A DNA stretch of 64,000 nt, taken from NCBI RefSeq assembly GCF_026262505.1, contig NC_067203.1, positions 25,029,411 through 25,093,410 of the forward strand, given 5' to 3'. Shown piece by piece: positions 1 through 64,000 of this stretch (its first letter is position 1; each line of letters starts with the position of its first letter). Both the position numbers and the translations under genes were made by a program. The stretch is from Trichomonas vaginalis G3 (taxonomy: Eukaryota > Parabasalia > Trichomonadida > Trichomonadidae). Under the pieces are notes generated by a model. It saw only the letters and a list, made by a program, of their open reading frames with translations. It made no database searches and was not told where the DNA came from.

Positions 1-1803
1 ACTCAAAGTCAGCAAAGAAAACGTGCTCAGGAATGAATTTACATTTAGCTTTATTTACTTCTTTTGACTCTGCTTTCTCTTCAGTTGTACACAATACTAT
101 TTGGGATATGTCAAATCTTTAAATGGTGCAAGGTTCTGTTTATATAAGTCAGTAGTATATGTGAAAAGTTCTCCATAAGAAATAGTTTCGAAATATTTGC
201 ACTCCACATATGTTTTCATAACATCCCATAGCGGTGTTGTTCTATCCATAACGAACTACATATTTATCTTCTCTCTTTGTATAAATCTTCATCTGTTTCT
301 CAATGTTCATTCCACCACACTCCTTCAAGATTCTATATAGTTTCGAATGAAGTATGTTGTCATTTGGTAATAATCTTTCATTTAGCATGTAGTGGTCCTT
401 CAACAAGAAGTAAGTCAATAGTTCTAACAGTTTCGCATTCTTTTGGTATGTTCTCTTTATTTCATTATGTCTTGAGTCATTGAATAACCAATGGTAAACA
501 TTAAATGCTATACCTGTTGCGTCAGAAATTTCTTGTACTTTACTTTGAGGAAAGTCTCTAACACGAATGACTTCTCTCCATGTGGTCAATAGTTTCTTCA
601 TTTACTCCAGCCTGAATGCAAGCATAAACGAAACAATTGTCTTCTGTCATAAGTGCTGCAGTTCTTTTGTTCAATTCATTGAAAGATTTGGTAGCGTTCA
701 AAGATTTATAGGTAATGTGCAAAGATACTTCCATAACTGACCGCTTCTCTTCTTATAAAACTTCTTTTCACCCATTATCTTTCCAAAAGCTTTCTATAAG
801 TGCTGGTTTCCTGTTTGCTTAAGAGGCTTCCAAAATGGCTTTCTGGTCATTTGTCAGTGTGGCTTTCATCTCTATATGGTCTCTTTTTTGGTTTGCCTTT
901 CTTTACATCTGACTCGTTAAGCCTTCATATTCTGTTAAATCATACATCTTTATTTCAGTAAGATTCTTTATGTTTGTCAGAGAAGTCAATAAGTGCATTT
1001 CAACAATACTGCAGCATTTTGCTTCTATCTCTGATATAAAGTTCTCCTTCAAGAGCTGATGTAGTAATGTTCCAATATTATTGAGGTTTAACGTAGAACA
1101 TCATACTTTCCACCAAGTTATAACATACCATCCATCTCTTGTTGGGAGTTTATTTTAAATTTTCTCTAAGAGTCTCATGAAAACTTACCAAAATGTTTGT
1201 GTAAGTAGTCTCTGTTTGGTCATCTAAAGCTTCGATGTTAAAGTCATGAGTCTATTGCCTGACTTCACATTTCTCTTCCTATTCTCTTTCATCTTTCTTT
1301 AAACCATCTCTCACCTTCTTTTGGTTTGTCGTCAATGGAACGAATGACATCGTTAGCTTTGCGAACTTGTTCTATAGCACTTTTAAACATCTCTCTTCTC
1401 TGTTGTTTCAGTGTGTCATCTCTCTTTCGTGTTTCACCAACGTTTGCATTTGTTATGTCAAAATTTCTCTTCTTACTTCATGTGGTACAGCTCTTCTTGT
1501 TTCACCAACGTTGCATTTGTTAATGTCAAACATTTCTCTCTTACTTCATGAGGTACTGAACGTCTATGATATAAGTCAATAGCAATGTCATTTAAAGGAA
1601 ATGCTCCTTGCATGGACTTCGTCCTCGCCGGTTGCGGCTTTATGAACTCATGAATTCTATCATAACTTATTGCACCATTATAGTCATTGGGATGTCAGCG
1701 AGTGCTTTTTTGTTTGTTGCGTAATGCTTTGCAACATCTTATTAGCTTTCTGTAAGAGTTGTTTTATTTCCGAGTGTTCTAACTTAGACAACTTCCGATA
1801 CAT
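1..1803 (-). pseudogene. Protein-primed DNA polymerase B, N-terminal part, duplicated copy, broken
   Basis: This is the duplicate of the N-terminal half of the polymerase at 8288-12112. It runs from a start at 1803 to the left window edge, which falls close to the first exonuclease motif. Reading frames are interrupted many times by single-base indels; one clear 119-aa stretch lies at 242-601. The segment includes the conserved block ending VRDFPQSKVQEIS, also present in the other copy. As read here it cannot give a full polymerase. Whether the breaks are real mutations or sequencing errors is open, because the two copies are broken at different places. Confidence 0.8.
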
Positions 1804-1894
1804 CTTTAGTAGGAAATAAAAAAATATTTTTTGAAAAATTAGATTAGATTTTTTTTAAGTTATTTTTTCAAATAATTTAAATATTTTTATTTTA

Positions 1895-2364
1895 ATGAAC
1901 ACATGCAAGATTGCAAGTTCTTTTCATACATGCTCTCGCTACTGCCATCAAGAATGAGTTCAATATGCTTCAAACGTTAATGTTATCTTAACAAAAAGTT
2001 TGTGAAAGAATCTAAGTTTGGTCAAGTATGTCAGACCATTAGCTATCGTCATTGACCGCAAACGTTATACTTCCACAAGAGTTAGCAGTAGTTTTGAAAC
2101 AAAAGAGTTTCTTGTGAATGTCAAAGATACACACTATACTGTTATAAAGAACTCCACACATTGACTTCTTCAGTATTGCTATGAATCTTTCCGAACAGAA
2201 AGAATATAAGAAGGGTGAAACATCTGTGAAATATTATCCTTCATCTCTGAAGACAAATACGAACAAAGATGTTATACAAAAGTTCTTACCAAAGGTTGAA
2301 GAGCTTCTATTGACATTGACGAAGGAAGTGAAATGGTTGAAGAATTGACCCTGAAGCTATTTAA
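1895..2364 (+). pseudogene. Duplicate of the 156-aa Maverick protein, frameshifted
   Basis: This corresponds to the intact gene at 12204-12674. It is preceded by the same T-rich leader that runs straight into the ATG, and it diverges from the polymerase gene. Several single-base insertions and deletions destroy the frame from near the start. The family is not recognised. The protein has no visible signal peptide or membrane segment, and its C-terminus is acidic. Confidence 0.7.
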
Positions 2365-2470
2365 CCAAAAATATATTTTTGGTGAAGAGGTGAGATTTCA
2401 CCTGTTTTTTCACCTCATTCTCTCTTCGTTTAATGTTTGTCGTGACTTCTTCGTTAATGTTGTCGTGACT

Positions 2471-3296
2471 TCATTCTTCCTCTTTGAAGTTGTCGAAATA
2501 TTCTGTTATTTTTTCCTTCAGTAATGTAAGTCTTCTTTGAAGGTAAGTATTTGTGCAACCTTTGATGTCAAAGTGTGTTTGAGGAAGAGTATTTTTGACA
2601 ATTCTTTTATTTGCTCATTGTGTCATTGAAATCGGTAAGTTTTCACGATAGAACAGTTTCTGTCAGATTTATATATTTTAGCAAGGTCGTAAAAGCTTTT
2701 GTTGTTTCTTCTGACTAAATGCAACATAACCATCATCTTTATCTTCTTCATCTCCAACTCTTTCAGTATATATCATATACTTATAACTCTTTTCCTTTCC
2801 TTTTGGAACTGAACGTGGTATTCTTTTCTGTAGCTTTTGTCTTTGGATTCAAATGACTTCATTTTTGCTGAAAGTTTCTTTTCCATCTTCTCCAACGTTC
2901 TGCTTATATAGTTCATCTAACATCATGAAAATATAACAAGCATAACGAGGTGAAGCCCACATTGCTACAAGCATTTACTAAAAGTCTATGAACATAAAAA
3001 CCTTTCAAACCAGGTGCCAAAATCTTGCGATTTTCGTACGGAATCTCTTCCTCGGTTTTCCGAGGGAAGCAATCATATGAGGAAATTCTCTTCAAAAGTT
3101 CTTTGCCTGTTGGTTTTCAAACCAATGATATGCTTGCTTTGTAGAACGAGAGCGTTCATTATACTTTGCATTTGATACATATCATCTTTGAACTGAACGA
3201 ATGAGTCTCAATTGTTTGTTATATTGTATGTATTCGTATTCTTCATTTATGGCTTCATGAACGATAGCCAGTTTTGTGTTTCTCTAATGTTGACAT
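2471..3296 (-). pseudogene. KilA-N domain protein, duplicated copy, frameshifted
   Basis: This is the counterpart of 12778-13598. Pieces of the KilA-N domain are readable (GFYVHRLLVNA followed by a frame change, then the MWASP-type core), as is the C-terminal lysine-rich part. KilA-N domains bind DNA and are common in large DNA viruses and in trichomonad mobile DNA. At several places this copy keeps the frame where the other copy loses it, and the reverse also occurs. This is one reason to suspect consensus errors rather than decay. Confidence 0.7.
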
Positions 3297-3404
3297 TACT
3301 TTCTTACATACAGGATAAAAAAATAAATAAAATAAAAACTAACTTTATATTTTTTTGAGATAAACACTATTTCTTCACAACATTAAAATTTTATCCTGTA
3401 TGAA

Positions 3405-3779
3405 ATGACTTTAAAAAGATTATTGACTGACTTCGAATACTATCTCATTGACGCACTGACAGACCCCTCAAACTGTGTTGAAAGTTCTTTAAGCTTTAAG
3501 ATTGAAGGTACGACGCATTTTGTGCTTCACTTACGTATTGAAAGAATATGACCGTTATCATAACGAAGTGAATCAAACACTAATAAAATTTGTAGATAAA
3601 AAATTGGTTAACAATGAATATTTTAAACGTGAAGACCCAAACACTGCTGGAGATGATGAAGAATACAGACAAGTTATTGAAAAAAATAACGCAAGATTAG
3701 ATGCAAAGAAAAGAAGTTTAATGAATGTCTTACAAACACGTATGAATATCTTATGCAGTGGGAAGCCAGATGGAAATAA
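3405..3779 (+). pseudogene. Small Maverick protein of about 125 aa, duplicated copy
   Basis: The start follows the element TTTTATCCTGTATG at about 3391-3402. The first 40 codons are open here but broken in the second copy, and an extra base at about 3524 then shifts the frame. The rest is lysine- and glutamate-rich and probably helical (DEEYRQVIEKNNARLDA). No family is recognised. It is paired head to head with the KilA-N gene. Confidence 0.6.
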
Positions 3780-3820
3780 ATTTACGTCAAATATGCAATT
3801 TATAAAATCTTATGTCGACA

Positions 3821-3896
3821 GGCTACGTAGCCAGTGGTCTAAGGTGGTGTTATGGAGGGGTCAAGGTCTGTGGTTCGAAACCGCGACAGCGCCGTA
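3821..3896 (+). other. tRNA-like sequence with A-box and B-box motifs, copy 1
   Basis: The A-box-like TAGCCAGTGGTCTAAGG and B-box-like GGTTCGAAA are spaced as in a tRNA gene, and a T-rich stretch follows. This copy pairs better in the T arm than the copy at 14122-14196, but has lost bases in the D arm. The acceptor ends do not pair convincingly and no clean anticodon stem is visible. I call it a tRNA-like or Pol III promoter-like sequence, not a working tRNA. Confidence 0.45.
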
Positions 3897-4417
3897 TTTT
3901 CTTATTTTTCTTTATTTGTCTTGTTTGTCGTGAATAAAAAGTGTCATAAAGTGCTCTATCTTCCACGGGAATAAATAAAAAATTTACTTTATTTCTTCTT
4001 TATTTCTTTGTTCCCGTGGAAGAAGGGTTTTGCTGTTTTTTCTCAGCCGAAATCAATGATTTTTTCATTTTTGGAATCCTTAGCGAATGAGGAATCTTTT
4101 CTCTCGTGAAGCTTTGACCTAAAAATATAATTTAGGTGAAGAGGTGAGATGTCACCTGTTTTCTCACCTCTTTTTTCACCCTCGTGACTTTGTCATAACT
4201 TCTTCGTAATGCTTTGTCATAACTTCTTCGTAAATGCTTTGTCATAACTTCTTCGTAAATGAGTGTAATGACCAAATAATATTATGGTTGAAGAGGTGAG
4301 TGTCACCTCTTTTTTCACCTAATTTCTTCACACCTCATGAATTTTCATGAATTTCCTTAAGATAGAAAAATAACGTTAGTTTTATTTTTATTTATTTTTT
4401 TATTTGTATGTAAAGAT

Positions 4418-5374
4418 ATGATTCAACAATCGGCACAACAACAATTCAAGCCGCGAACGGCGGGACTCTGTCCACAACAACTTCACCAACTCGTTAGTCA
4501 TGAATCCAACATCTATGTTAGTAGAGATGAAAAGCTTCTTCCTTCTTCATATACTTTCGAAACAAAAATCCAGAAGATAAAGCAAGAACTTTTAACAAGT
4601 AATTTAGACTGTAGTGCGAAAGATGAAACAAATGGAACAGTATCTTTATGAAATGCAGGACATTAATGACCATTTACCAAACTACCTGAAATCAGCATCA
4701 AAAACTAACTATTCCTGAATTCGATGAAATAGAAGTGAAACCAACTGACTCAGTAGAAATAAAGAAGTTCATTCGAAAGGTAAACTATGAGTTTCTAGGA
4801 TTTCATTGCAACCATAAGGTTATGGACAAAGATTGCGACATGGTATATAGAAATGTTTCTGACATATATAAATCCGGGGAGTTTAAGACCTACGATAACT
4901 TTGTTTCGTTAGTTGGCTGAATGTGTATGCAGATAAGAGATAAAGATAGAAGAGGTAAATATGACGAACAGATAAGACCAACTGCTTTTGAGTTAAAGAA
5001 AACCATTGACGCCTTAGTTGTTTTAGCAGGTAAGGTTTCAGAATATAACGCAAAAATGAATCCGCAATGTTCTAAATGTAAAGCAGCAATTAGGAAATAT
5101 AACTACTCCGTCAAAGAGATAGAAAGAATGCGAAACGACTATGCAGACTTAAGAAAGAAGCAGAAAAGCAAGCAGAAATAAAATGGACATGTTAGCATTT
5201 CTGAACAAAAACTATCCAACTGCTGACGATTTCCTTCTATCTGAACGTCAAGAAGAAATATAAAGAAACTTTCGGCATTGTTAAAACTTTTGACATACTG
5301 ACAGAAGAAATAGAAGCTACGAATTGTTTAGGATTTCAAATATACATCGTACAATTCATGTAAAACGCTTGTGA
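4418..5374 (+). pseudogene. Duplicate of the 321-aa Maverick protein, frameshifted
   Basis: This corresponds to 14722-15687. Three long pieces remain readable, interrupted by single-base indels near 4635, 4690, 4915 and 4960. The Cys-x-x-Cys pair (PQCSKCKAA) is preserved in the third piece. The function is unknown. It has the same T-rich leader and palindromic flanks as the intact copy. Confidence 0.7.
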
Positions 5375-5712
5375 AAAACTGGGTGAGAAACCAGGTGAGA
5401 AAACGGGTGACATCTCACCTCTTCACCTAAACATTATTTTTTACTGAATTTAGCAACAAAATTCTGAGTAAAATAATTTTTAGGGGCTTGTGTCAACCGT
5501 TGAGTTTTTCACAAAATTTAAAAAAATAACGTTTACCATGTGAAACGTTTATAAAATAACTAGGGTGGAAAAACAGGTGAAAAAACAGGTGAGATTTCAC
5601 CTCTTCACCTAAACATATATTTTTGGTGTAAATTTATGAACAAAATAAATGGTACCATTAATAATACATGACTGTTCTCATTCATGTCTGAATTTACATC
5701 CAACGAAAAAGT

Positions 5713-6410
5713 TTAGAAGAATTTTCTTATTCTTTCTGGCATGTTTTTATCTTTCCAGTACTCCCGCTCTAATTGTCCCAGATGAGTTGGTTTAGATTCT
5801 CTCAAGTTCTTAGATGGTATAACATCTTCAACGCCTCCTTCATATTCTTACTTTTATAAGTGTCATCGTTTGTGTTATAGTCAAGTATTTCAATAACCAC
5901 TCCTCGCTTTGCTTCGTCAATGGTTTCAGCAAGTTTGCCAATTACTACTTTCGACTATTTATGTCGAGGTAAAATGCTATGGAGTCGTCAGCAGCTTTTA
6001 TAAGATATCCATTACCTTGCGTAGAGTCTACGATATAAATAATTTCGACTTAACCTTAAACGTTTCCTTGTCAATGGTTTGTCGTCAAGAACTACACGAA
6101 CTTTTGTACCAGGAATGAGAGTAAATTGTGTTGAATTTCTGATATTTTGTGTTTGGCTTCGTTTCTTTTGTATATACTTTTCTTCTTGTTGTTGTGTCAT
6201 TGAATTTGTGTATGTCCCTGTTGTAGAATGTGTTGAGGAATTATATACTTCGAGAAAATGTTTCATTGTTTCTTCGGTAAAAGTCTCGCTCTTGATTTAA
6301 ATCTCTGAGCGTTCTTATGAAGCGGTTAATGATACCGAGTATGTTATGGTTATGGTCTTCAGTAGTGTAAGTGAGTTATGTTATGCTTAATGAGAAAATT
6401 CTGTGATTTC
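5713..6410 (-). pseudogene. Polinton-type integrase, C-terminal part only, cut at the duplication junction
   Basis: This contains the end of the catalytic core (LGIINRFIRTLRD) and the C-terminal SH3/chromo-like region (TLIPGTKVRVVLDDKPL, RERLRKFF-type end). It corresponds to 16021-16711. The N-terminal half with the first two catalytic aspartates is missing because similarity ends at the junction at 6410. Frameshifts are present. This copy keeps the frame through LGIINRFIRTLRD, where the other copy lacks one base. Confidence 0.75.
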
Positions 6411-6951
6411 ATCTTGTCTATGATATCGAAATATGAGCGAATCTGATGAATATGCTCTGCTGGAGTAAATTCGTTTAAACTGTTCGTTCTGCATGTATTT
6501 ACTTCAGATAAAAATATCTATTTACTTCATTATTCTCACTCTTCTTCTTGGTATTCGTGGTGGAAGTTATGTTTCTTGACATTTTCAATGAACTGTACAT
6601 TCCTTTTGTCTCAACTTCTTTCACTGGCGGGTCAGGGTTCTTTGACTCGGTTTGTTTTTCAATGAAATTCACGAACTTTGCAATAAGCTCTTGGTTCGTT
6701 ATTGAAAGTACATCTGGCTTCTTTTCTCTTGTTCTTTTGGGGCTCAGTTTGAACAGAAGGTTTTATATGGGCTTCGTGGACTTCACCCTTGTCATGCACC
6801 TTAATGTTGTCGCTCTCTGTATCGCTAATGGAACCTTTCTTTTTTTACGTATATTTTACCATCTTACTCTGACTTACGTAATAGAAAGGATGTTGTATTC
6901 CTCTTGCGTCATTTAATATAATAGACTCTCGTTCTGATTTGACAAGCTCAT
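6411..6951 (-). pseudogene. Hypothetical Maverick gene, broken, next to the duplication junction
   Basis: Reading leftward from an ATG at 6951, coding-like pieces in several frames can be followed (ERESIILNDARGIQHPFYYV, then a Lys/Glu/Pro-rich middle, then a Ser/Thr/Lys-rich end). At least three frame changes are needed and the downstream end is lost at 6410/6411. The family is not recognised. It is divergently arranged with the basic protein at 6997. Confidence 0.45.
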
Positions 6952-6996
6952 TTTACATCGGTTAAAGTTTTAATTTAGTTTTTTATCTACAGTCAA

Positions 6997-7264
6997 ATGA
7001 CTCAGACAAGCCCTACGGACAAGACCAAGGGTCATAGATGTTGAAGCATTGAAGAAAGAAATTCGTGAGCAAATTTTATCCGAACTGAAGGAACAAAAAC
7101 AAGAACAAAAGCCAGAGAGACCAAAGAGAAAACTTAGTGAAAAACAACTAGCTGCATTAGCTGCTGGAAGACAGAAGAACCCACGTTTGCTGGCGAAAAA
7201 AGCTAGAGAAGAAGCAAAAAAAGGAAGAACAAAAGCAAAGGAAGCTGAAGCAAAGAAAGAGTAA
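6997..7264 (+). CDS. Small, very basic, Lys/Glu-rich protein
   Basis: This protein of about 88 aa has no obvious globular domain. It consists almost entirely of Lys, Glu, Arg, Ala and Gln (for example RPKRKLSEKQLAALAAG) and probably forms a charged helix. The ATG at 6997 follows a T-rich leader. One base must be removed near 7030 to join it to the long frame, so a frameshift or consensus error is likely. Small basic proteins in Mavericks are often thought to bind the packaged DNA; that role is an inference here. The stop codon abuts the next start-like ATG. Confidence 0.5.
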
Positions 7265-7288
7265 ATGGTTTATTTTTATCCAAACTAA

Positions 7289-8146
7289 ATGTATAGACAA
7301 ATACCTTTATCTGTTGCGTTCAGTAGTGAAAACCCTGACGTCAAAATAAAGGGGAACAGAGTAACGTTTAAGTTTCCAACAGACTGGATTGTGAACATAA
7401 ATGAAGAGAAGTACATTGGCATAACATCTATGTATATAACACGTGCTTTCAGAAAGGTTGACTTATACTTCAAGTCGAGATAGAAAATGACGAACAGTCT
7501 TTAAGCGCCCAAAACATTCACATATACAAATACTTTAAAGACGATACAACATTGTTGCAATGTATGATTTCATTTAATGAGATGTTCGAGAAAAAGTTCA
7601 ACATTGAAGTACAAACTTTACAGCCTTTACGTGAGTTTCTTGCACAACTGAAGGAAGAAGGTAGTCAGCCACAACTTATAGACTTTCATTATGAATTTAA
7701 TGAAAATGAAGATGGAACACATGACTGTCAATTCATTGTATTCTCACCATTCAATGAAGTCGCTAAAAAGAAAGAAAATCCATTACGTATAAGGTTTCAA
7801 ATCTCTGAACCCAATGATGATTTTAAGAATGTTTTCAATTATGATGCAATGCTTCCGAGGAAAAATGAATTTTCAAAGATTGTAACACCTGGCATTTGGG
7901 ATAGAAAGCAAGCAATACTTTACTCTAATATAGCCAAAGGCGTTGAAAATGAGTTCATTGGTCATACAAGAACTTCACCACTTCCTAACCCTAAATACTA
8001 TAAATTAACTGGCTTCAATCGTGAGTTTTGGAATAGACATGTTCTCCACTCATGACCATAAATGTCCAGTGTTCTTGCCTCCAGATGGGAAGGACTGTCT
8101 CTACATTGAAGCACAACTCTTAAACTCTACCATCGCAGTATTGTAA
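7289..8146 (+). pseudogene. Capsid-like protein (paralogue of 23136-24014), frameshifted
   Basis: This protein of about 285 aa is read in three pieces because of indels near 7478 and 8035. Predicted beta strands alternate throughout (VTFKFPTDWIVNINEEKYIGITSMYI). By eye it is related to the protein at 23136-24014: both have a strand-rich start, an IW(D/S)R block, an N-P-K-Y/P-K-H-Y block and end in LP.DGKD...IE. Its place among polymerase, integrase and ATPase genes fits a virion protein such as a jelly-roll capsid subunit. That assignment is inferred and no signature motif proves it. It converges on the polymerase gene. Confidence 0.5.
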
Positions 8147-8199
8147 AATCTACGCTAGCTTTATTTTTATCACGAATGACCTCATTGCTGACAAAAAAA

Positions 8200-8286
8200 G
8201 CCGCTAGCGGCAAGGGCGAAGCCCATGACCTCATTCATGATTGCTGACAAAAATAAGCCGCTAGCGGCAAGGGCGAAGCCCATGAC
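8200..8286 (+). repeat. Two tandem GC-rich double-hairpin modules
   Basis: GCCGCTAGCGGC followed two bases later by GGGCGAAGCCCATGA occurs at 8200-8228 and again at 8257-8286. The units lie in a tandem repeat of about 57 bases between the stop codons of two converging genes. Each module is a self-complementary stem followed by a second stem with a GAA loop and ends in CATGA. Similar modules occur at 1611, 11921, 18841, 19545, 24125, 28299, 28354 and 32034. They could act as bidirectional terminators here. Confidence 0.75.
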
Positions 8287-8287
8287 C

Positions 8288-11200
8288 TCAGAACTTCAAC
8301 TTACGAATAAAGCTTGTTTTAGTCGTTATTGAAAAGTTGAACTTTTCAGCAAAGCAAGGTTGACATGACTTACATAAGTCGAATGCAATCTCTTGACCAT
8401 CATAAAGTGCTTTGTAAAGTTTCATTAAACTGAACTCAGAGTCTTTGTCATATGTTCCAACAGGTATGTGAATGTTCTTATCTTCATTGTAATAGCATTG
8501 TATAGCTTCAGGAAACATTTCATTAGCGGTTAAAGCAATAACATCTTGCTTCACGCCTTTCATTCTGCAGTGAAATGCAACTTCATTTAAATCGTTAGTG
8601 AGTAAGTCTATGTAGGTCTTCTTTCCACAGAAAATACTTTTATAAGCTAAACTTTGTTTCCAGGTGTTATTTCTGCAAAGTCGCTATGAAATTGACCAAG
8701 GTTCTTTCCTATAAGTTCGCGACCATATCTCTTCTTAAACTCTGCTGCAAGCTTTGGTGTCTTCATTATATAAGTGCATACTGTCGGTATCCTGGTAAAA
8801 GATTTGAAGACCCATATCTTCAGCAGTACAGAATACTTCATTCATAATACGTTTTGACATAGACAGAATATTAACACCAAGTGGACAGAAGTTAAAGTGT
8901 CTGCAAATGCTTTTCGTTAGCTTGAAAATAGTTTTATCTGAACCATCCAAACCTTCGAACTTCACTATATGGTTGTAATTTCTTATAGCATATCTTATAG
9001 CATCTTTGTCATTTACTATGGTTATTTTTGACTCAATAGGAGATAGAATAGTTTTGCCATAAATGCTGTTCAGAATGAGTTTTATAATTTCTTGTAAGGT
9101 TTCCTTCTTTCTTATACTTTAACCTTAACTCAAACAACTTCTTTACTTCATCTCTTATTCTCATATCTCTGTTTCCATCGTAATAGTATCCTTGCAACAC
9201 TTCACATTTGACACCTTGATATTTTATGAGGTCTTGTAATGTTATATGGTCAACATACATGAGACAGCAAGTGTTTGAACTTCTTGGAACGTTAAGTTCT
9301 GGATTTAGTTCAGGGTCGCAAACTATTAAATGAAAGTGTCTGGGTATACCAATCTCTGTTATCTTAATGAGAACAAAGAAGCCAGACATAAACTTTTCAC
9401 CAATGGGTTCCTTTTGGTCATCATCGAATAAATGTCTCATGAGATACTCTGTGCTTAACATTTCTTCCTTCAATACTTTTGGAATACCTTCTAAAGTATA
9501 AAGTCTTGCTATAGCTGAAGGATATAATGAAACAGTGTCGAAGTCAGCAATGAGTTTCTTTTTGCTCTTTTGTTTCATGTTATCTGACAACATACATCTT
9601 CCACCTTGAATGCATCTCGAAATAAATTCTCTTGGTTTATTTGAGAGGTCATAAAGATTTCCATTCGGGAAGTATACTCTGTTCTCAAACAATTTGTTAG
9701 CAATAGAACAAATACTAACGTAGTCATAAACGTTTAAATCAAACTCTTTCAATAAGTCATTGCGGAACTTTACAAAACCTTCTCTTAAAATTCTTACATC
9801 TTGTTTGCAGTAAAACGTGCTATATTTTTCTAAGTCGAAGTGGTTTTCATCTATTCTGCAACCTTTGATGGAATCTATGTTTTCATGAATGTATCTGCAT
9901 CATGGATAAACTTACATGCTTCAGAAATGACACCAGTTCTGTTGTCATTTGCTAACAAAACACTGCTGTAGTAGTTATATGGAAATACTTCTTTCGGTCC
10001 TGTTTGTAAGTTAAACATAGCAGGAAATAGTTTAAGCTTCTTATTTATAACACTGTAAGAGTCTTTTATAATAATTGCCCGTCCTTTATATAAACCAGTT
10101 ATTTGCATTGTTCGTGAACCTTTAATGATGGGAGTTCCTTTCACTTCTGTCATGTGTCTTAAGATGAAGTTTATGTCATAACTGAGGTTATGGAAATATA
10201 TTAAACTCTTGTCAGGAAGTCTTTCCAAAAATTCTGTTGCACAGTTTTGACCCCAAATGCTTTCACTCACTGAACCATCTTCACTGTCATAACAGATGTT
10301 AAAAGCTTTATGAAAGCCGTCTGTGCTACACTCAAAGTCAGCAAAGAAAACGTGCTCAGGAATGAATTTACATTTAGCTTTATTTACTTCTTTTGACTCT
10401 GCTTTCTTCTTCAGTTGTACACAATACTTTGGAGCATATGTCAAATCTTTAAATGGTGCAAGGTTCTGTTTATATAAGTCAGTAGTATATGTGAAAAGTT
10501 CTCCATAAGAAATAGGTTCGAAATATTTGCACTCCCACAATGTTTTCATAACATCCCATAGCGGTGTTGTTCTATCATAACGAACTACATATTTATCTCT
10601 CTCTTTGTATAAATCTTCATCTGTTTCTCAATGTTCATTCCACCACACTTCAAGATTTCTATATAGTTTCGAATGAAGTATGTTGTCATTGGTAATCTTT
10701 CATTTAGCATGTAGTGGTCTTCAACAAGAAGTAAGTCAATAGTTCTAACAGTTTCGCATTCTTTTGGTATATCTCTTTATTTCATTATGTCTTGAGTCAT
10801 TGAAATAACCAATGGTAACATTAAATGCTATACCTGTTGCGTCAGAAATTTCTTGTACTTTACTTTGAGGAAAGTCTCTAACACGAATGACTTCTCTCAT
10901 GTGGTCAATAGTTTCTTCATTTACTCCAGCCTGAATGCAAGCATAAACGAAACAATTGTCCTCTGTCATAAGTGTTGCAGTTCTTTTGTTCAGTTCATTG
11001 AAGATTTGGTAGCGTTCAAGATTTATAGGTAATGTGCAAAGATACTTCCAGAACTGACCGCTTCTCTTCTTATAAAACTTCTTTTCACCATTATCTTTCC
11101 AAAAGCTTTCTATAAGTGCTGGGTTTCCTGTTTGCTTAAGAGCTTCCAAAATGGCTTTCTGGTCATTTGTCAGTGTGCTTTCATCTCTATATGGTCTCTT

Positions 11201-12112
11201 TTTTGGTTTGCCTTTCTTTACATCTGACATCGTTAAGCCTTCATATTCTGTTAAATCATACATCTTTATTTCGTAAGATTCTTTATGTTTGTCAAGAAGA
11301 AGTCATAGTGCATTTCAACAATACCTGCAGCATTTGCTTCTATCTCTGATATAAAGTTCTCCTTCAAGAGCTGATGTAGTAATGTTCCAATATTATTGAG
11401 GTTTAACGTAGAACATTCATACTTTCCACCAAGTTTATAACATACCATCCATCTCTGTTGGAGTTTATTTTAATTTTCTCTAAGAGTCTCATGAAAACCT
11501 TACCAAATGTTTGTGTAAGTAGTCTCTGTTTGGTTCATCTAAAGCTTCGATGTTAAAGTCAATGAGTCTATTGCCTGACTTCACATTTCTCTTCCTATTC
11601 TCTTCATCTTTCTTTAACCATCTCTCACCTTCTTTTGGTTTGTCGTCAATGGAACGAATGACATCGTTAGCTTTGCGAACTTGTTCTATAGCACTTTTAA
11701 ACATCTCTCTTCTCTGTTGTTTCAGTGTGTCATCTCTCTTTCGTGTTTCACCAACGTTTGCATTTGTTATGTCAAACATTCTCTTCTTACTCATGTGGTA
11801 CAGCTCTTCTTGTTCACCAACGTTTGCATTTGTTATGTCAAACATTCTCTTCTTACTTCATGAGTACTGAACGTCTATGATATAAGTCAATAGCAATGTC
11901 ATTTAAAGGAAATGCTCTTGCATGGACTTCGTCCTCGCCGCGTTGCGGCTTTATGAACTCATGAATTCTATCATAACTTATTGCACCATTATAGTCATTG
12001 AGTCAGCGAGTGCTTTTTGTTTGTTTGCGTAATGCTTTGCAACATCTATATTAGCTTCTGTAAGAAGTTGTTTTATTTCCGAGTGTTCTAACTTAGACAA
12101 CTTCCGATACAT
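8288..12112 (-). pseudogene. polB: Protein-primed family B DNA polymerase of the Maverick, frameshifted copy
   Basis: This replicates the element DNA; family members combine 3'-5' exonuclease and polymerase domains. The gene spans about 1270 codons from an ATG at 12112 to a stop at 8288. Exo I is FADFECSTDG (about 10330), Exo II is FHNLSYDINFIL (about 10185), motif A is DFDTVSLYPS (about 9540), motif B is NSIYGKT (about 9060) and motif C is YQDTDS (about 8790). The N-terminal quarter contains the block DNCFVYACIQAGV seen in such polymerases. At least six frame breaks (near 11975, 11860, 11450, 11270, 10760 and 9070-8970) mean it is not translatable as read. A GC-rich hairpin module at 11921-11949 lies inside the N-terminal coding region and is read in frame as PQRGEDEVHA. 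Confidence 0.9.
11921..11949 (-). repeat. GC-rich double-hairpin module inside the polymerase gene
   Basis: On the minus strand this reads as GCCGC-AAC-GCGGC, then GA, then GGAC-GAA-GTCC, then ATG. It stands out by GC content from the AT-rich gene. It is translated as KPQRGEDEVHA, matching an insert in the unrelated ORF at 24015 (RPQSGEDEVHE) and one in the ORF at 31858 (KPQCGGADAHK). The duplicated copy lies at 1611-1638. Confidence 0.8.
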
Positions 12113-12203
12113 CTTTAGTAGGAAATAAAAAAATATTTTTTGAAAAAATTAGATTAGATTTTTTTTAAGTTATTTTTCAAAATAATTTAATATTTTTATT
12201 TTA

Positions 12204-12674
12204 ATGAAACACATGCAAGATTGCAAGTTCTTTTCATACAATGCTCTCGCTACTGCCATCAAGAATGAGTTCAATAATGCAAACGTTAATGTTATCTTTA
12301 ACAAGAAGTTTGTGAAAGAATCTAAGTTTGGTCAGTATGTCAGACCATTAGCTATCGTCATTGACCGCAAACGTTATACTTCACAAGAGTTAGCAGTAGT
12401 TTTGAAACAAAAGAGTTTCTTCGTGAATGTCAAAGATACACACTATACTGTCATAAAGAACTCCAACATTGACTTCTTCAGTATTGCTATGAATCTTTCC
12501 GAACAGAAAGAATATAAGAAGGGTGAAACATCTGTGAAATATTATCCTTCATCTCTGAAGACAATAACGAACAAAGATGTTATACAAAAGTTCTTACCAA
12601 AGGTTGAAGAAGCTTCTATTGACATTGACGAAGGAAGTGAAATGGTTGAAGAAATTGACCCTGAAGCTATTTAA
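12204..12674 (+). CDS. Maverick protein of unknown function, 156 aa
   Basis: This intact ORF diverges from the polymerase gene. The 91-base spacer is almost pure A/T and ends in a T-rich leader directly at the ATG (TTTTTATTTTAATG). The protein is mixed alpha/beta with a central YTSQELAVVLKQKSFFVNV segment and an acidic tail (EEASIDIDEGSEMVEEIDP). No catalytic motif, signal peptide or membrane segment is visible. A decayed duplicate lies at 1895-2364. The stop is followed at once by a palindromic intergenic repeat. Confidence 0.7.
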   Translation: MKHMQDCKFFSYNALATAIKNEFNNANVNVIFNKKFVKESKFGQYVRPLAIVIDRKRYTSQELAVVLKQKSFFVNVKDTHYTVIKNSNIDFFSIAMNLSEQKEYKKGETSVKYYPSSLKTITNKDVIQKFLPKVEEASIDIDEGSEMVEEIDPEAI

Positions 12675-12777
12675 CCAAAAATATATTTTTGGTGAAGAGG
12701 TGAGATTCACCTGTTTTTTCACCTCATTCTCTCTTCGTTAATGTTGTCGTGACTTCTTCGTTAATGTTGTCGTGACT
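12675..12777. repeat. Palindromic GGTGAAGAGGTGAG repeat and short direct repeats between convergent genes
   Basis: After the stop codon lies GGTGAAGAGGTGAGATTCAC with matching CACC-rich arms to about 12725. Two copies of a unit of about 21 bases containing CTTCGTTAATGTTGTCGTGA follow at 12733-12775. The converging KilA-N gene ends at 12778. The location suggests a transcription terminator for both genes. Related palindromes flank other genes of this element. Confidence 0.65.
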
Positions 12778-13598
12778 TCATTCTTCCTCTTGAAGTTATC
12801 GAAATATTCTGTTATTTTTTCCTTCAGTAATGTAAGTCTTCTTTGAAGGTAAGTATTGTGCAACCTTTGATGTCATAGTGTGTTTGAGGAAGAGTATTTT
12901 TGACAATTTCTTTTATTTGCTCATTCGGTGTCATTGAAATCGGTAAGTTTTCACGATAGAACCAGTTTCTGTCAGATTTATATATTTAGCAAGGTCGTAA
13001 AAGCTTTTGTTGTTTCTTCTGACTAAATGCAACATAACCATATCTTTATCTTCTTCATTCTCCAACTCTTCAGTATATCATATACTTATAACTCTTTTCC
13101 TTTCCTTTTGGTACTGAACGTGGTATTCTTTTCTGTATGCTTTTGTCTTTGGATTCAATGACTTCATCTTTTGCTTGAAGTTTCTTTTCCATCTCTCCAC
13201 GTTCTGCTTTATATAGTTCATCTAACATCATGAAAATATAACAAGCATAACGAGGTGAAGCCCACATTGCTACAGCATTTACTAAAAGTCTATGAACATA
13301 ATAACCTTTCAAACCAGGTGCCAAATTCTTGCGATTTTCGTACGGAATCTCTTCCCTCGGTTTTCCGAGGGAAGCAATCATATGAGGAAATTCTTCTAAA
13401 AGTTCTTTTGCCTGTTGGTTTTCAAACCAATGATATGCTTGCTTTGTAGAACGAAGAGCGTTCATTATACTTTGCATTTGATACATATCATCTTTGACTG
13501 AACGAATGAGTCTCAATTGTTTTATATTGTATGTATTCGTATTCTTCATTTATGGCTTCATGAACGATAGCAGTTGTTGTGTTCTCTAATGTTGACAT
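12778..13598 (-). pseudogene. KilA-N domain protein of the Maverick, frameshifted
   Basis: KilA-N is a DNA-binding domain of phages, large DNA viruses and trichomonad mobile elements. The core is clear: GLKGYYVHRLLVNAVAMWASPRYACYIFMMLDEL (positions about 13350-13215, shown here only as its key segments YYVHRLLVNA and MWASPRY). The likely start is at 13598; an indel near 13520 separates it from the main frame, where an internal ATG lies at 13549. A second indel near 13080 separates the C-terminal part, which is lysine-rich and probably helical. It is head to head with the gene at 13705. The best guess is a regulator or DNA-binding protein of the element. Confidence 0.75.
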
Positions 13599-13704
13599 TA
13601 CTGTTCTTACATACAGGATAAAAAAATAAATAAAATAAAAACTAACTTTATTTTTTTGAGATAAACACTATTTCTTCACAACATTAAATTTTATCCTGTA
13701 TGAA
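13599..13704. promoter_or_regulatory. Symmetric bidirectional promoter region
   Basis: TTTTATCCTGTATG occurs on the plus strand right at the start of the gene at 13705, and on the minus strand (seen as CATACAGGATAAAA) next to the start of the KilA-N gene at 13598. The two copies form an inverted repeat around an A/T core. The arrangement is repeated at 3297-3404. Position and symmetry argue for a shared promoter element read in both directions. It is not the host-type initiator. Confidence 0.5.
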
Positions 13705-14080
13705 ATGACTTTAAAAAGATTATTGACTGACTTCGAATACTATCTCATTGACGCACTGACAGACCCTCAAAAACTGTGTTGAAAGTTCTTTAAGCTTTAA
13801 GATTGAAGGTACGACGCATTTTGTCTTCACTTACGTATTGAAAGAATATGACCGTTATCATAACGAAGTGAATCAAACACTAATAAAATTTGTAGATAAA
13901 AAATTGGTTAACAATGAATATTTTAAACGTGAAGACCCAAACACTGCTGGAGATGATGAAGAATACAGACAAGTTATTGAAAAAAATAACGCAAGATTAG
14001 ATGCAATAGAAAAGAAGTTTAATGAATGTCTTACAAACACGTATGAATATCTTATGCAGTGGGAAGCCAGATGGAAATAA
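13705..14080 (+). pseudogene. Small helical Maverick protein, about 125 aa, one frameshift
   Basis: The N-terminal 25 codons from the ATG at 13705 (MTLKRLLTDFEYYLIDALTD) are separated from the remaining frame by a one-base difference in an A-rich run near 13770. The duplicate at 3405 keeps the frame across this point. The body is charged and helical, ending in LMQWEARWK. The family is unknown. It shares its promoter region with the KilA-N gene. Confidence 0.6.
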
Positions 14081-14121
14081 ATTTACGTCAAATATGCAAT
14101 TTATAAAATCTTATGTCGACA

Positions 14122-14196
14122 GGCTACGTAGCACAGTGGTCTAAGGTGGTGTTATGGAGGGGTCAAGGTCTGTGGTTCGAACCGCGACAGCGCCGT
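14122..14196 (+). other. tRNA-like sequence with A box and B box, copy 2
   Basis: TAGCACAGTGGTCTAAGG is a good A box and GGTTCGAACC a good B box, with tRNA-like spacing and T-rich sequence downstream. The acceptor arms (GGCTACG against the 3' end CGCCGTA) do not pair well and the anticodon arm is not clear. It may be a decayed tRNA captured by the element, or an RNA polymerase III transcript of another kind. It lies directly after the small gene at 13705-14080. Confidence 0.45.
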
Positions 14197-14721
14197 ATTT
14201 TCTTATTTTCTTTATTTGTCTTGTTTGTCGTGAATAAAAAGTGTCATAAAAGTGCTCTATCTTCCACGGGAATAAATAAAAAATTTACTTTATTTCTTCT
14301 TTATTTCTTTGTTCCCGTGGAAGAAGGGTTTTGCTGTTTTTTCTCAGCCGAAATCAATGATTTTTTCATTTTTGGAATCCTTAGCGAATGAGGAATCTTT
14401 TCTCTCGTGGAAGCTTTGACCTAAAATATAATTTAGGTGAAGAGGTGAGATGTCACCTGTTTTCTCACCTCTTTTTTCACCCTCGTGACTTTGTCATAAC
14501 TTCTTCGTAAATGCTTTGTCATAACTTCTTCGTAAATGCTTTGTCATAACTTCTTCGTAAATGAGTGTAAATGACCAAAAATATATTATAGGTGAAGAGG
14601 TGAGATGTCACCTCTTTTTTCACCTAATTTCTCACCCTCATGAATTTTCATGAATTTCCTTAAGATAGAAAAATAACGTTAGTTTTATTTTTATTTATTT
14701 TTTTATTTTGTATGTAAAGAT
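14197..14721. repeat. Intergenic block with palindromes and three 25-bp direct repeats
   Basis: No gene is seen. It holds a 12-base inverted repeat CTTCCACGGGAA/TTCCCGTGGAAG (about 14260-14325), palindromes built on AGGTGAAGAGGTGAG (14430-14480 and 14590-14635), and three perfect head-to-tail 25-base units at 14489-14513, 14514-14538 and 14539-14563. The end is a T-rich leader running into the ATG at 14722. The 25-base units followed by a TGACCAAAAATAT stretch resemble, in reverse, sequence at 31389-31440 in the second element. Possible roles are terminator, promoter or replication origin. Confidence 0.6.
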
Positions 14722-15687
14722 ATGATTTCAACAATCGGCACAACAACAATTCAAGCCGCGAACGGCGGGACTCTGTCCACAACAACTTCACCAAACTCGT
14801 TAGTCATGAATCCAACATCTATGTTAGTAGAGATGAAAAGCTTCATTCCTTCTTCATATACTTTCGAAACAAAAATCCAGAAGATAAAGCAAGAACTTTT
14901 AACAAGTAATTTAGACTGTAGTGCGAAAGATGAAACAAATGAACAGTATCTTTATGAAATGCAGGACATTATTGACCATTTACCTAAACTACCTGAAATT
15001 CAGCATCAAAAACTAACTATTCCTGAATTCGATGAAATAGAAGTGAAACCAACTGACTCAGTAGAAATAAAGAAGTTCATTCGAAAGGTAAACTATGAGT
15101 TTCTAGGATTTCATTGCAACCATAAGGTTATGGACAAAGATTGCGACATGGTATATAAGAATGTTTCTGACATATATAAATCCGGGGAGTTTAAGACCTA
15201 CGATAACTTTGTTTCGTTAGTTGCTGAATGTGTATGGCAGATAAGAGATAAAGATAGAAGAGGTAAAATATGGAACGAACAGATAAGACCAACTGCTTTT
15301 GAGTTAAAGAAAACCATTGACGCCTTAGTTGTTTTAGCAGGTAAGGTTTCAGAATATAACGCAAAAATGAATCCGCAATGTTCTAAATGTAAAGCAGCAA
15401 TTAGGAAATATAACTACTCCGTCAAAGAGATAGAAAGAATGCGAAACGACTATGCAGACTTAAAGAAAGAAGCAGAAAAGCCAGCAGAAAATAAAATGGA
15501 CATGTTAGCATTTCTGAACAAAAACTATCCAACTGCTGACGATTTCCTTCTATCTGACGTCAAGAAGAAATATAAAGAAACTTTCGGCATTGTTAAAACT
15601 TTTGACATACTGACAGAAGAAATAGAAGCTACGAAATTGTTTAGGATTTCAAATATACATCGTACAATTCATGTAAAACGCTTGTGA
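14722..15687 (+). CDS. Maverick protein of unknown function, 321 aa
   Basis: This intact ORF follows a T-rich leader. The first 40 residues are Ser/Thr/Asn-rich and likely disordered. The rest is alpha-helical and charged, with one Cys-x-x-Cys pair (PQCSKCKAAIRKYNYSV) at about residues 225-240. No known catalytic motif, signal peptide or membrane segment is visible. A frameshifted duplicate lies at 4418-5374. Palindromic repeats lie on both sides. The family is not recognised; a structural or DNA-associated role is only a guess. Confidence 0.75.
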   Translation: MISTIGTTTIQAANGGTLSTTTSPNSLVMNPTSMLVEMKSFIPSSYTFETKIQKIKQELLTSNLDCSAKDETNEQYLYEMQDIIDHLPKLPEIQHQKLTIPEFDEIEVKPTDSVEIKKFIRKVNYEFLGFHCNHKVMDKDCDMVYKNVSDIYKSGEFKTYDNFVSLVAECVWQIRDKDRRGKIWNEQIRPTAFELKKTIDALVVLAGKVSEYNAKMNPQCSKCKAAIRKYNYSVKEIERMRNDYADLKKEAEKPAENKMDMLAFLNKNYPTADDFLLSDVKKKYKETFGIVKTFDILTEEIEATKLFRISNIHRTIHVKRL

Positions 15688-16020
15688 AAAACTGGGGTGA
15701 GAAAACAGGTGAGAAAACGGGTGACATCTCACCTCTTCACCTAAACATTATTTTACTGAATTTAGCAACAAAATTCTGAGTAAAATAATTTTTAGGGCTT
15801 GTGTCAAACCGTTGAGTTTTCACAAAATTTAAAAAATAACGTTTACCATGTGAAACGTTTATAAAATAACTAGGGTGAGAAAACAGGTGAAAAAACAGGT
15901 GAGATTTCACCTCTTCACCTAAACATTATTTTGGTGTAAATTTATGACAAAAATAAATGGTACCATTAATAATACATGACTGTTCTCATTCATGTCTGAT
16001 TTACATCCAACGAAAAAAGT
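15688..16020. repeat. Two palindromic GTGAGAAAACAGGTGA-type repeats between convergent genes
   Basis: At 15694-15745 and 15870-15930, direct runs of GTGAGAAAACAGGTGA pass into a stem ending CACCTCTTCACCTAAACATTATTTT. The phrase TAAACATTATTTT recurs at 25550, 31375 and 31565. The block separates the 321-aa gene from the converging integrase gene. A terminator role is likely from its position. Confidence 0.6.
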
Positions 16021-17107
16021 TTAGAAGAATTTTCTTATTCTTTCTGGCATGTTTTTATCTTTCCAGTACTCCCGCTCTAATGGTCCCAGATGAGTTGGTT
16101 TAGATTCTCTCAAGTTCTTAGATGGTATAACATCTTCAACGCCTCCTTCATATCTTACTTTATAAGTGTCATCGTTTGTGTTATAGTCAAGTATTTCAAT
16201 AACCACTCCTCGCTTTGCTTCGTCAATGGTTTCAGCAAGTTTGCCATTACTACTTTTCGACTAATTTATGTCGAGGGTAAAATGCTATGGAGTCGTCAGC
16301 AGCTTTTATAAGATATCCATTACCTTGCGTAGAGTCTACGATATAATAATTTCGACTTAACCTTAAAACGTTTCTTTGTCAATGGTTTGTCGTCAAGAAC
16401 TACACGAACTTTTGTACCAGGAATGAGAGTAAATTGTGTTGAATTTCTGATATTTTGTGTTTGGCTTCGTTTCTTTTGTATATACTTTTCTTCTTGTTGT
16501 TGTGTCATTGAATTTGGTGTATGTCCTGTTGTAGAATGTGTTGAGGAATTATATACTTCGAGAAAATGTTTCATTGTTTCTTCGGTAAAGTCTCGCTCTT
16601 GATTTAAATCTCTGAGCGTTCTTATGAAGCGGTTAATGATACGAGTATGTTATGGTTATGGTCTTCAGTAGTGTAGTGAGTTATGTTATGCTAATGAGAA
16701 ATTCTGTGATTTTCATTGCTGAGGTATGCACTGTCTTGGTCTGATGTTAAAATACTTGGGTTATTTCTGCTACAAACTTTTGTAAAACTCTTAACACTTC
16801 ACGAGTTCCTTTATTTTTCATTGGATATGCATATGCTTTACGAGTGTTAACATTTATGAAGATGAGGAATGGTTTATGTCCTCCTTTTCTGCTTTGAATG
16901 AGAGTGTCAAATTGGTATGCGTCAGGAGTGTTGGAGTAAATTGGTAAAAAGTAGTCGTAAGGGTTTATTTTTGTTTGATGTACAACATTTTTGTCAAAGA
17001 ACCCTTTTCACTTCAGCTCTGTTAGTAAATCCCCAACTCTTTGCAGCTTCATTGAATTTCTTAAATGACCTCCATGGATGTTGTTCGAATACTTCTTTCA
17101 AGCTCAT
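16021..17107 (-). pseudogene. int: Polinton-type DDE integrase, frameshifted
   Basis: This protein of about 360 aa inserts the element into DNA. The start is at 17107 (MSLKEVFEQHPW). The core shows the first aspartate in AYQFDTLIQS, the strand-turn region FINVNTRKAYAYP, the second aspartate in TSDQDSAYLSNE, and the third-motif helix LGIINRFIRTLRD. A basic SH3/chromo-like C-terminus follows (TLIPGTKVRVVLDD, then GGVEDVIPSKNLRES). Frame breaks lie near 17000, 16755, 16710, 16645 and 16300. At the third catalytic site, where related enzymes carry an acidic residue, Asn is read in both copies. It lies between the 321-aa gene and the fibre gene. Confidence 0.85.
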
Positions 17108-18840
17108 TTATGTAAAAATAAAGATTTTATTCTAGGCTCAAGTGCGTTCATTGAACGCGGTACCATGCAAATACAGTCACAAATGGTGGCATGTAATCTG
17201 CACCCGAGCCTGTTGGATTTGTTGTGAAAGTATGGGCATGATTTCCTGCGGTTCCACAGAAAATACCTGCGCTTGAATCTACTGGGTCACTTGAAATATC
17301 ATATCTATGCATTCCCTGTCTATCCGAACCTGCTGCAAGATTTGTATAACCTCTTTTTTGTTATTGAATGTGAATGACTACCTGTTGTGTTTGTAGTTCC
17401 TGTATGAGTGTGCGGTGGAAGGTTTGCTTCAGTAATTTTCTTCGAACCTCCTGTTTGCTTTGAAGAGTTAGCACAGTATAAGAATTTGTCTACAATCTCT
17501 GCCATGTACCAAAACCTAAAACTGTTGCGATTTGTTGAGTTCATTGACGTATAAATAGAGCCTATAGGATATAATGTTGAAGTATTTCTGTCTTTAATGT
17601 TTGAAGCTCTGTTTTGTCTGCTTTCTTGTCATATAAATCTTGAGCAGTGAATTTAATATTATGTTCATCCTTCATGACATAAACATCTTTACATCTAATG
17701 TTTTTCATCGTCGTTATGTCGTCCATCCGATGTTAAACCTTGTGGAAAGTTAGGAGGTTTACAATATAATGCATCCCCACCAGTTTCTTCAACCGTTCCT
17801 TCAATACTTTCTATAGCAACAGTTGTGAAGGATTTATGTGTATGGTTCTTGTCTGCTTTCTTATCTAACATTGCTGGTAGTTCATGTGCTTCAAAGTTTT
17901 CTGACACTGACCTTCGATATTCATACATTTGTTATTAAGGAGTTTAGTGTATCTTTTACGCTTGTACTTGGATTCTCTAAAGGTGCACTTGAACCAAGGT
18001 TAGTTCAATATTATGTCGTCTGCTCTAACAGTTGAGAAGGATTTATGTGTATGGTTCTTGTCTGCTTTACTGTCTAAAGAAGTTTGAAGTTCATTTATAT
18101 CGGAGATGTTGTGTTTATGAGATTTCAAAACTTTGTTCGTTGCGTCAAGTTCAACTTTGTCAGCTTTACTTTTAATAGCATCTTCAAACGTTATTTTTGC
18201 CTTAACTCTTAACATAAATCTTGGTTCAACTAATACACCGTTAACATTGAAAGTAGAGGCATAAATTTCACCGGTATAACCAAATGCTTCTGGTGCTTTA
18301 GCTACATCATACTGTACAGTACAGCTTATGTCATAACCTTTAGCACGAATGTATTTATATCTTCTTTCATTAACATTTTTTGTCTTCGCTTCATCACTTC
18401 GTGTTAAATATCCATGGTAGTCCGTTATAATCTGTTCGTCTGAAGTTATATAATGAACGTGGTTTTTATCTGCTTTTCGGCTAATTTCTCATAACATCAT
18501 TCACTTCTAATTCAACTCTTCCGCCAGAACTCTTATTATCATTAATCTTTTTCATTAATTCGGTAATTACGTCATAAAGACTATATTCTGTTTTCGGTTT
18601 TGTAAATAATGAGTCAAAATTTCTTTTCATCATTACATCGCTGACATTAATGATATCACCAATTCCTTTTTCATTTATTCTCTTCATTAATTCTGCAATA
18701 ATGACGAATATATAATCTGTTAATTTATTCTCTTCATCGAGGGTTATAGAATGTTTTGAAATTGAATCATTAACTCCTCTAAATAAATCAATAACTTCAG
18801 GATACACGTTTTTAATGTCTTGAATAACCCGACCAGTATC

Positions 18841-18876
18841 CTCGCCACTATGTGGCTCTGAGCCCGTTGGGCTCTG
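18841..18876 (-). repeat. GC-rich double-hairpin module inside the fibre gene
   Basis: On the minus strand AGAGCCC-AAC-GGGCTC is followed by GCCAC-ATA-GTGGC and then GAGGAT. It is read in frame as SPTGSEPHSGED, recalling the PQSGED of the module at 24125. Both stems have three-base loops. It sits between the helical part and the preceding acidic segment, probably as an insertion. Confidence 0.65.
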
Positions 18877-19544
18877 TTGTTCATGTTCTTCGTTCCCGTC
18901 GTTACGTGGTTTTATATCTCTAACCATCATCAACGCAGCCATAACCGGAGGGTTTGTTGCTACCTGTTCGAAAATCCGTCCGTTATGTATGGTATATCTA
19001 AATAATTTCTTTGTGTTTGTTAAAACATTTGAAACAAGTCTTTTAAAACCATCTACAAAATTTCCTGTTTCACCTAATGTTCTTGCAGCATTTACAAGCT
19101 CACCCATTCCCGCTTTTGACCCCAAAAACGTCCATATTGCATTTATTTCACTCTGTATAGTTGTCCATCAGCGAAACTAACACCCGCATTCGCTAAGCTG
19201 AAAATGAAATTCAGTGGATCGAACTTAATTCCACCTTCTTTTTCAATTTCAACGAACTCACTAACATGAGATTTTAAGTATTCTTTCGTTAAAATTGTTT
19301 TCCCCGATGTTATGTCATTAACGAAACTATCACCGTCAAAAGTTAACGAATTCAATTTCGTCGTTGATGCTTTTATTTCATACACCGCTTTATCGATAGT
19401 TTTTGGCTCACCTTCTTTAGAAGCATATGAAACATTAATGAATGAATTATATGTATTCATGAATGAATTAAAATCAATGATTTTCATTAATGACGCCTTT
19501 AATGATTCATTTACTGTTGAATCCCTTAAAACAATACTGAACTG

Positions 19545-19610
19545 TCATGGGCTTCGCCCTGGTCGCTTCGGTCTGAAAGACCTTCAGGACTCAAAGAGTC
19601 CGTTTGCGAC
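19545..19610 (-). repeat. Complex GC-rich hairpin module inserted in a fibre repeat
   Basis: Read on the minus strand, an outer stem GTCGC/GCGAC encloses two hairpins (GGACTC-TTT-GAGTCC and GGTCT-TTC-AGACC) and is followed by GGGC-GAA-GCCCATGAC. It is therefore a small branched structure plus the usual terminal stem. It is in frame and adds about 20 residues directly after VPFIK, exactly where sister repeats of the protein continue with DGE. This makes it a clear insertion into pre-existing coding sequence. Confidence 0.75.
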
Positions 19611-20202
19611 TTTATGAAAGGTACACTGCAAACCGTCGAGTTTGGATCAAATGCTGTAGTTGGTGCAGGAATATTAATGATATAAGTCATTAAATCATTA
19701 AGTGACGTAAATAATGTTGTCTTTTGATTTAATTTCTTTAGCATCTGTTATATATGGTAATTTTATTTCTGTAGTTTCTGAATTAAAGATATTCGCTAAA
19801 ATGTTTTGTAAACTGTTTTGAACAGCTGTGTAAACCGTTGAATTCGGAACTCTTACGATTTCACCATCCTTAATAAAAGGCATTGTACATGACGTAGTGC
19901 TTGGGTCAAATCTTTCGGGATTATAATTCAACATATATTCTAACGCTTCATATACAACCTATAAACAGTTGTGTCGTTCTTCATGACAACTTCACCATTT
20001 ACAATGAATGGCATAGTACATGGAGTTAAAATAGGGTCAAACTTTTCATAGTCCTTCCATGTTATGTATTTCTCGGTATTTCCATCACTGATAACAATAT
20101 ATTTGTCAGTAAGTGTGAGAGAGTATTGACCAAAATATAAACGTTTAGCTCTGTCAGCTTCATACGCATATGCAGCAATACTCATATTTTAATGAGAATA
20201 AA

Positions 20203-20980
20203 ATGTTGTTCTATTTGCAAAGTACAGACCCAAACGAATACGGGACAGTAAAGCTACAAACAAACTTAGGTCTTCAGAATGAAGCGCTTGCTTTCAGAGT
20301 TGTTGACTTCAATACTATCGCTTCATTCGTTATAACAGATGAAACAGATTTCATGGAGCTTGAAATAGATGGAAAGAAGCACGAAATAAGATTTCACAAT
20401 AATGTAGAATATAAGATGGAAACATTAGCTGGAGTGTTAAATGCGCTCATAAATACTACAATAAACAAGGAGAACGAAGAAAAACTTAATGAATGTTAAA
20501 CTTATTGCAGGAGTTTTGAAGTTCAGTTATGCGAAGGAGTTTAAGATAACACGAATGAGTCATAGAGTTCAATTGCTTCTGGGAGCATACCATATGACAT
20601 GTCCTTTGAAAAGTGTTGACAAAACGATTGAGATGAAATCTGTTCCATACGTATGTTATGGTAATTGTTTATACGTTGAGTCAAAAATAGCTAATGTCAC
20701 AGGTATTTCAGGAGTTAATAGTAAAGGTTCAGTAGAATATAAGTCTTTCTGTTATGCAGTCAATTCAATGTTCATTCCAAACGTTCCTGTCATAGTAACT
20801 CATTTAGGTAAATGGGTTCGCATTAGTCCTCATAATTTGAAAGACATGCAATTCAGACTTGTTGACTTTCAAGGAGAGCCTGTAGAACTGAAGGCACCAG
20901 TGCGAATGACTGTTGAAGTTGACTTTTTAGAAAATATTAAATGCAACAGCTTACAAGAGAACTCAGAGCTAAAAATATAA
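20203..20980 (+). pseudogene. Beta-rich capsid-like protein, one frameshift
   Basis: About 258 codons from the ATG at 20203 (MLFYLQSTDPNEYG), with the frame shifting by one base near 20490. It is predicted to be mostly beta strands. The last strand-turn-strand RLVDFQGEPVELKAPVRMTV resembles the C-terminal part of minor capsid-like Polinton proteins, as far as can be judged by eye. It is transcribed divergently from the fibre gene, with only 17 bases between the start codons. A penton or minor capsid role is plausible but not proven. Confidence 0.5.
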
Positions 20981-21207
20981 AGTATGAATGTTATGTATTA
21001 GGTCATGAACTTTGGTTATTGCTGTTTGATGAAACAAATGAGTTAGTTATGTCAGTCAAGAGAACAAAAAAGGCGTCAAAGGCGCCGAGCGCAAAGCGCT
21101 ATATTGTGTTAGTGAAACTGCACCAAGTCAATAAGATTAGGTTTGCATTATGAAGATGAGTTCGATACTGTTGAAGAAGTTTTGGATAGATATTACAAAT
21201 TGCTTTA
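20941..21207 (+). pseudogene. Small ORF overlapping the end of the capsid-like gene
   Basis: It starts with an ATG inside the end of the previous gene (MQQLTRELRAKNIKYECYVL) and continues to 21153. A one-base shift near 21140 would extend it to 21207 with an acidic end (DEFDTVEEVLDRYYKLL). A GC-rich palindrome, GGCGCC followed by GCGC-AAA-GCGC, lies inside at 21081-21100. The function is unknown. Confidence 0.45.
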
Positions 21208-21224
21208 ATTTACTAAAACATATT

Positions 21225-21704
21225 TCAAACAAAGCTTATATTCTGTTGAAAGTTTTGTATACTCGTTCGAATATTTATACTTAAACTCAACTCCTGTATT
21301 CCTGTTTCAATGATGCGGATGTTACCTATTTTCATGAATGGTGGCGTTTGACCACAGCATTCGATTTCAGGGTCGAGATAGTCAATGACACATTGTTTCC
21401 CTGTTATTCGTGATATAACATTTTCAAGGTCCTCCTTTGTTAGAATTATTTGGTTCTTGCTTATAAGATTTGTCAAAAGCTTCTTATCGTCTTTGAGTAA
21501 AATTGTTTGGTATAACTGAAGAAGGTAATGGTCTACGTTATCTGAAGGATTTGTTTGAACATTTGTGTAAGGGTTGTCGTTGGCTTCTCTTGAAAGAATT
21601 TGGTCCAGTGGTGGATACTCTAACTTAACATCTGATGTAGCGTTAGCGTTTGAAGCTGTGTTTAAATTCACGGATTTCAGTTCTGGTTCTTTTCTTTCAA
21701 ACAC
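21225..21704 (-). CDS. Maverick protein of unknown function, about 159 aa
   Basis: The frame is open and ends at 21225. No ATG is available at its beginning; the frame opens at a GTG at 21704, so the true start may be lost to an indel. The first 60 residues are Asn/Ser/Thr/Pro-rich, followed by a helical segment (YQTILLKDDKKLLTNLI) and a C-terminal part with CCGQTPPFMKIGNIRI. No family is recognised. It is divergent from the gene at 21721. Confidence 0.5.
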   Translation of the reverse strand: MFERKEPELKSVNLNTASNANATSDVKLEYPPLDQILSREANDNPYTNVQTNPSDNVDHYLLQLYQTILLKDDKKLLTNLISKNQIILTKEDLENVISRITGKQCVIDYLDPEIECCGQTPPFMKIGNIRIIETGIQELSLSINIRTSIQNFQQNISFV

Positions 21705-21720
21705 TCTGAACTATATTTTT

Positions 21721-22148
21721 ATGACAATATTGTTTGTCGTTCGTGAGTCAACATTTGATGTTGGTTCAATTGGAACATTAACGGCACCAGCTAAGATGGA
21801 TTTGCTTCTCATTTCATATAGAATAAAAACCTTTTATATGTATGAAATGAACAATATACTCGACAAGGGTTGAATGTAAAGCTAACGAATGAAAATATTG
21901 TTGAATTCACTGAGACAGGTGCTGTGTATAAAGATGTAGAACTACTGAACAAAAGAGCTAAGGGAAGAAGCAGGAATATGAACAAAGGGTGGAAGCCTAT
22001 AAAAATTTATGTCAATGATGGCTCAGGAGGTTCAAACATAAAGTATGCAGAAAGTTATAGAGTTTATGCTCTCAAGGGAGAGAAGCCTTCATTTAAGAAC
22101 AGCTATTCTAACGCATATCCTCAAAAGCTAACGGAGGGAAGTGGATGA
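21721..22148 (+). pseudogene. Small Maverick gene, frameshifted, about 142 aa
   Basis: The first 50 codons from the ATG at 21721 end in a stop at 21873. The overlapping frame continues with NVKLTNENIVEFTETG to 22148, so one indel near 21865 probably splits a single gene. The second half is basic (KRAKGRSRNMNKGWKPIKIYV) with a Gly/Ser turn. The function is unknown. Confidence 0.45.
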
Positions 22149-22286
22149 TATGAATGACAGCAAAAATATTAACAGAAATGGCGACAGAGATGCATGGAAT
22201 TTGTTTACCATCAGTCAGTTGAAGGTTAAACTTTTAAAACAATGTTGGTCGTTCCCATGGAATATTTTTGACTTTAATGGTATTAG

Positions 22287-23119
22287 TCATGATATGAATC
22301 TCAAGGTATGAACGAGGAGAGATGAGAGACTTATATGCTCCCAAATTTCTTCAAAAGGTAATGTTATACCTGACTGTTTCCAAATGAGTTCAATATCATA
22401 ACGTGAGAAACCTTGAAAGATAACGAAGTCAGTTATGAGACGTTTTATGTTTAAAGCTAAAAACCTCCATGTTTGCATAAGTATTGCTACAGTTAAATGG
22501 TAATGTCTGACTTTAGTAATGATGTTAGCTAATGGTGAGTCAGGCTTTGAAACTAAACCTTTTCCGGCGAAGTCGTCACAAACCAATAAAGTGTTTGAAG
22601 GATATTTTTTGAAGGGGTATTTTGAAAGTTTTGATAGAATGTAGTTTGTAAGTCGTTTCATATCGTAAACTCCTGAGTATTGACGTAAGTGGTGTTTGTC
22701 AATAATTCTTTCCATCTCTTCTGAAGTCTTTTGCATTCCTGACTGTATAAATTCAACGATGGCATAATATTTCCTCTTACGTCGAACGTAACGTTGAAGA
22801 AATTCAATGAGTTCGCTATCTGGAACTTTAACGACAGATGCTTGAACTTTTGACATAAATGTTTTCGCTGTTGAGTCCATAGAGTCTGAAGTTGCTGATA
22901 TAATGATTTGGTCATAATATGAGTCATTTCCTAAACGTTCTGTTATGAGTATATGACGAATTAAATTAAATGTCTTACCTGACCCATCTTTCCACAATAG
23001 AAATACACACCATTTGAACAGAACTCATAGTCCTTACTGAAAGGAAGAATGAGAGAAGAGTTAAGTTTGTCTGTAGTTTCATTCATGTCTTCATCTACGT
23101 CATGTATTAAATGCTTCAT
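22287..23119 (-). pseudogene. A32/FtsK-like genome-packaging ATPase, one frameshift
   Basis: In Mavericks and related viruses this enzyme pumps DNA into the capsid. About 277 codons from the ATG at 23119. The P-loop reads DGSGKTFNLIRHIL (about 22985), immediately after a one-base frame change near 22998 that separates the first 40 residues. Walker B is NTLLVCDDFAG (about 22575), followed by a sensor-like AILMQTWR. The helical insert between them (RRKRKYYAIVEF) is typical of the group. The next gene is divergent, with 16 bases between the start codons. Confidence 0.8.
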
Positions 23120-23135
23120 TTTATCTCCATTAAAA

Positions 23136-24014
23136 ATGCAAGTCAGAAATATTCAGAACATAGCACCGAGTCTAACTGACAAGAGTATAAAGATATACTA
23201 TGAACACGTTATGATGAAACCAACCAAAATTCAAGAAAGTCAGTATACTTATGAATATCCAAGACACTGGGTAGAGTATGTAGGAGGTGAGAAAGCTATT
23301 GAAATCAGACAGGTTCGAAGTATTCCAGCGAAGAACAATATTATTGAAGAACTTTAATGTTTTGAGGTATAATGATGAAACAAAGAAGCAAGATAGTTTT
23401 CCCATTGCTGTGTATGTGAACCTAGACACAGGAGATGACATGAAAGTTTTTAACACAAAGCTTCAAACGGTAGTGAGAGAACAACTACTGCGGAAGGGCA
23501 TCCATTACCTTCAGAAGTTACCATAGCATATAATTTTGAAACAAACTCAATAGATTTTAAAGTCATCTCTGCAAAGAAGTCAGGTTTTACATTTAATGAA
23601 GCAGATGTATATTCGAATGAAAACTTCAAAGCTATTGCATGGTTAGATAATGACGATTGCTTTAAGAAAATATTTAAATTCAGTGACTCAACGATGTCAA
23701 TAGATGACCTTCGTGGAATGTTACCATCGATGTTTACAGTAGAAGGTTCAGCAGGATTGCTTACAAGATTGTCAATTGGTGGTATTTGGTCTCGTGAGAA
23801 CATTGTTATAAAATCCAGTATAAGTGAATTTGCTGAAGAATCTATATTATGTCTTTCAAACTACATGTATTCGCCACCGAAGCATTATAGTATAACAAAC
23901 TTTGTCAGTAAGTTTAACATAAGACTTGTCGAACCTTCTTCAATGAAAGATGTTGTGCTACCTAAAGATGGAAAGGATGGACTCATTATTGAGATGATTT
24001 TAATAGCATATTAA
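23136..24014 (+). pseudogene. Capsid-like protein (paralogue of 7289-8146), frameshifted
   Basis: About 293 codons from the ATG at 23136; frames change near 23345 and 23500. It is rich in predicted beta strands (SFPIAVYVNLDTGDD; VSKFNIRLVEPSSMKDVVL). Parallels with the protein at 7289 are an aromatic strand near residue 40 (YTYEYPRHWVEYV against VTFKFPTDWIVNI), an IWSR/IWDR block and the near-identical end LPKDGKDGLIIE against LPPDGKDCLYIE. The context (ATPase before, two probable virion genes directly after) supports a virion role. The stop codon directly abuts the next ATG. Confidence 0.5.
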
Positions 24015-24239
24015 ATGAGCTTGTTCTTGAAGGTCATTCATGATGAAATAACTGTTGTAGAAGATGTTAGCAATTGTTCAGACATTTTGAAGCGAATAGA
24101 TGAGATAAGAAAGAAGTTAGATAGACCGCAAAGCGGTGAGGACGAAGTCCATGAGAATGTTTATGTTTCATTGACTTTCTCCAGTAACGAGAACTTTTAT
24201 GAGATAATATTGAAGAGAGATGATTTTAATATGGTGTAA
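24015..24239 (+). CDS. Small Maverick protein, 74 aa, with hairpin-encoded insert
   Basis: The ORF is intact. Its ATG directly follows the TAA of the previous gene, and its own TAA is directly followed by the next ATG, so three genes are packed without any spacer. The protein has a short hydrophobic start, a helix (DILKRIDEIRKKLD) and strands at the end. Residues RPQSGEDEVHE come from a GC-rich double-hairpin module at 24125-24154. The function is unknown. Confidence 0.6.
   Translation: MSLFLKVIHDEITVVEDVSNCSDILKRIDEIRKKLDRPQSGEDEVHENVYVSLTFSSNENFYEIILKRDDFNMV
24125..24154 (+). repeat. GC-rich double-hairpin module inside the 74-aa gene
   Basis: ACCGC-AAA-GCGGT, then GA, then GGAC-GAA-GTCC, then ATGAG. 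It has the same layout and reading frame as the module in the polymerase gene on the opposite strand at 11921-11949. It encodes RPQSGEDEVHE in a protein otherwise unrelated to the polymerase. Confidence 0.8.
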
Positions 24240-24755
24240 ATGGTAGCTTGGGCAGCTTTAGGCGCAATGGGAACAAAAGCATTAGCATTTGGAGCAAAAG
24301 CACTTGGAGCTTATGACGCAGTAAATAAAATGAGTGGAGGAAGGGTTTCGAAGACATTAGATGCAAATAAAGGAAAGATTGGAGGCTGGGTTGCAAAGAA
24401 GTTAAGATTAAATAAAATAGGGCTCATAAATAAAGCATCCAATTTGGTTGCGACTGAGTCGGAAAATGCTTTAGGAAAGGACGATGAGTTTTCAAAACAT
24501 GCAAAAGACTTTAATGACCAGATGAAAGGTGAAACAATGCATTTAAATAGAGTCGATGGAACTCTTCCTCCACCAGTAGTTCTTCCGTATGGTCCCTATG
24601 GAATGTATGGAAACCCTTACGAAAGACCATTTGACCCATTGACTGGTGGAAGTAACTGGTATCATTACGGACGAAGAAGAAAGACAGTTAAGCTGGAGAC
24701 AGACGTGAAGAAAGCAACTAAAAAGAAACCAAGGAAGAGAGTTATAAAGCAATGA
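24240..24755 (+). CDS. Gly/Ala-rich, basic probable minor virion protein, 171 aa
   Basis: The ORF is intact. The N-terminus is a hydrophobic Gly/Ala helix (VAWAALGAMGTKALAFGAKALGAYDAV). The middle is Lys-rich, then comes a Pro/Gly/Tyr-rich stretch (LPYGPYGMYGNPYERPFDP), and the C-terminus is strongly basic (KKATKKKPRKRVIKQ). This mix of an amphipathic start and a DNA-binding-like tail recalls minor capsid or core proteins of adenovirus-like particles, but no sequence homology is claimed. It is last in a three-gene run with no spacers and is followed by a palindromic repeat. Confidence 0.6.
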   Translation: MVAWAALGAMGTKALAFGAKALGAYDAVNKMSGGRVSKTLDANKGKIGGWVAKKLRLNKIGLINKASNLVATESENALGKDDEFSKHAKDFNDQMKGETMHLNRVDGTLPPPVVLPYGPYGMYGNPYERPFDPLTGGSNWYHYGRRRKTVKLETDVKKATKKKPRKRVIKQ

Positions 24756-24911
24756 ATTCAAGTGGGTGAAAAAAGAGGTGAAAAAAGAGGTGAGATTTCA
24801 CCACTTCACCTAAATTTATTTTTGTGCTATGTTTTCATACGTGTGAGGGTGGTGATATCATTAATTTTTAAGTTTATTTTTAAGTTTATTTTTTATTTTA
24901 TTTTTATATAA
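24756..24911. repeat. Palindromic terminator-like repeat and T-rich leader
   Basis: After the stop codon, GGTGAAAAAAGA repeats run into a stem AGGTGAGATTTCACC and CACTTCACC (24765-24810). A stretch of TTTATTTTTAAG units follows, leading into TATATAAATG at 24912. The first part is probably a terminator and the second the promoter-leader of the next gene. Confidence 0.55.
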
Positions 24912-25232
24912 ATGACGAAAACTATTGAGATAACAAACTACAACGGTCATGAGTTCAAGAATTTGTTCTTCGTTCCTCGTGAAAATACATTCTATCAGAT
25001 ACGAGGGAGAAAGGGTAAAGTTAGTTTGAGCGTTTACGACAACAAACATAATGGGAGATATATAAAAGCAATAGATACAAATGGTAAACGTGTTTCATTA
25101 GCTTTGTCAAAACTTACAGGTATAAACTATGACAGTGATTTTGACCTATATGAAGAAGAAAGTGAGTCAGAAGATTATGAGCTGTTATGTGAAGCACAGC
25201 AATGGGAAGCGCTGCAATACTTTTGTAAATGA
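24912..25232 (+). CDS. Maverick protein of unknown function, 106 aa
   Basis: This intact ORF has the T-rich TATATAAATG leader. The protein is strand-rich at the start (FKNLFFVPRENTFYQIRG), has a basic middle (KHNGRYIKAIDTNGKRVSLALSK) and ends with an acidic run (YEEESESEDYELL). No family is recognised. Confidence 0.6.
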   Translation: MTKTIEITNYNGHEFKNLFFVPRENTFYQIRGRKGKVSLSVYDNKHNGRYIKAIDTNGKRVSLALSKLTGINYDSDFDLYEEESESEDYELLCEAQQWEALQYFCK

Positions 25233-25594
25233 GAACATTAGTGGGAACGTTAGTGAGAACGTTTATTTTTTCATTAGTGAAGTCGTTAGCGAAAATGTTG
25301 GTGAGCTCGTTAGTGAAGTGGTTGGCGGCTTTGTAAATATTTAAGGTTAAGTGAGTGTTGTCGTTTTGTGTTGTAAAATATACGTTACTGGTTTTGTAAA
25401 TATTTAAGGTTATATTGGGTAAGGTGGAACGCAGTGCCGCCGTACCCAAGATAACCATACTAACTTCGCAACATATACCATGTAAAACGCTTGTAAATAG
25501 TTATGTTAGAAAAGTGGTTAGAAAACGTGTTAGATCTAACATGCTAACATAAACATTATTTTTTCTATCTTAAGGAAATTTACGAACAAATCTA
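25233..25594. repeat. Degenerate GTTAGTGAGAACG-type repeats and palindromes, no clear gene
   Basis: Short units related to GTTAGTGAGAACG recur from 25240 to 25325. A 20-base phrase with TTTGTAAATATTTAAGGTTA appears twice (about 25330 and 25391). A perfect 12-base palindrome GTTAGATCTAAC lies at about 25527, next to CTAACATAAACATTATTTTTT, which matches the end of other intergenic palindromes in the element. The block leads into the split KilA-N gene. Confidence 0.5.
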
Positions 25595-25699
25595 ATGGCG
25601 AAACATTCACAAAAGGCACTTATAACGGTATTGAAGTCTTACGTAGAGACAAGGATGGTTACATTAATGCAACAAATATGTGTCAGCAGTTTAGGAAAG
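25595..25699 (+). pseudogene. 5' end of a KilA-N gene, cut by an insertion
   Basis: It starts ATGGCGAAACATTC and, after one missing base near 25615, encodes NGIEVLRRDKDGYINATNMC, the typical beginning of a KilA-N domain. Its last 81 bases (25619-25699) are repeated exactly at 27672-27752, where the gene continues. The simplest reading is that this was one gene interrupted by the element between the two repeats. Confidence 0.7.
25619..25699 (+). repeat. 81-bp direct repeat, left copy (partner 27672-27752)
   Basis: It is identical base for base to 27672-27752 and flanks the inserted element on the left. Sequence on either side of the pair is unrelated. It looks like a target duplication, but at 81 bases it is far longer than the usual 2-10 bases. 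Confidence 0.8.
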
Positions 25700-26004
25700 G
25701 AAACAATAAGAATTACCGAAAAAGTGACAAAACATCAAAAACAGGGAGGGGTCTCAATTTTTATTACTTATATTATTTTACAATATTTATATAAATACTC
25801 TTTATAATATATTTTACTATAAAATTATACCTCAAATTCAAATATTTAAAATATTATTTACATAATTATCTCAAAATTATATTTTTATATATTATTTTTC
25901 ATATGTATAAATCATATAATCTATATCTATGCAAATCTCATCTAAAATTTTTTGAAACAAACCGCTACCATTCTATAATGGTCCATCTTAAATTCATCAT
26001 AAAT

Positions 26005-27023
26005 TCTGGTACATGTTAGTACCAGAGTCTTCAAATCTCAAACACTCTGGTACCAACATGTACCAGACGCGAGTTTCCAATGCCCTCGTACGATTTTCTA
26101 TTAAGATCTTCTTGAATGAGAAGGTCTTCATAGAAACTCGTACGAGGGCTTCTCTTTTAAATACTCTGGTACCTGCTGGTATCGGAGTCGACTTTACAGC
26201 CCTTTCCCCAATTTTGAAGCTGGGGAAAGTTTTCAAGCAATGAAAGGGAAGCTCTCGCTATGAGGTGAAAATCTAGAATTTTTACCTCATAGCGAGTAAT
26301 CCTTTGTTAATTGCTTGAAAACTTTCTTCAAATTATCAAAATTTCGAGGAAAGTTTCCTTGCTTCAAAGTAGAGATGGAGCCCTTTGAGCCACTGCATAT
26401 AGGTCAGTGACTTAAAATACTCCATCTCTACTAGAAATCGCCAAAATTTGGGTCGCAATCTTTGAAATGCGACGCAAGTTTTGGCAATTTCGCGAGGGAC
26501 TTGCTCCATTTGGTGCATAGATTCACACTCTATGCACCAGATGGAACAATTCTTTCGCTGACAGCGGGAAACTTTGTCTGAATAGTTTAACATTCAGACA
26601 AAGTTTTCCGCTGTCAGAGAGGGAATGGAAGGGTAAGAGGTATATATTCATAATGTATACCTCTTACTCTTCCATTCCCTCAAGAAAGTTCAAAAACTTG
26701 GGTGCAATCAGTTCTGATTGCACCCAAGTTTTTGAACTTTATATAAGGAATTGTTGGCTATGATGTACTGATTCATGATCAGTACATCATAGCCAACAAT
26801 TCCTTCGCAAACAGTGGGAAACTTTGTCTGAATAGTTTAACATTCAGACAAAATTTCCCGCTGTCAGGGAGGGAATTAGAGGGTGGGAGATATATAGATA
26901 GACTATAAATCTCTCACCCTTTAATTCCCTCAAGAAAGTTCAAAAACTTGGTGCAATCAGAACTGATTGCACCCAAGTTTTTGAATTTTGTATAAGGAAT
27001 TGTTGGCTATGATGTGGATAGCC
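26005..27023. repeat. Tandem array of about 14 distinct long hairpins
   Basis: Successive stems, given as left arm / right arm: 26005-26027/26045-26067; 26083-26112/26119-26148; 26164-26173/26178-26187; 26202-26210/26221-26229; 26225-26271/26280-26326 (interrupted); 26369-26395/26405-26431; 26440-26457/26468-26485; 26501-26520/26530-26549; 26558-26583/26592-26617; 26619-26648/26652-26681; 26685-26711/26714-26740 (27 of 27 paired); 26745-26772/26778-26805 (28 of 28); 26811-26833/26842-26864; 26869-26897/26903-26931; 26935-26960/26963-26989. Loops are mostly 2-10 bases. The last four repeat the preceding four with a period of 250 bases. Stem sequences otherwise differ from one another. Confidence 0.9.
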
Positions 27024-27557
27024 GCTGCCAGACCAAATGAATTAACCGTTGTGAATAACGTTTCTGAATCTTTATTTAAAAAGATAAAATATCACGATTT
27101 TGGCTGCGTTAAAAATCAAAGAATTGATGTTTTTGTCAAAAATCTTTTAGAAGAAGTTGCACCCAATTACTTTTATCGTATTAAAAACGATTTACTTCAA
27201 ACAGGTTTTATTCCTTCAATTAGAATTCGCGAGCCTCGATTGACAGATTATAAAACAAAATTGAAAAGAGAAGTTCAATCACGTTTATACCAAGTATTAA
27301 ATTTTGTTCAGAATCAAGAAGCCAATTTGAATCCATTAAGATTTTTATTGGAAAATGCTGAAGAAAAACTTTCTCAAATAAATGAGAAGATACAAAATTC
27401 AATTACATATTTAAGATCGTTTGAAATTCCAAATGAATTGTTAGATACGTATATGTTAGAAATTAATGAATTTTGTTATAATTCTCCAGATTATATTTTA
27501 GAACATTTCGAAGAATTTTTAGATGATTTCAAAGAAAAGAATAATTTAATAGACTAA
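27009..27557 (+). CDS. Possible C-terminal remnant of a transposase, about 182 aa
   Basis: The ORF is open from an ATG at 27009. The N-terminal segment PNELTVVNNVSESLFKKIKY followed by RIDVFVKNLLEE resembles the part after the catalytic core in mutator-type (MULE) transposases, where a TNN..E stretch is followed by an F(I/V)..L helix. No DDE residues are present, so it cannot be active. The rest is helical and acidic (YILEHFEEFLDDFKEKN). Its 5' end coincides with the end of the hairpin array: AAGGAATTGTTGGCTATGAT is both an arm of the stem at 26745 and the start region of this ORF. The family assignment is weak. Confidence 0.4.
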   Translation: MMWIAAARPNELTVVNNVSESLFKKIKYHDFGCVKNQRIDVFVKNLLEEVAPNYFYRIKNDLLQTGFIPSIRIREPRLTDYKTKLKREVQSRLYQVLNFVQNQEANLNPLRFLLENAEEKLSQINEKIQNSITYLRSFEIPNELLDTYMLEINEFCYNSPDYILEHFEEFLDDFKEKNNLID

Positions 27558-27671
27558 AAAATTTATTATTTTTATTTATTGTGAATTTTAAATTGTCACT
27601 TTTTAAGTGTTACCCCCTATTGAAAGTGTCACTTTTTTGAGTGTCACTTTTTCGGAAATTCTTATATACTC

Positions 27672-28273
27672 CTTATAACGGTATTGAAGTCTTACGTAGA
27701 GACAAGGATGGTTACATTAATGCAACAAATATGTGTCAGCAGTTTAGGAAAGACTTTAGAAAGTTGTTGGAAAATAAGTCCTGGGAAGAGTATTATAAGG
27801 CATTTTGTGAAGAATATAGCAACCGTCTGAATTCCGGCGGTTGCTTTTTATACAAAATTCATGCAGGAATTCCTGATGAAATCAAACAGGTTAGAGGAAC
27901 GTATGTAGACCCAAGACTTATAAACTATATAGCAATGTGGGCTTCTCCAAAATATTGCATAGCAGTTGGAAAAATTATGGACTCCATAGACAAGAAAGTT
28001 CATGAGAAGTTAGATGAAGAAGAACTTGAAGATACAGTAGAGAATGCTAAACCTTTGTTTGAAGAAAAAGTTAGAAAAATGTGCGAAAAACAATTAGAAC
28101 ATGAACGTGAGTTATGTTATGGTTATAGAGATTCTCCATTCGAACTAGACCAATGGGAACAAGAAAATTTAAAGAGAGAATTTAGAGAATATGAACTCGC
28201 TAAGATAGCATTAGAAGCTGCAGAAAAGAAGTTAAAAGCTTGGGGTCGTTTTGTACAAAAATATTGTGAGTAA
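27672..28273 (+). pseudogene. KilA-N gene, main part, separated from its start by the insertion
   Basis: The open frame extends back to 27641 but has no ATG there, because the upstream sequence belongs to the inserted element. The KilA-N domain runs from NGIEVLRRDKDGYINATNMC through an aromatic KSWEEYYKAF stretch to GTYVDPRLINYIAMWASPKY. The C-terminal 90 residues are a charged coiled coil ending KAWGRFVQKYCE. The first 81 bases duplicate 25619-25699. KilA-N is DNA-binding. The gene is followed closely by hairpin modules. Confidence 0.75.
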
Positions 28274-28768
28274 ATGAACCATTTATTTTTGTCATAAAGA
28301 CGCAACGTGGCGGGGCATAGCCCATGACCCAAAAATAAATTTTATCGTTAAGTGACTCAAAGAGTCCGGAGACAAAGTCTCATGGTTTCAGGTTATTCAA
28401 TAATTAATTATTTTTGAAGAACTGAAGGTGTCACTACGTCACCATGTGTCACTCGGTTAATTAACTTCTCTGAAAAAATGAGACAACATGACATTTTGAC
28501 AACAGTCCTGGAAATAAATTTTATCGTTAAGTGACTCAAAGAGTCCGGAGACAAAGTCTCATGTTTACGTTAATGGTTTCAGGTTATTCAATAATTAATT
28601 ATTTTTGAAGAACTGAAGGTGTCACTACGTCACCATGTGTCACTCGGTTAATTAACTTCTCTGAAAAAATGAGACAACATGACATTTTGACAACAGTCCT
28701 GGAAATAAGATGCAGTCCAAAAATAAAGTTAGTTTTAAAATTATTTTTATTTTTTTATTCCTATATAA
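28274..28768. repeat. Two tandem units of about 180 bp with hairpin modules upstream of the helicase gene
   Basis: A GC-rich module lies at 28299-28328 (ending GGGCATAGCCCATGAC). Two head-to-tail units then start at 28334 and 28512; the second contains 12 extra bases. Each unit has GACTC-AAA-GAGTC and GAGAC-AAA-GTCTC hairpins (28354-28384 and 28533-28563), an ATTCAATAATTAATTATTTTT tract and GGTGTCACTACGTCACC. The same unit without the hairpins occurs in reverse at 31120-31640. The last 40 bases are a T-rich leader with TATATAAATG. Confidence 0.75.
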
Positions 28769-31080
28769 ATGACAGCAACAAACAACAACAGTAACTTTAT
28801 CATTTCTGATGAAAAATTTATTGATTCATTAGCCGAGGAATTAGTTGTGGCAGAAACTAAAACCCTCAACGAAAGAATTGGTGAAAATAAGATTGATTTA
28901 CATAACTACCTCAAACACGATGGAGGAAGAGGAAGGAAAACTGGTATGGCTTTATTAGTAAATAAAATTTCAAATTTAACGATTATAGATGTTGATATCA
29001 ATAAATCGTACAATGATGAACTTAAAGAAACAGTTAGAAAAGACATTTTATCAAAACTTTCGGATAAAGATGTTATCGTTAAAACCGCTTCAGGAGGTCT
29101 TCACATTTATTGCAACACTAATTTCTTCTATTCAACCTCGAACAGAATGATTAAATGTTATTCTTGCAATGATTATGATATTGATATCATGACTTCAATG
29201 GATGATTCAAAGCGTTCATTAGTGGTTATGGCTGATTCAAGAGTTCGCAAGAATGCAACAGAACCAATCAATACATACTCATTCATTCGTGGAAGTTACG
29301 ATTCAACATTAACCAGAACAGTGAATGATATATTAAATGATTTGAATATTAAGGTAAGAGTTGAACAAAAGAGCGAAGAAATAAAGACTATCATGAATGA
29401 AAACAAAGATGAAAACATTGACGATAAGCTTGCCCAGAGCATAGTTGATGGCATCAGTGATTTTGAAGTACATAATGACGGTGGAAACATGAATTTAGAA
29501 AAAGAAGTTACATTATTCACACTGTTTCAAGCTATTAATTCATTACCTAATCATTTAATTAATGAAGCATACGATAACGTTTATAACTTCTGCAGCTTAA
29601 CTGAAAATGCAAAAAGTAATTTTGAAAAAGCACGTAGTAGATATGCACATTTAATGACTTCTCCATTTTTTAGTGAAGATTCTAAAACTATACCAAAAGG
29701 AATATTATGATGAATATGTTTTACCTTTATTACGTAAGCCAAAAATAACATTTGATATAAAACTTGATGACTCGTTTTGATAACAGATATTAGACGCAAG
29801 GCTGAAAATCATCAGTATAAAAACAGTTCTGAAGTAATTGAGGATTTATCACGTGTAATCCGTTTTGTAGATTATGGAAACAAATACTTCATTCAGAAAG
29901 ATTACAACATACACGACAAAATGAATCAAATATCATTCGTTCTTCAATCAAACATGAAAGAGTCACTCAAAATGATTAAATTATTTAAAGAAGAAGGTAA
30001 AACAATAACAGCATGGGACGTACTACTAAATCAATTATCCTCATTAACCGTTAAGGGTGTTTGCTTCAAATCTGATTCCCCAGATGTTTTCTCAACGTTT
30101 CAGGGTTATAAATACAACGTTCTCGAAAAACCAGATTACTCAAAAATTGAGATGTTTATGAATTTCATTAAAGAAGCCATTTGTGATAATAACGATGAAG
30201 TGTATAAATACCTTCTCGGCTGGATTGCATCAATGATTCAACATCCTGGAATCAAGAATGAAACAGCAATTATTTTGAAAGGACTTCAGGGAACAGGTAA
30301 AAACAGATTTACAGACATTATTTCTGCACTCCTCGCTGGTTATTCATGTAAAAACATTACTTAAAATGAAGTGAGCTAACGGGTAATTTCAATTCAGTAG
30401 TTGAGAATAAAATGTTTCTTGTACTTAATGAACTCAAGAATGTAGGTGAAGACAGACTTGCAAACTTCAACGCTTTGAAATCAATTATTACAGATAATGC
30501 GATTAGAATTAATGAAAAGAATCAACCCAGAAGAACAGCTCAGAATGTTGCCAATTTCATTTTCGTAACTAACAACGTTTACCCTGTCAAAATTGAAGTT
30601 GGAGACAGAAGATACGTAGTTTTAAGAGTTAATGGTAAATTTAAGGGTCAATTTGATTACTTCAAGAATTTAATGGATTCATGCACAAAGGAATTTTATG
30701 ATAATTTACTAACATATTTTATCAATTACGACCTTTCATCATTTAATGTACGAATCATTCCGATGACTGAAGCCAAACAAGATTTAATAGAATTATCAAC
30801 AAATCCTTTAGATGTATGGATAAATACACATTATGATGAATTGTGTGCGGGTATGACGTGTAAAAATGCTCTATTCTGCAAACCATCAGACATGAAAGAC
30901 AAAAACTTTCAAATGAGCATTAAAGATAAATGTGATAAGAAACAGAGAAGAATAGATGGTAAACAAACATGGTGTTATGTTTTGAAAGAAGAAATGAAAG
31001 GATTATATAAACAGGTTGAACCAAACGATAATGAGGATTCATTTACTGACGATGAAATACCTGTAAATGATGCTTTATAA
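28769..31080 (+). pseudogene. PrimPol / superfamily 3 helicase replication protein, three frameshifts
   Basis: Proteins of this type prime and unwind DNA in virophages, large DNA viruses and plasmids. The N-terminal primase-polymerase domain has IIDVDI (Asp74, Asp76), SGGLHIY (His112) and YDIDI (Asp139). The C-terminal helicase has Walker A GLQGTGKNRF (about 30290), a Walker B-like MFLVLNE, sensor FVTNN and arginine finger DRRYVVL. About 770 codons in total. Frame breaks at about 29700, 29775 and 30360 make this copy inactive as read. The last 120 residues are acidic. Clusters of inverted repeats flank the gene on both sides. Confidence 0.85.
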
Positions 31081-31696
31081 AGTATGATTTGAATTTATTT
31101 TTGCATTAATCCCGCTGTGTTGTCAAAATGTCATGTTGTCTCATTTTTTCAGAGAAGTTAATTAACCGAGTGACACATGGTGACGTAGTGACACCTTCAG
31201 TTATTCAAAAATGCTTCATAAGTGCCTTCCCCTTAATCCTGCCGTGTTGTCAAAATGTCATGTTGTCTCATTTTTTCAGAGAAGTTAATTAACCGAGTGA
31301 CACATGGTGACGTAGTGACACCTTCAGTTCTTCAAAAATAATTAATTATTGAATAACCTGAAACCATTAACGTAAACATTATTTTTGGGTCATTTACACT
31401 CATTACGATGAAGTCATGACAAATCATTTTCGTAAATGTTGTCAAAATGTCATGTTGTCTCATTTTTTCAGAGAAGTTAATTAACCGAGTGACACATGGT
31501 GACGTAGTGACACCTTCAGTTCTTCAAAAATAATTAATTATTGAATAACCTGAAACCATTAACGTAAACATTATTTTTGGGTCATTTACACTCATTACGA
31601 TGAAGTCATGACAAATCATTTTCGTAAATGTTGTCAAAATGTCATGTTGTCACAAACTTTAGAACGGCATAATTTAAATTTTTATTTTTATCATAA
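31081..31696. repeat. Three to four units of the flanking repeat, inverted relative to 28334-28710
   Basis: Units starting at about 31120, 31248 and 31439, plus a partial one at 31629, begin TTGTCAAAATGTCATGTTGTC and contain GTTAATTAACCGAGTGACAC. Two of them continue into ACGTAAACATTATTTTTGGG and CATTTACACTCATTACGA. That last part resembles the reverse complement of the intergenic block at 14500-14590 in the first element. No gene is seen. Origin or terminator function is possible. Confidence 0.75.
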
Positions 31697-31861
31697 ATGG
31701 ATACCCCACAAGCTCAAAATTTACCACGAATCATAACAAGGGAGGAAACGATAAAAATGATGCGAGAACTTGCTAAAAATAACAAACCACTAAAACTGAG
31801 AAAATGTGGTTATGCAGTAATGATGGAAAGAGAGATGTTGTCAAAGAAAAATAAAAATTAA
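31697..31861 (+). CDS. Small basic ORF, 54 aa
   Basis: MDTPQAQNLPRIITREETIK, then basic residues and a C-terminal KKNKN. It has the same T-rich leader (TTTTTATCATAAATG) as other genes of the element and ends at the stop codon of the converging gene, overlapping it by four bases. No family is recognised. Confidence 0.5.
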   Translation: MDTPQAQNLPRIITREETIKMMRELAKNNKPLKLRKCGYAVMMEREMLSKKNKN

Positions 31862-32154
31862 ATTTGGATTGAGTTTAAAAATTCATCTTTATTAAATTCA
31901 TCTCTTCCAATCAATTTATTTATTCTATTAAATTCTTTTATTTTTGCTTCACCCAGTTTAAGGATTGAACGGTAAGTTTCTAATTTTTCGATTATTTCCT
32001 TCTTCTCTTCATCGTTTTCAGTTCCATTAGTTTTATGGGCATCAGCCCCACCGCATTGGGGCTTCTTTTTGTAATAGCATATTTTTGATTTAATTCTGTT
32101 TAGTTTCTTTTTATATTCATCGTCAGGACTCTTGACTGCTTTGTTGTCACTCAT
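31858..32154 (-). CDS. Small coiled-coil protein with hairpin-encoded insert, 98 aa
   Basis: This intact ORF is Lys/Glu-rich and helical (EEKKEIIEKLETYRSIL). Residues KPQCGGADAHK come from a GC-rich module at 32034-32065 and match the inserts in the polymerase (KPQRGEDEVHA) and the 74-aa protein (RPQSGEDEVHE). It ends head-on against the 54-aa ORF and lies downstream of the integrase gene. The function is unknown. Confidence 0.55.
   Translation of the reverse strand: MSDNKAVKSPDDEYKKKLNRIKSKICYYKKKPQCGGADAHKTNGTENDEEKKEIIEKLETYRSILKLGEAKIKEFNRINKLIGRDEFNKDEFLNSIQI
32034..32065 (-). repeat. GC-rich hairpin module inside the 98-aa gene
   Basis: On the minus strand: AAGCCCCAATGCGGTGGGGC, then TGAT, then GCCCAT. 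The first stem is GCCCC/GGGGC. It is translated in the same frame as the modules at 11921 and 24125. It shows that the module family is shared by the two mobile elements of this window. Confidence 0.7.
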
Positions 32155-32174
32155 TTCTTACGAAATAAAAAAAA

Positions 32175-33710
32175 TTAAATATTATTTAAATATAATGGAG
32201 TAATAAAATAAATCGGAATTTCTATTAATTTATTGTCAACTTCAACTAATGCATTGCCGTTAATATATCTAACAAATTCAGCTATTGTGTCAAATCTTCG
32301 TCTTCTTTTTGTCATTGATTTATTAGTTTTTCCATAATCGAGATGAATCAAAACTTTATCCCCTTGTTTAAAATTCATGAGCCCCGAATTAATTTGTTCA
32401 CGTTTAACATCATTTAACCTTTCCATTTGCTTTCTAATATATTCCCATTCTTTTGAAATATCATTTTTCATTTCCACTGGTTTCATGTTTATAGTTCTAT
32501 GCCATGTATTATTGTAATAATATACTAACTGTTGTATGATGGAGTCATGATTTCCATCCCAGTATATCTGACCGTTAACCCCTAACGCATCTCTAAGAGT
32601 TCTCATTACCGCATCAACTATTTTATTATGAAACGTATATGGAGAGGATGAAAAGAAAAAATTAATTTGTGGGAAATAATGAGCCATAGCTGCCTGAAAT
32701 CCTTTATCACCATCACCCCTGATATTATCTACTCTTTCATGATCTAGTAAGTATTGTATAGCTCTTCTTGTTTCCTGTTCTGTTTTCCCTTTCACTGGAA
32801 TGCAATATAAATATCTAGTGTTAATGTTAATGGCAAATAAATAAGTAACGTTTCCTTTTGAATATTCCAGATGATCGATTTCGTATGAATATGGATATGG
32901 TGCAAATGAAGGGCGACTAAATTTTTCCTTTAATGGTTGAATTTTCGGGTCAATTGGTTTATTTAATATTTTGAAATCCTTTTTAAAATCTTTTTGCTTC
33001 TTTAATGTTTGAAATGGATATAATAAAGTGAATGATGAAGGATTAACTGAAGGAGGAGGCGGTACTGTCGTTGGAGGTTTTGGTGTTGCAAGTGGTTTAA
33101 TTTTATCTGCTTTGATTTTGGATGATGAAGTTTTGGAATTCATTCCTCCCTTCATTAATTCTGGATGTATTCTATTCATTTGTTTTAAATATGCTGTATA
33201 TAAAGGTTTGATATACTTTCCCGCTTCGAGTTTATGTTGAAGGATGAATTCCAAAAGTTGATCTTCATTTAAAAGTCGGGCTGAATATGGTTTAACTAAT
33301 GAATCATAAATTAAAGCTTGTGCATCATTTATGGTCTGAAGAACCTGGGCGTTTTGTTCCTTTTGTTTTTGTTCCTTTGGCTTTTGCGGCTCAGGATTAT
33401 ATAATTTATATAATTCATCAATATCTTCTTCTGTTAATACTTTATTTTTGAAATCTTTCAACTGTTTAAGTTGTGATTTAATTTTTCCCTTTGTATATTC
33501 ATTATTTTTAATTTTGTCTTTAATTTCAGAAATTATTTTATTATGATATTTCAAAATTTCATTTTTATAATACGGATAATAATAATCCATATCATCACCC
33601 GTTATATTGTTATCATGTTTTTGGAGATATGATTTTAATTCATAATAATTAAGAAAATTTTGATTAAGTACTAAATCATCAATTAAAATTTTTAAATCTG
33701 TGTTATCCAT
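32175..33710 (-). CDS. int: DDE integrase of the second element, 511 aa, intact
   Basis: It probably inserts the second element into DNA. Residues 1-230 are charged and partly coiled coil, with Pro/Gln-rich linkers (PKPPTTVPPPPSVNPSS). The RNase H-like core at about 275-400 shows the first aspartate in YEIDHLEYSKG, the second in DNIRGDGDKGF, and the third-motif helix KIVDAVMRTLRDALG, where Asp stands in place of the usual Glu. The C-terminus has a basic SH3/chromo-like domain (GDKVLIHLDYGK, then KRRRRFDTIAEFVRYING). It is related in layout to the integrase at 16021 but much longer and clearly different in sequence. The gene runs in series with those at 33734 and 31858. Confidence 0.85.
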   Translation of the reverse strand: MDNTDLKILIDDLVLNQNFLNYYELKSYLQKHDNNITGDDMDYYYPYYKNEILKYHNKIISEIKDKIKNNEYTKGKIKSQLKQLKDFKNKVLTEEDIDELYKLYNPEPQKPKEQKQKEQNAQVLQTINDAQALIYDSLVKPYSARLLNEDQLLEFILQHKLEAGKYIKPLYTAYLKQMNRIHPELMKGGMNSKTSSSKIKADKIKPLATPKPPTTVPPPPSVNPSSFTLLYPFQTLKKQKDFKKDFKILNKPIDPKIQPLKEKFSRPSFAPYPYSYEIDHLEYSKGNVTYLFAININTRYLYCIPVKGKTEQETRRAIQYLLDHERVDNIRGDGDKGFQAAMAHYFPQINFFFSSSPYTFHNKIVDAVMRTLRDALGVNGQIYWDGNHDSIIQQLVYYYNNTWHRTINMKPVEMKNDISKEWEYIRKQMERLNDVKREQINSGLMNFKQGDKVLIHLDYGKTNKSMTKRRRRFDTIAEFVRYINGNALVEVDNKLIEIPIYFITPLYLNNI

Positions 33711-33733
33711 TTATATAAAAATAAAATAAATGT

Positions 33734-34306
33734 TTAAGGGTGCCCACCTCTTTGAATCATAGTATCAAAACCATTATTTACATATTGAATCCCATCATTA
33801 ACGGTTCCTTCTTCTGAAAGTGTTTCATCTATTTCGCCATCTAATAAATTTTGTGTTGATTCTGAGACATAATTTTTATATCTTTCTTCATGAGATTTCT
33901 GAACTGCTGATTCTGAAGCTGGGATATTCATTAAACCCTCTACTTCATTTTCATTATATTTTTCAACTTCTCTTAATTCCTTAATTTTTTCATTTATTTC
34001 ATCTCTTATTTTTTCCAGTTTTTCAATTTCATTGTATTCATCATCATCTTTAATTCGTTCTTCATAATATTCAGGGAAAACATCAGGTTCTTTAGGTTTT
34101 TCTTCTTCAGATGTGGGATATAAGAAATTTATAACATCATCTTTATTCATTTTTCCATCATAATCTAAATTATTTAATAACTCGGCAAATTTTTGACAAT
34201 TTCTTAAATAATATTTACTAACTTCATAACACATCTCATCTAATATATCCTTTATTTCCTCGTTTGTGAATCCTAATTTTTTAACGTTGTTAGTTTTGAC
34301 GCTCAT
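33734..34306 (-). CDS. Acidic helical protein, 190 aa
   Basis: This intact ORF lies just upstream of the integrase, with 23 bases between. It is very rich in Glu, Asp, Asn and Lys, with a long helix (EIEKLEKIRDEINEKIKELR). The C-terminus has NNGFDTMIQRGGHP. No family is recognised. Its start MSVKTNNVKKLGF resembles a normal soluble protein without a signal peptide. Confidence 0.6.
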   Translation of the reverse strand: MSVKTNNVKKLGFTNEEIKDILDEMCYEVSKYYLRNCQKFAELLNNLDYDGKMNKDDVINFLYPTSEEEKPKEPDVFPEYYEERIKDDDEYNEIEKLEKIRDEINEKIKELREVEKYNENEVEGLMNIPASESAVQKSHEERYKNYVSESTQNLLDGEIDETLSEEGTVNDGIQYVNNGFDTMIQRGGHP

Positions 34307-34392
34307 TTCATACGAATTAAAAATAAATTATTCAAAAATGTAAGACATAATTTTTAAAGTTTATTTTTTATTTCATTATGGTAGTGAATCTT

Positions 34393-34981
34393 TTATTCAT
34401 GAAAATAATTATTTCTAATTTCTTTTACTCTCTCGTATATACTAGATTTAAAGAATTCAGAACATTTCCCATAATCTCCTAAATGTTTTCTTATCCCTAA
34501 CGTGTGCCAGTTATTATATGAAACTGAATAAACTTTATCTTTATCTTTACACCTTTCATCACTTCCATATATTTATATCTCAGTTTTGATTTAGCATTTT
34601 CATATTCATTAGCGTTTAATAATTCACAGTCTTCCTTTTTAAATTGATGTTTAAGATATTCAGGATTTAATACTCTACGTTTATATGCTCCTAACTTAGT
34701 TCTAAAGGTTTTTCTACAAAATTTAGGAATTCCATCCTCTTTAATGTCATCAATGATTTCCATTTCATTATTTTCAATTTCTTCTTCTCGTTTATGAGGT
34801 CTTTGATTATGACTCCATTGATTCCATGAAATTAAATATCTTTATCATTATATTTATACCTCATTAGCTTATTTTGGCTTTCATATTCATTTAATAATTC
34901 ACAATCTTCATTTTTAAATTGAAGTTTAATCCATTCAGGATTTAAACAATGTTTAATTAATCGCGGAATATCTGACATCAT
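34393..34981 (-). pseudogene. Protein with two tandem repeats, broken by frameshifts
   Basis: It starts MMSDIPRLIKHCLNPEW at 34981. The phrase LNPEW.K.QFK.EDCELLN...YKY appears once near 34910 and again near 34620, each followed by a segment with W and a basic stretch. It is therefore an internally duplicated protein of about 195 residues. One indel near 34830 and another near 34535 interrupt it. The function is unknown. Confidence 0.5.
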
Positions 34982-35206
34982 CTATATATAGCTTCTTTTA
35001 TAAAAGATAAAAAAATAAATTATTTTAAAATTAATGTTAATTTTTTAAAATGTGTTTAGTATATAATATTTATTACTAATTTATTTAATAATGTCGCGCT
35101 TTCTTACGAATTCATGACTTAAAAAACGTAAGAAAAAATTTTTATATCATCTATATATAGACGTAACAAAAAAAGTCACACAACCCTTCCTATCCTACTA
35201 CTGTGA
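34982..35206. other. AT-rich right end of the second element, candidate terminus
   Basis: No gene is seen. ATCATCTATATATAG occurs twice (34976 and 35147). CACAACCCTTCCTATCCTACTACT lies at about 35183-35206; on the minus strand it begins AGTAGTAGGATAGG, and Polinton ends commonly begin with AG. Sequence composition changes here to that of the host part. No matching copy was found on the left, so the boundary is tentative. Confidence 0.35.
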
Positions 35207-36195
35207 TAACCAAAATCATGAAAATTAACAAAGCTTTTAGATTTATAAACGTAATGTCTCCCTATTGTTTTTCTGCTTCAATATTGAGTGGATCTCAATC
35301 AAAAATTTGAATAAAACTTTTTTCCATATTAAACTCTGATGCAAAAAGCGTAGGGGTCTCAATTTTCTGACGTTTACAATTTTTGATGGATGAGCAAGAG
35401 AATGACTATCAATAATGCGCTCTGTCGTCGCCTTCGATGCAATTGTAAAACTTATGGTAGAGCCCTAATTAACAAATAACAAAAATTCCTTAAAAAAATT
35501 ATATAAAAATTATCGAATTTATTTTAAAACAGATATCACACCTCATCTCCAATACACATAGTAGCACATGTGAGTATGCGAAAAACAATCATGTGCTATT
35601 TGTCATATATCCAATATAAATTAAACGTTTCAAGGTTGCCCATGCAATTTTCAGTCCGAATAACAACAAAATTCTCGTATCCTATGCGCGTTTATTCGAA
35701 ATTATAGTTCATTACCTCTTACTAAACGTTATTATCCCTTAATTTTATCAAAAATTTTTTAAATTAAGTTGATTTCAAGCTCAGAAGATTGCTAAGGGAT
35801 TCTAAGGACCATATATGATCCATTTTTATCAGGAGCCCGAAGGATGAATTAATTTGGATTTTTATCCGAACAAAAAGTCTGAATTGCTTAAATTTGTTTC
35901 AACCTATATAACCCAATTATATTTTTAAATTTATTTGTTAAATAAAAAATTTAAGACTAGAATTTTGTGTCATAAAGCGTATGGGTAATCTGACACCCAA
36001 ATTGAGAGAAACTCATAGAATTGATTGTATGTGCTAATTCAAAAAGTTGACTCAGCTCTACGCTTTTTGCACAGCAGTTTAGGAATTGCTAAAAAATATG
36101 TCATTTCATTTCATTTTCAATGTCATTAGTTCTAATGAGCGATTCGTTTCTTTTTAATATTAGTCAAAAAATTTTCTGACTTCATTTTTATTTTG
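35207..36195. other. Intergenic region with a possible inverted-repeat element at 35341-36072
   Basis: There is no convincing ORF. A 14-base inverted repeat, TGCAAAAAGCGTAG at 35341-35354 and CTACGCTTTTTGCA at 36059-36072, encloses about 730 bases. A similar phrase (CATAAAGCGTATGGG) lies at about 35970. GGGGTCTCAATTTT at 35353 also occurs in the insert at about 25750. No target duplication is visible, so a small non-autonomous element is only possible. Confidence 0.35.
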
Positions 36196-37365
36196 ATGGG
36201 GCATTTTCATGAGTTGTTCGACTTATGCAAGGATTATATTAGCATATATAAGAGGATTTATAAGCTAAATATCTTTGATGATGTCGAAATTAACAATTTT
36301 TATCAAGAAATCAAAAACAAATTAATTGCAACTAAAATTCAAACTCCCGATATTGTTCTTTCAAACGTTAATAGTGCAATGGAAAATAATAATTGTTATT
36401 ACAAATCTTACAAAACGATCATTGATATGATTTGTAATGATTACGGTGTTAAATTTAGTCCATTCATCGATATAAAGGATATTCAGACCATGTCTGCAGA
36501 CTTTAAAGCAATTCTTAATGCAATTATTAATGATGATATTGAAGCATTAAAACCATTCACAGAAACTGAAAATTTCAATGGAAATATTCTAATTAAAACT
36601 AAATTCTATCCATTAACAGAAAATGATGGATATACAATACTTGAATTATGTTGTTATCATGGATCAGTTAATTGCTTTAAGTTATTGAGAGCCAAATTTG
36701 ACACAGAAATTTCAGAAACATCCTTTAACTTTTCATTTTTAGGAGGGAATCCAGAAATCATAAAAGAATGCTTGAAATTTCAAGAACCCGATGCTGGATG
36801 TATGGAATATGCAATAATTTCGCACAACATTGACTTTGTTACATATTTGATGAACGAGTATGAATTGAAGATTGATTTATACAACTGTATAGAATTCAAT
36901 AATCTTGAAGCATATTTAGTTTATTTAGATCAAACAAATGATGTTAATTCATGCTTTGCTTCTACACCTTTATTTGGCATTACAGAATTAAATCAGTATT
37001 TGTTATCTCATGGTGCCGATATCAATTCAACAGACAGTTTTGGAGTATCAGCTCTTTATTATGCAGCATTGCACAATCGCAGTGATTATGTAGAATTTCT
37101 TGTAAATCATGGGGCAAATATGAATATACAAGATACCTGTGGCGTGACACCTCTTCAGTTAGCAATATTGGAAAGGCATTACAAAATCGCAACATTTCTG
37201 ATATTACATGGCGCAGATGTCAATATACAAAATATTGACGGAGACACTGCACTCCACCTTGCAGTACGGTTTAAATTAAAAGACATTGTAGAACTTATTG
37301 TTTCACATGGCGCAGATCTAAATATCACAAATGAAAAAGGAGAAACCGCTCTTCAGTCGACATAG
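36196..37365 (+). CDS. Ankyrin-repeat protein with DUF3447-like N-terminus, C-terminal frameshift
   Basis: 389 aa. The N-terminal 240 residues match the trichomonad type (YTILELCCYHGSVNCFKLLR; CMEYAIISHNIDFVTYL) that precedes ankyrin repeats. About four ankyrin repeats follow with the usual TPL..A and ILHGADVNIQN patterns. The frame ends LQST at 37365, while the next frame continues with DIAELLASENKEK, which looks like the normal end of a final repeat. One indel with partial loss of the last repeat is likely. Large families of such proteins occur in trichomonads; the partners are unknown. Confidence 0.8.
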   Translation: MGHFHELFDLCKDYISIYKRIYKLNIFDDVEINNFYQEIKNKLIATKIQTPDIVLSNVNSAMENNNCYYKSYKTIIDMICNDYGVKFSPFIDIKDIQTMSADFKAILNAIINDDIEALKPFTETENFNGNILIKTKFYPLTENDGYTILELCCYHGSVNCFKLLRAKFDTEISETSFNFSFLGGNPEIIKECLKFQEPDAGCMEYAIISHNIDFVTYLMNEYELKIDLYNCIEFNNLEAYLVYLDQTNDVNSCFASTPLFGITELNQYLLSHGADINSTDSFGVSALYYAALHNRSDYVEFLVNHGANMNIQDTCGVTPLQLAILERHYKIATFLILHGADVNIQNIDGDTALHLAVRFKLKDIVELIVSHGADLNITNEKGETALQST

Positions 37366-37665
37366 CAGAGCTTCTTGCTAGTGAAAATAAAGAAAAATAA
37401 ATATTAAAGTTATACTTGAAATATTATTTAATAATAAACCTTTATAAATGATAATGTATTGATATTTTTCAAAAAGATGTATACCAGCAGGTATTAGAGT
37501 GAATTTTCATTATTATCAAGGAAAAGTTTCTTGAAATTGAAACTTTGTTTCATATTGTCATACCATTTGCCTTTTACTGAGTCTGTATTACTTATTCCTT
37601 TAAATAAGGCAATTCTCCATCTAAAATTTTTCAAATAAAAAAAATTTTGAGCAAAAATAACGAGG

Positions 37666-39021
37666 ATGGCTGAAAACCCTGAATTTCAAGTTAAACCGGA
37701 CATCGAAATCAACGGGGACGAAAGTCCAGATGAATCTAAAATCTCCTCTTCAGAGTCATCTAATAAACAAAAAAGCAGGCATAATTCAAAAAATAATTCA
37801 TCGATACTCGAAGAAGAATCAACTGCGGACAATACCAATACTTCTGATTCCCCGCCAATACCACGAATTAAAGAAACAATACAAAATAAAATCATAAAAC
37901 CGAATTCTCCGTTATATTCTTCAACCCGAAAGAGCCGTAATTTTTCATCAGAAAGTGGAAGATCATCTAATGCATCAGAATGCTCTTCGTCTTCTCGAAA
38001 TTCAGTTCGAAAACAGAATGCTATGACTTCTCCTCCTCCAAAATCTTCTGAAGACTCTTCAACGAAAGAAGATAAGGTGGTGGCATACAAGCAACTCATT
38101 GAAAATCGTAAAAAGCCTCCTATTACTTTAGCAGCACCTGTACAACAAATGTTACATCGTTCATTTGTAAATGCTCTCAAGAATGAAGATTATGTTGAAG
38201 GTATGAGGATTAGTACAGCATTAAAGATCAATAGCGAGCTAATGGAGCAGGAATACGAGAGTCAACGGATTCAATCTCGAAATGATACATACAAATCACG
38301 TTTGGAGGCAGCTCAAAATAGGTTAAATGCTAAAAAGAGTGAGTGGAATAATATAATTCAGAGTTTTGAACAAAAACAAAAGCAAAAAAGAGAGAAATTA
38401 ACTCAAAAACATGAAAAAGAAGAAGAGGAGTTCGAAAAACAATGGGGAGATGCCAATAATTTGAAAGATTTTAATAAACCTTCTCCTAGTTTAATTGGTA
38501 TTAGGAGAATTCAAAAAGAACTTGCAATGACTGGAGAATTTGAAGATGCTTTGCAAGTAAAACAGATAGCCGATGGATTAAAGGAAAAAGAGATCCAAGA
38601 TGCTGAACAAAGAGCACTTGTTGCAATGTTAATCGCTCATGATAAATTAGAAGAAAAGCATAAAAAAGAAATTTTATGTTTTGAAGAAAAACAGCGTCAA
38701 ACAGAGCTATATATCAAAGGAGAACAGTATAATGAACTCCATCCGCTTGAAATGCTCATTAAACAGCTTCAACAACATTTAGATTCTTCGAAACCTCCTA
38801 ATTTAAGGCCAACAAAGCCAAGATTTGTATCAACTGCAAGGACGAGATCAGCAGCATGCGAGAGTTTCACGATGCCTCCTAAAGATACAAAGACTACAAT
38901 AGAAATGAACGAATATCGTTTTAATAATGAACCAGAAAGATTAGAGCTTAATGGATTTGATGTTAGAAATCTAATGAGAATGCCAAAGTCTACAATGAAA
39001 GCATGCATTAGAAGAAAATGA
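37666..39021 (+). CDS. Coiled-coil protein with disordered N-terminus, 451 aa
   Basis: Residues 1-140 are Ser/Asn/Glu-rich and disordered (many SSES/SSRNS runs, possible phosphorylation sites). Residues 150-380 are long charged helices (QKQKREKLTQKHEKEEEEFE) with two similar blocks containing EDYVEGM and EFEDALQVKQI. The C-terminus is basic. No enzyme domain is present. A cytoskeletal or scaffold role fits the composition but is not shown. The ATG is chosen as the first in frame after an upstream stop. Confidence 0.7.
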   Translation: MAENPEFQVKPDIEINGDESPDESKISSSESSNKQKSRHNSKNNSSILEEESTADNTNTSDSPPIPRIKETIQNKIIKPNSPLYSSTRKSRNFSSESGRSSNASECSSSSRNSVRKQNAMTSPPPKSSEDSSTKEDKVVAYKQLIENRKKPPITLAAPVQQMLHRSFVNALKNEDYVEGMRISTALKINSELMEQEYESQRIQSRNDTYKSRLEAAQNRLNAKKSEWNNIIQSFEQKQKQKREKLTQKHEKEEEEFEKQWGDANNLKDFNKPSPSLIGIRRIQKELAMTGEFEDALQVKQIADGLKEKEIQDAEQRALVAMLIAHDKLEEKHKKEILCFEEKQRQTELYIKGEQYNELHPLEMLIKQLQQHLDSSKPPNLRPTKPRFVSTARTRSAACESFTMPPKDTKTTIEMNEYRFNNEPERLELNGFDVRNLMRMPKSTMKACIRRK

Positions 39022-39487
39022 TTTTATTCAAATCAGAAAATTTGTTTTGTTTATTTTTTTAAGATAAAAACTATGTTAATATGAAGATAAAAATATATCT
39101 ATTATAGAATTATATTTAACTTAATATGCATTTTTGATTTTTGAATGAGACTTTTATTATGATGTGATATGTATGCTATATCATAAAACCGAAATGTCAC
39201 AGATAAGTATGTGATATTGCATTTGACAATTTTAAAGAATCAAATTCATGATTATGATATAGCATATATATCGTGTTACTTTAAATTAATTTGCTTTTCA
39301 AAGGGTTAGAAGCATTCATATGAATGAATATTGTGTATTTATTTTGAAATAAAAATGAAGATCAAATTACAACATTTTTATTGGGCTCTCAAATATAAAA
39401 TTATTATCAATATCATTTTAGAATAGATTTTTCTGTTATAAAAACAAATGTTGGGAAAAATCATTCAAAAACTAATTTTAGTTTTAT
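39022..39487. other. Intergenic, AT-rich, one inverted repeat
   Basis: No gene is visible. TATGCTATATCAT at about 39172 and ATGATATAGCATA at about 39256 form an inverted repeat around a loop of about 75 bases. Nothing else stands out. Confidence 0.4.
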
Positions 39488-41230
39488 ATGGAGGAAATAA
39501 AGCTATCAGAGCTTAAAGAGATAAGTAAGGATTACATTAATATATTTATTTCCCTATATAGAATGAACTCATTCGATGAGAACGAAATTAAAGCAATTTA
39601 CGAAATGATTAAATGCAAATTAATCGAAACAAATACCGTTTCGGCGACAGAGATCCTCACAGAGATAATATATGCATCAAAATACAATAATCAATACTTG
39701 AAAACATATTGGGTATTATTCAAAATGATTTTTGAAGAATATCAAATTAAATTCAAATTCGATTCTGATGTTTTTAAGTATTTTGTTATTCAAGAGTATA
39801 AAGTCAATGATCAAAATATTGATACAAGCAATGGATACTCATTAGATGTACATGAAAGAGATACTATTTATAGAGCAATTATGGAAGATGATATTGAATC
39901 ATTTAAATCATTCACAACAAGAGATGAATTTGATATAAATCAAAAGCTTGAAAGTAAGCTATATCCGAAATCAAAGAATGGACTTTCATTTCTTGAATTG
40001 TGCTGTTATCATGGCTCGATTAATTGCTTTCGTTTTCTAAGATCTGAGTTCAAGTCAAAGATTACACCTGAGTCACTCCAGCTTTCATTTTTGGGCAAGA
40101 ATGATGACATATTGAAGGAATGTTTGAATACAATTTTGCCAACTCAAAAATGCATGAAGTATGCAATAATTTCGCATAATGTTGAATTAGTATATTCCTT
40201 GGTAAAAGATTATAAATTAAATATTGCAGTAGAAGATTGTTGTAAGTATAATAATGTTGCAGCATTCTTTCTATATTTATGGAACCAAAACTATCCTGTT
40301 CCGATCTGGTTTGCATACTCCGTATATTTTAATATTGCAGGTCTTTGGGAGTATTTTGTTTCAGATGGTGCAGATGTCAATTATCCATATCAATATGGAA
40401 TTACTGCTCTACATGAAGCTGTAAATAGTAATTGCTATAAATTAGCTGATTACCTTATTTCTCATGGAGCGGATGTTAATGCGAAAGACAACTATGGAAA
40501 GACTATTCTTCACGTGGCGGCATTTCAAAACGATGTTGAAAAAATACGATATTTAATTTCGAACGGAGCTAATGTTAATGCAACTGACAATAATAAAAGA
40601 ACTCCACTTCATTATGCAGCTAAAAATTGTCGAAAAGAAGCATTTGAGTTCCTTATTTCGCATGGTGCTGATGTGAATGCAAAAGATGAATATGGATTAA
40701 CCCCACTTCACGATGTATCAAGTGCTGGAAATGTGGATTATGCAAAAATACTTGTTTCAAGTGGAGCTGATGTAAATCAAAAAAATAGCGTAGGATGGAC
40801 AGCAATGTATTATGCAGTAGTTAATCAACATATAAGAATTGCAAGACTTCTTGCTTCATACAAAGCAGATGTCAATACCCAAGACGTTCAAGGTAAATCT
40901 CTTCTTCATTGGGAAACAACCCATTTTAATAAAAAAGTTTTTGAAATTCTTATCAAGAACAGGGCTGATGTTAATGCAAGAGACAATGATGGATCATCTG
41001 TCCTTTGCTATGCAATACGTTCTAAATGTACTGAAATGGTCTCGTCTCTATTGTACAATGGAGCATATCCAAATGATCATATTAACGGGAAAACTGCTCT
41101 CCAATATACAATTGAAAATGGTTATATTGAAATGGCCAGAATGCTTGTTCATTATGGAGCAGATATTCCAGATAATTTTGACTTCGAAAGTATTGGTCTT
41201 GGTGATGCATTAATGAGTTGTTATATTTAA
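39488..41230 (+). CDS. Ankyrin-repeat protein with DUF3447-like N-terminus, 580 aa
   Basis: It has the same architecture as the gene at 36196. The N-terminal half contains LSFLELCCYHGSINCFRFLR and CMKYAIISHNVELVYSL. About eight ankyrin repeats from residue 290 carry ISHGADVNAKD-type ends. The two genes share direction and N-terminal sequence, so a tandem duplication is likely. The frame is intact and the last repeat is partly degenerate (DNFDFESIGLGDALM). It is an intracellular binding protein. Confidence 0.88.
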   Translation: MEEIKLSELKEISKDYINIFISLYRMNSFDENEIKAIYEMIKCKLIETNTVSATEILTEIIYASKYNNQYLKTYWVLFKMIFEEYQIKFKFDSDVFKYFVIQEYKVNDQNIDTSNGYSLDVHERDTIYRAIMEDDIESFKSFTTRDEFDINQKLESKLYPKSKNGLSFLELCCYHGSINCFRFLRSEFKSKITPESLQLSFLGKNDDILKECLNTILPTQKCMKYAIISHNVELVYSLVKDYKLNIAVEDCCKYNNVAAFFLYLWNQNYPVPIWFAYSVYFNIAGLWEYFVSDGADVNYPYQYGITALHEAVNSNCYKLADYLISHGADVNAKDNYGKTILHVAAFQNDVEKIRYLISNGANVNATDNNKRTPLHYAAKNCRKEAFEFLISHGADVNAKDEYGLTPLHDVSSAGNVDYAKILVSSGADVNQKNSVGWTAMYYAVVNQHIRIARLLASYKADVNTQDVQGKSLLHWETTHFNKKVFEILIKNRADVNARDNDGSSVLCYAIRSKCTEMVSSLLYNGAYPNDHINGKTALQYTIENGYIEMARMLVHYGADIPDNFDFESIGLGDALMSCYI

Positions 41231-41334
41231 TGTTATTTTCAACAATGAATGAGAATTAGTTCATTTTTGATAAAAGTAAACATTCTAATTTTTTAATAAA
41301 AAAGTGTCATCAAAAAAAGAGTGTACGTTTAAAA

Positions 41335-42258
41335 ATGGACAAGCAACGACTTGATAAGATTCTTGAACTTCTTTGGGTATGCAAATTACCAAACTTAGAA
41401 GATACAAAGTATTTGCTTACCCTTGGGCAGCAAGTTCTTATTAAAGAACCAAATGTTTTAAAGTTACAATCACCAATTACATTATGCGGAGATATTCACG
41501 GACAATTTTACGACCTTCTTGAACTTTTCTCTGTTGGTGGTCATCCACCTGAACAAAATTTCTTATTCCTCGGAGATTATGTAGATAGAGGTTTTTATTC
41601 TACAGAAACATTCTTCCTACTACTGGCTCTTAAGGTTAGATATCCAACCAAAATGTTTTTAATCAGAGGAAATCACGAAAGCGAACAAGTTACAATGGAC
41701 TACGGTTTTAAAGAAGAATGTAAAAGAAAATACACGGATGAAACTATCTATAACTTATGCCTAGAAGCGTTTAATGCGCTTCCACTTGCAGCAGTTATCG
41801 ATGGTGATGTTTTTTGTGTTCATGGTGGTCTTAGCAAAGACCTCAAAACTGTCGATCAATTGAATGACATTGACCGAAATATGGAACCGCCTGAGTATGG
41901 CCTCTTTTCAGATATATTATGGTCCGATCCTGATGAGAAGATTAATGGATTCGAAGAGTCCCAAAGAGGAGCTGGCTACTTATTTGGTGGCGATGTTACA
42001 GCAGAATTTTTAAAGAATAATAACTTAAAATTCATGTGTAGAGCACATCAAGTTGCACAAGACGGATATTACAAATGGTTCAATGGCCTTTGCTACACAG
42101 TTTGGTCTGCGCCTAACTATTGTTATAGAGGCGGAAACCTGGCTACTGTATTCGAAATCACAAATGCGGACAAAACAAAGTTTAAGGTATTTAGAGAAGC
42201 TCCTGCATGTGCTAGAGGAAAGCAGCCAGATTCAATGTTGCCGCAATACTTTGTTTAA
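41335..42258 (+). CDS. Ser/Thr protein phosphatase, PP2A subfamily, closest to PP4
   Basis: 307 aa, the normal length for the catalytic subunit. All metal and catalytic motifs are present: CGDIHGQFYDL, GDYVDRGFYS, RGNHES, the His of FCVHGG and the His of CRAHQ. SAPNYCYRGGN is of the PP2A/PP4/PP6 type. RGFYSTETFFLLLALKVRYP resembles PP4 most. The C-terminus is QYFV instead of the usual YFL, so carboxymethylation could differ. It is a cytosolic or nuclear enzyme acting with regulatory subunits. Confidence 0.92.
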   Translation: MDKQRLDKILELLWVCKLPNLEDTKYLLTLGQQVLIKEPNVLKLQSPITLCGDIHGQFYDLLELFSVGGHPPEQNFLFLGDYVDRGFYSTETFFLLLALKVRYPTKMFLIRGNHESEQVTMDYGFKEECKRKYTDETIYNLCLEAFNALPLAAVIDGDVFCVHGGLSKDLKTVDQLNDIDRNMEPPEYGLFSDILWSDPDEKINGFEESQRGAGYLFGGDVTAEFLKNNNLKFMCRAHQVAQDGYYKWFNGLCYTVWSAPNYCYRGGNLATVFEITNADKTKFKVFREAPACARGKQPDSMLPQYFV

Positions 42259-42737
42259 TTTCTGTTATTTTGTTATTATAAGTCATTAATAAATGTTCTT
42301 GATAATAATATATTGAATTTCCTCAATAGCCCTTCAAATATGCTAACAATGTATCAAATGGCTTGTACTTACTATTATAAAAAATGATATTTATAAAATA
42401 TGAATATATTACCTTTGAATCCTTTGATATTTTAGCTACCATTTCAATAGATATGGATATTTTATTGTAAATATTGATGCATATCAGAGTAACTACTCAT
42501 ATTCTTTGAAATCAAAAAATTATCTAGGTCAAATGGAAATTTAACCACACTCATTTTTTATATTGTCAGCTTATGATTTATATTTATATATCGTATTAGT
42601 CATAATGACCAAATAAGAATGCCAAAATTAGAAAGAACGCATAATTCCCAACTATTTCATATTCAAATGTGTTCCAGATACTAGATAATAGTCCTTTATT
42701 ACCATATGCCAAAAAAAAATCGGCTTTGTAAACTCAA
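42259..42737. other. Intergenic, nothing recognised
   Basis: AT-rich spacer between the phosphatase and pseudokinase genes, without ORF or clear repeat. CTCAAATG at the next start is a possible initiator. Confidence 0.4.
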
Positions 42738-43730
42738 ATGAAAGGGGAAAGTAAGCCGATTACGGACCCATCTGGCCGCTTCGAAAAGATTGATGTGGCG
42801 TTATCAGTCCATAACAATGTCATTTGCTTTAAATCATTTGACAGAGAAAATGGTCTAGAAGTTTCATGGTATGAAGTTGATTGCCAGAACTTGAACGATA
42901 AGCAGAAATTCGCTCTCGAGCAGCGCGCTCAAGTTGTGAAAGGATTCAAAAAAATAAATCTCCTCTCAGTTTTTGCTTATTGGTTTAATTCCGAAAGAAC
43001 AATCTTTTATTTCATTACAGAATCAGTTAATTCTAAATCTGTCTTCGACCGAGTTAAACGAGACCAGCCATTAAGACCCCGTGCAATCGTTCGTTGGCTT
43101 GGCTCAGTTCTCCAAGCTTTAAATTTCTTACATACCCAGCAGACACCTTTTGCCCACAGCCGTATTGAATTATCTTCAATATTCATCAAGCAGAGTCGTC
43201 AAGTTCTCATTCCTCCATTACTTAATCCGGCATTGCTTCGTCCAACCTCGAATCAAATCAGAATTCGTTATACCACTCCTCCGGAAGCTTTGATTAATCA
43301 GGTATGCCCAGCTTCCGATATTTGGGGACTTGGCATTGCAGTTTTATATTCTACAACATCAGAACAACCATATTCAGAATGTACATCACCATATCAGTTT
43401 ATACAGAAATTGCGTTCATTTACCCCTCCAGCTAGCCTTCAGAAAGTTCAGGATGTCTACTTAAAGAACTTCATCGAGCAATGTCTCAAGCCAACTGACC
43501 AGAGACCAACAGCGGCAGATCTTCTTAACCACCCGATTTTCCAGCAGAGTTACGAAAACCCATCGCAAGATCAGCCTTCAGATATTCAAGTAGAAATGCT
43601 TATAGAACAGAAGGCCACAGCTAATCCATTTAGCTCGGCTGGAGCAATTGGACAGATCAATTCTACAATTCCATTATCTCGTGGTGACAAAGTTACAACA
43701 TCTACTCCTCACATACATAACATCAAATAA
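42738..43730 (+). CDS. WNK/NRBP-like pseudokinase, 330 aa
   Basis: The kinase fold is recognisable (YWFNSERTIFYFITESVNSKSVFDRV; RAIVRWLGSVLQALNFLHTQQTP; ASDIWGLGIAVLYS; FIEQCLKPTDQRPTAADLLNHPIF). Catalytic residues are missing: the HRD loop reads FAHSRIELSSIF, no DFG is present (LIPPLLNPAL), and the glycine loop and VAIK lysine are absent. The layout resembles NRBP/WNK-type proteins. It is probably a scaffold. The C-terminal 60 residues are Ser/Thr-rich. Confidence 0.8.
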   Translation: MKGESKPITDPSGRFEKIDVALSVHNNVICFKSFDRENGLEVSWYEVDCQNLNDKQKFALEQRAQVVKGFKKINLLSVFAYWFNSERTIFYFITESVNSKSVFDRVKRDQPLRPRAIVRWLGSVLQALNFLHTQQTPFAHSRIELSSIFIKQSRQVLIPPLLNPALLRPTSNQIRIRYTTPPEALINQVCPASDIWGLGIAVLYSTTSEQPYSECTSPYQFIQKLRSFTPPASLQKVQDVYLKNFIEQCLKPTDQRPTAADLLNHPIFQQSYENPSQDQPSDIQVEMLIEQKATANPFSSAGAIGQINSTIPLSRGDKVTTSTPHIHNIK

Positions 43731-44045
43731 TTATAATGTTTTATATGATAAATTTGTTTTGGATTTTTGAAATATCTCTATTACTTAATAAAAAATATGC
43801 TCTTTTCATCTTTACAAAAAATTATTTCTCATTTTCCCAAATTTTTTTCTCTAAAATTGGATTAATTCGTTCTGATTTTTTAATTCTTTATGTGATGCTT
43901 GGCTGAAAATACGATTCCCTTCTTTTTTACAAATTGTCAATTTGGGGGTTCACCAAAACCAATATGATTAAGTTATTCAGCATTTTGGATAAATATATGA
44001 GATAATTATGGATAATGGCAAAATTATTTTTCAAATCAAGATTTC
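43731..44045. other. Intergenic, nothing recognised
   Basis: T-rich spacer without an ORF. No repeat is seen. Confidence 0.4.
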
Positions 44046-46757
44046 ATGGATCATGACTTTGTGAGGAACAGTCGTGTTATGTTGGCACTTGGGAAATCAA
44101 CATTTGAAAAACTTTCGCAGTATAAAGTTCTTATTGTCGGATTATCTGCCGTTGGCTCTGAAATCATCAAAGATCTAGTCTTAATGAATGTTGGAACTAT
44201 AGATGTATTCGATCAGCTATTAGTTACAGAAAAAGATGTAGGATCTAACTTTTTTGCACGTAAAATAGATATAGGAAAACAAAGAATTAATACAATTTTG
44301 CCAAGACTTCATGAACTTAATGAGAATTGTAGTATCAAGTCTTTTCCTAGGCTTCCTGAAATATCTGAATTACAAAATTATCATTCAGTTGTTATTACTT
44401 ATCCGATTTCGTACAAAATACTATTAGAATACTCTGAATATTGCTATTCTCATAATATTATGTTTATATGCTCATCTTGCCTTGGTCCAACTGGTATTTT
44501 CTACGAATCTTTTACATCAAAATTTATTGTCACAAATCCTAAAGGAAAACACCCATTTAAACATGCAATTAAATCTATGTCATATTCCAAAAATAGTACT
44601 CTCTACCTTAGAGATGAAGAAGTTTTCCTTCAGTCTGGACAAAAAATTAGATTTGAAAACTGTGAAGCGTTGCCAGCTCTTAATGGGAAAGAAGTTACTC
44701 TAGAAGCTAACAAGAACAAAAATATCACTTCAAGATGCACAGGAATCAATCTCAAAGAAATTGGTCAGTGGGACCAATCAAAATCAGGCGGATTCATAAC
44801 AGAAGTAATCAAACCTGTTGAAATATCTCATAAATCGTTCAAAGATTCATTAGATATTGATATTGGTGAAGATTCAATCCGAAAAATTTTTATTAACATC
44901 TGCCGATCATTTGATAATCAAGAGGAATCAATAACATACACAAATGAATACGATTCTTCAGAAAACAATTATAAAAATTTGCATATCGCATTTGAATACG
45001 AATATCCTCCAATCGCTGCAGCAATTGGTGCTGTTTCGGCACATCACGTGATAATGTACTGTACACATACCTATTTACCTCTGAAAAATCAGTGGTTTAT
45101 CATCGACCAAAGAAGAATTTTGCCAAATAAAGTCCAACCACCGAAAAATGACAGATTTGACAGTGTCAGATTGACAATAGGTGATGACTCATTTAGCAGA
45201 ATTCGTAAATCATGTATTCTTATGCTCGGTGCCGGTGCAATTGGCTGTGAATACGCGAGATGTCTAAGTTTACTTTCTCCTGGAAAAATTATAATTTTTG
45301 ACAATGATAAAATTGAACCTTCCAATCTGACACGACAGTTCTTGTACAAGAAGTCGAGTGAAGGCCAGTACAAAGCTGCTGTTTGTGCAGATGCAATCAG
45401 AGAAAATAATGAAGAAATCGTTGTCGAAGTCAAAAATGAACTTTTCAACGAAAAAACTGCCAGAGAATTGAATTTGAAAGAGCTTGATGCAATTTTGTCT
45501 GGTGTTGATACTGTAAAAGGTCGGAAATTTGCTTCTACACTCTGCAGACTCCTCAACATTCCTTTCGTCAACTGTGGAAGTGAAGGAGCAAATGCAGATG
45601 GACAAATTATTTGGCCAAACAAAACAGGAATGTTTGAGGCGAATTACGGAGATAACAACGACGAAATAGTTTTGTCTTGTACATTGAGAAGTTATCCAAC
45701 AAGTCCTATTCATTGTATACAGCTGTACAAACTACTTTTCGATGAAGAATTCCTCAAAATTCCAAATTTGTCTCTCAAAAAAGAAAATTTGGGAAATTCT
45801 GAAGAAAAAATTTACAATTTTGTCAAAGAAATTCCGAAATCATATAATGATTGCTGCTTGTGGGCAAGAGTTTTCTTTGAAAGAGAAAATGTTTGGAACA
45901 TTTCAGATGGTTTCAAAGAAAATGCTGCTGTTTATGATCCAAACAACAATTTGCATCAAAAAATAATTCAAACTTTGTCAGTTATGAAAGCAAATCTTCA
46001 TCAAATTCATTTTACAGATGAAGATGTCAAAATGTCACCTTTTAATGTACCTTTGAAGGTAGAATTACCGAAGGTTGAAAAGGAAATTCACTCAAACAAA
46101 GAGTGGCATGAAATGAGAATGAAAATTTCTGATAATTTAACTGTCAAACCGTTTGAATACGATAAAGATAATATGACAAATCTGACATTTATTTGGTCGA
46201 TGTCAAATGTTCATGCAAAAGTCTACAGGCTTCAAGAGATATCTATGTTGGAAGCACTAAAAGTTTCTGGTAATGTTGCTGCAACAATTGCAACAACAGG
46301 AACTGTTGCAGGATCAATTTGTTCTGAGTTATTGATTGAAACATTTTCAGAAAGAATTTGTCAAATTTTTGATGAAAAGAAACGAATTCCAATGAATTTC
46401 TCTGTTGATCTAGAAACAGAACAAGAAATCTCATTCCATTCTTCTGTTCCTCAGATGAGATTGGCGAGAAAAGTCTATGTCAATCCTTGGGAGCCAGTTT
46501 TCATCGAAGATAATCCTGTTATTTTGGATTTGATGGATTCAATTGATGAAAAATATTCCACTGACTGTTTGAGTCTCAAATTGGAATATGATGGAAGTGA
46601 TTATGTCTTCCTCGAAGAAGACATGGAATCTCCAATTAATGATGTAATTATAAAGAGATTAGGAATGCCAATTCTCGGACAAATTCCTCTCATTCCAATT
46701 TTGAATGAAAGAGCTGCAAAAACACCTTTATTTATTGTTAAAATTAAAAATTGTTAG
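44046..46757 (+). CDS. Ubiquitin-activating enzyme E1-like protein, 903 aa
   Basis: E1 activates ubiquitin or a related modifier with ATP and passes it to E2 enzymes. The inactive adenylation half is seen in VLIVGLSAVGSEIIKDLVL. The active half has ILMLGAGAIGCEYARCL and FDNDKIEPSNLTRQFLY. The catalytic cysteine lies in VLSCTLRSYPTSPIHCI. The C-terminal ubiquitin-fold domain is residues about 800-903. It is shorter than typical UBA1 (about 1050), and the usual LDNVDAR reads VDTVKGR, so it is divergent. It could serve ubiquitin or another modifier. The frame is intact. Confidence 0.85.
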   Translation: MDHDFVRNSRVMLALGKSTFEKLSQYKVLIVGLSAVGSEIIKDLVLMNVGTIDVFDQLLVTEKDVGSNFFARKIDIGKQRINTILPRLHELNENCSIKSFPRLPEISELQNYHSVVITYPISYKILLEYSEYCYSHNIMFICSSCLGPTGIFYESFTSKFIVTNPKGKHPFKHAIKSMSYSKNSTLYLRDEEVFLQSGQKIRFENCEALPALNGKEVTLEANKNKNITSRCTGINLKEIGQWDQSKSGGFITEVIKPVEISHKSFKDSLDIDIGEDSIRKIFINICRSFDNQEESITYTNEYDSSENNYKNLHIAFEYEYPPIAAAIGAVSAHHVIMYCTHTYLPLKNQWFIIDQRRILPNKVQPPKNDRFDSVRLTIGDDSFSRIRKSCILMLGAGAIGCEYARCLSLLSPGKIIIFDNDKIEPSNLTRQFLYKKSSEGQYKAAVCADAIRENNEEIVVEVKNELFNEKTARELNLKELDAILSGVDTVKGRKFASTLCRLLNIPFVNCGSEGANADGQIIWPNKTGMFEANYGDNNDEIVLSCTLRSYPTSPIHCIQLYKLLFDEEFLKIPNLSLKKENLGNSEEKIYNFVKEIPKSYNDCCLWARVFFERENVWNISDGFKENAAVYDPNNNLHQKIIQTLSVMKANLHQIHFTDEDVKMSPFNVPLKVELPKVEKEIHSNKEWHEMRMKISDNLTVKPFEYDKDNMTNLTFIWSMSNVHAKVYRLQEISMLEALKVSGNVAATIATTGTVAGSICSELLIETFSERICQIFDEKKRIPMNFSVDLETEQEISFHSSVPQMRLARKVYVNPWEPVFIEDNPVILDLMDSIDEKYSTDCLSLKLEYDGSDYVFLEEDMESPINDVIIKRLGMPILGQIPLIPILNERAAKTPLFIVKIKNC

Positions 46758-47259
46758 ATTGTTATTTAAAAATGAATGGTTTTTGAATTATTTTGAAGCA
46801 ACTAAGGCGGATTTATTGATGCTAACATTTGTAAACTCTATTATAGAATATTCAATGAAATATTGATTGATAATAAAGATTCTTCGGGATAGTAGTTTTT
46901 ATCAAATCTATCAGTTCAATGCTCAATCTTTACATTTTTCTCGACAATATTAAGGGCGCACTTATGCCCCTATGACATGGCTTTCAATTCAGGTGTTTAA
47001 GGTTAATTTTCAATGACGCTTCACGCCGGTTGTCAAAAATTTGAATTAAAGTCAGATGGGCGTAAGTGCAGCCTTAAAGGATAAACAGTTCCTTTTTGCA
47101 TAATATTTGTCGTATTTATGATATTGATTGATCTTAGATGAAACTAATGAGATTATTCGATCAAAGATATATTGAAATTGGTTTGTCAAACTATAATAAT
47201 TTATAATGAAAAATAGGTTTGATTTACATAAAGGGATAGATAATAAACAGTTTATAAAA
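46758..47259. other. Intergenic region containing a small MITE-like element
   Basis: Apart from the element at 46950-47077 there is no gene. The converging E1 and RRM genes end on either side. Confidence 0.5.
46950..47077. mobile_element. MITE-like element, 128 bp, TTAA at both ends
   Basis: The ends are TTAAGGGCGCACTTATGCCC and, inverted, TTAAGGCTGCACTTACGCCC (17 of 20 matching). TTAA is a typical target duplication of piggyBac-like and some other families. The centre has no coding capacity. Confidence 0.6.
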
Positions 47260-48549
47260 TTACATAACAAGGTTAGTATTAATATTCAAGTTAATATTAG
47301 GTGGTCTTGCGTAATATAATATGACATTATTTCCATGTTGTGGATTGAAATTGCCAATAAACGATGTAGCGTCATCTATTGACTTAAACTGGAGCATGTT
47401 ATTCTCCTGAATATACTCAGCACCAGATATTTGTGCATAAGCCTGTAAATTGATTGCAGGACGTGCACAAACATATTTTGATGGTGCCCACATGTCAACG
47501 AATGTTTGTAAGTCAGGATCATCCTGTTGGTAATCGAACTCCTGGTAATCATGTTGTGACTTGATGTCATTTGATTCTGGATGAACATCACGACGTGAGG
47601 ATAATTATACTGTCACTTTTTTACCGTTAAAAACCATTCCATTTATATTTGTCATTGCGAGTCTTGCATAGAAAGCATTTCTCATCTGAACATATGTCAA
47701 TACTTCGTTCTGTTTTGTCATCACTTTGACTTTGAGAACAGCTCCGTACTGTTGGAAGATGTTTCTAGCGAAAGTTGCCTGATTTGCTGGTAATCCGGTA
47801 ACTGTCAATGAATTTCCATAGGCAGGATCGAACTGTACTGGTCTAACAAAGTCAAATGATCTTGGGATCTCGTTGCAGGACTCTGGCTCAAAGTATGGAA
47901 CTTCATTTGTTAATCCTTCTCTTAAAAGCTCGAATTCATCAAGAGCTCCTGGAACAGTGAAGTCGAAACTCTTTGAATTGTTGTACTGTATAACAATATT
48001 TGTATTCTTTGAGTATTGGACACGTAATTCAAAAGATGGAGCGTATCTGTTTGGAATGGAAAGGTTTGCGAGAACAAGAGCAGCTTGATCTACGTTTTCC
48101 ATCTGTAAAAGAGCATATTTTCCTTTCTTTTCGAAGCAGATAATCTTTTGAACAACTCCAAAATGAGAGCATTCATCGTAAATGTCGTGAATTCCTAAGT
48201 AACAGCGTAAACGGATGACTTGTATGCAAATAACTTGCGATCTTACCATTTTCTTCTGAGAAGGTGTTGGAGAAACAATGGAAGGAATTGGAGAAATTGT
48301 AGCTGTTGCGCGGATTTCTGGAATGTAGTACTTTTTGTCACTAACAAATCTTTGAGCTTCTGCTGCAGTTGTGAATTGAACTAATCCTTGATTGCCAAAG
48401 AAGAAAGTTCTTTCAATTCTGTAATTCTTGAAGTATTTAGAAATTGTTGACCAATTTGTTCCTTTTTCTAAGTCAATGATGCTTACAAGTCTGTGATCAT
48501 TGTTTTGTCCTGGAGGAAAGTTCCATGGCATAGCAAGGATGCGAGACAT
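47260..48549 (-). pseudogene. RNA-binding protein with three RRMs, interrupted by one in-frame TAA
   Basis: The ATG is at 48549 (MSRILAMPWNFPPG). RRM1 is at about 17-85 (FFFGNQGLVQFTTAAEAQRF), RRM2 at about 105-175 (VVQKIICFEKKGKYALLQM) and RRM3 at about 245-315 (GNSLTVTGLPANQATFARNI; VLTYVQMRNAFYARLAM). The order and the hydrophobic RRM style resemble PTB/hnRNP L splicing regulators. A TAA at 47605-47607 falls just before the last strand of RRM3. The same frame then stays open to 47260 with sequence like a further RRM (NNMLQFKSIDDATSFIGNF). This is readthrough, a recent nonsense change or a consensus error. No intron signals are seen. Confidence 0.75.
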
Positions 48550-49196
48550 TGATTGCAATGAATTCGTACCGTAACACTCACAAAAATTGAATCACGTGAA
48601 AAGTTGCTCCAACTTGATGTATATAAGAAAAATTAATTGTAACGAAATATAAGATCTAGGAAATACTTAATCGAGATAATTTTTTTACTTTTGAATATGT
48701 CATACAAAATATTGAATGGGTTGTAGCCAAAATTGAAAAGAATGTTGGCTGATTTTCGGAGCAAAGATAACTAAAACGATGATGAGATTTTTGAATTAAC
48801 CCCATTAATTCAAAATAGAAGATGCGAGTTATTATGTTTAAAGCTAAATACTCTAAAAAATTGCGATGATGAAATTTTTTGATTTGATTCCTTTGATTTC
48901 CAGATAAATTTTCCATTTATAAAATTGTCAAATAACAAAGCACATAATTCAATAAAGGCTCTTTGATTTCTAGATCTGACAAAGGATTTTTAATTTACCG
49001 TATCTTAATGAAAAATCAATATGTGTGTAATCATTTATAGCTACGGGCATTATAGTTTCATATATGTTTTTTAAGTTTTTGCAATTTGTAGAGAGAAATT
49101 TCGTATTTCGAATTCTGTGTTAAGAAAATCTTCCACTTAATGGTATAATCATTTAAAATAGGATTAAAATATATAAAAAATTTTATTAATTCGCGC
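48550..49196. other. Intergenic, nothing recognised
   Basis: No supported gene. An 86-codon frame on the minus strand has no domain and shows no sign of being real. TTCATTGCAATG at the RRM gene start resembles the trichomonad initiator. Confidence 0.4.
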
Positions 49197-50921
49197 TCAA
49201 GCTTCAATTGGAAGAATCTTTGCGGAAAGTTGTGTGTAATTAGCCTTTCTGCGGCGGCAAATAACAATGCAAAGGACAGTTACAACAATCATTACAAGAA
49301 CGAATGCTGAAACTCCAATAATAATCCACATATTTCTAGAATTAAATGCTGGCTTCTTTCCAGCAAATCTAGACATGAATTGGAAGAAAGCATCAACTTG
49401 TTTGTTGGATGTCTCGATCTTAATTGATTCTCCAACGGTGTGAGCGTTAATAATATCAGAGCCAATGTTAATAACAGAGGCATTTATGTATCCACGGACA
49501 GCAAATCTTCCAGCTTCTGTACCGGCGTGGAAGAGAACTGGTTTAATTGGATGTCTGTTAACATTTTCGTAAGCAGCCATAAATTCTTTGACAAGTTTCG
49601 AATCCTTGTTGTAGAACCATGGTTCACTGGTCAAATGTTCAATAATGGCATCAATTCCGTGGACTCTCTTAAAAGATGCCATTTTCATTCTCATATAATC
49701 AAGATGTCTCTTGATATGTGTACGTGGCATGATGTGGTAAGTTGTATTTGCGATGTTTTCGCCTTGAACTAAGTCAATTCTTGCGATATTTTCTGATGTA
49801 TAAATTTGAGTATCAGAAAAGTAAACAATTCCATGATGTAAAGCAAAAATGGAATCAATAAATTTCTGTGATGATTCCTTTGATAAGCATTTGAGTGTTT
49901 CTTGGTTCTTATGTGAATTAAAACTGAAATTCAACTGTCCTGTCTTTCCTGGATATTCCTGTTCGATTAATTTGTATTCTTCTGTTATAACATCCTCTGG
50001 TTTCTTCAATCCTTCCTTTGATGCTTCCAAAAGTAATGTAATTTTGCCATGATTTGGTAAAACATTGGCTGCATCACCAGATGTGTAGTTAACTACATAG
50101 TAATCGTAACCTTCTTGTTGTAACTTGGTTAATCCTCTAATGAAATACTCTTGTGGAGTGATTCTGCCGTTAATCATGTTCATTCCTGAATGTCCGCCCA
50201 ACATGTTCTCAATTTTGATGGAGAAATACTGGCCATCGGACTTTTGCTGGTTTTCGTAATGACCTCTGAGTTCGAAACGAATAGATCCGGCAGTTCCTGA
50301 TGCCATTTTGTCGGAATCAAAGAAATCGATGTTAACAATTGAATTTGCACGTAATCCATGGGTTGTATTCTCTGGGCCTGGAAGGAAATTCATTCCAACT
50401 AAGCCAATCTCTTCATCAGAAGTAAAAAGTAATTCTAAAGGTCCATGAACGAATTCGTCGCGTTTTTCTGCGATGAGAAGCATGAGTGCTGTAGCAAAGC
50501 CATCATCAGCACCTAATAATGTCTCTGTTGCTGTGAACCAATTTTCTCCATTGATTTCATTTACTTTAACGCGGTATGGAACATCTTCGGCAGATGCATG
50601 AAGAGCTACATCCATATGTCCTTGTACGCAAAGTGTGTCAATGTTTTCGTAGCCTTTAGTTGCTGGAATTCTTGCTAAAACATTTGGACCGTCATCGATT
50701 GTAATATCCTTTTTAGGAATTCCGACTTCTTCGAGCCATTTTACAGTGGCATCTGTAATTAAATCATGGTGACGAGATTGACGTGGGACTTGAGAATACG
50801 CAAAGAACCATTCCCAGTATCTTTGATATTGTTTTGGAACAGCACTCCAAAGATGGTTGTAAAAAGATACATTTAAGTTTGCTTTGACTGAATAAACAGC
50901 AATAGGAGCAAAGAAAAACAT
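49197..50921 (-). CDS. Membrane-anchored M20 family dipeptidase (PepD-like), 574 aa
   Basis: It probably cleaves dipeptides of the Xaa-His type. A hydrophobic N-terminus (MFFFAPIAVYSVKANLNVSF) looks like a signal segment. Metal-site residues are present: QGHMDVA, LGADDGFATAL, FTSDEEIGLVG, VNIDFFD and FHAGTEAGRF. The dimer domain lies between. The C-terminus has one membrane helix (MWIIIGVSAFVLVMIVVTVL) followed by ICRRRKANYTQL. This suggests a type I surface or lysosomal enzyme, unusual for the cytosolic PepD family. TCACTTTTATT about 20 bases upstream fits a trichomonad initiator. Confidence 0.85.
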   Translation of the reverse strand: MFFFAPIAVYSVKANLNVSFYNHLWSAVPKQYQRYWEWFFAYSQVPRQSRHHDLITDATVKWLEEVGIPKKDITIDDGPNVLARIPATKGYENIDTLCVQGHMDVALHASAEDVPYRVKVNEINGENWFTATETLLGADDGFATALMLLIAEKRDEFVHGPLELLFTSDEEIGLVGMNFLPGPENTTHGLRANSIVNIDFFDSDKMASGTAGSIRFELRGHYENQQKSDGQYFSIKIENMLGGHSGMNMINGRITPQEYFIRGLTKLQQEGYDYYVVNYTSGDAANVLPNHGKITLLLEASKEGLKKPEDVITEEYKLIEQEYPGKTGQLNFSFNSHKNQETLKCLSKESSQKFIDSIFALHHGIVYFSDTQIYTSENIARIDLVQGENIANTTYHIMPRTHIKRHLDYMRMKMASFKRVHGIDAIIEHLTSEPWFYNKDSKLVKEFMAAYENVNRHPIKPVLFHAGTEAGRFAVRGYINASVINIGSDIINAHTVGESIKIETSNKQVDAFFQFMSRFAGKKPAFNSRNMWIIIGVSAFVLVMIVVTVLCIVICRRRKANYTQLSAKILPIEA

Positions 50922-51699
50922 ATGAAATAGTTTGATAAAACCAATAAAAGTGACAAAATGAAGATAAGGATAATCTTCTAATTTTGCTATAAATATGTAA
51001 AGATAAAACTTTGAGTCTGATCAGTTTTTTTGAGCGATAAATATGATTTAAAAATTGGTGCGTATATGTACTCAATTTTTCTGAAAATTTTGTATAAATT
51101 CGGATAAATAAATAAAAAATCAATTCAGATCATTTTGATACAATCAAAGAACTAAATCCGCTATGTAATATGCTATTCCTAAATAAGTCAAATACTTTAA
51201 ACTAATGAACTTTGCCTATTTGATTTGCTTGAGAATTTCATGAAAATATAATTGGAATTTATCGAAACAACTAATAAGTAACTGTTCATAGATTGTATGA
51301 GTCATTAGCTAAATGATGGCTTTCGAATATGAAGTATGAATATGATTGAATTAAGACAGTATTTTATATAACACCCACACTTTTGATTTATGAATCTTCA
51401 CCAAATTAGCATGGAGATAGATTTGTTTGTATTCGGTATTAGTATACAAATTATATACCTGAGAGCAGATTCGTACATATAGCTATAGGAAATCTTTTTA
51501 GATTACGAGACAGAAGCATCTAAGCAATCCCATAAATTGGAAGCCCTAAAACTCAGAAAAAATTTGCCATATTTTTTCTCATTGAAATTAAACATAAAAT
51601 AGGGGGGAAAATATTAATATAAAATATATTCAAACATTTACGAAATCTGATATATCCATATAAGGATATAAATTTTCACAAAATAAAAAAATATAACTT
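50922..51699. other. Intergenic, nothing recognised
   Basis: A long AT-rich spacer between the peptidase and the surface-protein gene. No ORF or repeat can be supported. Confidence 0.4.
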
Positions 51700-53010
51700 T
51701 TAATTGTCGAGATCGTATATAGGCTTTGGTTGATCATCGACATCAACGATAATTTCATTATCTGCGTCTTCTTCTTTTTGTTCTTTAGTCCTAGAAATGA
51801 GATCTTTATGGTATTCTTCTGCAACAGTTCCTCTGATGCATTTGGAGAAGTAGAAGTAGTAAACAAGAAATGCAGCAATAAGGAGAACCAAAATAACAAT
51901 AAGAAGTATAATAAAAACGGTAACTTTGTTGTATGGAGTTGTATTTACGTTATTGTATGTTGGAGCTGGAATTTCTGTTGAAGAATAATATACAAATGGA
52001 ATTTGTGTCTTACTAAAATCATTTGTACGTCCATTTAAGATTGAATCGATATCTTCTATATAATAACCGCAAGAATCGTATAAAATACCAATATTTGACG
52101 TTTGTTCACTATTAAAAAGTGAATTTACGAAATAGAGAACTCCATATTGAGCACTTCCGAAATTTCCGGAAATTGAAGTAAAAACTGAGTCAGAAATCCT
52201 CCAAATACCAGATGTACATACAGCAGCGTCGGAGGTTGTGTTAATAAAGAGTAAATTGTTGACATTGGACGTTGTTGGAGTGCCAGATAAATATAAAATG
52301 TTAATTCCTCTGCATCTCAATGAATAGCAGTATGTAATCGTTATCTTTTGATCTACATCGCAATATGCAGTTGATCCGCGGTTAATAACTGTGTTATCCG
52401 TGAAATTATTTAAATTTAATGTTAATTCTTTTGCTTGAAGGTATAAAGCACCATCTGATCCTGGAAATTGACTAAATCCAGTTCTTTCTCCTGTTATTTT
52501 TTCTATGTTAATGTTCGTATTTGATAGAGCATTTAAAATTGAGCCGTAAAATGATGATGTTTGGAAGAAATAAGTAGATACTATGTATATACTATTATGG
52601 TTTGTAATGTACATTAATCCTGATGAAGCATTATTGTTTGTACAAAAACAATCATGAATAATGCATGATTGTAAATCAAAACTATCAGCGATACTGGTGA
52701 TTTGGAATAATACTCCGGCTGATGCCCTGTTTATGTTCTGGAAAACGCTAGATATTACTGAATTACTACTATCTGCTAAATATTGCGAAGCTGTAAATGT
52801 TTGGCTAGTTAATGTAGTTGAATCATATATAACTGGTCCTAATGAAGAGCTAAAATGTGATTTTTCTATTTTAAAATGTCGTGTTTGATAAAGTATCGAA
52901 GAAAATTGGAATTTAAACATTGAATTCTGGATTTTTATATTCTGCTTGCCTGAGAACATCGGTGAGGAGCTACCAATCAAGCTTGAAAAGGAAAGAATTG
53001 TTCTATTCAT
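51700..53010 (-). CDS. Beta-helix surface protein with one membrane helix, 436 aa
   Basis: A long array of short Ser/Asn/Thr-rich strands (SSSLGPVIYDSTTLTSQTF; ASSGLMYITNHNSIYIV) indicates a right-handed beta-helix, as in the large Pmp-like surface families of trichomonads. The single membrane helix is VTVFIILLIVILVLLIAAFLV at about 365-388, followed by a short tail rich in Asp/Glu (EEDADNEIIVDVDDQP). There is no signal peptide at the chosen ATG, so the N-terminus may be truncated. It is probably exposed on the cell surface. Confidence 0.75.
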   Translation of the reverse strand: MNRTILSFSSLIGSSSPMFSGKQNIKIQNSMFKFQFSSILYQTRHFKIEKSHFSSSLGPVIYDSTTLTSQTFTASQYLADSSNSVISSVFQNINRASAGVLFQITSIADSFDLQSCIIHDCFCTNNNASSGLMYITNHNSIYIVSTYFFQTSSFYGSILNALSNTNINIEKITGERTGFSQFPGSDGALYLQAKELTLNLNNFTDNTVINRGSTAYCDVDQKITITYCYSLRCRGINILYLSGTPTTSNVNNLLFINTTSDAAVCTSGIWRISDSVFTSISGNFGSAQYGVLYFVNSLFNSEQTSNIGILYDSCGYYIEDIDSILNGRTNDFSKTQIPFVYYSSTEIPAPTYNNVNTTPYNKVTVFIILLIVILVLLIAAFLVYYFYFSKCIRGTVAEEYHKDLISRTKEQKEEDADNEIIVDVDDQPKPIYDLDN

Positions 53011-53477
53011 TATGTTTTTAATTTTTTGTCAAATTTCAAAAATCTTGTTTGAAACTGGAAAGAATTATGTTCTGTCTGTTCATTAAATGTAATTAGATTC
53101 AAGAGTCTGTTATATTACTTGATCCTAATAGAAGAAACTCTCAATACTTAATAAAGAGATTAACTTCAAAGGATTTGGATATTTGAAACTTCCCAAAGCA
53201 TCATTCATTCAATATCATACATTAAGGAATAAAAATAATATAAATTATGCTAAGAACTATAGATATTGTCCATTATAAAAAAAAATCGATTAAATTTCTT
53301 AAACAGTTTACAATAGCAAGCAAAATAATATATATCATGAGTATGGGTATACTAAAACTATCTTCTGAGTTGAGTAATTCTGAGAATATAAAAAATAATA
53401 AAATAATAATAAATAAAAGCAATTCTGTGCAGTAATTTTGTATAGCAACTAGCGAAGATGTATCTTTCTATGTTAAA
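53011..53477. other. Intergenic, nothing recognised
   Basis: AT-rich spacer. Only short frames without domains. Confidence 0.4.
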
Positions 53478-54083
53478 TTATGCAGATTCTTCATATGAAT
53501 CTTCATTCGATATATTATCGATGATTTCATCATTTTCTGCAACCTTAGCAAACTCTACTTGTTCTGTAAGTAAGGTATTTCGTGTATAATCAGTTGCTTC
53601 CTTAAGAGCTTTTGATTGACCGCGCATAAAGATAAGAAGATTAGTAACATACAAGCCGAGTACTAAGAATGTAATGATAAATCCGTAGAGAGTCTTCTGA
53701 GCAATTGTTCCAATAATTGTCATTATCCAAAGAGCAATTTCAATAAAGAATGCAATCCAGAACACATTCGATTCGAAAACTTTTGGTACATATGGAGCTG
53801 ATCTATTTGAAAATTGTAAGATTTCATCTGAGCTTGGATCGAAAAACCATTTAATTCCAATAAGTTCAAAGCCGATTTCATTCTTAACTAGAATAAATTC
53901 GATAACTTCGAGAATTAAAAAGAATATATAACTGATATCGTTAGAATATATTTGAATATGAGGACAAAAGTATACAATTATTGGTAAAATCTGTGTTATC
54001 AAATAGATAAATACTGGATATGATTGAACAATCGAAATTTCGCCGTCATCATGAAATCCGAGTTCTCGATTATTCACAATCAT
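53478..54083 (-). CDS. TVP23/FAM18-like Golgi membrane protein, 201 aa
   Basis: Four hydrophobic segments (about 25-45, 50-68, 108-130 and 132-155). The family signature is recognisable: EFILVKNEIGFELIGIKWFF corresponds to the D.W.VKN..GR.LVGL.WW block, followed by ESNVFWIAFFIEIALWIM. TVP23 proteins act in late Golgi vesicle traffic. The C-terminus is acidic (ENDEIIDNISNEDSYEESA) and faces the cytosol. The length fits the family. Confidence 0.75.
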   Translation of the reverse strand: MIVNNRELGFHDDGEISIVQSYPVFIYLITQILPIIVYFCPHIQIYSNDISYIFFLILEVIEFILVKNEIGFELIGIKWFFDPSSDEILQFSNRSAPYVPKVFESNVFWIAFFIEIALWIMTIIGTIAQKTLYGFIITFLVLGLYVTNLLIFMRGQSKALKEATDYTRNTLLTEQVEFAKVAENDEIIDNISNEDSYEESA

Positions 54084-54427
54084 AATGACACCTTTTTATA
54101 ATGAAATTTACTTTTTATAATTACACTTCAATCAGGTTTTTATCATTGAATACATTTATAAATCAACAATATATTATGGAAATTAAAAAAAATCTCAAAA
54201 TTTATTCAAATGTCTTGATATATCATTGAAATTCTCGACATGATGACATAAATGCATGTTTAAGGGGGTAGATCCTGCAAGTATTCATTCAGGTCGGAAA
54301 CTTTATTCATGATGTCATAACGCGGAACAAAAGCCCAAGCATTTCGCACAGTAAATTAATAATTTTTACAGATATTTAAATTTTTTCGTTAAAATCTGGA
54401 ATAATTACATAGAATTTAAACAAACAT
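54084..54427. other. Intergenic, nothing recognised
   Basis: AT-rich spacer with no supported feature. Confidence 0.4.
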
Positions 54428-54925
54428 TTATTTAGATAATCGGACAGGAAGTTTTGATTTTTGCTTGGTGGCTCCTTTTTTCTTTAAGAAGTTTTGGAAT
54501 TTAGCGGCAAGCTCTTCATTCGAAGCTGGCTGTTTCAAAGGTACTTCATCAGTAGAATTAGGTTCGAAAGTGAAATCTGGACCGGAATCGGTAACTCCCA
54601 ATGTAGAATTTTTACCGATTGTTGAATTTGGATCATCTTGTTCTGATTCTCCAAATGTAAAGTTAGGGGAATCCGATGAATCTAATTTTTCAATGGTCAT
54701 TGATAAATCAGTAGACCGAAGGTCCTGGGATACATCTAATGGCATTTCATTATCAAAAATTGATACTTCGAGTGGTAAATCAAAAACTCGATCAGCAATA
54801 GCGAGTTTTACCTTTTCTAGATCGGTAATTAGGCATTGTCTAGCTCTGATATCTGATTCTGTAATAATTTTAGTTTGAATCCTTTCAGCTAATGCAAGAA
54901 GAGCCTGTATTTCAGCTCTCTCCAT
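54428..54925 (-). CDS. Hypothetical protein, 165 aa
   Basis: The first 50 residues form a helix (IQALLALAERIQTKIITESD). A Ser/Asp/Asn-rich disordered centre contains three similar phrases (PNFTFGESEQDD, NSTIGKNSTLG, PDFTFEPNSTDE). A short helix with a basic end closes it (LAAKFQNFLKKKG). The frame is intact and codon use is host-like. No family is recognised. Confidence 0.6.
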   Translation of the reverse strand: MERAEIQALLALAERIQTKIITESDIRARQCLITDLEKVKLAIADRVFDLPLEVSIFDNEMPLDVSQDLRSTDLSMTIEKLDSSDSPNFTFGESEQDDPNSTIGKNSTLGVTDSGPDFTFEPNSTDEVPLKQPASNEELAAKFQNFLKKKGATKQKSKLPVRLSK

Positions 54926-55163
54926 TTTTTAAACGTACACTTTATAAATTTTTGTAAATTGTCAAATTAATTTTTTTGACAATGTAAAAGGAAGTGTTGA
55001 AAGTTGAATCTGGAATTAGAAGTTGAGAAACTCCACCACTTTTGTTTTTACATTTGCATCAAATTTGACGTAAAGTATAAAGATTTCTTGGAAAATCAAA
55101 TTTGAAATCATTAAAAGTAATCTTTTGAAAAATTCTGAGATTATTGAAAAAAAAATTTCATCT

Positions 55164-56372
55164 ATGCTTCCTGGTTATAGATTGCCCAGTATTTATTCAT
55201 ATAAGTATGAAAATGTTGACGTCCCATATAGATCTGAAAGACTCAAGATTTCCGATTCCGAAATGAAGCAAATCAAAAAAATCAAGGCATCTCAAACCAA
55301 CCTTGAAAGTTATCCGCAGCCTGAATTACCTGTTAAATGCATTATTGATACTGATATAGGAACAGATATTGATGATGCAATGGCAATACTCTACGGTTTG
55401 CATTTAGAGAATCTTGAAATACTAGGAATCACAACCAACTATGGTCCAGCAGATTTAAGAGCAGCAATTGTTAGAAAGATTCAAGATGCCTATCTGAAAT
55501 GTCACCCAGAAAAGAAAGTTTTCCCAATAGTTGCAGGAGCAAGTTGTCCTCTTGGATCTCACAGAGATTTGTTCTTAGCACAGAATGAAGGTCTTCCATT
55601 CATGAAAGGAATGATCGCTGAATGCATTAGCCTCGATCATATGAAATCACGAGTTCAAAGTGATGCTGCAGACTTTATGATACAAACTTGCAATCAGTAT
55701 CCAAATTAAGTTGTCATTATTTCGATTGGAATTCCAACTAATATTGGATTAGCAATAATAAGGCATGAATCATTTGCGAAAAATGTTAAGGAGATAGTTA
55801 TGATGGGTGGTGGAAGCTTTGTCACGAAAGATCAAAATGAAGACACACCTTTCCCTTTACCAGAAAAGGATAAAATTTCAGAATTTTTGACGAATGGAAA
55901 ATTGATTCATTTGTATCCCAATCATAATGTTTCCGGAGACTCTCTTGCAACAAAGATAATATTTGACTCCAATATTAGAATTAGACTAATTTGTCATAGC
56001 GTTACATGCAATTATTTCGTCAAAGGAGCTCCAATTGATTTTCTCAAAGAAAAAGCAAAAAAAGAAGAAAATATTGAAACAGATCCAGCAACTGTTGTTG
56101 GCCTCCTTATGGTTGAATGGTTCAAGGTAAGGCATAGTGATGTTGGACAATGCCCTCATGATCCATTAACAATCCATGAAGCTGTTTTCGGAGGCGAAAA
56201 AAGTCCTTTGAAATATGTAAGAGGAAATTTCGTTTTCCATGAATGGGCTGCTTATTCAACATTCATTCCGAACAATGATGGCCCTCATTTTATGGCTGTT
56301 GAAACTATTCCAAACAATTCCTTTTTGAAACAACTTGGAGATTCTCTAATGATTGAAGATTATCATAATTAA
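55164..56372 (+). pseudogene. Inosine-uridine preferring nucleoside hydrolase, one in-frame TAA
   Basis: It splits nucleosides for purine/pyrimidine salvage, on which trichomonads depend. The calcium-binding signature is DTDIGTDIDDAMA, and the C-terminal PHDP supplies the conserved His/Asp. VMMGGGSFV is the usual central strand. About 402 codons, longer than the typical 310-330 because of a 60-residue N-terminal part. TAA at 55707-55709 falls in frame after QYPN, just where the family continues E-x-x-I-x-x-I-G-x-x-T-N, and the same frame runs on to 56372. A single-base nonsense change from GAA would explain it. Confidence 0.85.
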
Positions 56373-56482
56373 CAAATATTGATGTTTTTGATATTAAAAC
56401 TAAGTTGTGTTGCGCTTTATAAATCTTTTGAGTTTTGAGTTTTGCTCAAAATAATCTGACTCAAAAAAAGAGTTTTTTTTAT

Positions 56483-57793
56483 ATGAAATTTTTTGATCAA
56501 ATAGAAGTCGACAATACCGCAAAGAAAAAACGCAATTGGTATTACACAATCAATTCGAGCTATTTAGACTATTTTATTACTATTTCAACCGGTATTTTAT
56601 TGATTTTGCTCAATATTTTGGATGAAATTCCGTTTTATTATGGAGCTATCGGTAAAATAGGTCCAAAAATCCAAAGAAACATTACCATAAAAACATGGTG
56701 GTATAGATGTCCGCATGTTCATATGAAAAAAGAATTTTATCAAAATGATCCTCAAGTAGTGAACTATGCATTAATTTCAGAGAAAACATATACGCAAAGA
56801 GCAGAAGTTCCAGCGAAATACGTTACTAAAAGTATGATATATATAACATTATATAATGACGTATTCGTCTCCTCAAGTCAAATCTCAGACGAAACTCTTA
56901 GTTTCAAGTTAAATAATCAAGATAATGGCGATCATACTATGATGCAGACATCAGGAGAAATTGATGAGTTAGTTTTTTATAGACAAGTTTTCTGGATGTA
57001 TGGCCATAATATCCATGATTTCCTTTGTGCAATGATGTATGTGCCGCAAGATTTGGTGGAAAGAGGCTTCAAAGTCAATTCTCCACCTTTACATCATCAA
57101 AATACCCAAAGACTCCTAGTATTTTTAGGATATAACGTTACATTTGTAGATGTATCAAAACAAAAATTTGTTCATACCCTCTGGCTTATTAATAATTTTG
57201 AATACGCTCACGGATATACTGCAGGAGGCCTTGACAGGCTAAGAAAGCTGATAAAAACAAAAGTTGACTTTAATCTAATTAAGCCTACAAGGTTTGTGAT
57301 CAGTGACAGGCCAAAGGGAAGTGGAAGAAATTTTGATGACATTAATAAGCTTTATGAAGCCATAAGTAGCGGTACAAAGATTGATGAAGGCTGCAAATGG
57401 GAGATAGACGATACTAAATTCTCAAGCCCTGTAGAAACGATTGTAAAATTTTGGCAATCAATAAAGGTTCTTGTTGCACCATGCGGATCTGGTATATATA
57501 ACTCCATATTCATGCATGATAAGTGTGGAATGTGTTTAATGTTCACAACTCAAGTTGATGAGCCAAATCTACAACTTTGTGCCAATCTAAGGTTTTTCTT
57601 AATTGGGGTTATCCATCCTAAGACTCCACATAGCAGCCAAGGTGTTTTTCCGGTAAATGTTTCGGCAATGGTAAAATACACTCAAAGAGTAGTTGATGCT
57701 GTGAATGCAGGCCATTGGACAACAATGGAAGATGTTGTTGTTCATTTCCCAGTACCTGAGTACTTAAATTCTCCTCCCAATGAATTTCGTTGA
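56483..57793 (+). CDS. GT61-like (DUF563) glycosyltransferase, membrane-anchored, 436 aa
   Basis: The chosen ATG at 56483 gives a short cytosolic tail, then one membrane helix (YFITISTGILLILLNIL) of a type II Golgi protein. The luminal part has the GT61 pattern: YGHNIHDFLCAMMYVP, HTLWLINNFEYAHGY, RFVISDRPKGSGRNF with an EID..FSSPVETIVKFWQSI block, and APCGSGIYNSIFM. It probably adds sugars to glycoproteins or glycolipids in the Golgi. The frame is intact. Confidence 0.75.
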   Translation: MKFFDQIEVDNTAKKKRNWYYTINSSYLDYFITISTGILLILLNILDEIPFYYGAIGKIGPKIQRNITIKTWWYRCPHVHMKKEFYQNDPQVVNYALISEKTYTQRAEVPAKYVTKSMIYITLYNDVFVSSSQISDETLSFKLNNQDNGDHTMMQTSGEIDELVFYRQVFWMYGHNIHDFLCAMMYVPQDLVERGFKVNSPPLHHQNTQRLLVFLGYNVTFVDVSKQKFVHTLWLINNFEYAHGYTAGGLDRLRKLIKTKVDFNLIKPTRFVISDRPKGSGRNFDDINKLYEAISSGTKIDEGCKWEIDDTKFSSPVETIVKFWQSIKVLVAPCGSGIYNSIFMHDKCGMCLMFTTQVDEPNLQLCANLRFFLIGVIHPKTPHSSQGVFPVNVSAMVKYTQRVVDAVNAGHWTTMEDVVVHFPVPEYLNSPPNEFR

Positions 57794-58485
57794 TTTGATT
57801 TTTTGAATTTTGTTTGTTTATTAATAATATTAAATAATTACTTTCTATGTATGCTTTAAATGTTAAAGGATTTTGAAAACTTAAACTTCAATTCGAATGA
57901 AAAACAATAGATGAGGAGGAAATGGTAAAAACAATAGACATTATGAAGTTTGCAGCGAATACAGGATACACACTTAATACAATATGGTGTTTGTTTATAA
58001 CAAATTAAAAATACAGAATTTGAGCATGAATTTTGGTGCGTCTATTCAATAATCCAATATTTCGAAGGTTTTATGTTTGAAATTTTTCCAAAATTTTTTC
58101 ATTTTTTAAAAAATGAGGAATCTTTTCTTGATTTTGCAAATCAAAATTAAAATTTCGAAATTTTTTTGGAGGTTGGAAACTTTGAAAATGCATTTTCTAT
58201 ACAAATAATAGATTTTATGCAATTTTAAATCAGTAACTTATATTTAAAATACACAGTATTGAAAATTACATTGATGTAATAAATTTTTTTTTGATATTTT
58301 AATCGATATAATAATCAATAGTAAATTCTTCAAATAAATCCTTGAATAAATAGTATTAAAACAAGTTAAAACAATAAATTTGGGTAGAGATTAAAATAAA
58401 ATTTGGTAAATTTAGATTTATATTTTGAATAATAATAAAAAAATATTGTAAGTAATCAAACGACTTTCTTTATTAAAAAGAAGAC
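57794..58485. other. Intergenic, very AT-rich, nothing recognised
   Basis: It includes homopolymer-rich stretches at 58080-58180. No gene or repeat can be supported. Confidence 0.4.
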
Positions 58486-59733
58486 TTACTGCTGAGCCTC
58501 GTTCTTCTTGGAGATCTTCAGCTTGCCGAGGAACTTGGAGCGTTCTTCCTTTGTCTGGAAGCGGCCGTGTCCGAACTTGGAAGCTGTATCGATCCACTTG
58601 AGGTTGATCTCTTCTGTAGCGATACGGCGTGTGTTGATGTTGATTGTCTTGCGGAGTGTGATGGCGCGCTTGACTGTGCCGACAACGGAGCCCTTGATCA
58701 TGAGGAAGTCATCCTTGACAAGGCCGTAGTGTGGGAAGCCACCCATTGGGTTGATTGACTTCTTTGTGAGATCGAAGGATGTTGAACCACCCTCGTTGAT
58801 CTTGCCCTCAACTTCGGCAGCACCGATTCTGTAGATGCGCTTGTTCATCTCTGTACGGTGGTGGCAACCGCGCTGGCCGTAACGAGCGACTGACCAAAGA
58901 ACACGAGCTGGGTTCCATGGGCCGATGCAAGCAACTTTCCTGCGGCCACGGTGGGTCTTCTTCTGAAGACGCTTTGTGCCGTAACGGTGGATAACACCTT
59001 CCCAACCGAAACCTTTGCCAACACCGATTGTGTCGATCTGTTCGCCCTCTGTGAAGACATCGGCGACCTTGATCTCCTTTTCGAGGATGGACTTGGCATA
59101 GTTGAGCTTAGCAGCAACATCGCCACCGTTGATCTGGATTTCGATCATGTGAGCCTTCTTCTGGCCAAGGTGGTTGCCCTTGAGGACCTTCTTGGCGCCC
59201 TGCTCGTTGGCATCAACACCGCGTGTTGTTGTCTTGGCGGACTGTGTGTGAGCGATGACACGGATGACTGTAGCCTCCTTCTGGAGTTCTTCGAGTTGCT
59301 TCTCACGCTTTTCAGCGGCCTTGCCGTTGGAAAGGCAGGAGAAAGCCTTGCGAGCCTTGGACTGGTACCAGTTCTTGTAGTAGTTACGCTTGACTTCTTC
59401 GTTGACATAGGAAGCCCAAACTGTTGTGACTGGCTTGAGGCCTTCAATTGTTGGCTTGTAACCGATGATACCAACAACGAACATTGGTGGTGTTTCGAGG
59501 ATTGTGACTGGTTCGCAAGCTTCCTTCTTGTGGAGACGGGAGTTTGGACGGACAACATCACGGAGAACGTGTGTCATACCAGCCTTGTAACCGATGAAAG
59601 CGCAAAGATGTGGCTTCTGGGAGGCATCATCCTTTGGCCAGCTGCGTACGCGGCCACGGACGGCATGGGAGCGGCCACGTGGGAGGAAACCGAGGGAACC
59701 ACGGCGTGGAGCATTGAACTTGCGGTGAGACAT
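58486..59733 (-). CDS. RPL3: Large ribosomal subunit protein L3 (uL3), 415 aa
   Basis: The canonical start is MSHRKFNAPRRGSLGFLPR at 59733; seven upstream codons in frame are ignored. Highly conserved segments include GYKAGMTHVLRD, GVGKGFGWEGVIHRYG and GQRGCHHRTEMNKRIYRIG. L3 lies near the peptidyl-transferase centre. Codon use is strongly biased and GC is much higher than in the neighbours, as expected for a highly expressed gene. This also produces a long spurious antisense frame. Some conserved residues in the loop read FPHYG. Confidence 0.97.
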   Translation of the reverse strand: MSHRKFNAPRRGSLGFLPRGRSHAVRGRVRSWPKDDASQKPHLCAFIGYKAGMTHVLRDVVRPNSRLHKKEACEPVTILETPPMFVVGIIGYKPTIEGLKPVTTVWASYVNEEVKRNYYKNWYQSKARKAFSCLSNGKAAEKREKQLEELQKEATVIRVIAHTQSAKTTTRGVDANEQGAKKVLKGNHLGQKKAHMIEIQINGGDVAAKLNYAKSILEKEIKVADVFTEGEQIDTIGVGKGFGWEGVIHRYGTKRLQKKTHRGRRKVACIGPWNPARVLWSVARYGQRGCHHRTEMNKRIYRIGAAEVEGKINEGGSTSFDLTKKSINPMGGFPHYGLVKDDFLMIKGSVVGTVKRAITLRKTININTRRIATEEINLKWIDTASKFGHGRFQTKEERSKFLGKLKISKKNEAQQ

Positions 59734-59915
59734 AGCAAGAAAAGGCCGAGTCACTTTTTCTCAGACCAATCAATTCGGTCAATTTGTGTTATTTCTTTGT
59801 ATTCTAACATACCTTATTATAATATGATCGTTTTTCGTCTTATTGGCCTGAATTGTTCTTTTTCATTCATTTTTTTGACATTTTCACTTTACTTGACAAA
59901 AAAATTATTTTTCGT

Positions 59916-60497
59916 ATGATTTGTATTTTTCTTTCTCACATCAAATCATTCGAAAGTGAAGATGATTTACGATTGAAATGCACACTTTGCCAGAAAGTCG
60001 TTGCTTATCATCAAACTAATTTGAATCAAATCCATCCGTTTGATAATTCATTTTGTAATAAAGATCCCAAAAATAAATATTGCAAATTTATTATGGGTGT
60101 ATCAGAACAATACCTTCAATTGACTAATCCAATACAGAAAAACGAATATTGCACTCGTTCTTCATTATGTCCGAAAAATTTAAGTGAAGATTTAAGTGGA
60201 TCTCGCTGTGAATCATGCGTCTTTTTAGCAAATCACTTAAATCATGTACCAAAAGAGAATCAGACTACTGCTTTTAGCTCATTTTGCCTGACGAGTCGTC
60301 CTGCGACCACGTTCTTATGTGGTGATATAGAGGATGATGGTTTAGACTATTTTCTCCGTGATTTAGAAAAATATAAGGAACCAGAACAAGTTTGTGTAAA
60401 ACAACACTTTTGCAAACGTAAGAAACATCAAATACCAAACGAAACAAATACCACTACAGAAACTAACCAAACAGAAGAAGCAAAACAGGAACTTTAA
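59916..60497 (+). CDS. Secreted saposin-like protein with two cysteine-rich units, 193 aa
   Basis: The ATG at 59916 gives a short hydrophobic start (MICIFLSHI). Two units show saposin B-like cysteine spacing: first CTLCQKVVAYH ... CNKD..CKFIMG ... CTRSSLC, then CESCVFLANHL ... CLTS ... FLCGD ... CVKQHFC. Saposin-like proteins act on membranes or lipids, and trichomonads have several. The C-terminus is a Thr/Asn/Glu tail. The domain call rests on cysteine pattern and helical context only. Confidence 0.6.
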   Translation: MICIFLSHIKSFESEDDLRLKCTLCQKVVAYHQTNLNQIHPFDNSFCNKDPKNKYCKFIMGVSEQYLQLTNPIQKNEYCTRSSLCPKNLSEDLSGSRCESCVFLANHLNHVPKENQTTAFSSFCLTSRPATTFLCGDIEDDGLDYFLRDLEKYKEPEQVCVKQHFCKRKKHQIPNETNTTTETNQTEEAKQEL

Positions 60498-61044
60498 ATT
60501 TCGTATAGAAATATCCCTGCTATACACTAGCGTAACATATCAGAGAAGCTCATACATACAATATATTAGTGATTCAAACTATTTCAAATCAATTTGTTTT
60601 TTATTTCATAAATGTATTTTCTATTTCTTTTTCACTGAGTTATTTTTTATTTGTCCTATTTGTATGTTAAACAATTTGCGCATAACTTCCTATTAATTTA
60701 GTTTTTTTGGAAATTGATATTAGCTCCTTAACTTCTCAATCGCTGCCAGTGATAGATTAGCAGATGTACATCACATAAATGCTATTGATACTATCCATCT
60801 TTGCTTTTACTCCCATCATTATTTCATTTCTGATTCCTTGATTAAAACAAAATTGAAGATCTGGTCGATCATAGTTTAACTATTATATCATGAACCCTAT
60901 TTCGAGCCGCTTTGAAAACAACCTTTTATGAAATCAGAAATTTACAAAATTTCAAATTCAATATTGAAACAAACACATTCAAAATATGAATCTAGTTATG
61001 TTTTGCCAAATTGTAAATAGAAACTTTCTATCGTTCAAAACATT
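60498..61044. other. Intergenic, nothing recognised
   Basis: AT-rich spacer. TCAAAACATTATG at the next start is a weak initiator candidate. Confidence 0.4.
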
Positions 61045-61635
61045 ATGAAATCACGGGCTCGAGCAAAAACCCTTAAACTTGCTCTAATTGGAACACAAAG
61101 AGTTGGCAAAACATCTCTTTTAACGAAATTTCACTTCGGAAATTTCGAAAAGAACACGATTGCAACAGTAGGTGCTTCATTTATCTTACATACATTTAAA
61201 ATCAATGGAAATGATGTTTCATTCCAAATTTGGGATACAGCAGGGCAAGAAAGATATCGTAGTTTAGCTCCAATATACTATCGAGATGCTTTATGTGCGA
61301 TCGCTGTTTTTGATTTGACAATTCCTCAAACATTCGAAGAAATGAAAATATATGTCGAACAATTCAAGCAACATTGTTCCGATTATTACCATATTGCGAT
61401 TGTAGGAAACAAATTGGATTTGGTTCCTCAAGCAGGAAGTGTAGATGTACAACAAATTGAGAGATGGACTAAAAATGAAGGATTTTCGTTCCATAGAACT
61501 TCTGCATCTACCGGAGAAGGTGTTAATGAAACATTTCAACACATCGCAGAGACTGTAGCAAACAGAATGTCAGCACAAGCTGTTAATGAATCCATAGATA
61601 TTGAGGAATCTAACGAAAAGAAAGGATGCTGTTAA
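61045..61635 (+). CDS. Rab5-like small GTPase, 196 aa
   Basis: Membrane-traffic regulator. G1 is GTQRVGKTSL, the switch I region ends TVGASF as in the Rab5/21/22 group, switch II is WDTAGQERYRSL, the base-binding motifs are GNKLDL and TSAST, and the C-terminal KGCC is a geranylgeranylation signal. All catalytic residues are present, including Gln in AGQE. The length is normal. Likely on early endosomes. Confidence 0.93.
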   Translation: MKSRARAKTLKLALIGTQRVGKTSLLTKFHFGNFEKNTIATVGASFILHTFKINGNDVSFQIWDTAGQERYRSLAPIYYRDALCAIAVFDLTIPQTFEEMKIYVEQFKQHCSDYYHIAIVGNKLDLVPQAGSVDVQQIERWTKNEGFSFHRTSASTGEGVNETFQHIAETVANRMSAQAVNESIDIEESNEKKGCC

Positions 61636-62200
61636 TTTACAAATATTTTACTTTATTTGTTTACTGTTTTTATATATTATATGATCCTATGTGAAGTTAA
61701 TTCACATGTATAAACTCTTCAAAGTTATTTCACTTTAAATAACTAAATAATGAATTTTATATTTATCTAAAAAATTTATGTATCATCCTTATTGCTATTT
61801 TATAACATAGAATGTGTGCGTTCAACAGATTGAACAAAATCCTATCGAAATTAAAATTTATAATTTATTTCGTTTGATTATTATGCTTTCTTAATATATT
61901 ATACAAAGCAATCAATAAGCAATAAGATACTTCATTGATAGTCGTCAATTTGGGAGTAGAATAAATTCATCATTGAAAGATATCTAATAAATCAATTACA
62001 AGACTAAGATTTAACTCACCATTATCGGAGTTAATAGTATAGCAACAACAGAATTTCATGTATATCAAATGGGCATTGATGTCAATGCAAAATTGCTACT
62101 ATTGATATGTATAGTACATTATGAGGGAATTGACACATCAAATAATCAAAAATATGGTTCCATCCACATTTGTATCTTATAAATTTCAGAATTCAAAGAA
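61636..62200. other. Intergenic, nothing recognised
   Basis: AT-rich spacer without gene or clear repeat. Confidence 0.4.
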
Positions 62201-62866
62201 ATGAAATCATTTAAGATAAAAAGTGACAAAACGATGGATCCAAATTGCGGAGTTAAGACTTGGTATTTAAAGCCAACCTTTTATTTCCAGATACTTTGGG
62301 CCGTATTCAGCTTTGTAATTATTATTTATAATATTGTCTTATTAAGCAAGACAACTGATGGATTTTTCAATCGTGCTGTCTCATCAGGACCAAGTACAAT
62401 TGCAGTATTCATTCTCATTTTCGTCATATTATCAGTTGTAGGCAATTGCCTTTCAATTTTCAGACTTTTCAGAAAATACAAGAAACTCATCCTTTACGGA
62501 TCATGCGTTACATCAGCTTTCACAATGATCCTTGCTATTATTTACGCTTCAGTATATGGCAACCAAAGTTATGAGAAAGATACAGCTGATAAAGAAATTA
62601 TTAGATACATGTACAAGTATCCAAATAATCCTGAAACAATCAATTTCAAGAAGCATATTACAGGCAAGGAAGTTGATGCGATCTACAATTACAATGATGC
62701 CAGATTAACTCACGCCGGAAAGATACTTCTTGGACTTTTGATTACATGGTTCTTACAACAATGCTGCTTACTCTTTATCTTCATTCAAGATGATGAATAC
62801 GCCGAAGTTGGAAATTCTCAACCTCTTACTGCTAATGATGGCCTTGCAGAAACTTACAGTAAGTAA
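62201..62866 (+). CDS. Tetraspanin-like four-helix membrane protein, 221 aa
   Basis: Membrane helices at about 28-50, 66-88, 96-116 and 172-195, with the large loop between helices 3 and 4 (KDTADKEIIRYMYKYPNNPE). The N- and C-termini would be cytosolic. Layout and length match trichomonad tetraspanins, but the loop has no CCG motif or cysteine pairs, so classical family membership is uncertain. The tail carries a Tyr-based sorting-like end (AETYSK). Confidence 0.55.
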   Translation: MKSFKIKSDKTMDPNCGVKTWYLKPTFYFQILWAVFSFVIIIYNIVLLSKTTDGFFNRAVSSGPSTIAVFILIFVILSVVGNCLSIFRLFRKYKKLILYGSCVTSAFTMILAIIYASVYGNQSYEKDTADKEIIRYMYKYPNNPETINFKKHITGKEVDAIYNYNDARLTHAGKILLGLLITWFLQQCCLLFIFIQDDEYAEVGNSQPLTANDGLAETYSK

Positions 62867-63302
62867 AACCGAGTAAATATACGTGATTTAACCACTTTTA
62901 TTTGAAATAATTTTTAAATTTTTTTAAAATTATTTTCAATTTTCTGAGCAAAACCAAGCTATTTCCCTATATTTAAGTCTATCGTTAATATAATAATGAT
63001 AGTTGAACTAACTGAATAGAAAAGAAATTTCCTATCCAAAAATTATTTGTGTTATCATGATGTACAACTGCAAAATCAATATCAAATACCGATTTTTATT
63101 CATATGTTTAGATTATTTTGCCTCATTCTGAGTCCATAATTCTGAAATGATCTGGTAATTCACAGAATTGGGTTTGATTTTGATTTTAAAACACAATTAT
63201 AAGGAAAATCAAACATTAAAATTTCCACCCTAAAATTTTTAGAGGGCAAAAAAATCTTGTCACAAAAAAAATTTCTTGAATCTAAAAAAAAAATTTTTTT
63301 AA
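62867..63302. other. Intergenic, nothing recognised
   Basis: AT-rich spacer before the eIF2B gene, with no supported feature. Confidence 0.4.
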
Positions 63303-64000
63303 ATGACTGAAACAGAGGTAAAACCAACAGAGCCTGTGCAAGAAGGTCAAGCAAAACAACCGCAAAACAATCAGAAGCAACAAAAAGGCCAGCAGAAGCA
63401 GCAAAAAGAACAAAAAGAGCAAGGCCAACAAAATCAGCAAAAAGGCCAACAAAAGCAGCAAAAAGAGCAAGGCCAGCAAAATCAGCAAAAAGGTCAACAG
63501 AAACAGCAAAATCAGAAAGATCAAAACAAGAAACAGCAAAAACAACAAAATCCTGATCAACAACAAAAACAAAAGCCTCAGAATCAAAAGCAACAACAAA
63601 ATTCTAAGCAAGCCAATCAACAGCAAGGAAAAGCATCCGATAGTCAACCAAAAGAAGCCGAAATTGTTGTTCAAAAAGATAAAACAGCCATTGAGCAACT
63701 TTTCCCACATATTCCATGCGTAGCACCCATATCAAGCCAAGAAATACTCAGTATTGCCGAAAAAGCCAATCCAAACATGCAAGTTCATCCCTCATTTATC
63801 AAATTCATTTTAACAACCTGCTACGACTTAACCATTGATGAAAACGAGAAATGCCGCAAATTCCTCAAGACAATCAGCGAGATGGTCGATGATTTACCAG
63901 TAGAACCCAGAATAAATCAAAGTATCCTTGATATCATAAAATTCTCGATGAAAATCCTTACACAGATCCGCGTGACCACACCCGGCATTTCCAACTGCGT
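63303..64000 (+). CDS. eIF2B delta subunit, N-terminal part (runs off the window)
   Basis: Open for 232 codons from the ATG at 63303 to the window edge. Residues 10-120 are a low-complexity Gln/Lys/Asn-rich tail (KGQQKQQKEQKEQGQQNQQ) that binds nothing recognisable. The conserved part begins with AIEQLFPHI and contains VHPSFIKFIL, then a CRKFLKTISEMV block and ILTQIRVTTPGISN. These match eIF2B delta (VHP.F..L, RC..ML, and S..M.NAI), a subunit of the exchange factor for eIF2 in translation initiation. The C-terminal Rossmann-like half lies outside the window. Confidence 0.8.
   Translation, partial: MTETEVKPTEPVQEGQAKQPQNNQKQQKGQQKQQKEQKEQGQQNQQKGQQKQQKEQGQQNQQKGQQKQQNQKDQNKKQQKQQNPDQQQKQKPQNQKQQQNSKQANQQQGKASDSQPKEAEIVVQKDKTAIEQLFPHIPCVAPISSQEILSIAEKANPNMQVHPSFIKFILTTCYDLTIDENEKCRKFLKTISEMVDDLPVEPRINQSILDIIKFSMKILTQIRVTTPGISNC

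Follow-up and report, generated by a model that had tools for sequence, protein, structure and literature searches.

Small GC-rich double hairpins recur in several unrelated genes, and in the spaces between genes, of giant Maverick transposon DNA in Trichomonas vaginalis G3, which raises the question of whether they are insertions and, if so, what sets the reading frame that they share. A sequence-only reading of the 64,000-nt stretch analysed here (the window) had proposed that they are mobile palindromes resembling the Rickettsia palindromic elements, inserted in frame and adapted to be tolerated inside proteins. Our analysis confirmed the observation itself, while the interpretation is partly supported.

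The double-hairpin module and its copies

The inserted unit is 27 nt long and consists of an A, hairpin 1, two bases and hairpin 2, usually with ATRA on its left and ATG on its right. A mechanical scan of the window returned 12 distinct double-hairpin places (23 overlapping rows); two of these are copies of a single ORF start, and another is a pair of long palindromes. Of ten dinucleotide shuffles of the window, nine gave no places and one gave three. The scan and inspection located double hairpins where the sequence-only reading had placed them, together with a further copy at 1614-1639.

11924..11950, minus strand: site i module, in the N-terminal part of Maverick polymerase 1; plus strand GGAC-TTC-GTCC TC GCCGC-GTT-GCGGC T; encodes KPQRGEDEVH
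1614..1639, minus strand: site i again, as a second copy in a different Maverick fragment; frame shifted by loss of 1 nt from hairpin 1
24124..24150, plus strand: site ii module, in a 74-aa gene (24015-24239); allele LDRPQSGEDEVHE, LDR type
28298..28323, plus strand: site iii variant module, between ORFs; GACGC-AAC-GTGGC G GGGC-ATA-GCCC, hairpin 1 imperfect
19549..19611, minus strand: site iv nested module, 63 nt, in a repeat unit of the 'fibre' gene; GTCGC-AAA[34-nt double hairpin]AA-GCGAC CA GGGC-GAA-GCCC
19569..19602, minus strand: the nested 34-nt double hairpin of site iv (CGGACTC..GACCG), within the loop of hairpin 1
18844..18874, minus strand: site vii, fibre gene; GAGCCC-AAC-GGGCTC AGA GCCAC-ATA-GTGGC, then GAGGAT (peptide PHSGED); the usual second hairpin does not form
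8199..8224, plus strand: site viii copy 1; GCCGC-TA-GCGGC AA GGGC-GAA-GCCC ATGA, in no notable ORF
8256..8281, plus strand: site viii copy 2, 57 bp beyond copy 1
28354..28381, plus strand: site ix copy 1; GACTC-AAA-GAGTC CG GAGAC-AAA-GTCTC ATG
28533..28560, plus strand: site ix copy 2
32037..32063, minus strand: degenerate module-like 27-nt segment, in a 98-aa gene (31858-32154), PQCGGADAHK; stems partly paired

Translation gives the peptides PQRGEDEVHA, PQSGEDEVHE and PQCGGADAHK, as had been described, and the variants at 8200, 8257, 18844, 28354 and 28533 stood, the hairpin 1 loop at 8200 and 8257 being read as two or four bases. The variant reported at 19545 proved to be the 63-nt nested form, and that at 28299 has an imperfect first hairpin. 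The segment at 32034, proposed as a third coding module, is still in the 27-nt register, but pairing in its stems is incomplete and no empty allele was found among 17 copies of the gene. The ORF at 11924 is broken in the window, with 49 open codons, and an intact copy elsewhere (L020) has 396.

A genome-wide search gave 484 + 452 occurrences of GGACGAAGTCCATGA with at most one mismatch, and none for the reversed control. Many of these copies represent few sites: the 47 loci examined, among 100 listed of the 936, belong to two sites, with 19 and 28 loci, respectively. Sites i and ii have an identical 26-nt core, and at site iii the 28 loci examined for GGACGAAGTCC bear the GGACGAAGTCC hairpin 2 in place of the GGGC-ATA-GCCC of the window. 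In all, we count about eight independent sites of standard build.

Empty alleles, target and reading frame

Precise insertion predicts copies of the same gene with and without the module, and natural empty alleles were indeed recovered at four coding sites: 157 (79 + 78) at site ii, 63 (34 + 29) at site i in polymerase 1, 286 (149 + 137) at site iv in the fibre gene, and 4 (2 + 2), each with one or two mismatches to the pattern, at site v in polymerase 2, with no match to the reversed control at any of them. The pattern searches covered these four sites, and for three of them (i, iv and v) the pattern had been predicted in advance on the basis of site ii. The module is thus present or absent at exactly the same position in otherwise near-identical gene copies, and in 2 of 17 empty copies, compared with 19 filled ones, the 500 flanking bases are identical to those of a filled copy.

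Comparison of filled and empty alleles places the insertion point at ATRA^ATG at site i, in the FM type of site ii and at site iv, while sites v and x show variants of this target; it reveals no target-site duplication beyond one possible A. Independent sites being few, the target rule is based on five empty targets that were observed and a sixth that is inferred. The LDR-type allele of site ii, which is the window's own, is flanked by AGATAG and by GTGA or ATGA, and because these flanks differ from those of the empty alleles, this type of insertion falls outside the explanation.

The shared frame had been taken as a sign of adaptation to tolerance within proteins. All 17 sense occurrences of ATRAATGA within Maverick ORFs are in one phase (for the looser ATRAATG the used phase accounts for only 24 of 35). 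Only one reading frame stays open across the target ATRA^ATGA, so the target already fixes the frame of the insert, and the 27-nt length then keeps the frame of the gene; the common frame is therefore no evidence of peptide adaptation. The uniform orientation at sites i, ii, iv, v and x, all in sense, might have pointed to an RNA route, but ATRAATGA itself occurs 17 times in sense and 10 times in antisense in Maverick ORFs, so that five of five is about a 10% event, and we did not retain this argument.

With respect to polarity, the distant polymerase homologues P0030-P0033 and P0047 lack the module, as do two paralogous fibre repeat units, which argues that insertion is the derived state. The empty form has the same length as P0031, P0033, P0047 and the two fibre units, and P0030 and P0032 are off by a few residues. 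These matching lengths, and the differing flanks at sites i, iv, v and x, also led us to reject the reading of empty alleles as excision footprints of a 4-bp duplication. Short in-frame remnants occur at site x (6 nt) and site v (9 nt).

The nested 34-nt double hairpin has 113 + 103 = 216 genomic copies, and in all 100 listed of the 216 it sits in the loop of hairpin 1, in nine left contexts. The nested allele is 36 nt longer than the simple one, giving 63 nt in all, and short and long alleles both exist at sites ii-v. The stems vary by compensatory change: three of nine pairs have changed on both sides, 96.3% of cells are paired, and the covariation score was reached by none of 500 shuffles, in an alignment whose rows come mostly from site ii. 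Two of the five covariation measures were weak, namely both-side pair changes (reached by 22 of 500 shuffles) and additional pair types (matched or surpassed by 498 of 500).

Origin of filled and empty alleles

We consider it probable (roughly 0.78) that Maverick DNA harbours the module as a non-autonomous mobile element, whose inserted form is 27 nt long and made up of one A and a 26-nt double hairpin. The empty alleles and the compensatory stem changes bear out the proposal of a mobile palindrome, in frame in unrelated Maverick genes; neither placement at the same position in all orthologues nor a lack of common frame or stem conservation, the outcomes named beforehand as contrary to it, was what we found.

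Were the module instead ancestral in each gene, the empty alleles would have arisen by exact deletion of the double hairpin, through slippage across the stem bases. The in-frame remnants at sites x and v indicate that hairpin-bounded deletions do seem to occur, but the homologues and fibre units that lack the module speak against this history, the same sequence at unrelated sites would require copying anyway, and elements are nested at several sites, so that we regard it as very improbable. A conserved functional signal, acting in RNA processing, packaging or regulation, would account for the compensatory changes that preserve the stems and for the several intergenic copies; yet many gene copies that are otherwise alike lack the module at the site in question, its sites differ between Mavericks, and a search of window positions 1-36000 against Rfam gave no match, which leaves this reading improbable as well. 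Removal from the product, as a very short intron or a translational-bypass element, is the most remote of these proposals. Type B introns of T. vaginalis are described as about 25 nt long, the shortest 23 (PMC12316389), and the bypass inserts described from Magnusiomyces mitochondria are palindromic (PMC6649704, PMC5009743), but intact copies at sites i, ii, iv and v carry the module in frame and free of stop codons, so that neither kind of removal is needed. Intron ends follow the GT..AG rule, and the 27 nt have no GT..AG at either possible boundary.

A further possibility, compatible with insertion, is that a handful of old insertions is all there was, and that the present variation reflects gene conversion and duplication among thousands of Mavericks, with no movement now. 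Mavericks recombine, flank SNPs and module state being freely mixed; the modules at any one site are nearly identical to each other; and Mavericks are numerous, with 4,808 listed in the account of PMC7845603. Against this, about eight sites, and nested forms at no fewer than four sites, need repeated copying, and two empty copies match filled ones over 500 flanking bases, though conversion could also yield that. We judge an end to movement unlikely, but a serious contender.

For a mobile module, movement may occur as a folded single strand exposed during Maverick replication by strand displacement, the folded hairpins being copied or joined in at the ATRA/ATG boundary. This step could be template switching that uses 4-base microhomology, or the work of a putative hairpin-recognising nuclease. 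Once in a Maverick gene, the module would be multiplied and shuffled as Mavericks transpose and recombine, and would decay through slippage deletions. Proteins might tolerate it because the target motif leaves only one frame open and because the insert adds just a small, hydrophilic peptide; given that Maverick expression is described as low (PMC7845603), we infer tolerance at the protein level rather than observe it.

Relation to known palindromic elements

The closest kinds are the Rickettsia palindromic elements and the GC clusters of yeast mitochondria. The former, as described in PMC3767692, are also palindromes in ORFs with the frame kept, the DNA polymerase gene included, but they are bacterial and 100-150 bp long, against 27 nt (63 when nested) in nuclear Maverick DNA, and their orthologues are described as having the insert at the same locus, whereas T. 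vaginalis has filled and empty alleles in one genome. The yeast clusters (GC42 and others), in the account of PMC4478555, are short GC-rich hairpins with presence/absence polymorphism, unit merger, footprints and stems more conserved than loops. The T. vaginalis module likewise shows sporadic presence and absence and unit merger, but the clusters are mitochondrial, 42 nt long and flanked by AG or ACT direct repeats, while the module lacks a duplication of this kind and inserts near ATRA^ATG.

Volvox organelle repeats are similarly short palindromes nested in one another, with loops of 3-5 nt, but are described only from intergenic and intronic organelle DNA, one rRNA module excepted (PMC2670323). 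The Magnusiomyces inserts also lie inside protein genes, but are described as disrupting the frame and being skipped in translation, unlike the in-frame insert here (PMC6649704, PMC5009743). The Submariner MITEs of Pandoravirus salinus, according to PMC4495683, are non-autonomous elements of a viral genome, with 10 of 30 in coding regions and a paralogous empty site, but are 243 bp long with terminal inverted repeats and a TA duplication. The 27-nt module has two separate hairpins and neither of these marks of a MITE as a derivative of DDE transposons.

IS200/IS605 elements insert without target duplication, as the module does beside the short motif ATRA^ATG. The likeness of IS200/IS605 ends and REP elements, described as folded single-strand palindromes beside a short motif (PMC8266576), is in working only, as these require a HUH Y1 enzyme; Y1 transposase (PF01797), the sole enzyme family searched, had no match in the T. 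vaginalis genome, and the search detected the family in 5 of 14 control genomes.

Bacterial and archaeal genomes gave no match to the exact 34-nt nested element, and neither that element nor a longer module pattern matched IMG/VR, where a search with the distant polymerase P0031 gave no confirmed relative. Degenerate module patterns matched 4 and 30 IMG/VR stretches, all with a G+C of 0.55-0.73 and no left ATRA; we judged these to be chance matches and rejected a bacterial or viral origin.

Tentatively, the module could represent a new class of tiny mobile element: a folded single-strand parasite of virus-like transposons, 26-27 nt long, which inserts at ATRA^ATG without target duplication, with a second element of the same build that enters only its hairpin loop, and which might rely on an enzyme-free template switch or an undescribed hairpin-recognising enzyme. 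Mobile coding palindromes have been reported from Rickettsia, Wolbachia and organelles, and a giant virus is described as having larger ones in the form of MITEs (PMC4495683). Those of T. vaginalis are far smaller. They lie in Mavericks, which are virus-like and nuclear, and one genome offers many copies of the same sites, both filled and empty. The target-motif account of the shared frame may merit checking for other in-frame palindromes, and how palindromes move becomes testable in T. vaginalis Mavericks, where junctions, target motif, nested order and decay products are all readable.

Double hairpins in the window and the genome

Maverick genes occupy the first half of the window (G000:C1:25029411-25093410, from an assembly of 180.85 Mb in 86 contigs), and a published list counts 4,808 Mavericks (PMC7845603). 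Pfam matches in this half are:

9036-9752 and 9878-10549, ORFs matching DNA_pol_B_2 (PF03175)
27641-28270, KilA-N

Polymerase 1 is named from homologues labelled organellar and viral DNA polymerase type B, and polymerase 2 from three homologues labelled DNA/RNA polymerase superfamily; the 383-aa ORF of polymerase 2 had no Pfam family above cut-off, and the 214-aa piece of the gene that the sequence-only reading termed 'fibre' had no Pfam match. The number of repeat units around MFDITNANVG, in the N-terminal part of polymerase 1, differs among aligned copies (window 11489-11845; L020:3-1154). P0032, a polymerase resembling those of these Mavericks, comes from a 2 kb contig assigned to a Rikenellaceae bacterium MAG, probably through a binning error from a gut protist. 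Elsewhere, at G000:C2 (about 5276394-5302132), three inverted pairs of GGACGAAGTCCATGA, the members of each about 1.2 kb apart, follow one another at intervals of 12.3 kb, the first of them, in L031, being the one examined; this recurrence suggests a tandem Maverick array with inverted junctions.

Double hairpins lie where they had been reported in the window. A mechanical scan gave 12 distinct places (23 rows), including one ORF start twice (4450, 14755) and a long-palindrome pair (26685), while ten dinucleotide shuffles gave none in nine and 3 in one. DNA folding z-scores were -2.6 to -4.0 for four of five modules tested and -1.6 for that at 8195-8230. Across the genome, the second hairpin with ATGA had 936 matches and the variant GGBCNNAGNCCATGA, in which the partner base was left free, 430, with 0 and 4 for the control patterns; among 100 listed of the 430, the variant stems (95 GGGC/GCCC, 5 GGTC/GACC) were all complementary. 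In 20 arbitrary loci (200 kb, contigs C1 and C2 only), double hairpins of the module's build occurred in L011, L019 and L020, all of which also match the window's Maverick half; L018 and L023 hold double hairpins, but of other builds.

Several further structures were observed. The site ix double hairpins (window 28354, 28533) are spaced about 180 bp apart, with spacings of about 280 and 180 bp in L011 (5449-6215). Two Maverick fragments (window 4450, 14755) each carry an ORF (IQAANGGTLS) headed by the double hairpin GCCG-CGAA-CGGC G GGAC-TCT-GTCC. Near-perfect palindromes of about 56 and 61 nt, unrelated to the module in sequence, lie side by side at window 26685-26805, and such pairs repeat about every 250 bp in L018 (4173-4293, 4423-4543, 4672-4792). 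At site xi, GGTCC-AGA-GGACC TG GGCTC-AGA-GAGCC lies inside a 326-aa ORF (L019:2797-2824, minus strand); the window's related 190-aa protein appears, by eye, to be without that stretch.

Compensatory changes were seen in the stems, for which the sequence-only reading had proposed a genome search allowing covariation. In 15 distinct 27-nt alleles 96.3% of cells were paired (26-48% in slid structures), and changes on both sides affected 3 of 9 stem pairs in 15 cells, against a shuffled mean of 5.1. The covariation score was 0.313 versus 0.151 shuffled, a value reached by none of 500 shuffles. Two other measures were weak: 22 of 500 shuffles had at least as many pairs with changes on both sides, and nearly all of the shuffles had more further pair types. 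One-mismatch stems also occur (L090, L091). Given that the alleles are interrelated and come mostly from one site, in the 74-aa gene, we would count this result as support for the stems and not as a probability.

Filled and empty alleles

The 47 loci examined, from 100 listed of the 936 matches, fall at only two sites, 19 at site ii (the 74-aa gene) and 28 at site iii (a variant between ORFs); sites iv (a fibre-gene repeat unit), v (polymerase 2), vi and viii come in addition from 19 loci of the variant list. Most of the high match count is therefore due to Maverick copy number.

The module had been read as an insertion, and Maverick genes with and without it bear this out, as empty alleles exist at site i (the polymerase-1 N-terminus) and at sites ii, iv and v. 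The 22 homologues of the 74-aa protein include P0020, which is without the PQRGEDEVH segment and reads KKFMNENAYV, and P0017 and P0019, which have 12 and 11 extra residues, respectively. The site ii empty word AAGAAGTTTATGAATGAGAA had 79+78 genomic matches (control 0). We compared 18 copies of the FM filled type, 20 of the LDR filled type and 19 empty rows (17 distinct, two repeating a place), taken by a flank pattern that missed L005, L095, L124, L129, L132 and L136. The difference between FM-type and empty copies is a stretch of exactly 27 nt flanked by TTTATGA and ATGAGAA, except for three FM copies with small deletions. The LDR type, to which the window's copy belongs, has different flanks (TTAGATAG and GTGA or ATGA), with no matching empty allele among the copies compared.

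Empty words predicted from the FM/empty pair were found at site i (34+29 matches; 60 exact, 3 at two mismatches), site iv (149+137) and site v (2+2, each with one or two mismatches), all with controls of 0. The site v empties carry the flank ACGATAAAAC, common to the filled copy L113, and in the empty copies examined (6, 6 and 4 at sites i, iv and v) the same frame runs unbroken across the site.

In the polymerase 2 alignment (13 sequences) the module at site v is present in the query only; seven T. vaginalis proteins (P0023-P0029) and the distant P0031, P0032 and P0033 (45%, 42% and 47% identity) have a nine-residue gap there, P0030 (60%) has a gap four residues longer, and P0034 ends there. 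Of 14 sequences aligned at the polymerase-1 N-terminus, the weak match P0048 being omitted, ten are filled, query included, and P0044-P0046 (INNKTFPL) and P0047 (59% identical) are unfilled. PFINDSS, the empty allele of the fibre gene, has the same length as two module-free paralogous units of that gene. On these homologues and paralogous units, we regard the empty state as older than the filled one at sites i, iv and v. For site ii, a flank tree of 36 copies intermixes filled and empty ones, and 2 of the 17 empty copies show no difference from a filled copy across 500 flanking bases.

The third coding case, in the 98-aa gene (32037..32063), held up in part: the 27-nt register is kept, but hairpin 2 is poorly paired and the segment is present in every copy examined, as AGCCVCAATGYGGTGGGGYTGATGCCC in 16 of 17 (L193 differs). 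No empty allele was found in the window or the 16 copies examined, of 150 scored from 1,032 candidates, and the segment may be an old fixed copy.

Target and shared frame

The empty targets are CATAA^ATGC, TATGA^ATGA, CATAA^ATGA, AATAA^ACGA and AATGA^ATAC, and that of site vi is inferred to be CTATG^ATGA. In the target ATRA^ATGA two frames are closed, one by TAA or TGA and the other by TGA. Within 41,858 bases of Maverick ORFs, ATRAATGA has 17 sense matches, which share a single phase, and 10 antisense matches; for the looser ATRAATG, 24 of 35 sense occurrences are in that phase. Thus the common frame of the modules, remarked on in the sequence-only reading, is largely a consequence of the target. 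We do not claim the sense orientation of the five coding sites (i, ii, iv, v and x) as a signal, this being a roughly 10% event under the sense and antisense counts.

A nested element and the manner of insertion

At sites ii, iii, iv and v the hairpin-1 loop AAA is swapped for AAA-CGGACTC..GACCG-AA, which carries a nested 34-nt double hairpin:

Site ii, P0017 and P0019
Site iii, L006, L040, L053 and L062
Site iv, window, L072 (with changes), L076, L077, L082 and L087; short form in L080
Site v, L069; ten short forms, and a partial remnant in L111

The nested allele is longer by 36 nt (12 codons) at sites iv and v, 12 residues at site ii (P0017) and 35 nt at site iii. The element's left 22 nt had 113+103 genomic matches (control 0), and in all 100 copies listed it is preceded by C-AAA or C-TAA of a hairpin 1. 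These copies show, by manual count, nine left contexts: TAAAGCCGC (37), TAAAGTCGC (33) and TGAAGTCGC (13), and the rarer ATGAGCCGCT (5), TGAAGCCGC (4), TAAAGACGC (4), ATAGACCGC (2), TAAAGACTC (1) and ATAAAGCCC (1). Site x lies about 50 codons downstream of site v in polymerase 2; it is empty in L109, L116 and L019 (EELMNTLNE), and filled in L153 and L154 (the latter KPQTDQTAGTLSH), and L071 and L115 hold the beginning of the nested form. Apparent decay products, six extra nucleotides long, occur at this site in L088, L110, L155 and L156.

The known kinds compared were RPEs (PMC3767692), GC42 (PMC4478555), Volvox repeats (PMC2670323), bypass inserts (PMC5009743, PMC6649704), Submariner (PMC4495683) and REP elements (PMC8266576). 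Among the matches listed, titles and abstract openings of the open-licence literature gave no description of hairpin insertions in Trichomonas Mavericks.

A second unit restricted to a hairpin loop, together with the two mini-hairpins, the adjacent short motif and the absence of a duplication, points to folded single-stranded DNA as the form that moves. The Pfam match in the window indicates that Mavericks carry a gene for a type B polymerase; they replicate by protein priming and strand displacement, exposing single strands. While single-strand transposases of the IS200/IS605 type would fit the manner of insertion, their family PF01797 has no match in this genome (5 of 14 control genomes were positive). 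Given that absence, we favour template switching, in which microhomology at ATRA/ATG would place the module, or a putative enzyme of another kind that would do so.
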